Below, one piece after another: positions 1 through 24,117 of a stretch of DNA of 24,117 nt (the first letter of the stretch is position 1; the number at the start of each line of letters is the position of its first letter). A program made the translations under genes and the position numbers. The notes under the pieces are model-generated. The model was not told the DNA's origin. It made no database searches and saw nothing but the letters and a program-made list of their open reading frames with translations. The stretch covers positions 1 to 24,117 of the IMG/VR virus record IMGVR_UViG_3300042914_002590, one strand, 5' to 3'. The DNA comes from a virus.

Positions 1-368
1 CCGTAAAAAGGGTTGCCTTCACCAGAAAACCTTTGGGCCTGCTTCTTTCTTCTTTCTGTATTGTGTTTCCAAGATGGAGCATTCCCGTCACCCCCTCTCG
101 TCATATTCATTCCCTTTTCATTATCAAGATAAAAGGTATTTAATTCTTTAATCCAAAATATTTCCCTTTCATTCAATAATTCATTGGCAATTTCTTCAAT
201 GACTTCAAGTTTGTGCGCTTCCCAGCCGTAGCCCTTGATACTATCGTGGATAATAGATTTACGTTTTTTACTCCTCCAGCGATATTCCCAAATACGAGTT
301 TTTAGGCGCTTAGTCTTGCCGACATAAACCCTACCGCTTGGACTTGTTATTTTATAAATTACACCCAT
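1..368 (-). CDS. GIY-YIG homing-type endonuclease, partial
   Basis: The minus-strand reading frame opens with ATG at 368 and runs off the left window edge with no stop (about 122 codons visible). The start reads MGVIYKITSPSGRVYVGKT, with the GVIY...VYVGKT signature of a GIY-YIG nuclease; a conserved Arg/Tyr-rich stretch (RIWEYRW) follows. Around residues 92-96 a TRGGDG turn appears, and the visible end reads EGNPFYG, which resembles the NUMOD-type DNA-binding repeats of phage free-standing homing endonucleases (Seg family). Such enzymes nick or cut a specific target and spread with their gene. It lies just downstream of the major capsid gene, a common site for homing genes. The missing C-terminus would decide the DNA-binding domain. 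Family assignment is firm; mobility is inferred. Confidence 0.85.
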   Translation of the reverse strand, partial: MGVIYKITSPSGRVYVGKTKRLKTRIWEYRWRSKKRKSIIHDSIKGYGWEAHKLEVIEEIANELLNEREIFWIKELNTFYLDNEKGMNMTRGGDGNAPSWKHNTERRKKQAQRFSGEGNPFY

Positions 369-385
369 TTTCTTAATTACAAAGG

Positions 386-410
386 GAGCCGCCCTGTGAC
401 TGGGCGACTC
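386..410 (-). terminator. hairpin downstream of the capsid gene
   Basis: On the minus strand, 15 bases after the capsid gene's stop, GAGTCGCCC and GGGCGGCTC form a 9-bp stem (one G-T wobble) with a 7-base loop. The following tail CCTTTGTAATT is only moderately T-rich, so it may be a weak terminator or an mRNA-stabilising stem that separates capsid from endonuclease expression. Confidence 0.5.
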
Positions 411-424
411 ACCTAAGTTAATGA

Positions 425-1861
425 TTATGAAGCCTGTACGATGACAAACTGGTTGGCCGCAGCCACCCTCGATCCGCGGTAGGTAATCATCTCCACGTTA
501 TCGTTCATTTGACCTGAAGTTGGGTTCTGAGAACCACCGCCCCACTGCCATACACGAATACCATTTCCTATAGTCCCGCCCTTTGGGGGTTGTTGGTACA
601 TAATGCTGATATTCTTATAAAGCTTGCTCGCATCTTTAGCATCGCGAGTTTCTCCTTGAGGACAGATCATTCCGAAGTTACGGAAGAAGTCTGTAGTAGG
701 AGTAACGCCAGATAAGAACTCGGTATTGAACGGACGATACTTCTTAACCTTGAAGTGGTATCCATCAATGCTGATTGACTTACAACCATAGTTGATAGCA
801 GCCTCTTCAGACTTTTCGTTGTTACCCCAAACCCAAGCACCAGCAGGGAAAGCGGCGAAAAGACCATCGGAGAAGTTTTGGTTTTGATAGATATCCTGAA
901 GCCACATATTCTCACTTGCGCATCCGTTTACGTCCATGATACGAGTGATTTCGTGAAGCTTTGCAATATCTAAGTTACCCGGAGTGTAACCAACTGTTTC
1001 TCCATCAGCAAGTACTTTAGGGATAATACCCTCAGAACCTACTGAAGTAGTTGTAGTCAAACCAGAGTTGTTAACGATATTACCACGCATTAACTTCATC
1101 TCTACATCATCCTTGAAACGGACATTTGATTTTACAAGTCCTTTTAGGGTGAAGAGGGAAGTCCCGGCTTGAGCACCGCCAGCAGGAACATCACCAGAGA
1201 AACCACCTGTGTAATACACTTCGGTCATTTCTGCAAGGTCAGTTGCGCTGAAAGTCTCACGCATTTCAGTGATGGTGTTAGTGTACTTCTCGTCCAATTG
1301 AATCATTGGAGCGTTAGTGTTAGAAGCTTCACCAGCGTCCATAATACCACCAAAGATCAATACATCTGTAGCAAGGAAGCTTCCGCTACCAGCAGATGCT
1401 AAACTTTGAGTAGAGATTTTTGGACGAACTGTGAAAGTGAAAGCAGAAGGAACTGTTGAGTTCACAGTTAAGATTTCACCTTCTACGTTTGTAGAAGCAA
1501 CACGTACAGTTTCACCAATACGCAAAGGAGACTGACTTCCGTTGTTGTAGTGGTAACCAGAAGCCAATTGGAGGGTAATAGTGGCACCAGCAGAAGCGGC
1601 TACGTTAGCATCAGCCTGAACACCAGTAATCAATTTACCACGGTTTTCAAACCAGAAGTAGTCACGGTTTTTAACTTCTTCCATACCTGCGTAAGTAGAC
1701 AACCACCAAGTGAAGTCTTCGCTACCATACTTTTCAACGTAGTTTTTGTAGTACTGAGGTGTCAATAGTTGAAGATCGGACACCAATTGTCTCGTAACAC
1801 CGCCGGTTAAACTTATATTACCCGGCTGAAGGATGTTCGAGGTAGGGATTCCAAGAGCCAT
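425..1861 (-). CDS. major capsid protein
   Basis: A 478-residue protein that should form the icosahedral head shell. The assignment rests on size, on its place after the probable scaffold in a terminase-portal-head gene order, and on the sequence style: an N-terminal arm (LTGGVTRQLVSDLQLLTPQYYKNYVEKYG), central beta-rich domains with many T/S/G residues around residues 75-165, and a C-terminal part with short aromatic-rich strands (MIYQQPPKGGTIGNGIRVWQW). It has no signal peptide or membrane segment. It starts at ATG 1861 after an A-rich leader (AACAAAACAAA) without a Shine-Dalgarno sequence. I cannot name the exact capsid family by eye; an HK97-like fold is expected for a phage with this TerL/portal set, but this is inferred. 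Confidence 0.8.
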   Translation of the reverse strand: MALGIPTSNILQPGNISLTGGVTRQLVSDLQLLTPQYYKNYVEKYGSEDFTWWLSTYAGMEEVKNRDYFWFENRGKLITGVQADANVAASAGATITLQLASGYHYNNGSQSPLRIGETVRVASTNVEGEILTVNSTVPSAFTFTVRPKISTQSLASAGSGSFLATDVLIFGGIMDAGEASNTNAPMIQLDEKYTNTITEMRETFSATDLAEMTEVYYTGGFSGDVPAGGAQAGTSLFTLKGLVKSNVRFKDDVEMKLMRGNIVNNSGLTTTTSVGSEGIIPKVLADGETVGYTPGNLDIAKLHEITRIMDVNGCASENMWLQDIYQNQNFSDGLFAAFPAGAWVWGNNEKSEEAAINYGCKSISIDGYHFKVKKYRPFNTEFLSGVTPTTDFFRNFGMICPQGETRDAKDASKLYKNISIMYQQPPKGGTIGNGIRVWQWGGGSQNPTSGQMNDNVEMITYRGSRVAAANQFVIVQAS

Positions 1862-1894
1862 TTTGTTTTGTTTTTAAATTGAAAAAATTGGTTT

Positions 1895-3112
1895 TTAGCT
1901 GTTCTTCCAAATAAATTCAATCTGCTTGTCTCGGTCTGAACGCTGATCTGGGTTGAAAGTGTTTTGGGCTGTCCGGGAAGTCACGGTTACGTTGCTCGTT
2001 TTCTTGATGTGTTCAGCAAGCCTCTTGGCTGCCGCATCATTAACGAATTTTTGATTTACTCGGCCTTCACTATTTAGAAGTGCCAAATCTTTAACAACCT
2101 GTTGGGTGTTAATCTCGTAACCTCCATTCGCGTCAGGCTTTAACCACCTTTCAGCAAGCAGAACATTAGCGTCAAAATTAGAGTCTGCAAATCTTTCCAA
2201 TTGCGTAGCGACCGCGCTTCTTTCCTCATCTGACACGGCGTAAGATAACGGTATTTCAACTTCCTCGTCTTTCACCGAAACCGAAAAGCCATCAAACGAT
2301 TTTAAGGCGGACTGCGCATTTTGTTTGAAAGAGTTTACCAAAGCCGATTGAGCTTCCAATTCTTCTTGGGTAGGCTCGTAGTTTTGATTAGCTCCTTCAA
2401 ATTGTATATCTGGTAAAATAAGCTCACTTTTATACTTCTCCAGTTCGGGACGAGCAAGTTTCGCCTCAATGAACATTTCTGTTTCAATGTCCTTAACTTG
2501 GCTTTCCCACGACTGAAGGCGTTCTTGATATTCCTCATCAGACTCAATATCCTTTTGGAAGGGCTTAGAGGGAATACCAAATTGTTTATTAAACTTATAT
2601 TCTATCTCGCTCGATGTCAGGTCTTTGTACTTCTGCTGCATATTAAGCTTAATAATCTCAGAAGCGGTTGCCTGATTGAGGTCTGAAGAAGAAAGTCTAT
2701 CAATCTTTTTCTTTTGATCAAGGAAGGAGTACAAGTCATCTTCTTTGCCCTCTTGTAAGAGCTTGAAGAATTTTGCACTCTGTTCGTTGGCAAATTCAAT
2801 ATCTGCCTTTGTGCTTGCGTTTTCGCGAAGCTTTCTTAGTTCTTCTATTTCTGCTTTTGCGGCTTCTGCGCTTTCCCATCCAAACTGTCCCTTTAACCAC
2901 TCATCTGCATCTACTATTTCTTCTTCGTATTCTTCTTGTGTGTCGGGGGAAGATGTGGGAGTCTGTTCTGTTTGCGTAGCGGATTCTTGTTGTTGTAATG
3001 GATTGTCACTCCATGCGTTATCCGAAAATGGATTAAATTGCACATTTGATTGTGCATTTTCTTGTACAGATTCTTGTACTTGCTCTTGTGTGTTGTTTTG
3101 TGTTTCTGACAT
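1895..3112 (-). CDS. probable head scaffolding protein
   Basis: A 405-residue, strongly acidic and Gln-rich protein lying immediately upstream of the capsid gene in the same operon, the usual place for a scaffold. The N-terminal 65 residues are low complexity (Q/E/N/S/T; several QENAQ/QESVQ-like units, then an EEYEEEIVDADEWL acidic stretch). Residues from about 75 to 190 are rich in charged heptad-like helix (AKAEIEELRKLRENAS, KYKSELI). Scaffolds build the procapsid and leave the mature head. No protease signature is visible. The function is inferred from position and composition, not from a recognised domain. Confidence 0.6.
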   Translation of the reverse strand: MSETQNNTQEQVQESVQENAQSNVQFNPFSDNAWSDNPLQQQESATQTEQTPTSSPDTQEEYEEEIVDADEWLKGQFGWESAEAAKAEIEELRKLRENASTKADIEFANEQSAKFFKLLQEGKEDDLYSFLDQKKKIDRLSSSDLNQATASEIIKLNMQQKYKDLTSSEIEYKFNKQFGIPSKPFQKDIESDEEYQERLQSWESQVKDIETEMFIEAKLARPELEKYKSELILPDIQFEGANQNYEPTQEELEAQSALVNSFKQNAQSALKSFDGFSVSVKDEEVEIPLSYAVSDEERSAVATQLERFADSNFDANVLLAERWLKPDANGGYEINTQQVVKDLALLNSEGRVNQKFVNDAAAKRLAEHIKKTSNVTVTSRTAQNTFNPDQRSDRDKQIEFIWKNS

Positions 3113-3133
3113 AAAGTCTATTTAGGTTAATAA

Positions 3134-3565
3134 TTAACTCAGCGTTAAGCGATAAATGGTCTTTGCAGCAAGACCAGAAAGCTCTTGAGATCTGTTTTCT
3201 ACATCAAGTAATTTTTTCTCGCAAGCGAATTCGTATAGCTCGTAAGAAAAATCTAGTAATTCTTTAACCAGCTTTACGGAGGATTCGTGGCCACCATACT
3301 TTGGTACGGGTATACGAATTAAAGAACCAAGTCTTTTCCCATCCATATAGCCCATCATTTTTTCTGGGATATCGTCAGAAAAGTCCTCAAGACCTTCGTA
3401 TAATTTACCTAAAGCGTCGTGTTCCCATCCGCCTTTAGTTTGCTGATGAAATTCGTGTGCGGCATCGTGAAAATAGAATAATCTATCACGGATTTCTTCG
3501 GGTGTAAGGGAAGTCTTGGCTTTCGCTTCTTCCCCAGACATTCTGATTTTAGCTGTAATTGCCAT
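3134..3565 (-). CDS. helical phage protein, DUF5856/ferritin-like bundle candidate
   Basis: A 143-residue protein predicted to be mostly alpha helical. The segment around residues 28-65 (FYFHDAAHEFHQQTKGGWEHDALGKLYEG) has the spacing of His, Glu and Gln in two facing helices seen in small Dps/ferritin-like phage proteins annotated as DUF5856. Whether it binds metal is not shown. It begins at ATG 3565, overlapping the previous stop by one base (TAATG), so it is probably translationally coupled to the 50-residue protein upstream. Its place between small basic proteins and the scaffold suggests a head-assembly or virion role; this is inference. Confidence 0.6.
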   Translation of the reverse strand: MAITAKIRMSGEEAKAKTSLTPEEIRDRLFYFHDAAHEFHQQTKGGWEHDALGKLYEGLEDFSDDIPEKMMGYMDGKRLGSLIRIPVPKYGGHESSVKLVKELLDFSYELYEFACEKKLLDVENRSQELSGLAAKTIYRLTLS

Positions 3566-3717
3566 TATTTCTTTTTCTTGGTTCTTAATTTAATTTTCTT
3601 CTCTTGCTTAAGCATTTCTTTAGTTGGTGCTTTACCACTTCCTTTGTTCGCACGAATGTTATCCCAGAGACCTCTCTGAGAATAGCTTCCGTCCGCTCTT
3701 TTAATCATTTCTTTCAT
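3565..3717 (-). CDS. small basic phage protein with KGSGKAPTKEML motif
   Basis: A 50-residue gene: start at ATG 3717 overlaps the upstream stop (ATGA), and its stop overlaps the next start (TAATG). The protein begins MKEMIKRADGSYSQRGLWDN, then RANKGSGKAPTKEML, and ends in a Lys-rich tail (KLRTKKKK). I recognise the pattern RGLWDNIRxNxGSGKxPTKEML as a recurring small protein in environmental phages, usually near head genes. Function unknown. The two-sided start/stop overlaps and the conserved motif argue that it is real despite its size. Confidence 0.8.
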   Translation of the reverse strand: MKEMIKRADGSYSQRGLWDNIRANKGSGKAPTKEMLKQEKKIKLRTKKKK

Positions 3718-4049
3718 TTCTGTTCTTTTTTATAATCCTTATAATCTTTCATTGCATCTTTTTTAACCTCCCCCTTTTTCCAACTACCAAAAGAAAACTT
3801 CTCCGCCTTCTTCTTATTTTTAAACTCAAAAACCTCATTTCTCTTATACGCCTCTTCAATGCTTTGCGGAACATAGCTACCCTCTTTGTTTATTGGCCTA
3901 ATTGTTGGCGCAACAAGATATTTGGGCTTCCCTTTTTTATCTTCAGATTCCCACAGGCCCATAAGGTGCGTTTCCCTGTTTTCGGTTGGCGCATAACCCT
4001 CCCTAATCTCGCGGGCCCTTTTTTTATTATTTTTTATTTTGAGCTTCAC
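3714..4049 (-). CDS. small basic protein in head operon
   Basis: A 111-residue Lys-rich protein (MKLKIKNNKKRAREIREGYA...). A central stretch, THLMGLWESEDKKGKPKYLVAPTI, looks like a small beta hairpin, and the C-terminus is highly basic (MKDYKDYKKEQK). It overlaps both neighbours by four bases (ATGA at 4046-4049 and at 3714-3717), so the cluster is translationally coupled. I do not recognise a named domain. Small basic proteins at this place in phage operons may be packaged with DNA, but nothing here proves it. Confidence 0.75.
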   Translation of the reverse strand: MKLKIKNNKKRAREIREGYAPTENRETHLMGLWESEDKKGKPKYLVAPTIRPINKEGSYVPQSIEEAYKRNEVFEFKNKKKAEKFSFGSWKKGEVKKDAMKDYKDYKKEQK

Positions 4050-4255
4050 TTCTTCCCCGTTAATACGTTTTTCTTAAATAAGGCACGCTTTTTAGCCAAA
4101 GGGCCCATCTTGCCCTCTTCCGCTGCCTTCATCTTACCAGCAGGGATTTTCTCATCCTTCTTGACACCAAGCTGAGCGCGAAGTGCGCCTGCCTTAAACT
4201 CAATAGGCTTCTGGCCCTTCTTTTTTACCTTGAGTTTTACAATTTTCCTTTTCAT
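4046..4255 (-). CDS. small basic protein, possible nucleic-acid binder
   Basis: A 69-residue protein with about one third Lys/Arg. The start reads MKRKIVKLKVKKKGQKPIEF, followed by KAGALRAQLGVKKDEKIPAGKMKAAEEGKMGPLAKKRALFKK split by several Gly/Pro turns. The middle part (GALRAQLGVKKDEKIPAGKM) recurs in small phage virion-region proteins. Its stop overlaps the next start by ATGA. Charge suggests DNA contact, for example inside the head. Function unproven. Confidence 0.75.
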   Translation of the reverse strand: MKRKIVKLKVKKKGQKPIEFKAGALRAQLGVKKDEKIPAGKMKAAEEGKMGPLAKKRALFKKNVLTGKK

Positions 4256-4258
4256 CTT

Positions 4259-4612
4259 TTAACAGATTTTGTAGAGTCGTACAAGCGCTTTTGTAACGGT
4301 TACAGAGGTTCCAGAAAGCTGAAGGAAGCGTCCGATGTATCCAAAGCGAACAAGTCCTGATGCTGCGAGGGAAGTCACGGCAGTACCAGACGCTAAGTTT
4401 GTTCCTTGAACAGCAACAAAGTTTGTAGCCGAAACAGCCGAGCCATCAGATACTCCTTCGATAGCACCAGAGTCGTTGGTGTGCAAGAAGTTTACCGTAC
4501 CACTTGGACTTACTAATTGAACGATTGCATAATCAAACCCACCTGTGTCAAGCTTTACGTCTGAGTCTGCGTTAAAGTCATCTGTTACATCTAATACAAT
4601 TTGAACTGACAT
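4259..4612 (-). CDS. small beta-rich head-region protein
   Basis: A 117-residue protein rich in V, T, S, G and A with short alternating strands (VKLDTGGFDYAIVQLVSPSG; RFLQLSGTSVTVTKALVRLYKI). Such composition is typical of beta-sandwich head decoration or head-completion proteins. It sits between portal and scaffold genes together with a 91-residue protein of similar style. No named family recognised. The start has an A/T-rich leader. Confidence 0.7.
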   Translation of the reverse strand: MSVQIVLDVTDDFNADSDVKLDTGGFDYAIVQLVSPSGTVNFLHTNDSGAIEGVSDGSAVSATNFVAVQGTNLASGTAVTSLAASGLVRFGYIGRFLQLSGTSVTVTKALVRLYKIC

Positions 4613-4622
4613 ATTTTATTTT

Positions 4623-4898
4623 TTAAACATTAAAGACAATTGTTGCGTTTCCGTAAAGATATCCGGGGTTGTTGGGGGAAGCAAAATTCTTGTTTGGAGC
4701 TACCGGGCTAACTTTAAGGCTTGTGCCATAAGTATCTACGCGGGCTACGCTTCCGTAAACAGAGGTACCGCTTATGTACGTTTCTGTACCTACTGGGATA
4801 TTTGCAAGATTTGACAAGTCACCAGAGGCAAGAGTTACCACAACGTCTTCCCCTCTAAGGGCTTGAGATGCTTTTTGGTTTACTAATGAGATTGACAT
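4623..4898 (-). CDS. small beta-rich head-region protein
   Basis: A 91-residue protein (MSISLVNQKASQALRGEDVV...) of short strands and turns (GTETYISGTSVYGSVARVD). It is translated just after the portal gene, with 15 bases between them. Could be a head decoration, head-closure or hinge protein; its length is short for a complete connector. No recognised domain. Confidence 0.7.
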   Translation of the reverse strand: MSISLVNQKASQALRGEDVVVTLASGDLSNLANIPVGTETYISGTSVYGSVARVDTYGTSLKVSPVAPNKNFASPNNPGYLYGNATIVFNV

Positions 4899-4913
4899 TT
4901 TTATATTTTATTT

Positions 4914-7340
4914 TTATTGTTCGGGAAGTGGTGGTTGTTCCTCTGCGGGCATTTCTTCGGGAGCCACTTGTTCCCCCGCACCCTGCTGCATTTGTTGTTG
5001 AGCTGCTGCTTGGGCTGCCTGCATTTGAGCTGCGATTAATTGTTTTTGTTCGTCTGTTGATACTACGGCTGCAAGACCTACGTTTTCCATAACCGCATCA
5101 ATAAGCGGTTTAATTTCTGCTGGAATTGGAAGTCCTGTCTCCATAGATTTTAAATAAGCGGCAGTGGCCATCTGTAGTACGGCGGTTCTATTCTGGGCCT
5201 CGGCGGTCATTTGAGCGCGCTTGATGTCCATCATGCCTTCTTGTTCCTTTGTTGCGCGCTTTTCTTGTTCGGCTACTTGGGCTGCTTGTATTTGCCCCTG
5301 AATCGTCATTTCTTGATTCTGTGCCGCTTTTGTTTGATTATATATAATCATTTTCTTTTGCGCCCTTCTAAATAATGCTTCTGCTAGCTTTACGTCTTCT
5401 TTAGCTACACGCATTAATTGAAAAGGATCTACAAATAGTACAAGGTCTGGGGAAGATGCGAGAGCCTGCTGGAGCATAGCGTCAAATCTCGCAAGCTCGT
5501 ATTGGTCAGGAAGCATCTGTATTCTTGAATTGAATATTCTTCCCGCTACGTCATCCGCCTTCACAATATCTCTATATACGCTTGCGCCGTACTGAACTGA
5601 AGTCTTTAAAAGCGAGGCCACCTTTTTTGCGGTATCAGCCATACAATTAGTGTATGCCCAATAAAAATAATCGGTAGCGTTCTGAGCAACTTGCTCTGCT
5701 GTATTGATATTAGATACCGCAACACGGGGCTGAAGAGCGCTTGAAATCAAGTTTGGATCTTCCCCTAACTCATCTTTTAATATCTGATAATGCTTATCGT
5801 AAAGAAGTATTAAGCCCTGAAGCTGGGACAAAAAGCCAGAATTTGCAAGTTCTGTAATCGGTACAGGTACATTATTCCCTTCGGCGTCACGTCCACGATA
5901 ATAAATGTCTCCAGTTTGATCGTAGAGCTTTTTGACATCAATTGCTTTGTTTCCATCTCCGAGACCATAGTCTATGTTTTGAAGAGCATCCCAATTTACG
6001 GCAGCTCCCGTTGGGCGCATCTTAGCAACAAGTTGTTGCATCTTTAGACGCGCAATAATCATTTGGTCTACGGGTTCCTGTATTTTTTCTGGTATGGCGA
6101 GGGAAGTCATGTCGTAGTTCTGCACCATATAGAATGTGTACGAGAACTCAGCATTACCAATTTCTTTTGGATCTTGGGGGCGAATCATATTCGTTTTAAT
6201 ACCCCACTCAAGCATTGTATTTGTAGGGCGACAGAATACACCGCGATATATATTCCACTTAGTATCAGCAATAACCTTCTCGTTTTCTGACGGTTTTTCT
6301 GGGCGACCTTTCTTTACGATTGTTGATTTGTTCTTTTTTGTTGTAACAACTGTGTAGTCATCACTATCAACAGTCTTAAGCTCAAACTCAATTACGTCAA
6401 TATTCCATTCGTCATAAGGACGAAGGAAGGTTACATTCCATTCGGTCAGCCAAGTAATATTGTCATAAAGTTGAAACTCCTTTGAAAACTGAGCCATCTT
6501 CCAAATTTCCTCTTCGCTTATCTTTCCTCCAAACTCGGTTCCGTATTTTCTACGAAGCTCACTTATCTTATAAGTACGAATTACTCCGCGCCAAGTTGTG
6601 TCGCGGAAGTCGGGATAGCTTGAGTAAGAGTAAAAACAATTTTCAGGCTTCAGCCAATCAACGTGAATTACACCTTGATCATCCATCCAAGTATAAGTTC
6701 CAACAAAACCGCACTCAGCGCTGTCGTGAAGCATCTTCTCTTTCAACACATCAAACCAGCCATTAGAAGAAAGCACATCATTGCAACCAAGTTCATACTG
6801 AATTTCTTCAGGTAGTCTTTGAAATTGAGATTGCCAAAGCTTTAACTCTTCTTTATCTTCTGGAATCTGCTCTGCTTCTGGAAGAATTTGTACGCCAGAC
6901 TCTTGTTGTAATTTCTCAAGTAACTTTCTATTTTCAATAATAAACTCAAGATTTTCGTACTCTTCTTTCTTTTGCTTAGTTGAAATAGAATCAATTGCCG
7001 TCACTTTAATCTTTTCGCTTCTAGCCATCCATCTTCCTACAAGACCAGATATAACGCGATTAACAATGTTAATTGATTGCCAATTGATATTAAGATAATT
7101 AACTTTTCCATTGAACTCAAGCAAGTCTTGGAATTTACTCATTGGTACGCGACCATTTGCATAACCGCGATTTGTTCTCCAGCGAGCATTTCTAACCCAA
7201 AAATAACTTGATATACCACCACGAATAGTGGAGTCAATATATTGTGCTAATCGTTTACCGTAGTTCCAATCGGACTTTTCCTTGATAGTTAATTTATCAA
7301 GCTGAAAAGTTTTAAGGGGTTGCGCGGAATAATCCTGCAT
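4914..7340 (-). CDS. portal protein
   Basis: An 808-residue protein next to the large terminase. It should form the dodecameric ring through which DNA enters the head. The N-terminal 150 residues (YIDSTIRGGISSYFWVRNARWRTNRGYANGR and NYLNINWQSINIVNRVISGLVGRWMAR) match the opening of large portals, where an early helical region is followed by an N-x2-R-x2-S-G-L-V-G stem. The middle has beta-rich wing segments (VDWLKPENCFYSYSSYPDFRD). The C-terminal 130 residues form long Gln/Ala-rich helices (barrel-like) and end in a Pro/Glu/Gln tail. The length is at the high end for portals, like those of podovirus-type and crAss-like phages. Function is firm by position and style; no exact family is claimed. 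Confidence 0.85.
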   Translation of the reverse strand: MQDYSAQPLKTFQLDKLTIKEKSDWNYGKRLAQYIDSTIRGGISSYFWVRNARWRTNRGYANGRVPMSKFQDLLEFNGKVNYLNINWQSINIVNRVISGLVGRWMARSEKIKVTAIDSISTKQKKEEYENLEFIIENRKLLEKLQQESGVQILPEAEQIPEDKEELKLWQSQFQRLPEEIQYELGCNDVLSSNGWFDVLKEKMLHDSAECGFVGTYTWMDDQGVIHVDWLKPENCFYSYSSYPDFRDTTWRGVIRTYKISELRRKYGTEFGGKISEEEIWKMAQFSKEFQLYDNITWLTEWNVTFLRPYDEWNIDVIEFELKTVDSDDYTVVTTKKNKSTIVKKGRPEKPSENEKVIADTKWNIYRGVFCRPTNTMLEWGIKTNMIRPQDPKEIGNAEFSYTFYMVQNYDMTSLAIPEKIQEPVDQMIIARLKMQQLVAKMRPTGAAVNWDALQNIDYGLGDGNKAIDVKKLYDQTGDIYYRGRDAEGNNVPVPITELANSGFLSQLQGLILLYDKHYQILKDELGEDPNLISSALQPRVAVSNINTAEQVAQNATDYFYWAYTNCMADTAKKVASLLKTSVQYGASVYRDIVKADDVAGRIFNSRIQMLPDQYELARFDAMLQQALASSPDLVLFVDPFQLMRVAKEDVKLAEALFRRAQKKMIIYNQTKAAQNQEMTIQGQIQAAQVAEQEKRATKEQEGMMDIKRAQMTAEAQNRTAVLQMATAAYLKSMETGLPIPAEIKPLIDAVMENVGLAAVVSTDEQKQLIAAQMQAAQAAAQQQMQQGAGEQVAPEEMPAEEQPPLPEQ

Positions 7341-7395
7341 TACTTCGCATATTTATTCTATACAAATATAATTCTTTTTTACGAAAAAATTTTTA
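7341..7395 (-). promoter_or_regulatory. possible promoter ahead of the portal gene
   Basis: In the 55-base gap between terminase and portal genes the minus strand carries TATATTTG (7370-7363), an exact match to the Bacteroidota -7 box TAnnTTTG, 22 bases ahead of the portal ATG. No TTTG is seen at the -33 position, only an A-tract, so this is a half match. Confidence 0.35.
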
Positions 7396-9471
7396 TTATA
7401 TCGCCGCCCCGTTAGGATATATTTTTACTAGGGGTGCTTGGGGAAGTGGCGGCTTATAAATTGGCTCCAGTCCCGCAACAAGGGCAATCATTGCGCTTAC
7501 CGTTCTATCACTTGGGGTACGCTTGGATGGTTCAAAGTTCTTAAGATCTTCTAAAAGCTCCAGCCAATATATCTTTTCGCAATAGTGTTCAACATAGCTA
7601 ATCATTGAATCATTTTGTTTGGTCATAGAAAAATCTGTTACAGGGAACCCGTAATGCCTTTCTACGCTATCCTTCTTTCTCTTGCTTGGATCTATTGCGT
7701 TTAAAGGAAACTTGGCAAGATAGCCCAGTTTCCCCCTATTCTTAAAGTAGGTATAATAGTCATCTGCGACAAATTCGTAATAAACTTGATATCCGAGATA
7801 CTCGGCGGCAAGTATGATTTGATTATGAAGCTCTTCCTTTTCATTCGGTCGCCCGTAAAGGTGTCCAGTAAATAGTCCTGTGTTCAGAGGATCTCTTAAA
7901 TCGTATTTAGAATAAACCCAAGCGGAAGCCTTTGAGCCGTACTTTTTACCGCCCTGCGAGTTTGAGTACCCATCCACTCCAATAACGCCGATATCTACCC
8001 TTCCGGGCCTTTTGGTGCCATTATCGTAATAGTGTTTGTTTACCTCACCTTTCAAATTAAGGTCGCTAACAAACTCCCAAGCAAAGGTCTCCGCGTCTCT
8101 TGCATCCCTCCATCTTATTGATTGATTAATCTCATCTCTATAAAACACAACCTTTCTCTTGGGTACTGGACTTTCTTTTAGTCTTTCTATCTGTTCGTTA
8201 AGCTTAACTACATTAAATATACAGTCAGCATTTGCCGACATAAAAGCCTCAACCTCGGTGCAAGGATTCATGCGAATCTCCTCCTCAAGGTCGTCCCCGG
8301 TTCTTCCTTCGCGTCTCTTTAATATATAAGCCTTAGAACCTAATTCTATATCTTCTTCGCTAATCTCACTTATTGTATTTCCGTCTTCGTCTTTTACTAC
8401 CCACTTTTCTACTAGATATTCCTTTTGTTCGGGTGTCGGGGAAGACATAACAGAAAACCCGTACTTATCTATAAAACCTTCGTATCCATCGTAAGCTGGA
8501 CTAAAATACCTAACAAGGCGGTTAATTGTGGGCATCCTCTTATTGAGATCCGCGTTTTCCCATAGCAACTTAAACTCAGAACCCCCCTTAGACATCTTGT
8601 TAACTGTAGAAGGCATTTCCACAAAACCAACCCTCTTAACACCTTTTACAAGCGTCTTTGAGATAATCGCAAATAATTGAGATGCCTGTATTTCCTTTTC
8701 AAGCTTACCAAACTCATCTAATAGTAGACGGCTCATACGACCTCTATCGTATGCGTTTAAAACAGGCGCGCGGTAGTTAATCTTTGACCTATTACCCTCG
8801 TCCTCTTTTTGAGTCTCAGCAACGCCTTCTTTTACGTTGGATGCCTTTTGAGCAAACACAAGTTCGGTTACGCTATCTTCTCTGTTAATCTGTTTTGGTT
8901 TCAGGAACGCTGGTAATTGCCTATAGCCATAGGCAACCATCTCCGTAAACGTAGACCTTCCGTCCTCATTAGACTTTGATACTAGACCGCAGTTTGAGTT
9001 CTTGAAAAATATCGCCTCATAAACTAGATTCGATGTGGCTTGGGAAGACGCACCCTCACGGCGCTTTTTGCTTCGTATAACCCCTAAAGCCCAAGGCGTG
9101 TTTTCCCAATGCTCTAAGAATGTAAAATAACGCCTATCGCAATCCCTGTATTCGGGACGAGAGCCATCCTCCAGCGTCCACCATTGCAAATAGAAATAAT
9201 ACTTCTTGGTAATAAAATAGGGCTTACCATATATATATACCCAAATACCTCTTTTACACCTTTGAAGTTCTCTAATTGCGAACTCCTCCTGCTCTTCTGT
9301 AAGTATTAAATCTCCACTTTTTGTATACTGAACCTTATCGAAGAACTCAGGCAGTTCTTCCCGAACCCACATCTGCTCTTCTTTTGGTTTGTCCCAATTA
9401 AGAATTTGTTTGTGCGGGGGAACATCTGGAATCCGGCAATGGGTTCCGTATATTAGCTCCTGATTAGCCAT
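7396..9471 (-). CDS. terL: terminase large subunit
   Basis: The packaging motor: an N-terminal ATPase and a C-terminal RNase-H-like nuclease, 691 residues. A degenerate Walker A lies near residues 133-142 (RSKKRREGAS), with a Walker B RLLLDEFGK at 248-256. Nuclease acidic residues are visible at GVDGYSN (D500), VADDYY (about D570-571) and SDRTVSAM (D655). An ALGVIRSKKRREG context like this occurs in large TerLs that lack a classic GxxxxGKS/T. It starts at ATG 9471, a few bases from the previous stop. It is followed by the portal gene as expected. Recognised with high confidence. Confidence 0.92.
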   Translation of the reverse strand: MANQELIYGTHCRIPDVPPHKQILNWDKPKEEQMWVREELPEFFDKVQYTKSGDLILTEEQEEFAIRELQRCKRGIWVYIYGKPYFITKKYYFYLQWWTLEDGSRPEYRDCDRRYFTFLEHWENTPWALGVIRSKKRREGASSQATSNLVYEAIFFKNSNCGLVSKSNEDGRSTFTEMVAYGYRQLPAFLKPKQINREDSVTELVFAQKASNVKEGVAETQKEDEGNRSKINYRAPVLNAYDRGRMSRLLLDEFGKLEKEIQASQLFAIISKTLVKGVKRVGFVEMPSTVNKMSKGGSEFKLLWENADLNKRMPTINRLVRYFSPAYDGYEGFIDKYGFSVMSSPTPEQKEYLVEKWVVKDEDGNTISEISEEDIELGSKAYILKRREGRTGDDLEEEIRMNPCTEVEAFMSANADCIFNVVKLNEQIERLKESPVPKRKVVFYRDEINQSIRWRDARDAETFAWEFVSDLNLKGEVNKHYYDNGTKRPGRVDIGVIGVDGYSNSQGGKKYGSKASAWVYSKYDLRDPLNTGLFTGHLYGRPNEKEELHNQIILAAEYLGYQVYYEFVADDYYTYFKNRGKLGYLAKFPLNAIDPSKRKKDSVERHYGFPVTDFSMTKQNDSMISYVEHYCEKIYWLELLEDLKNFEPSKRTPSDRTVSAMIALVAGLEPIYKPPLPQAPLVKIYPNGAAI

Positions 9472-9473
9472 AC

Positions 9474-9608
9474 TTACTTCTTACCGCCTTGTCCTCTACT
9501 TATCACAGACCTTTTATCGCGCTTGTTTCTTGACTTCTGCGCCTTTCCTCCTTTAGTCTTGTAAAAGACAACTTTTCTTGCGTCCGAACCTGATTTTGCT
9601 TTTGCCAT
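9474..9608 (-). CDS. small basic protein before terL
   Basis: A 44-residue reading frame, ATG 9608 to TAA 9474, fills the gap ahead of terL with two bases to spare. The sequence starts MAKAKSGSDARKVVFYKTKG and continues with GGKAQKSRNKRDKRSVISRG, ending in GGKK. It is very basic. No known domain. The tight packing between two genes and a start with no overlap problem support it. Confidence 0.7.
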   Translation of the reverse strand: MAKAKSGSDARKVVFYKTKGGKAQKSRNKRDKRSVISRGQGGKK

Positions 9609-9610
9609 AG

Positions 9611-9937
9611 TTAATCTCTTATATCAGCAATTCTATCTAAAAATGGTTTCTTCTCTTCCTTTTTCATTCCGGGTATGCTTTCGCTTAGCGAACGTATTGA
9701 TTCGCTAACGGCGCTACTCTTTTCAAGTATCTTGAAAATACGCTCAAAGCTTTTGTCTTTAGCGTCATCAATATTTACGTTCTTAAGATTGACACTATTT
9801 AAAAGGTCAGCCATTTCGTTTGCTTTGCGCTGAAGACTATAGTAGAGCTTGGCAACTCCGCTATTTTTATAACCTTCTAATTCTTTTTCAAGCTCGGCTA
9901 TTTTGTCTTCAAGAATTTTTTTTCCAGCGTCAGTCAT
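9611..9937 (-). CDS. coiled-coil protein, possible small terminase
   Basis: A 108-residue protein made largely of amphipathic helices (KKILEDKIAELEKELEGY; SFERIFKILEKSSAVSESIRSLSES). It lies just upstream of terL, where a small terminase subunit is often found, and its length and helical nature fit, but no DNA-binding HTH is obvious at the N-terminus. It overlaps the preceding gene by four bases (9934-9937). Small-terminase role is a guess. Confidence 0.65.
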   Translation of the reverse strand: MTDAGKKILEDKIAELEKELEGYKNSGVAKLYYSLQRKANEMADLLNSVNLKNVNIDDAKDKSFERIFKILEKSSAVSESIRSLSESIPGMKKEEKKPFLDRIADIRD

Positions 9938-10590
9938 ACAATAGTTTTTGCAGAAGTAGGTGTTAAGCCAACAAGAAGTTTTCCTTTATTTAAAAGCTCT
10001 GTCAAGTCTTCCCGAACAGCAATAACCTCTTCTCTTTCGTGGTCTTCGCCGGGGAAATGACGGAATCTAATTATACTTTCTTCTCTACCTTTTTTACCTT
10101 GAAATATTATCTCGTAGTCGCAAGATTTTAAAGTATGAACAATCTTGCCTTTAAACTCTCCTGTTGTGACATACAAAATATCTGGCATCACCTTTGGTTC
10201 AATACCATCCAAGAGTCCTTCGTATGGCCTAAAAACCCTTAACGCAAAATCAAAACCTTTTAACGGCTTCCATTCTTCATCAAACCAAGCATAACATTGG
10301 TCCGCAGGAACGGAATAGTATTTAATATCGCTTCCTTCTATTTCTCCAGAAAGATTTGCGTAGTTGTTTATCTTGTAAGAGTCGTGAGTCATATTTGGGT
10401 GTATGAGAATTTCACTACCCTCCTTTAACCCGTCTCCGTCAATTACAATAGCATTAACTGGATGCGTCTCCCTTTTATTGAGATTATTCCAGTTTCTCTC
10501 TAATCTTATTTTTAGCCCACCTTCAAATGTGTAGCTATTCTTGCTTTCGTGATCTACGCTAATAATTACTTTGCCCTCTACGGCCTTCAT
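9934..10590 (-). CDS. beta-rich protein, possible GroES-like co-chaperonin
   Basis: A 218-residue protein. Its N-terminal part starts with KAVEGKVIISVD, then has HPVNAIVIDGDGLKEGSEIL, which resembles the pattern of GroES-like barrels (a variable first strand, then a V/I-rich strand, then a Gly-x-x-h turn), and phages of this kind often carry co-chaperonins for capsid folding. The C-terminal 100 residues are extra and beta rich (VMPDILYVTTGEFKGKIVHT). The resemblance is weak, and a structural protein is the main alternative. The start is ATG 10590; the stop overlaps the next start by four bases. Confidence 0.6.
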   Translation of the reverse strand: MKAVEGKVIISVDHESKNSYTFEGGLKIRLERNWNNLNKRETHPVNAIVIDGDGLKEGSEILIHPNMTHDSYKINNYANLSGEIEGSDIKYYSVPADQCYAWFDEEWKPLKGFDFALRVFRPYEGLLDGIEPKVMPDILYVTTGEFKGKIVHTLKSCDYEIIFQGKKGREESIIRFRHFPGEDHEREEVIAVREDLTELLNKGKLLVGLTPTSAKTIV

Positions 10591-10623
10591 AAAGTTGTTT
10601 GTGTGTCAGTAAATATACGAGAA

Positions 10624-10935
10624 TTATTTCTTGTATCTCATAATTGGCGATTTTTTAAACCGCTCAATTATTCTTTCGTTTTCCATTTCTTTAATCGCCT
10701 CTTTCCCCATTCTATTTACTCTTTCCTGCATCTTCTTGTCGCCATAGAAATCTTCCTTTTCAAGCTCGCTAATCATCCCGGTTTCTCTTTGTTTTGCACT
10801 AAGAGGTTTTTCAACTTTGACAACTTTAATACTTGCCTTTACAACGGGCTTTTTCTTCTTACCATAGAAATCTTCTTTCTCAAGCTCCTTAATCATTCCT
10901 GCCTCTCTTTGTTTCGCAGTTAATTCTGGTTTCAT
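10624..10935 (-). CDS. small protein with two 24-residue internal repeats
   Basis: A 103-residue, very charged protein. Residues about 5-28 (LTAKQREAGMIKELEKEDFY) and about 45-68 (LSAKQRETGMISELEKEDFY) are near copies separated by a Lys/Val linker, so the protein is a duplicated helical unit. Its C-terminus is basic (IERFKKSPIMRYKK). It begins at ATG 10935, sharing one base with the upstream stop (TAATG). No named family. A helical peptide repeated twice might bind a dimeric partner; nothing more can be said. Confidence 0.7.
   Translation of the reverse strand: MKPELTAKQREAGMIKELEKEDFYGKKKKPVVKASIKVVKVEKPLSAKQRETGMISELEKEDFYGDKKMQERVNRMGKEAIKEMENERIIERFKKSPIMRYKK
10741..10920. repeat. two 60-bp direct repeats, 120 bp apart
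   Basis: Bases 10741-10800 and 10861-10920 align without gaps, with 49 of 60 identical by my count. They encode the internal protein repeat of the gene at 10624-10935. Most differences are at third codon positions, which suggests an older duplication under protein-level selection. Confidence 0.9.
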
Positions 10936-11249
10936 TATTTTTTATTTTTATTTCTTTTTGAAATATTTTTAGCTTTTGCTTTTGCGTCTGCCTTTGAAGA
11001 AGCGCCCCAAGCTCTTAAAGACAAAAGAAGTCTTGTTGGCTTCCCATCTTTATACTCTGGGCCGGGCATACCACCCATACGAGCAAGAAAGCTTGCTCTG
11101 CGAGGATTATCGCCCGACTTTACTGGGGCCTTTAATGTACCTCCAGTTTGTGCTTTATATGAAGCTCGGCCTTTTTCATTCAAGCCTCCTTTAGGATTCT
11201 TGCCTTCGGAACGAGACCAAGCGGCGCTTTTAAATCTAATTTTTGGCAT
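10935..11249 (-). CDS. DUF6321-like phage protein
   Basis: A 104-residue basic protein with the recognisable sequence WSRSEGKNPKGGLNEKGRAS, then SGDNPRRASFLARMGGMPGP, then TRLLLSLRAWGASSK. These blocks define the DUF6321 family, found in phages and in some bacterial genomes; function unknown. A basic, Gly-rich protein with several invariant Arg/Lys would fit nucleic-acid contact. It is the first gene after a candidate promoter at 11264-11294. Confidence 0.85.
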   Translation of the reverse strand: MPKIRFKSAAWSRSEGKNPKGGLNEKGRASYKAQTGGTLKAPVKSGDNPRRASFLARMGGMPGPEYKDGKPTRLLLSLRAWGASSKADAKAKAKNISKRNKNKK

Positions 11250-11263
11250 AAAATACCTTTTAC

Positions 11264-11294
11264 CAAAGTTAACATTTTTTTGCCACCAAATAAA
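11264..11294 (-). promoter_or_regulatory. candidate promoter for the head/packaging operon
   Basis: On the minus strand TTTA (11294-11291), a 19-base spacer and TAACTTTG (11271-11264) match the Bacteroidota pattern TTTG-N19-TAnnTTTG with one mismatch in the -33 box. It overlaps the end of the methyltransferase gene, and the DUF6321 gene starts at 11249, giving a leader of about 10 bases. This would let packaging and head genes be transcribed separately from the glycosyltransferases upstream. Confidence 0.5.
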
Positions 11295-11790
11295 AAGAGT
11301 ACCTATCTTCCCCTACATCAAGGCCGTCCTCAATAATTTCAAAATAAGGTAGAAAATAGGGGTGTCCCGTAAAGTTTAGGGCTTCCCCGCAAAAGGTACG
11401 GCGAAACCAAAACATAAAGTCCGCGTGTTTGGTATCGTGGAAATGCTCCCTATTCTCATAATTGTTATAATAATTTCCGTCTGGTAAGTATAAAATGAAA
11501 TAACCCCCAGATTTCAAAAGCTTTGACCATTCTAATACCGCTCTAAAAGAATCGGGTAAATGCTCTAAAACGTGGGAGCTAAAACAACAATCAAACTTTT
11601 CTACCAATTCTGGGAATTGAGTATCAAGGCCGTATAGACTACTTGTTAATTTTTGGACGTGGGGGAATTGACGACCGTCAATTCCCACGGCGTGTGGGCA
11701 AATAAGATCATCACCGCAACCAATATCCACAACTTCCCCAGCCAAATACTTTTCAATCTTGTATTTAATTTTTGAAGCTTCTGATGGCAT
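11269..11790 (-). CDS. class I SAM-dependent methyltransferase
   Basis: A 173-residue Rossmann methyltransferase. Motif I is VVDIGCGDDL (about residues 20-29), followed by VGIDGRQFP, then CFSSHVLEHLPD (motif IV/acceptor loop) and LKSGGYFILYLPD (motif V-like). It lacks an extra target-recognition domain, as in small-molecule, sugar or lipid methyltransferases that act on glycan ends. Two genes away from a GT9 fusion and a GT-B-like protein, it may methylate a sugar. The start at 11790 directly follows the stop of the fusion protein. The peptide AGEVVDIG at residues 17-24 coincides with a copy of the dispersed GGGAAG motif (see findings). Confidence 0.85.
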   Translation of the reverse strand: MPSEASKIKYKIEKYLAGEVVDIGCGDDLICPHAVGIDGRQFPHVQKLTSSLYGLDTQFPELVEKFDCCFSSHVLEHLPDSFRAVLEWSKLLKSGGYFILYLPDGNYYNNYENREHFHDTKHADFMFWFRRTFCGEALNFTGHPYFLPYFEIIEDGLDVGEDRYSFYLVAKKC

Positions 11791-11791
11791 A

Positions 11792-13237
11792 TTATTTTAT
11801 TAATTTTTGTACCGAATCTATGGCCTCTAAAACTTTAGCCGTAGAATATACAGCACAAGGAGGCATTGTCTCATTAATATAACAAGGTTCGCTTTCAACC
11901 CCTGTCTGTTCGTGCCAACAATATGGTTTATTACAAATTGGGCTACCGCTAACGTGGTTCGTTAGTAATATCTTGTTGGAAATCTCCGCGTGGACTATTT
12001 CGGGGTTTGTATTGCCAAAGAAAAGAATGGACGGAACATTAAATGCTGAAGCGACGTGGCTAACGCCGCTATCTATTCCGATAAAAAAGTCGGCACCCCC
12101 AACAGCCCAACACAAAAAATTCTCATTCATCGTATTTAGATAAATGGCGTTTTTGATGAGCGGCACATTTCTTTTGCCTACTTGAAACACCGCATATCCT
12201 CTTGATTGAATATTTGCTACAACACTTTCCCAGTCAACTCCAAATACATTTCTTCCAGATTGTTTTATTCCTTCAAGGTGTATGATACAATATTTTGGAG
12301 ATAATTTTGTTGCTTCGTTAATTTCAAACCCTACATGCAACTTAGGATTTCTTATTTCCCCGTCTTTTATTCCGCAATACTGATAATATGTGAGCAACCT
12401 GTTTTGTTTTGGAAAAGACTCGTAAGCCATATCCAAGTTATAAAACTCGGCTGTATCTAAAAAGATTTTATTTATAGCTTTAGGGTGATGTACGGGGAAG
12501 TAGTGGTTTACAAACAACATATAAAATTGGTCAAGCGTATCTAAAACAACCCTGTAGCCTTTTTTATGGAAATAATGAAGTACGGGTTCAACGAGTATTA
12601 CATCACCCATTGATGCTTGCCTTTTTACAATCACGGTTTTTTGATACGGTTTGTGAAATCTACCGTGAAAACCAAATGTGTCGTAAATTGGGGGACGAAG
12701 TTCGTAAGCAAACTTATCGGCAGTTTCTTCATCAGCAAAATTGAAACCGTAACCATTTTCTAAATAGTGTCGGTATAATCTACCAATAATTTCATCTTCG
12801 GGAGATGTTATCTCTATATTCTTATCTGTTGCAATAATTGTTTGTAGCCTAAACGATCTTAAAGAAAATCCTCCGTTCCCTACATTACGGCCATCTGTAT
12901 AAAGCCAAGGTGCGCCAATGTAATCGTAATTATAAAAATCATCACTCCATGATTTCCCGTTTAGAACATATCCGTCGTGCTGAATTATAAGACAAAACTC
13001 CGTATTTATATATTTATAAAGTTCCTTTACAACAAAGCGAGAGTATTCTTCTTTGGATTTGATGGGTAATATTTTTATTACCTGTATTTTATATCCTAAG
13101 TCCATATCTCGGTCTGTCAAAAACTTAACAGAAGCAAAGTCGCATTGCTCCATACTTTTTTGTATAGCAACAAGCGCTTCGCCGTGACGAGAGCAATCAA
13201 TACAAATTAATGTTACCCTACTTAGCTTTGTTCTCAT
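11792..13237 (-). CDS. DUF5672-GT9 two-domain glycosyltransferase
   Basis: A 481-residue fusion. Residues about 1-190 match DUF5672, a GT-A-like domain: QHDGYVLNGKSW at 86-97, YDYIGAPW at 104-111, and GNGGFSLR at 120-127. Residues from about 200 to 481 resemble GT9, the ADP-heptose:LPS heptosyltransferase family: ASMGDVILVEP at 208-218 (acceptor-side loop), IIHLEG at 318-323, and the donor-site stretch IGIDSGVSHVASAFNVPSI at about 386-404 with FFG after it. A Cys-rich C-terminus follows (CNKPYCW, PCYINETMPPC). GT9 enzymes use ADP-activated heptose or related sugars. The rightward cassette at 16881-18827 could make such a donor. Likely cytosolic or membrane-associated. The acceptor is unknown: LPS core, capsule, virion protein or DNA are all possible. 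Confidence 0.85.
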   Translation of the reverse strand: MRTKLSRVTLICIDCSRHGEALVAIQKSMEQCDFASVKFLTDRDMDLGYKIQVIKILPIKSKEEYSRFVVKELYKYINTEFCLIIQHDGYVLNGKSWSDDFYNYDYIGAPWLYTDGRNVGNGGFSLRSFRLQTIIATDKNIEITSPEDEIIGRLYRHYLENGYGFNFADEETADKFAYELRPPIYDTFGFHGRFHKPYQKTVIVKRQASMGDVILVEPVLHYFHKKGYRVVLDTLDQFYMLFVNHYFPVHHPKAINKIFLDTAEFYNLDMAYESFPKQNRLLTYYQYCGIKDGEIRNPKLHVGFEINEATKLSPKYCIIHLEGIKQSGRNVFGVDWESVVANIQSRGYAVFQVGKRNVPLIKNAIYLNTMNENFLCWAVGGADFFIGIDSGVSHVASAFNVPSILFFGNTNPEIVHAEISNKILLTNHVSGSPICNKPYCWHEQTGVESEPCYINETMPPCAVYSTAKVLEAIDSVQKLIK

Positions 13238-13343
13238 TCCACGTTTTTTTAAGTCTCCGATAAACCTTTTTCATTAAGTCGGGGGAAGACGTGGTAATAA
13301 TTTGCGCTAACTTCTTAAGTTTTTTAGCTCTTACTTTTCTCAT
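13218..13343 (-). CDS. small basic protein (41 aa)
   Basis: ATG 13343 overlaps the stop of the upstream gene (ATGA, 13340-13343), and the frame ends at TAG 13218, overlapping the start of the GT9 fusion by 20 bases. The protein begins MRKVRAKKLKKLAQIITTSS and continues with PDLMKKVYRRLKKTWNEN. It is strongly basic and mostly helical. I accept it because it exactly bridges two genes with a coupled start; similar Lys/Arg-rich MRKxRAKxLRKxA proteins are common in phages of this kind. It contains one very good copy of the dispersed motif (around 13283). Confidence 0.65.
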   Translation of the reverse strand: MRKVRAKKLKKLAQIITTSSPDLMKKVYRRLKKTWNENKAK

Positions 13344-13561
13344 TGTTTCCAGTTTATAGGTATTTCAATATCAAATCCGTTCCCGTACATTGGATTGCCG
13401 TATATCCGAATATCTTCAGATAGGTAATGTAACACTACCCCGCCCTTAAGCCTAACAAGCCAAACCGTATTGACGTCAATCCCGTAGTCTATAAGCAAAA
13501 GGGCATCACCCTCTCCGTGAGGTGTGTGTACTGGAATTGGTGTTTTAAATTCGTGAATCAT
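13340..13561 (-). CDS. small conserved-type phage protein
   Basis: A 73-residue protein starting MIHEFKTPIPVHTPHGEGDA, with a beta-rich middle (LLLIDYGIDVNTVWLVRLKGG) and a Gly/Pro-rich end. Such proteins with HTPHGEGDALLLIDYGIDVN-like cores recur in phage genomes next to sugar or late genes; function unknown. It overlaps both neighbours by four bases (13558-13561, 13340-13343). Confidence 0.75.
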   Translation of the reverse strand: MIHEFKTPIPVHTPHGEGDALLLIDYGIDVNTVWLVRLKGGVVLHYLSEDIRIYGNPMYGNGFDIEIPINWKQ

Positions 13562-14397
13562 TTAGCCAACTTATTAAAATAATAATCAAGACTTCCCTGA
13601 TGATAAAAATCATAGCCACCATTACCTACGGGTATTACATTTGGCATCATCGGGAACAGCTCTAAGATACGATTAACTTTCATTGCCTCTGCAAGTTGAA
13701 AGCAAAAGCTCTGGTTGCCTAAAAAGAACTTACAGCCTTTTATCCAAGCCGCTAGTTGATAAAAATCATCAACATCAAGCCTTGGGATATCTAAGTCCCA
13801 AGTTCTGCAAAAAAGATTCCTTTCGTTTTCAAGCCCAGCAAACACAAGTTTGTCTTGATGTTCCTTTAAAAAGAAGTAGTTAATAAGATGATTTCTGTAG
13901 CGCTGAGTAAAGTTTATAATAATCTTGTCATTTTTCTTTGCCTTGACATTCAAATAAGGCTGGGAAAGGTCAGAGGCCATCTGGGGAAAAACATAATTAA
14001 ACCATCTGTTAAGACTTCCTCTTGGTTGATTTGTGTATCTTTCTTGTCTAATTAAGTCAAAATCAATATCCACGACTTCCCCAGCATACTTACAAAAATC
14101 TTCTATGTATGGCTGGGAAGTTATGAGCCTCTTTAAATTATCAAACATATAGTCCGACATACATATCGGCTCATCAAATTCATTCTTAAATGGGTGGATA
14201 CTTCCATCGTATCCAGCCCCCGGCATACCTATTCTTTGGTACACTATAGTTTTCCTACCCGTATCTTCCCAAATCTTTTTAAGTCCCGCCATGAAGCTTA
14301 TCAGATCGCCAGAAGGTGATGACGTCTTGCATTTTAGCGGATTATTTGTTATCTTTGGTTCGATATTTTCGCAGCGTTTGCGAAGAGTTTTCTTCAC
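13558..14397 (-). CDS. GT-B-like glycosyltransferase
   Basis: A 279-residue protein starting at GTG 14397. No ATG fits upstream: an N-terminal TSSPSGDLISFMAGLKKIW segment must be kept, since it resembles the opening strand/loop of GT-B enzymes. Other marks are VYQRIGMPGAGYDG, KIIINFTQRYRN (about residues 180-190) and FFLGNQSFCFQLAEAMKVNR near residues 235-254, with spacing like the donor-binding loop of GT9 relatives, followed by LELFP and a Tyr-rich C-terminus. It is the first gene of the leftward array and directly upstream of the small gene at 13340. Together with the DUF5672-GT9 fusion it suggests two sequential sugar transfers. Specificity unknown. Confidence 0.7.
   Translation of the reverse strand: MKKTLRKRCENIEPKITNNPLKCKTSSPSGDLISFMAGLKKIWEDTGRKTIVYQRIGMPGAGYDGSIHPFKNEFDEPICMSDYMFDNLKRLITSQPYIEDFCKYAGEVVDIDFDLIRQERYTNQPRGSLNRWFNYVFPQMASDLSQPYLNVKAKKNDKIIINFTQRYRNHLINYFFLKEHQDKLVFAGLENERNLFCRTWDLDIPRLDVDDFYQLAAWIKGCKFFLGNQSFCFQLAEAMKVNRILELFPMMPNVIPVGNGGYDFYHQGSLDYYFNKLAK
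14326..14357 (+). promoter_or_regulatory. weak candidate promoter for gene at 14415
   Basis: CTTG (14326-14329), a 20-base spacer and TATCTTTG (14350-14357) match the Bacteroidota promoter pattern with one mismatch at -33. It would give a leader of about 50 bases for the rightward gene at 14415. It lies inside the start of the opposite-strand glycosyltransferase gene, which lowers its weight. Confidence 0.3.
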
Positions 14398-14414
14398 AGC
14401 TAAATTTTTTAAAA

Positions 14415-14675
14415 ATGGCTAATTTGTTTTTGGTGCAGGTTTACGGAATTGACGCGCCCGGCGGAAGCACAGAAATCGCTGCTGCTGGTGGACAAGCAAA
14501 TCTTTTTGCTTCTCAAAGCCCAATTCACGTTTACCCCACTACCGAGACTCGCGGGGTAGCCCAAGTACAATGTAACGCAGTTGTTGAAGTTCTTCCACAG
14601 GGATTGAATCAAATCTCTACGAAGTACTTTACCGACAGAACTGTTGCTCAAGTACAGTCTTTGGCTAACGCCTAA
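14415..14675 (+). CDS. small protein of unknown function
   Basis: An 86-residue protein on the plus strand: MANLFLVQVYGIDAPGGSTE at the N-terminus, an Ala/Gly loop, and HVYPTTETRGVAQVQCNAVV in the middle. It looks like a small beta-sandwich, perhaps a virion protein. I choose ATG 14415 because the upstream extension to 14316 is antisense to the conserved start of the glycosyltransferase. The gene lies alone between the two divergent arrays and ends just before a bidirectional terminator. No named family. If structural, it is the only one on this strand in the window. Confidence 0.7.
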   Translation: MANLFLVQVYGIDAPGGSTEIAAAGGQANLFASQSPIHVYPTTETRGVAQVQCNAVVEVLPQGLNQISTKYFTDRTVAQVQSLANA

Positions 14676-14692
14676 TCGATTTAATTCGATTG

Positions 14693-14724
14693 AAAAAGTC
14701 CGGCCCATAGTGGTCGGATTTTTT
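14693..14724. terminator. bidirectional intrinsic terminator
   Basis: AAAAAGTCCGGCC and GGTCGGATTTTT pair around a 6-base loop (CATAGT). The GC-rich core has 8 pairs, two of them G-T wobbles, flanked by A/T runs that act as a T-tail on either strand. It ends the rightward gene at 14415 and also the leftward gene at 14723. Confidence 0.8.
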
Positions 14725-14878
14725 ATTTTAACGAGTCTTTGATTTGAGAAAGCGCCTGCTGTTTGTCATCTATCTCTTTTGACAGCCAATTAATTAAAAA
14801 TTGCAGCACGTTAGCGCGCTCCTGAAGCTCTCCCTTGCTAAGCTCTTTAACAAGCTTGTCCACGTTAATTTTTTCCAT
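14723..14878 (-). CDS. small helical protein (51 aa)
   Basis: ATG 14878 shares one base with the stop of the LuxR-type gene (TAATG), and the stop is at 14723, directly in the T-tail of the terminator. The protein is MEKINVDKLVKELSKGELQE followed by RANVLQFLINWLSKEIDDKQ, amphipathic helix throughout. As a co-transcribed, translationally coupled partner of a DNA-binding protein, it could be an accessory or antagonist subunit, but no family is recognised. Confidence 0.7.
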   Translation of the reverse strand: MEKINVDKLVKELSKGELQERANVLQFLINWLSKEIDDKQQALSQIKDSLK

Positions 14879-15099
14879 TAGTCAATGTATTTGTTTGTGA
14901 TAAAATAAGAAACAAGTTGCGTTGTGTTCTTGCAATTAAATTTAGCCCTAAGTAACTGAAGCTTATAGGCAAAGGTGTTTTTATTGAGTCCTAGTTTTTC
15001 GGCGACACCCTTGGCTTTTTCGCCCGTTGCAAGAAGTCTAACCCATTTTACTTCCTCTTCGCTTGGTAAAGGCGGAGTGTATGTTTCTGCGTTTTCCAT
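14878..15099 (-). CDS. LuxR/GerE-type HTH DNA-binding regulator
   Basis: I choose the Met at 15099 rather than the longer frame starting 15162, giving 73 residues (MENAETYTPPLPSEEEVKWV...). Residues 10-70 match a lone LuxR/GerE helix-turn-helix: LPSEEEVKWVRLL (helix 1), AKGVAEKLGLNKNTFAYKLQ (helices 2-3, with GL/K-N-T at the turn), then LRAKFNCKNTTQLV (helix 4). There is no receiver or ligand domain. The gene is divergent from the rightward early operon and separated from it by a shared promoter/operator region, which is the place for a lytic-arm regulator. The chosen start sits 4 bases after a perfect -7 box, so its mRNA may be leaderless. Confidence 0.8.
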   Translation of the reverse strand: MENAETYTPPLPSEEEVKWVRLLATGEKAKGVAEKLGLNKNTFAYKLQLLRAKFNCKNTTQLVSYFITNKYID

Positions 15100-15103
15100 A
15101 CCG

Positions 15104-15134
15104 CAAAAATAAGAATTAAAAAGAATTTTACAAA
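15104..15134 (-). promoter_or_regulatory. promoter of the LuxR-type regulator gene
   Basis: On the minus strand TTTG (15134-15131), 19 bases, TATTTTTG (15111-15104): a perfect match to TTTG-N19-TAnnTTTG. The transcription start would fall at or within a few bases of ATG 15099, giving a leaderless or near-leaderless mRNA. Confidence 0.7.
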
Positions 15135-15149
15135 AAAATTTACAATTTA

Positions 15150-15180
15150 TTTGGTTAACCAATTTTTTTATATATTTTTG
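15150..15180 (+). promoter_or_regulatory. rightward promoter with palindromic operator
   Basis: TTTG (15150-15153), 19-base spacer, TATTTTTG (15173-15180): a perfect Bacteroidota promoter pattern pointing to the HNH gene at 15228. The perfect 12-bp palindrome TTGGTTAACCAA (15151-15162) overlaps the -33 box, so a protein bound there would block RNA polymerase. The divergent LuxR-type protein is the obvious candidate. Confidence 0.75.
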
Positions 15181-15227
15181 TTTAGATTTTGATTAAATAA
15201 GATAATTTATTAGATTAGTACCCGATT

Positions 15228-15698
15228 ATGGGCATAGAACAAATAAGAGAATTAAAAAGACAGGCAGGAGTTCCCAAGACTCCTAAAAAATATTCTATTC
15301 CAAAAAAATCGAAAAAGAAATTACAAGAAGAAAAAGAAGACCGCAAGCAAAGAGCAGGAGAGGGTACACAGCTTGTTAAATGGTATAAAGAGCGCCAAAA
15401 AGAAATGGGTGGTAATTGCGCAGAGTGTGGAAAGCTGACCACGACAAAAGTCTATGAGTTAGCCATTCATTCTATTTGCCACCTACTTGCAAAAAGAAAA
15501 ACAGTAGCACCAAGCGTAGCTACTCATTCTAATAATTGGATTGAGCTTTGCCCAGATTGCCACTACAAGTTTGATAATAGTGCGTGGGAAGATATAGCAA
15601 AGTGGAAGTGTTGGCCAGAAATTAAAGAAAGATTACAAATACTTTACGGAGATTTGGCGGATGATGAACGCCGACACTTCCCAAACATAGCACTATGA
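15228..15698 (+). CDS. HNH-type zinc-finger nuclease or recombination protein
   Basis: A 156-residue protein, first gene of the rightward arm. The N-terminal 60 residues are Lys-rich. A treble-clef zinc site is visible: CAEC (about residues 64-67) and CPDC (about 107-110). Between them is IHSICHLLAK with the first motif His, then a conserved SNNWIELCPDCHYKFDN, where the final CHxxFD block is the HNH-N/H part. This layout resembles HNH endonucleases and NinG-like recombination proteins. It would cut or process DNA early in infection. The stop overlaps a 27-residue frame by ATGA. Family firm, target unknown. Confidence 0.8.
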   Translation: MGIEQIRELKRQAGVPKTPKKYSIPKKSKKKLQEEKEDRKQRAGEGTQLVKWYKERQKEMGGNCAECGKLTTTKVYELAIHSICHLLAKRKTVAPSVATHSNNWIELCPDCHYKFDNSAWEDIAKWKCWPEIKERLQILYGDLADDERRHFPNIAL

Positions 15699-15778
15699 AA
15701 ACTTATATAATTGTATGTTCAATAATTTGTTGTATTGTAATATACAAAGCGTTTAGGCACACATTTTTTGATAAATAA
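15695..15778 (+). CDS. 27-residue single-span membrane peptide
   Basis: ATG 15695 overlaps the HNH stop (ATGA). The sequence starts MKTYIIVCSIICCIVIYKAF and ends RHTFFDK: a 15-residue hydrophobic segment flanked by Lys/Arg, typical of a tiny membrane protein. The coupled start favours a real gene, but at this length chance cannot be excluded. Confidence 0.45.
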   Translation: MKTYIIVCSIICCIVIYKAFRHTFFDK

Positions 15779-15840
15779 TAAAAAAAACCAATGTGAAAAA
15801 GCTAATCCTAATTCCACCCCCTTAATTAAAATAAATTAAT

Positions 15841-16479
15841 ATGCTATTAAACGAATCAAACGTTTTAAATGCTAACATACATAACCTTAAATTAAAGGTT
15901 AGGAGAAGTTGGCTTACAAAAAAAGAAAGTGACATCAATATATATGAGAATTGTTATGCTTTTGGTATTCAAAGTGTTGCGGGTAAAATATTGACATTTC
16001 ACATAATGACAGACTATGGCATGCTAAGAAGCAGAGTACCTCTATCAGAACTTTTTTTTAATGAGCCTGATAATGATATACCAAGTGACTTTAAGCAACT
16101 ATGGGACTGTTTTTCTGAAAATGTAAGCGTAATTGAATATTCTTATTTAGCAGAAAAAAGGTGCAAAGTAATGCTAAAAAATAAATCTTTAATTTGGGCT
16201 ACATATATATTTACCGTTGACTGGTTTAGCAATCCTTATTCTGATGAGCCTTCAGATTACAAATGTGGTCACATTCTTATAGCAGATGATGGTTATTTAC
16301 TCTGTCAGCCCAATAACAGAATATATTGGAAAGATTCAAATTGGGTGACTAAGGAATTTCCCATAGACACTAAAGATTTTAAAGTAGACACAGAACTTGA
16401 ATGTGTTGAATCAAAAAGTGATAAATGGGTTAGTCAAGATAGTAGTTCTTTTTATTATGAAATAAACGAAGTAAAATAA
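15841..16479 (+). CDS. conserved phage protein of unknown function
   Basis: A 212-residue protein. The pattern YENCYAFGIQSVAGKILTFH, then QLWDCFSENVSV, FTVDWFSNPYSDEP, YKCGHILIADDGY and LCQPNNRIYWKDS with WVTKEF is one I recognise from many environmental phage genomes, where it is highly conserved but unnamed. Tyr/Trp/Asp richness and the QPNNRIYW block suggest an enzyme or a binding fold, but I cannot say which. A 62-base A-rich leader precedes it. Confidence 0.75.
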   Translation: MLLNESNVLNANIHNLKLKVRRSWLTKKESDINIYENCYAFGIQSVAGKILTFHIMTDYGMLRSRVPLSELFFNEPDNDIPSDFKQLWDCFSENVSVIEYSYLAEKRCKVMLKNKSLIWATYIFTVDWFSNPYSDEPSDYKCGHILIADDGYLLCQPNNRIYWKDSNWVTKEFPIDTKDFKVDTELECVESKSDKWVSQDSSSFYYEINEVK

Positions 16480-16485
16480 ATAGAC

Positions 16486-16693
16486 ATGGAGCAAATAGTC
16501 ATTAATGGGAATAACATTGAATTATTAAAGAATTATCCTGATAATTACTTTGATTCCGTGGTTACTGACCGAATACTCAAAAATAGCAGAAGCAAGAATA
16601 GGTAATTGGGTAGAAGAAAAAGAAAAAACTCCAAAACAAAAAGAAAATAGCTCGGACGAAAAAATATATTTTAAACAAACCTCTTTATTCTAA
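16486..16693 (+). pseudogene. remnant of a phage DNA N6-A/N4-C methyltransferase
   Basis: The frame from ATG 16486 reads MEQIVINGNNIELLKNYPDN, then YFDSVVTD, exactly the N-terminus of a D-type DNA methyltransferase up to the point where (N/D)PPY would follow. Instead it runs out of frame to a TAA at 16603. In another frame of the same stretch, residues TEYSKIAEARIGNWVEE begin right at the junction (about 16564-16572) and run on to FKQTSLF and a TAA at 16691. EYxKIAEARIxxW and a final QxSLF are the usual methyltransferase C-terminus. About 28 N-terminal and 42 C-terminal residues remain, and the whole catalytic core is missing. The simplest reading is one internal deletion, perhaps between copies of TGACC. 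Assembly error is an alternative. Confidence 0.8.
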
Positions 16694-16710
16694 AAATAAT
16701 AAAAAAAATT

Positions 16711-16884
16711 ATGGAAGCGAAAAAAAAGGGACGTAAGCCACTAAAGGAAGGAGAAAAGGTGATGCTTGTGTCTGTTTATTTAAAAAAAGAAGACAAGGAG
16801 GCTATAGTTGCCAAATATGGCTCTGTGACTAATTCGGTAAGAGAAGAAGTCTTGCCAAGGCTTTCTAAAAAAGAAAATATATGA
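16711..16884 (+). CDS. small ribbon-helix-helix-like protein
   Basis: A 57-residue frame (too short for a usual ORF cut-off) with start ATG 16711 and a stop overlapping the next start (ATGA at 16881). The sequence MEAKKKGRKPLKEGEKVMLV starts with a basic arm and a beta strand, followed by SVYLKKEDKEAIVAKYGSVT and NSVREEVLPRL, a strand-helix-helix layout of RHH DNA-binding proteins. Phages often carry such AKYGSVTNxVREEVLP proteins. It may regulate the sugar cassette that it begins. Confidence 0.7.
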   Translation: MEAKKKGRKPLKEGEKVMLVSVYLKKEDKEAIVAKYGSVTNSVREEVLPRLSKKENI

Positions 16885-17282
16885 TACGCAAAAAAACGGT
16901 TTGGGTTAATGGGTGTTTTGATATACTGCATCCGGGACATTTTGAACTTCTTCGTTATGCAGCGACACTTGGCAATTTGCACGTTGGAATAGATTCTGAC
17001 GAAAGAGTAAGAAAAGCAAAAGGCCCCGGCAGACCAATACACGATGAAACATTTAGGGCTGATATGCTTTCCGCTTTTTCTTTTATTAAAAAGGTTTATA
17101 TATTTGAAACCGACTGGGACTTACGCTCAATAACAAAGAAATTAAAACCAGACTTTTTGGTAATTGGCGATGAGTATAAGGATAAGACTATTATAGGGGC
17201 TGAAAACGCCAAACGAATTGTGTTTTTCCCAAAGTCATTACACTCTACCACAGAAGTAATAAAAAAGATTAAATATGGATAA
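16881..17282 (+). CDS. HldE C-terminal-like sugar-phosphate nucleotidyltransferase
   Basis: A 133-residue cytidylyltransferase-fold enzyme. NGCFDILHPGHFELLRYAA (residues 10-28) carries the HxGH motif (HPGH, 17-20) that holds the nucleotide phosphates. GDEYKDKTIIGAE aligns with the GGDY...GS loop, and HSTTEVIKKI near the C-terminus matches the STTxxI motif. Sequence style is closest to the heptose-1-phosphate adenylyltransferase domain of HldE (RfaE), with the glycerol-3-phosphate cytidylyltransferase group as the alternative. It would add AMP (or CMP) to a sugar 1-phosphate. It starts a run of overlapping genes whose other members fit the same pathway. Cytosolic. Confidence 0.85.
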   Translation: MIRKKTVWVNGCFDILHPGHFELLRYAATLGNLHVGIDSDERVRKAKGPGRPIHDETFRADMLSAFSFIKKVYIFETDWDLRSITKKLKPDFLVIGDEYKDKTIIGAENAKRIVFFPKSLHSTTEVIKKIKYG

Positions 17283-17640
17283 AAAGCCGATTTGCACCGA
17301 CTGTTGCCAAGTACCCAAGGGTTGGGGCGGAGAGATTATCATAGTAAACAACGAGCTTTATTGCGGCAAGATTCTTGTTTTTAATAGTGGTTGCCAGTTT
17401 AGTATGCACTATCATCTAATTAAGCAAGAAACTTGGTATGTAAACAAAGGTAGTTTTAGATTTTCGTGGATAGACACAGAAGAAGGAAGTCAGCATACGC
17501 AAGAACTTAACGTAGGAGATGTGGTTACAATACCAATTGGTATGCCTCATCAATTAAAAGCGCTTAGTGACGGGGAAATATTTGAAATATCTACACAGCA
17601 TTTTGATTCCGATAGTTATAGAGTATGGAAAGGAGATTAA
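17275..17640 (+). CDS. cupin domain protein, possible sugar-phosphate isomerase or epimerase
   Basis: A 121-residue single cupin barrel. The metal site is clear: H45, H47 and E52 in HYHLIKQETWYV, and H92 in GMPHQLKAL. PKGWGGE at about residues 14-20 resembles the opening of type II phosphomannose isomerase C-terminal cupins. Capsule and LPS loci often contain such small cupins next to HAD and nucleotidyltransferase genes. It could supply or interconvert the sugar phosphate for the kinase, or act as a binding protein. It overlaps the gene before it by 8 bases and the one after by 16, so it belongs to the operon. Substrate unproven. Confidence 0.8.
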   Translation: MDKKPICTDCCQVPKGWGGEIIIVNNELYCGKILVFNSGCQFSMHYHLIKQETWYVNKGSFRFSWIDTEEGSQHTQELNVGDVVTIPIGMPHQLKALSDGEIFEISTQHFDSDSYRVWKGD

Positions 17641-17828
17641 AGTTAAAGGCTAAAGATCTTAGTGTTAGAGACCATATAGCTATACAGGTCTTACCAATCC
17701 TTTTAGCAACAGCAACGGATCAGGATTCCCCTGACGAGGTTTGTGATGAAGCTATAAGGATTGCTGACATACTTGAAAAAAAATTAAACAGTGAATATAT
17801 ACGTAGATATAGACGGAACGATTTGTGA
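17625..17828 (+). CDS. small phage protein within the sugar cassette
   Basis: A 67-residue protein; the central block LSVRDHIAIQVLPILLATAT then DSPDEVCDEAIRIADILEKK is a recurrent small phage protein type (SxRDxxAxxxxxxLL...A..AY.xADAM-like) of unknown role. It overlaps the cupin gene by 16 bases and the HAD gene by 38, so translation is coupled. It is probably not part of the sugar chemistry and may have been inserted into the cassette by recombination. Confidence 0.75.
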   Translation: MERRLKLKAKDLSVRDHIAIQVLPILLATATDQDSPDEVCDEAIRIADILEKKLNSEYIRRYRRNDL

Positions 17829-18081
17829 TAGCGTTGCGGGAAGATATGACGAAGCGTCACCAATTCCCCAACACATAGAAAAAATAAACGCTCTTTATGA
17901 AGAGGGAAATAGAATTACTTATTATACAGCAAGAGGTCAGCGTTCTGGAAAAAATTATTCTGATTTAACCTATAATCAGCTAATAGGGTGGGGTTGTAAA
18001 TTTCACGACTTAATAATGAACCATAAACCAGCATACGATTTAATGATATGCGACAAAACAAAAAGGATTGAAGAGCTATGA
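17791..18081 (+). CDS. HAD-family phosphatase, small capsule/LPS type
   Basis: A 96-residue minimal HAD hydrolase starting at GTG 17791, which leaves the first strand intact. YVDIDGTICDS holds the nucleophile D6 and D8 (DxDGT). TYYTARGQRSG gives motif II (T at about 45), and DLMICDKT contains the last acidic motif. No cap domain is present. This type is found in sugar loci as the phosphatase on a sugar phosphate, parallel to GmhB, which removes the 7-phosphate in heptose synthesis. The gene overlaps the next start by four bases (ATGA at 18078-18081). Confidence 0.8.
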   Translation: MNIYVDIDGTICDSVAGRYDEASPIPQHIEKINALYEEGNRITYYTARGQRSGKNYSDLTYNQLIGWGCKFHDLIMNHKPAYDLMICDKTKRIEEL

Positions 18082-18827
18082 ACTTTTTAGTTATAGGAGA
18101 AAAATGTAGAGACGTTTTTGTGTATGGGGAAGTTACAAGGCTTAGCCCAGAAGCACCCGTTCCTATATTTAAACCAAACCGAATTACAGAAAATGGGGGT
18201 ATGGCGCAAAATGTCTACAATAATCTTTTTTCATTAATAGAAAAAAAATCAAGCATCATTGGTCATTTTTGCCACGAAGAAATAAAGAAGACAAGATATG
18301 TTGACGATAAGTCAAACCACTACTTCATACGAATTGATGAAAATGACACAGCACGACCAATAGAGTTTACCTCGCATTTAAAAAAAATTATTTATAGTGC
18401 CGATTGTATTATAATTTCAGATTATGATAAAGGCTATTTATCATTAAATGATATATATCAAATTTGTCAAGAAAAAAGAGATGGCGCTATTGTTTTTTTA
18501 GATACCAAAAAGAAACTTACTCCTGTAATATTTGATCAGATTGATTTTGTTAAATTCAACGAATCGGAGTATGAGAAAAATAAAATGTTTGCGGAAGGGT
18601 ATCTTGATAAAGTTATCATTACAAAGGGTGGTAATGGAGCAACCCATAACAACCAAGACTTCCCCAGCACAAAAAAGGTAACCATAGACGTAAGTGGCGC
18701 AGGAGATACGTTTTTAGCCGTATTAGCCTATTATTATATGCAAAGAAGGTCGATAAACTTCGCCATAGAAAAAGCTAACGAAGCGGCCTCAAAAGTGGTG
18801 TCAGAAAGGGGTGTTTCGGTTATTTAA
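18078..18827 (+). CDS. HldE N-terminal-like PfkB sugar kinase
   Basis: A 249-residue ribokinase-fold kinase. It opens MNFLVIGEKCRDVFVYGEVT with RLSPEAPVPIF (residues 21-31), which is the signature of the heptose-7-phosphate kinase half of HldE. ENGGMAQNVYNNL (38-50) is the GG motif for substrate binding, and DVSGAGDTF (204-212) holds the anion hole and the catalytic Asp. VSERGVSVI at the C-terminus matches the VGKxGTxxV end. It is about 60 residues shorter than usual, the lid region being compact. It should phosphorylate the 1-position of a heptose-7-phosphate-like sugar. The bacterial enzyme is often fused to the nucleotidyltransferase; here they are split by three genes. Confidence 0.88.
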   Translation: MNFLVIGEKCRDVFVYGEVTRLSPEAPVPIFKPNRITENGGMAQNVYNNLFSLIEKKSSIIGHFCHEEIKKTRYVDDKSNHYFIRIDENDTARPIEFTSHLKKIIYSADCIIISDYDKGYLSLNDIYQICQEKRDGAIVFLDTKKKLTPVIFDQIDFVKFNESEYEKNKMFAEGYLDKVIITKGGNGATHNNQDFPSTKKVTIDVSGAGDTFLAVLAYYYMQRRSINFAIEKANEAASKVVSERGVSVI

Positions 18828-19000
18828 AAAATTTTTTTGGAGGTTTGGGAAGTTGTGGTGTATATTCGTGTCGCTAAGTTTAAGTTTAATGAAATTTAAT
18901 AATAATATATTTAAAATACTGGCTCGACCTGTAGTGGTTCCATCTCTTCATTGAGCTTGAACTTAGCACACTATGGGCGGGCCTACTTATTTTTTATTTT
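18828..19000 (+). ncRNA. non-coding stretch with candidate structured RNA
   Basis: The 173-base gap holds no reading frame. GTGTCGCTAAGTTTAAG (18868-18884) and CTTGAACTTAGCACAC (18956-18971) can pair over 16 base pairs with one bulged C and one G-U, closing a loop of 71 bases. Inside it, GGCTC (18921-18925) can pair with GAGCT (18953-18957, sharing its last two bases with the outer stem), and GACC/GGTT makes a small hairpin. A U-rich run (18980-19000) follows. A perfect dispersed-motif copy, GGGAAGTTGTGG (18847-18858), stands 9 bases before the first arm. It could be a leader RNA, an attenuator, a small RNA or a replication element. Confidence 0.45.
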
Positions 19001-19207
19001 ATGGCAAGTAGTATTTACCAAGAAAACCCAGAATTTATTTTAAGTATGGATGATAGTACGAAATTTATCTCTTTTCAACAAAAGCATAACGGGACGGTTA
19101 TTATTAGCACCGAGTTTGCCTCAAGAAAAACTGAATTAAAAAAAGAAGATTGGGTTGTTTTAAGGCAATTTTTAGATATCGCTTTTTGGGACGAAAACGA
19201 AGAATAA
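19001..19207 (+). CDS. small acidic protein
   Basis: A 68-residue protein (MASSIYQENPEFILSMDDST...), with a beta-strand-like middle (GTVIISTEFASRKTEL) and an acidic C-terminus. It lies directly ahead of the replication initiator gene with 19 bases between, and its ATG follows the U-rich tail of the candidate RNA. No recognised family. Confidence 0.65.
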   Translation: MASSIYQENPEFILSMDDSTKFISFQQKHNGTVIISTEFASRKTELKKEDWVVLRQFLDIAFWDENEE

Positions 19208-19226
19208 TTTTTTAAAAAACGTAAAA

Positions 19227-20198
19227 ATGGCTAAAGACTCTTCTTTTTATTTTTCGCATGATTATAATGCCAGAAATGACGCAAAAATTAAAAAACTTTT
19301 ACGCACTCACGGTATGCTTGGATATGGTATATTTTGGGCTATTGTAGAGGACTTATATAACAATGCGAACGCATTGCATTTGGATTACGAAAGCATTGCT
19401 TTTGACCTAAGGGCGGATTCCGAAGTTGTAAAAAGCGTAATTTCTGATTTTGAATTATTTGAAATAAAAGACATAATTTTTGCATCAACTTCTGTTCAAA
19501 GAAGATTAGATCAAAGAAATACTAAATCTATAAAAGCAAGAGAATCAGCAAATAAGAGATGGAATGTGGAAGAAATTAATGCGAACGCATTGCGAACGGA
19601 ATCCGAACCCAATGCTATAAAGGAAAGGAAAGGAAAGGAAATAAAGGAAAGGAAAGAAAAAGAAGAAGAAAATAATCTCCCGTTTTCTGAATTTAACAAC
19701 ATACAAAATTTTAATGGCCTTGTGAGAAGGGGGCTAACGCCGCCCCCTTCAACCCCGGCTGATGTTATTTTGCCTGATAAAAAATTCAGAGCCTCTGATT
19801 TTCCTGAAGGAATTTCGGATAATCAAATTCAAAAACTTGTAAATGCTGTTAAAATCGTAAAATCAAAAGAAATTTCAGCATCCGATGTTAGGCAACTTTG
19901 GGATTTGTTTTTAGAGACAGAGCTTTGTAAAAAAACTTACGCAGGCAAAGAAGCGGTATTTAGCCATTTTTTCAACTACGTCAAAAAACAACCATTTTCA
20001 AAAGATACAAAAAGAGTTAAAAAAGATGAATCGATTCTAAGGCCATTTGCAGGCGAAATAAGAGGCTTAAAATTTAGTGGGGACTTTACCCTATGCGAGA
20101 TGGAAGATGGAACCTTGGTCAAATTAACGGCCAATCAGAAGGATTTAGCCAAAAGCAACCTTCTAAGTCCGCAAAATGTTAAAAAAACGGCAGATTAA
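19227..20198 (+). CDS. replication initiator-like protein, DUF4373/Lin1244 type
   Basis: A 323-residue protein. Residues 6-80 match the DUF4373 (Lin1244/Lin1753) winged-helix domain: FYFSHDYNARNDAKIKKLLR, then HGMLGYGIFWAIVEDLYNN and LDYESIAFDLR. This domain opens phage replication initiators that load the helicase. A charged, low-complexity linker (about residues 130-150, many E/K/R) follows, and a helical C-terminal part. The primase-helicase gene lies next, as in other phages. Inside the gene are repeated GCGAACG units and a purine tract, which could be the origin (see findings). The stop is 19 bases before the primase start. Confidence 0.8.
   Translation: MAKDSSFYFSHDYNARNDAKIKKLLRTHGMLGYGIFWAIVEDLYNNANALHLDYESIAFDLRADSEVVKSVISDFELFEIKDIIFASTSVQRRLDQRNTKSIKARESANKRWNVEEINANALRTESEPNAIKERKGKEIKERKEKEEENNLPFSEFNNIQNFNGLVRRGLTPPPSTPADVILPDKKFRASDFPEGISDNQIQKLVNAVKIVKSKEISASDVRQLWDLFLETELCKKTYAGKEAVFSHFFNYVKKQPFSKDTKRVKKDESILRPFAGEIRGLKFSGDFTLCEMEDGTLVKLTANQKDLAKSNLLSPQNVKKTAD
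19362..19598. repeat. candidate iterons inside the initiator gene
   Basis: The 16-mer AATGCGAACGCATTGC occurs exactly at 19362-19377 and again at 19578-19593, and GCGAACG recurs once more at 19592-19598. The unit is a near palindrome (CAATGCG-AA-CGCATTG at the first site). Both encode the peptide NANAL, which is partly expected from the protein family. Confidence 0.5.
19618..19674 (+). repeat. purine tract of tandem AGGAA units
   Basis: About 57 bases on the plus strand are almost entirely purine, with five-base AGGAA units at least four times in a row, then a second block. It encodes the ERKGKEIKERKEKEEE linker. Such tracts can be unstable or form triplexes, and this one lies 20 bases after the candidate iterons. 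Confidence 0.7.
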
Positions 20199-20217
20199 TA
20201 TTGAATTTTTATATTTT

Positions 20218-22053
20218 ATGTTTAATTGGGAAAAAGTAGGGATTGATATATCAAAGGTGCGTGGCGGCAAAGCGTTTTGCCCAAAGTGCCACCACACCAG
20301 AAACGATAAAAGGGATAGATCTCTTTCTGTTAATTTACAAAATGGAGTTTATAATTGCCATTACCACGGCTGCGAATTTAGCGGTTCTGTAGCCGAAAGA
20401 CCACAAAAGATTATGAAAAAGGACTTTACGCCACCAGTTCCCCGACCACAAAAAGTATCGGATAAAGTTCTTGCTTGGTTTGAGAATGAGAGAAAAATAA
20501 GCAATAATACACTTCTTCGTATGGGTATTACCGAAAACGAAGAGTGGTTCTTTGATGGCAAAAAAATGGCTATTTGCTTTAACTACTTTAGAGATGAAAA
20601 GCTTGTAAATATAAAATTTAGAACAGCAGACAAAAAGTTTAAAATGTCTGCTGGTGCAGAGCTTATACCATACAACCTTGATGCAGCAAAAGGAGAAAAA
20701 GAGCTTTATTGGGTAGAGGGGGAGATTGATTTACTCACCTGTATAGAGTGTGGAATATACAATGTTGTGTCTGTACCTAATGGCGCTTCTGGTGGAGAGG
20801 GTGCAAAACTTGAGTATATTGATAACTCTTGGAGAGAAATTCAACACATTGAAAAGCATATTATTTGTGTTGATAATGATGAAGCGGGTAAAAAATTAAG
20901 AGATGCTCTATCTTTTAGGCTTGGTGCGGAAAAGTGTTGGTATATAACATACCCAGATGAAGCGGTTGTTAACGATAAGGGAGAGGTTAGAACTTGTAAA
21001 GATTTAAACGAGGTTCTTGTGAGCCTTGGTAAGGATAAGGTTAGGGAAGTCGTGGCGCAACTTGAGCAACCAAAAATTGCGGGAGTACATTATGTAGAGG
21101 ATATAGCTAATGATATATTTGATGTTTATGCTAATGGTAGAGTTGTCGGCGAAACAACACACCTTCCAGAGTTTGATAAGATTTTTAAATGGAAAAAGGG
21201 TGATATAAACTTAGTTTTTGGTCACGGAAATTTTGGTAAAACACAGTTTTGGATTCATTTAATGGTTATTAAGTCAATTTATGACGGATGGAGGTGGGCT
21301 ATATTCTGTCCCGAAAACTTTCCTCCAACGGATTTTTATATCGATGTCGTTGAAATGTACACAGGAAAACATATTGACGATAGAATGGCTAATAAAATGA
21401 GTGCTGATGAATTGAATGAAGCATTAGAGTTTTTCCAAAAACATTTTATATATGTTTATCCTGATGAAGCGCAGAATCTCGAAAACATACACGCGATATT
21501 TAGAAGTCTTGTTTTAAAACACGGTATTGATGGCGTCTTGATTGATCCTTGGAATCAGCTTGACCATATTATTGATAGTAGAGAAGATTTGTATTTATCT
21601 AAGGCGCTAAAAGAGGTTAAAAGGTTTGCTTTGTTAAATGGAATATCTTATAACATAATTGCACACCCTAAGACAGTTCCACCAAACAAGGATAACGAGT
21701 TGCCTAAACTACAAGTGTTTCATATTTCTGGTGGCCCAACTTGGAGAGCAAAAATTGATAATATACTTTCTGTAGAAAGGCCTGATTGGTATAAAGACAA
21801 GCAAAGTGGATGGGTGCAGGTTGAAACGCATAAAATAAAAAGAGTTAGAACAGGGGGTTCATTAGGCACTTGTGATTTTGATTATTATTTAAGAACTTCA
21901 AGGTATCAAGAAAGAGGAAGAGATGTTTTTGTTTGCGATCCAAAGAGGGCCGCAAAGGTTAAGTCTTCCCACAACCCAGAAAATATAACACAGGCAGAGA
22001 TAAGCAATAATTGGCTACCTTATAAAGATGGGGATACTGAGGCACCGTTTTAA
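20218..22053 (+). CDS. primase-helicase (zinc, TOPRIM and RecA-type helicase)
   Basis: Start ATG 20218 (611 residues) is preferred over 20176 because MFNWEKVGI fits the family start and does not overlap the preceding gene. Order: zinc finger at 21-52 (C21-x2-C24 ... C47/H48 ... C52), TOPRIM with E168 in VEGEIDLL and D219/D221 in CVDNDEAGK, then a RecA-like helicase with Walker A GHGNFGKT (335-342) and a Walker B-type VLIDPWNQLDH about 110 residues later. A further marker near the C-terminus is HISGGPTWRAKIDN. It unwinds DNA and makes primers at the replication fork, as T7 gp4 does. The initiator gene lies just upstream. Confidence 0.9.
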   Translation: MFNWEKVGIDISKVRGGKAFCPKCHHTRNDKRDRSLSVNLQNGVYNCHYHGCEFSGSVAERPQKIMKKDFTPPVPRPQKVSDKVLAWFENERKISNNTLLRMGITENEEWFFDGKKMAICFNYFRDEKLVNIKFRTADKKFKMSAGAELIPYNLDAAKGEKELYWVEGEIDLLTCIECGIYNVVSVPNGASGGEGAKLEYIDNSWREIQHIEKHIICVDNDEAGKKLRDALSFRLGAEKCWYITYPDEAVVNDKGEVRTCKDLNEVLVSLGKDKVREVVAQLEQPKIAGVHYVEDIANDIFDVYANGRVVGETTHLPEFDKIFKWKKGDINLVFGHGNFGKTQFWIHLMVIKSIYDGWRWAIFCPENFPPTDFYIDVVEMYTGKHIDDRMANKMSADELNEALEFFQKHFIYVYPDEAQNLENIHAIFRSLVLKHGIDGVLIDPWNQLDHIIDSREDLYLSKALKEVKRFALLNGISYNIIAHPKTVPPNKDNELPKLQVFHISGGPTWRAKIDNILSVERPDWYKDKQSGWVQVETHKIKRVRTGGSLGTCDFDYYLRTSRYQERGRDVFVCDPKRAAKVKSSHNPENITQAEISNNWLPYKDGDTEAPF

Positions 22054-22067
22054 AATAAATAAATAAT

Positions 22068-22331
22068 ATGAAAACCGAACAATTAGAAAAATTTTTAATT
22101 AAAGACTGTTATGAATTAAGGTTAGAAGATGGCCTGCTGTATTCAACCATTTTTGATGAAGAGCTAGATCCTATCGAAGTTTTATTTGATAGCGAAGGGT
22201 GTATAGAAATTAACACGGAAAATTTAAAATACATAACACTATCTACTACACAATTAAAAAAATTAATTACTTTAATTAAAAAAGCAGAAAAAATTTATAA
22301 AAATCAAGAAGACTTGATTGATGAAATTTGA
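22068..22331 (+). CDS. small acidic protein after primase-helicase
   Basis: An 87-residue acidic protein (KTEQLEKFLIKDCYELRLED...), ending with a helix that is Lys/Glu rich (LKKLITLIKKAEKIYKNQ). It lies 14 bases after the primase gene. It might be a helicase accessory factor, but no family is recognised. Confidence 0.65.
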   Translation: MKTEQLEKFLIKDCYELRLEDGLLYSTIFDEELDPIEVLFDSEGCIEINTENLKYITLSTTQLKKLITLIKKAEKIYKNQEDLIDEI

Positions 22332-22342
22332 AAATGTTTTAA

Positions 22343-22570
22343 ATGGCAATAGTTAGAAATATACAAAACAATAATTTATATCGATATCTTGGAGATAATA
22401 AATATCGAAATATTATGACTGGCGTAGAAGGAGAAATTGATGAAGCTGTAGCAAGTCGGATATTTAAGATAAACTTGGAGTTAACAGATCTGTGCGAGAA
22501 CTTCCCCAACATAGAGATTATGATTAACAAGTTAAAACTTAAATCAGATAAAAATGGAACCGACAATTAA
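22343..22570 (+). CDS. conserved small phage protein
   Basis: A 75-residue protein starting MAIVRNIQNNNLYRYLGDNK, with NIMTGVEGEIDEAVASRIF and NLELTDLCENFPNIE after it. This is a recurrent phage protein: the R-N-x-Q-N-N-N-L-Y-x-Y-L and TGVEGEV blocks are typical. It lies in replication regions; function unknown. It overlaps the next gene by 17 bases. Confidence 0.75.
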   Translation: MAIVRNIQNNNLYRYLGDNKYRNIMTGVEGEIDEAVASRIFKINLELTDLCENFPNIEIMINKLKLKSDKNGTDN

Positions 22571-22778
22571 AAGGTTTGCTAAATGGGTTATTGAAAAATA
22601 TGAAATCAGTATACCCGAAAAGGTATTAGAAGAAATGTATAACGATTCTCGTAAGGAGATAGTAAATGCGTGGGAAGACGGCGCACTTGCAGGAGAATCG
22701 TATATGTTTTGGATAAATGGAAATGAATATTTTGATAGAACTTACTTAAACGATTTAAACGATTCCGGCTCTCGTTAA
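22554..22778 (+). CDS. small acidic protein
   Basis: A 74-residue protein; helices near residues 4-40 (IKRFAKWVIEKYEISIPEKV) and an acidic, aromatic C-terminal part. The start overlaps the gene before it by 17 bases, so the two are co-translated. A dispersed motif copy in the gene gives the peptide NAWEDGA. No named family. Confidence 0.65.
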   Translation: MEPTIKRFAKWVIEKYEISIPEKVLEEMYNDSRKEIVNAWEDGALAGESYMFWINGNEYFDRTYLNDLNDSGSR

Positions 22779-22790
22779 CCGGGTTTTATT

Positions 22791-23348
22791 ATGTCTGGTC
22801 TTATTAAAAAAACAGAAGGGGTTACTTACTTAAACATCAAAGAAGGGAAATTGGTGTCAAAGAAAAATGGTGTCCTCGAAACCTTTGACGGCGTTAAAGG
22901 TACAATTTCAAAGATTGAGTTCATTAAGGACGAGTATGAGGGTAAGCCTTACGAAAAGGCGGCTATCCATATTAGTTACATTGATGAAAACTTTATCTTA
23001 CAAATGCACGTTGATAGCGGGTATTTTAGAAACTTTTGTAATGCGTTGAAAAACGGCAACCCAAAAGAAGAGGTTTATATCCAGCCATCATTTAAAAAAG
23101 ATGAAAGGGGTAAAAGTATGGCAGGATGCTTTGTTTCTCAAAATGGAAAATTCTTAAAGCACGCGCACACCAAAGATGCTCCGGGAGATCTTCCCCAGCT
23201 TGAAACAGTAACCTTCAAAGGAGAAACGCGCTACGATAACTCAAAGCAAATTGAGTACTGGAAGAACTGGATATCCAAGACCTTTAATGGAGAGGCTACA
23301 CAAACACAAGAACAAGAAGAAGACGGTGCTACAGATTTACCCTTTTAA
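22791..23348 (+). CDS. single-stranded DNA-binding protein
   Basis: A 185-residue protein with an OB-like beta-rich core (residues about 1-115; TYLNIKEGKLVSKKNGV, GTISKIEFIKDEYEGKPYEK, FRNFCNALKNGNP) and an acidic tail ending DGATDLPF. That DLPF end is the usual partner-docking tip of bacterial SSB and T7 gp2.5-like proteins. It would coat ssDNA during phage replication and recruit the primase-helicase and recombination proteins. A copy of the dispersed motif lies in GDLPQL (about 23190). The stop shares one base with the next start. Confidence 0.8.
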   Translation: MSGLIKKTEGVTYLNIKEGKLVSKKNGVLETFDGVKGTISKIEFIKDEYEGKPYEKAAIHISYIDENFILQMHVDSGYFRNFCNALKNGNPKEEVYIQPSFKKDERGKSMAGCFVSQNGKFLKHAHTKDAPGDLPQLETVTFKGETRYDNSKQIEYWKNWISKTFNGEATQTQEQEEDGATDLPF

Positions 23349-23533
23349 TGGAAGGGACAATAACGCTGTATGACTACAATAATGATTTTATTACGTCCTC
23401 AAGGTATAAGGGCCTATCAAACAGAAAAAGCATCATTCTGAATTGGCACAATAAATATGGCAAGAGGATGGATAGAATGTATTTACAAGTAGCACCCAAT
23501 TACTTTTCATCACAAAAGAAGCCGAGGAAATAA
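23348..23533 (+). CDS. small basic protein, last gene of the rightward arm
   Basis: A 61-residue protein (MEGTITLYDYNNDFITSSRY...), ending in a Lys/Arg-rich SSQKKPRK tail. The stop codon lies in the loop of the terminator hairpin, so this gene ends the transcript. Its start overlaps the SSB stop (TAATG). The short beta-alpha layout (strand, strand, helix SIILNWHNKYG) is reminiscent of small phage DNA- or RNA-binding proteins. No named family. Confidence 0.65.
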   Translation: MEGTITLYDYNNDFITSSRYKGLSNRKSIILNWHNKYGKRMDRMYLQVAPNYFSSQKKPRK

Positions 23534-23550
23534 CCTCGGCTTTCTTCTTT
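23519..23550. terminator. strong intrinsic terminator ending the rightward arm
   Basis: AAGCCGAGG (23519-23527) and CCTCGGCTT (23534-23542) form a perfect 9-bp stem around a 6-base loop AAATAA, which contains the stop codon of the last gene. A T-rich tail follows (TCTTCTTTTT). On the minus strand the trailing sequence is also T-rich, so it could end the leftward lipoprotein transcript as well. Confidence 0.85.
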
Positions 23551-23598
23551 TTACCGCCGAAACCCGACCAAGAGTCCCGTTATTAAATGGTGCGGTAA

Positions 23599-23748
23599 TT
23601 AGTTTGCTTTACGGAACTCAATTCCAATAAAGACCTTTGTAGAATCACGAAGGATTTTTCCGTCCAGATATTGTTTCTGAACAGTTACGCAAGATGTCAG
23701 GGAAGTCGCAATGCAGGTAAGTACGGCAATTGATAAAAACTTTTTCAT
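23599..23748 (-). CDS. small lipoprotein
   Basis: A 49-residue frame, ATG 23748 to TAA 23599. MKKFLSIAVLTCIATSLTSC is a lipoprotein signal peptide: Lys pair, hydrophobic core, then LTSC lipobox with Cys20 as the lipid-attachment site. The mature part is 29 residues, VTVQKQYLDGKILRDSTKVF with a basic end. A short lipoprotein in a phage could be a spanin subunit, a superinfection-exclusion factor or a moron. It is transcribed with or just after the small HTH gene. It is well below the usual length cut-off, but the signal peptide is convincing. Confidence 0.75.
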   Translation of the reverse strand: MKKFLSIAVLTCIATSLTSCVTVQKQYLDGKILRDSTKVFIGIEFRKAN

Positions 23749-23757
23749 ATTACAAAG

Positions 23758-23925
23758 TTACTCCATTATTAGAATGTAGTGGGAAGTCTTGCCACCCGAT
23801 TTATAGCAATATTTAACTCCCGGAAGGGGTTTGTTGTTTTTAAGACGCTTAATAATTGCCTGCCTTGTTAGGCCGTGAAGTTTGGCGTAGTTGGTTACAG
23901 ATATAACAGTTCCCTCTTTCTTCAT
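23758..23925 (-). CDS. small HTH DNA-binding protein
   Basis: I choose the internal ATG 23925 (55 residues) over the longer frame from 24021, because the upstream part is hydrophobic and runs through a promoter region. Residues 5-30 (GTVISVTNYAKLHGLTRQAI and IKRLKNNKPLPGVK) form a helix-turn-helix like an excisionase or MerR-type recognition unit. The Gly-Gly-Lys-Thr-Ser-His-Tyr block near the end comes from a dispersed motif copy. Upstream repeats suggest it represses its own promoter. It could switch the lipoprotein gene as well. Confidence 0.7.
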   Translation of the reverse strand: MKKEGTVISVTNYAKLHGLTRQAIIKRLKNNKPLPGVKYCYKSGGKTSHYILIME

Positions 23926-23933
23926 AAGTTTAC

Positions 23934-23974
23934 AATTGACAACAAAAATAACTAATAAGTTGTAAATTGACAAC
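23934..23974 (-). promoter_or_regulatory. promoter with two operator repeats for the HTH gene
   Basis: On the minus strand GTTG (23974-23971), 20-base spacer, TATTTTTG (23950-23943) is a Bacteroidota-type promoter 17 bases ahead of ATG 23925. The plus-strand 10-mer AATTGACAAC occurs exactly at 23934-23943 and 23965-23974, 31 bp (about three helical turns) apart. One repeat covers the -33 box and the other lies just past the -7 box, as expected for an autorepressor's operators. Confidence 0.65.
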
Positions 23975-23979
23975 CCTAG

Positions 23980-24008
23980 TGCATGAAATTTGCGTAAAGT
24001 TTCATGCA
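23980..24008. repeat. inverted repeat with 9-bp arms
   Basis: TGCATGAAA (23980-23988) and TTTCATGCA (24000-24008) are perfect inverted copies around an 11-base spacer. It stands 55 bases upstream of the HTH gene start and is outside any accepted gene. It could be another regulator's operator. Confidence 0.7.
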
Positions 24009-24034
24009 GATTTGTGTCCATAAGCCCTTATAAG

Positions 24035-24063
24035 CCCCCCCCTATCCCCCCACTTCCCCCCCC
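24035..24063. repeat. three long C runs (G runs on the minus strand)
   Basis: C8 (24035-24042), C6 (24046-24051) and C8 (24056-24063) in 29 bases, in an otherwise A/T-rich region. The minus strand could fold as a G-quadruplex, since each long run can give two G-tracts. It contains GGGGAAGTGGGG, a form of the dispersed motif. Homopolymers of this length are also prone to slippage or sequencing error. Confidence 0.75.
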
Positions 24064-24117
24064 TACATAAAGAAAAACCAATAAGAGATATAAAGAGAGA
24101 GAACATATAAAGCACAC

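Follow-up and report, generated by a model that had tools for sequence, protein, structure and literature searches.

Why should an unexplained short motif recur every few hundred bases throughout a phage genome, with neighbouring copies often facing in opposite directions? The question is raised by the IMG/VR record IMGVR_UViG_3300042914_002590, which is analysed here in its entirety (24,117 bases, hereafter the window); the phages that carry the motif are an uncultured group, probably with hosts among Bacteroidota. An earlier note had reported a dispersed 12-bp motif in the window. Our analysis confirms this observation, which is stronger than originally stated, and adds a preference of neighbouring sites for opposite orientation, as well as a codon-frame preference and a change of dialect in a sister group, both of which the note had also missed.

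The core of the motif, GGGAAG, occurs 45 times in the window, 23 times on the plus strand and 22 times on the minus strand, while 100 dinucleotide shuffles of the window give an expectation of 9.9 and a maximum of 17. The earlier count of 42 (23 and 19) was thus correct for the plus strand and too low for the minus strand, and its naive expectation of about six matches the mononucleotide value (6.1) but lies below that of the shuffles. For the longer pattern GGGAAGWNNYGG, our recount returned the same 16 copies as reported before, and the expectation is indeed well below one (0.12, largest 1 in 100 shuffles). Copies are spread genome-wide as claimed, although the first GGGAAG (218-223, minus strand) falls outside the reported range, which began at 1156. 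Among the 6-mers of the window, GGGAAG shows the greatest over-representation, whether judged by a first-order model or by synonymous-codon shuffling. Within the 36 ORFs of the window we found 41 cores versus 13.7 expected (s.d. 3.3, maximum 25 in 500 synonymous shuffles) and 14 full motifs versus 0.41 (maximum 3). The earlier note had argued against codon use as the explanation for the copies and had named about 40 cores in codon-preserving shuffles as the level that would overturn this view; the shuffles, peaking at 25, bear it out. A second run of synonymous shuffling gave 40 GGGAAG versus 12.8 in the window, 87 versus 24.8 in the related genome G006 and 131 versus 30.8 in G430.

The motif is longer and softer than the 12-mer, with a T-rich upstream part, K K Y K G at positions -5 to -1, and GGGAA(G) W Y R Y G g Y downstream. 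Its matrix holds 17.8 bits, and sites occur at a density of 2.6 per kb in the window and nine relatives. The T-rich flank may derive in part from antisense sites in purine-rich coding strands. Cores do fall in several codon frames, as previously described, but not evenly, since 28 of the 41 genic cores start at codon position 2 (15 sense, 13 antisense). Similarly, GGGAAG is indeed missing from the two reported gaps of 2.1-2.2 kb, but the longest gap among the 50 matrix sites (2,156 b) is compatible with chance (P = 0.37), and a strong GGGAAC variant at 20442 sits inside the second gap. The core at 24053-24058, within a C-rich run close to the contig end, is doubtful as a genuine site. No convincing helical phasing of sites was found. 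Table 1 gives 46 of the 50 matrix sites, omitting those at 5089, 5127 and 8308 (10-11 bits) and the doubtful one at 24058.

Table 1. Motif sites and candidate motif-recognising proteins in the window.
Feature	Position	Strand	Score
Motif site, strict 12-mer	1156..1168	+	22.0 bits
Motif site, strict 12-mer	1975..1987	+	23.0 bits
Motif site, strict 12-mer	2947..2959	+	27.9 bits
Motif site, strict 12-mer, inverted pair with 3534	3508..3520	+	22.3 bits
Motif site, partner of 3508	3522..3534	-	16.8 bits
Motif site	4045..4057	-	11.9 bits
Motif site, strict 12-mer	4369..4381	+	22.2 bits
Motif site, strict 12-mer, inverted pair with 4975	4923..4935	+	25.2 bits
Motif site, GGGAAC core, partner of 4923	4963..4975	-	20.9 bits
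Motif site	5450..5462	+	18.2 bits
Motif site	5752..5764	-	12.9 bits
Motif site	6101..6113	+	21.5 bits
Motif site, strict 12-mer	7441..7453	+	23.1 bits
Motif site	8439..8451	+	21.3 bits
Motif site, GGGAAA core	8549..8561	-	17.8 bits
Motif site, inverted pair with 9107	9042..9054	+	17.4 bits
Motif site, GGGAAA core, partner of 9042	9095..9107	-	14.0 bits
Motif site, inverted pair with 9418	9350..9362	-	19.9 bits
Motif site, GGGAAC core, partner of 9362	9418..9430	+	22.0 bits
Motif site, inverted pair with 10052	10001..10013	-	22.2 bits
Motif site, GGGAAA core, partner of 10013	10052..10064	+	12.9 bits
Motif site, GGGAAT core, inverted pair with 11686, true hairpin	11663..11675	+	21.4 bits
Motif site, GGGAAT core, partner of 11663	11674..11686	-	11.8 bits
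Motif site, strict 12-mer	11726..11738	-	20.8 bits
Motif site, strict 12-mer	12495..12507	+	21.1 bits
Motif site, strict 12-mer, intergenic	13283..13295	+	24.5 bits
Motif site	13585..13597	-	13.2 bits
Motif site, strict 12-mer, inverted pair with 14115	14069..14081	-	22.3 bits
Motif site, partner of 14081	14115..14127	+	15.4 bits
Motif site, strict 12-mer	14258..14270	-	10.9 bits
Candidate motif-recognising protein, small GerE/LuxR-type helix-turn-helix	14878..15162	-	GerE E 4.8e-6
Second candidate, HNH endonuclease, divergent neighbour of GerE-type gene	15228..15698	+	PHROG HNH matches
Motif site, GGGAAC core	15263..15275	-	22.0 bits
Motif site, inverted pair with 15682	15586..15598	+	17.7 bits
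Motif site, strict 12-mer, partner of 15586	15670..15682	-	16.5 bits
Motif site, inverted pair with 17868	17838..17850	+	22.2 bits
Motif site, GGGAAT core, partner of 17838	17856..17868	-	20.3 bits
Motif site	18127..18139	+	17.5 bits
Motif site, strict 12-mer	18652..18664	-	18.9 bits
Motif site, strict 12-mer, intergenic	18847..18859	+	26.1 bits
Motif site, GGGAAC core, inside second reported gap	20430..20442	-	25.1 bits
Motif site, strict 12-mer	21044..21056	+	22.5 bits
Motif site	21958..21970	-	17.3 bits
Motif site	22494..22506	-	17.8 bits
Motif site	22672..22684	+	14.4 bits
Motif site	23183..23195	-	15.8 bits
Motif site, intergenic	23700..23712	+	16.5 bits
Motif site	23781..23793	+	21.5 bits

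Absence of the motif from relatives would also have spoken against the earlier note, yet all 20 close relatives carry it, with 13-54 matrix sites above 12 bits versus 0-3 when reversed. The 12-mer itself is present in all 20 (in G015 merely 1 vs 1), on both strands in 18 and on a single strand in G007 (9 of 9) and G015 (1 of 1); GGGAAG lies on both strands in loci L007 and L015. An independent matrix, trained solely on those stretches of the relatives that are not collinear with the window, recovers 49 window sites above 10 bits, compared with 7 when reversed, 5.9 in Markov simulations (the largest of 60 being 15) and 10.3 with permuted matrices (the largest of 60 being 22). GGGAAG is retained in 59-72% of cases versus 24-31% for permuted 6-mers in four comparisons with the window, and in 46% versus 20% between G006 and G009. 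Beyond the window's own group (A), the core persists in a sister group (B; 78-79% identity in the terminase), where its flanks are changed and its conservation is weaker (45-51% vs 31-36%). Groups A and B are one clade and mostly place their sites at different positions. G006 and G430 have only 9 of 53 positions in common, with a high density in both, so that the motif recurs at non-homologous positions, as the earlier note had proposed to look for. No motif excess is seen in more distant relatives (69%, 46% and 22%), in three cultured phages or in 72 further phage contigs; within the material searched, the motif is restricted to one clade.

The arrangement of the sites is as distinctive as their number. 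Only 249 of 699 neighbouring sites face the same way, orientation permutation at 12 bits gives P values no higher than 0.0166 in each of the ten genomes, and inverted pairs 30-100 bp apart are enriched (pair correlation 1.4-2.1). In five of five sets, the same-way fraction is lower than with any of the 60 permuted matrices. The inverted fraction at 30-100 bp is higher than with any of them in three of five, falling short in G430 without its fibre genes and in the window taken by itself (8 of 9 pairs). For inverted pairing, the 6-mer on its own comes 13th of 115 in group B, where same-way pairs are not depleted at 60-100 bp. Hairpins, including REP-like inverted repeats, are unsupported because the arms are not complementary past the shared core: the identity of partner flanks is 4.77 versus 5.06 at random in group A and 3.95 versus 4.08 in group B.

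Based on these patterns, we propose, with a probability of roughly 0.36, that the motif marks genome-wide asymmetric binding sites of a clade-specific, most likely phage-encoded, dimeric or oligomeric DNA-organising factor. We infer recognition by a protein, its oligomerisation and a purpose in genome architecture: the factor would bind as a dimer or higher oligomer, favouring two opposed sites within about 20-100 bp, and at two to four sites per kb neighbouring DNA could be bridged or looped along the entire genome, which may organise or shield the phage chromosome as it replicates or awaits packaging. A bolder formulation, which we hold more tentatively, is that the clade has a sequence-specific chromatin of its own, in which a phage-encoded dimer would occupy hundreds of dialect-specific inverted-pair sites, largely regardless of gene direction. 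To our knowledge, a sequence-directed viral nucleoid has no counterpart among tailed phages. Among the roles listed in the earlier note, a nucleoid-like binding site fits best, with its protein at the stage of a candidate, whereas a host-wide element is unsupported in the genomes sampled and a one-strand nick or packaging signal conflicts with sites on both strands.

The motif is not abundant in 407 sampled bacterial genomes, which may not include the phages' true host: 13 genomes contain 161 matches versus 98 reversed overall (3-28 per genome), and 395 Bacteroidota genomes contain 0-7 matches each to a tighter pattern. This bears on the possibility of Chi-like sites, at which a nuclease that processes DNA ends (AddAB/RecBCD of the host or an exonuclease of the phage) would be stopped or tamed, so that ends are protected and recombination starts. 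As in Chi, the motif is G-rich, asymmetric, over-represented and found on both strands genome-wide, and phages can be enriched in Chi, according to the part of the source available (PMC3784561). Divergence along the genome is mosaic, and two of the four group B genomes examined have an exonuclease gene (PHROG match) of which two neighbours resemble, by eye, a single-strand annealing protein and RusA. However, the motif is longer than Chi and about ten-fold denser (2-4 per kb vs 0.2 per kb for Chi in E. coli, in the excerpts available), it is abundant in no bacterial genome sampled, and its inverted pairs at 30-100 bp are not predicted by Chi; the few clean breakpoints are not closer to sites overall, except for one tract in L004. 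We consider this reading unlikely.

Sites occur within and between genes, and they show no consistent orientation relative to transcription: the sense:antisense ratio of matrix sites above 11 bits is 231:259 in group A and 338:340 in group B. This near equality is the net result of opposed leanings. In group A, sites above 20 bits are ~2:1 antisense (42:85) and weak sites (8-12 bits) lean to sense (79:34); in group B, GGGAAG leans to sense (260:181) and 16-20-bit sites to antisense (34:57), while strict 12-mers stand at 36:66 in A and 23:12 in B. Such leanings indicate some connection with gene direction or codon constraint. A repressor or silencer that blocks transcription from many asymmetric sites could be envisaged, as at the stoperators of cluster A mycobacteriophages (L5-type repressor sites), which the available parts of their descriptions present as short (~13 bp) asymmetric sites read by a helix-turn-helix protein, the phage immunity repressor, in many copies throughout the genome and with similar but non-identical motifs in related phages; the antisense bias of the strongest group A sites would suit it. 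In the same descriptions, however, stoperators number more than twenty, mostly share one orientation to transcription and lie in promoters or short intergenic spaces, whereas the motif forms inverted pairs, its strict copies lean in opposite directions in the two groups, and its density in intergenic or uncalled DNA (2.96 per kb in A, 2.88 in B) is similar to that in conserved genes (2.56 and 3.19). We noticed no integrase in the gene lists that were read, and no relative came up when genome contigs were scanned with two terminase patterns. We judge a stoperator-like role to be improbable.

Slightly more improbable still is a self-spreading uptake or exchange sequence, whose copies would accrue by biased recombination with favoured donor DNA. 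Neisseria DUS and Pasteurellaceae USS, as far as the available parts of the sources go, likewise combine many copies, core-gene enrichment, dialects and inverted repeats, and the rarity of sites in recently acquired genes is seen here too: beyond the conserved genes, density falls to 1.93 per kb in group genes and 0.48 in orphans in group A (2 sites in 4.2 kb), and more modestly to 2.68 and 1.90 in group B (20 sites in 10.5 kb). Yet the motif belongs to a phage clade and not to a known competent bacterium, none of the bacterial genomes sampled holds the hundreds to thousands of copies typical of uptake sequences, and the nine inverted pairs closer than 100 bp in the window all lie inside ORFs and not at gene ends. 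Lost sites are indecisive, differing by one base in 9 of 11 cases (window-G006) and 6 of 10 (window-G009), while three further group A pairs give 5 of 11, 9 of 20 and 6 of 32.

Returning to a DNA-organising factor, the leading, though unproven, candidate binder is the small GerE/LuxR-type protein, of ~73 aa from its likely start at 15099. Its gene is present in 6/6 group A and 4/4 group B genomes, in none of six motif-lacking phages (some being partial records) and in none of 80 other contigs, and a scan for close relatives returned A/B records only (14 of 14). Because A and B form one clade, this co-occurrence amounts to one evolutionary event, and several other genes share the pattern. A helix-turn-helix monomer of 73 residues normally reads far less than 18 bits. 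GGGAA/TTCCC is missing from the divergent region between the GerE-type and HNH genes in eight of ten genomes, which counts against the candidate because an autoregulator might bind there. As for HU/IHF-type phage nucleoid proteins, PF00216 was found in 0 of 10 A/B records, which may be incomplete; a host HU/IHF may play a part.

The HNH gene has the same distribution (6/6, 4/4, 0/6 and 0/80), and a phage nickase or base-modifying enzyme of this kind might recognise the motif. Dispersed consensus nick sites are described for T5-, phiKMV- and tf-like phages, but in the available parts of these reports they are confined to one strand and number 8-14 per genome in the tf/LUZ24 group, whereas here both strands carry sites, ~100-300 per 42-71 kb record. 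Opposite-strand nicks within 100 bp would endanger the genome, and the HNH protein is merely 31-32% identical between A and B despite the unchanged core; this reading is very unlikely. We give least credence to replication signals, such as primase or initiator sites. A Lin1244-type replication protein does occur in 6/6 A and 4/4 B genomes and was not detected in the motif-lacking set, but a single origin-like cluster is absent, the densest 5-kb stretches (22-28 sites) being found at the end of G003 and, in G006 and G016, inside the large fibre-like ORF. The primase-helicase of the window is 41-44% identical to those of motif-sharing relatives, which argues that the primase is not the motif-recognising protein.

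With the inverted-pair rule, a dialect change between the two groups and a few candidate proteins to go on, ordinary biochemistry should be able to find the binder. If our proposal is true, phage genomes would hold an information layer beyond genes, with hundreds of protein sites overriding codon choice. This would reveal the way in which tailed phages organise, protect or exchange their DNA within the host cell, and would offer a test case for motif-driven selection across whole viral genomes. It counts against the proposal that the top 6-mers of other phages reach shuffle z scores of 8.8-10.0, exceeding the window's own 8.1, although neighbour alternation was not seen for those 6-mers; in the window, the sites at 23700 and 23781 share one orientation at a distance of 81 bp, contrary to the pairing rule.

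The dispersed motif is real, conserved, clade-specific, dense and paired. Its core, GGGAAG, occurs 45 times in the window (23 on the plus and 22 on the minus strand), against 9.9 expected from dinucleotide shuffles, and has the highest first-order z of all 6-mers there; the strict 12-mer, GGGAAGWNNYGG, occurs 16 times against 0.12 expected. The earlier note had held that codon use does not explain these copies, a claim to be given up if codon-preserving shuffles reached about 40 cores or if relatives lacked the motif. The 36 ORFs of the window hold 41 cores, and 500 synonymous-codon shuffles gave a mean of 13.7 and never more than 25; a terminase scan recovered 20 relatives and the 12-mer is present in all 20, and the claim therefore stands on both counts. 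An artefact of protein sequence is likewise ruled out, since the shuffles preserve the proteins and yet yield only 13.7 cores. Expectation-maximisation on the window together with nine relatives, of which three were trimmed to 20 kb, returned GGGAA(G)WYRYGgY with an upstream KKYKG and a T-rich flank, at 17.8 bits and 2.6 sites per kb. A matrix built from relatives' stretches that are non-collinear with the window still places 49 sites above 10 bits in the window (7 when reversed), and the full matrix finds 50 at or above 10 bits, comprising 37 GGGAAG cores and 13 variant cores; the remaining 8 of the 45 cores fall short of this score.

The five longest relatives (42-61 kb) carry 24-29 copies of the 12-mer each against 0-2 of the reversed pattern, and the 9-kb record G015 has one copy of each but 13 matrix sites against 0 reversed. 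A wider scan yielded a sister group (group B, the window and its close relatives being group A) of five records with terminases 78-79% identical, in which GGGAAG again exceeds synonymous shuffles (131 against 30.8 in G430, 94 against 23.9 in G428) and the flanks are changed to GGGAA(G/T)TSNTG, with about four sites per kb under a fixed prior. The motif was not found in records at terminase identities of 69%, 69%, 46% and 22%, nor in elemo phage (50 of 59.7 kb), Cellulophaga phage Calle_1 (50 of 73 kb) or Tenacibaculum phage JQ. Among 80 viral contigs encoding a DUF6321 protein, all seven members of groups A and B carry the motif, contig L182 passed the screen only marginally (3 GGGAAG, 4.1 expected), and the other 72 (664 kb) hold GGGAAG less often than expected (197 observed, 275.5 expected), with 69 matrix matches against 53 reversed. 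In the motif-lacking relative G432 (L094 and L095), CCGCCA/GCCGCC exceeds synonymous shuffles without alternating in orientation; an over-wide expectation-maximisation run on group B plus G432 returned codon periodicity and was not used.

The window, a complete IMG/VR virus record of 24,117 bases, encodes terminase large-subunit, portal and capsid proteins that match PHROG families; an Rfam search gave no match. Compared with 50,697 phage records, the window terminase has 85 matches, 68 Flavobacterium and 15 Cellulophaga phages among them, at about 28% identity among the matches listed. A promoter-like TTTG...TAnnTTTG, spotted by eye and taken by us to be of the Bacteroidota type, lies between two divergent genes and points to a probable Bacteroidota host. 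In 13 bacterial genomes (twelve Bacteroidota, one SAR86) GGGAAGWNNYGG occurs 3-28 times each, 161 in total, against 2-14 and 98 for the reversed control; the excess is mild and seen in some genomes (28 against 9 in G022, 26 against 11 in G029), and the density is about a hundred-fold below that of the phages. In 395 genomes drawn across the phylum Bacteroidota, GGGAAGTCRYGG occurs 0-7 times per genome, overall not above control as judged by eye. A host-wide element was thus rejected, as the motif is not abundant in these 407 distinct genomes (G027 is in both sets), a sample that may lack the true host.

Between the window and group A relatives, homologous positions retain GGGAAG in 27/38 (G006), 28/39 (G003), 20/30 (G009) and 19/32 (G013) cases, against 24-31% for permuted 6-mers of the same composition, and between G006 and G009 in 27/59 against 41/200. 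Retention is weaker within group B (43/96 against 81/264 permuted; 55/107 against 96/264), and G006 and G430 have only 9/53 positions in common (permuted 6-mers, 13/180). Sites thus persist over short times and turn over across longer ones, with density maintained. Cores missing from a relative differ by one base in 9/11 cases between the window and G006 and in 5/11, 6/10, 9/20 and 6/32 in other group A pairs, a spread that does not separate point mutation from exchange. Clean recombination breakpoints were few.

Neighbouring sites alternate in orientation. Only 249 of 699 neighbours in six genomes point the same way, and orientation permutation at 12 bits gives P ≤ 0.0166 in all ten group A and B genomes; taken by itself, the window loses significance at 8 bits (P = 0.12). 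At 30-100 bp, inverted pairs, convergent and divergent alike, show a 1.4-2.1-fold enrichment. Same-way pairs fall to about half of expectation at distances under 60 bp in the two groups and, in group A only, under 100 bp; past about 200 bp no consistent effect is left. GGGAAG tops the 83 testable 6-mers of group A in inverted fraction (0.75, median 0.40); in group B it ranks, taken alone, 13th of 115 (0.56). Same-way neighbouring is lower with the real matrix than with any column-permuted matrix in 5/5 sets, the inverted fraction at 30-100 bp exceeds that of all 60 permuted matrices in 3/5 sets, and alternation persists without the fibre genes. RNA or single-stranded DNA hairpins are disfavoured, because partner flanks are no more complementary than random flanks. 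Site spacing has no convincing helical phase: convergent group A pairs up to 110 bp are weakly phased (p ~0.01 at 10.5 bp, one of many tests), as are same-way pairs in either group at certain periods, and group B inverted pairs show no phasing at 10.5 bp.

Sites above 11 bits are balanced between sense and antisense (231:259 in group A, 338:340 in group B), and they are as frequent in intergenic or uncalled DNA as in genes (G016 left out, orphan ORFs below 100 residues dropped). This balance is the net of opposing, score-dependent leanings, counted in ORFs of at least 80 residues from partly homologous genomes. In group A, 42 sites above 20 bits are sense and 85 antisense, strict 12-mers stand at 36:66, and sites scoring 8-12 bits, a class with many chance matches, at 79:34; in group B the ratios are 260:181 for GGGAAG, 34:57 for 16-20-bit sites and 23:12 for strict 12-mers. 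Since the strict motif leans oppositely in the two groups, we infer codon and composition constraint, not a transcription signal; the latter was rejected as there is no consistent strand preference, though the leanings vary with score. Sites seem to build up after a gene arrives, because genes common to both groups (2.56 sites per kb in group A, 3.19 in group B) are denser than group-specific genes (1.93 and 2.68) and orphans (0.48, from just 2 sites over 4.2 kb, and 1.90). The first long gap in the window spans several genes; for one of these, none of the five relatives compared has a homolog.

We suggest, with a probability of roughly 36%, that the motif serves a candidate genome-organising protein. 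The score-dependent strand leanings slightly lowered this estimate and slightly raised that of a role like the stoperators of phage L5, which we still regard as quite improbable: stoperators resemble the motif in being asymmetric and spread across a phage genome, but they mostly follow transcription and lie in promoters or between genes (PMC9283540, PMC6550527). A role like that of Chi, which has a density of about 0.2 per kb both in E. coli and in phages that lack a recombinase of their own (PMC3784561), is unlikely, and other readings share the remaining weight. Neisseria DUS have in common with the motif core enrichment, scarcity in new genes and inverted repeats (PMC2397512) as well as dialects (PMC3630211); in phages tf, T5 and phiKMV, nick sites are confined to one strand (PMC3517423). 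None of these systems fits in full, and the titles and abstract openings listed from the open-licence literature contained no description of the motif.

The genes that occur in 6/6 group A and 4/4 group B phages and in 0/6 motif-lacking ones (G432, G434, G435, elemo, Calle_1 and JQ, several partial) include those for a GerE/LuxR-type HTH protein, an HNH endonuclease, a DUF6321 protein, a DUF5856 protein, a Lin1244-type replication protein and a glycosyltransferase. Close relatives of the small GerE-type protein were recovered in group A and B records only (14/14 in the scan), and its gene is absent from 80 other contigs (73 via the DUF6321 scan, seven others). Its presumed recognition helix, whose position we take from LuxR-type proteins, differs between groups A and B at a few positions, which would agree with a change of motif dialect; the co-occurrence of gene and motif is a correlation inside one clade. 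The predicted HNH structure (pLDDT 55) is too poor for use, and a scan with the HNH alignment gave at least one locus and was little informative. The DUF6321 and DUF5856 proteins are unlikely readers of the motif because both also occur in phages lacking it, the former in 72 contigs without motif excess and the latter, Dps-like, with homologs in 6/80 other, motif-free contigs. The window primase-helicase is only 41-44% identical to the copies of close relatives that share the motif, and is for this reason an unlikely reader: an apparent gene replacement left the motif unchanged. A phage-encoded HU/IHF was rejected, no such protein being found in ten phage records.

Several genes drew attention in their own right (see table). 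Among solved structures, Dps/mini-ferritins match the DUF5856 model best (Foldseek probability 1.00, lowest E 0.01, TM ~0.6), and no match has E < 0.001. DUF6321 relatives occur in at least 480 of 600 viral-contig stretches examined, and the primase-helicases of G006, G003 and G013 are mutually 84-93% alike. Beside the G430 exonuclease lie, as judged by eye, look-alikes of a single-strand annealing protein and RusA, a trio also present in G433.

Coordinates of features in the window and in related phage contigs
Feature	Sequence	Position	Strand	Observation
DUF5856 protein	window	3134-3565	-	within structural gene block; predicted four-helix fold, pLDDT 84
Short divergent tract (L004)	window	9058-9428		otherwise near-identical relative; ends near motif sites 9042 and 9418; left breakpoint anywhere from 8527 to 9058; single case
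DUF6321 protein	window	10935-11249	-	small, basic; identity between groups A and B 91%
Methyltransferase-like stretch	window	~16487-16690	+	resembles both ends of a DNA methyltransferase gene, middle absent (by eye only)
Primase-helicase	window	20176-22053	+	
Exonuclease locus	L087 (G430, group B)	445-2048	-	PHROG match
Calcineurin-like phosphoesterase	L033 (G016)	8544-10292	-	intein-like insertion, 582 aa against 366 in G006 (by eye)
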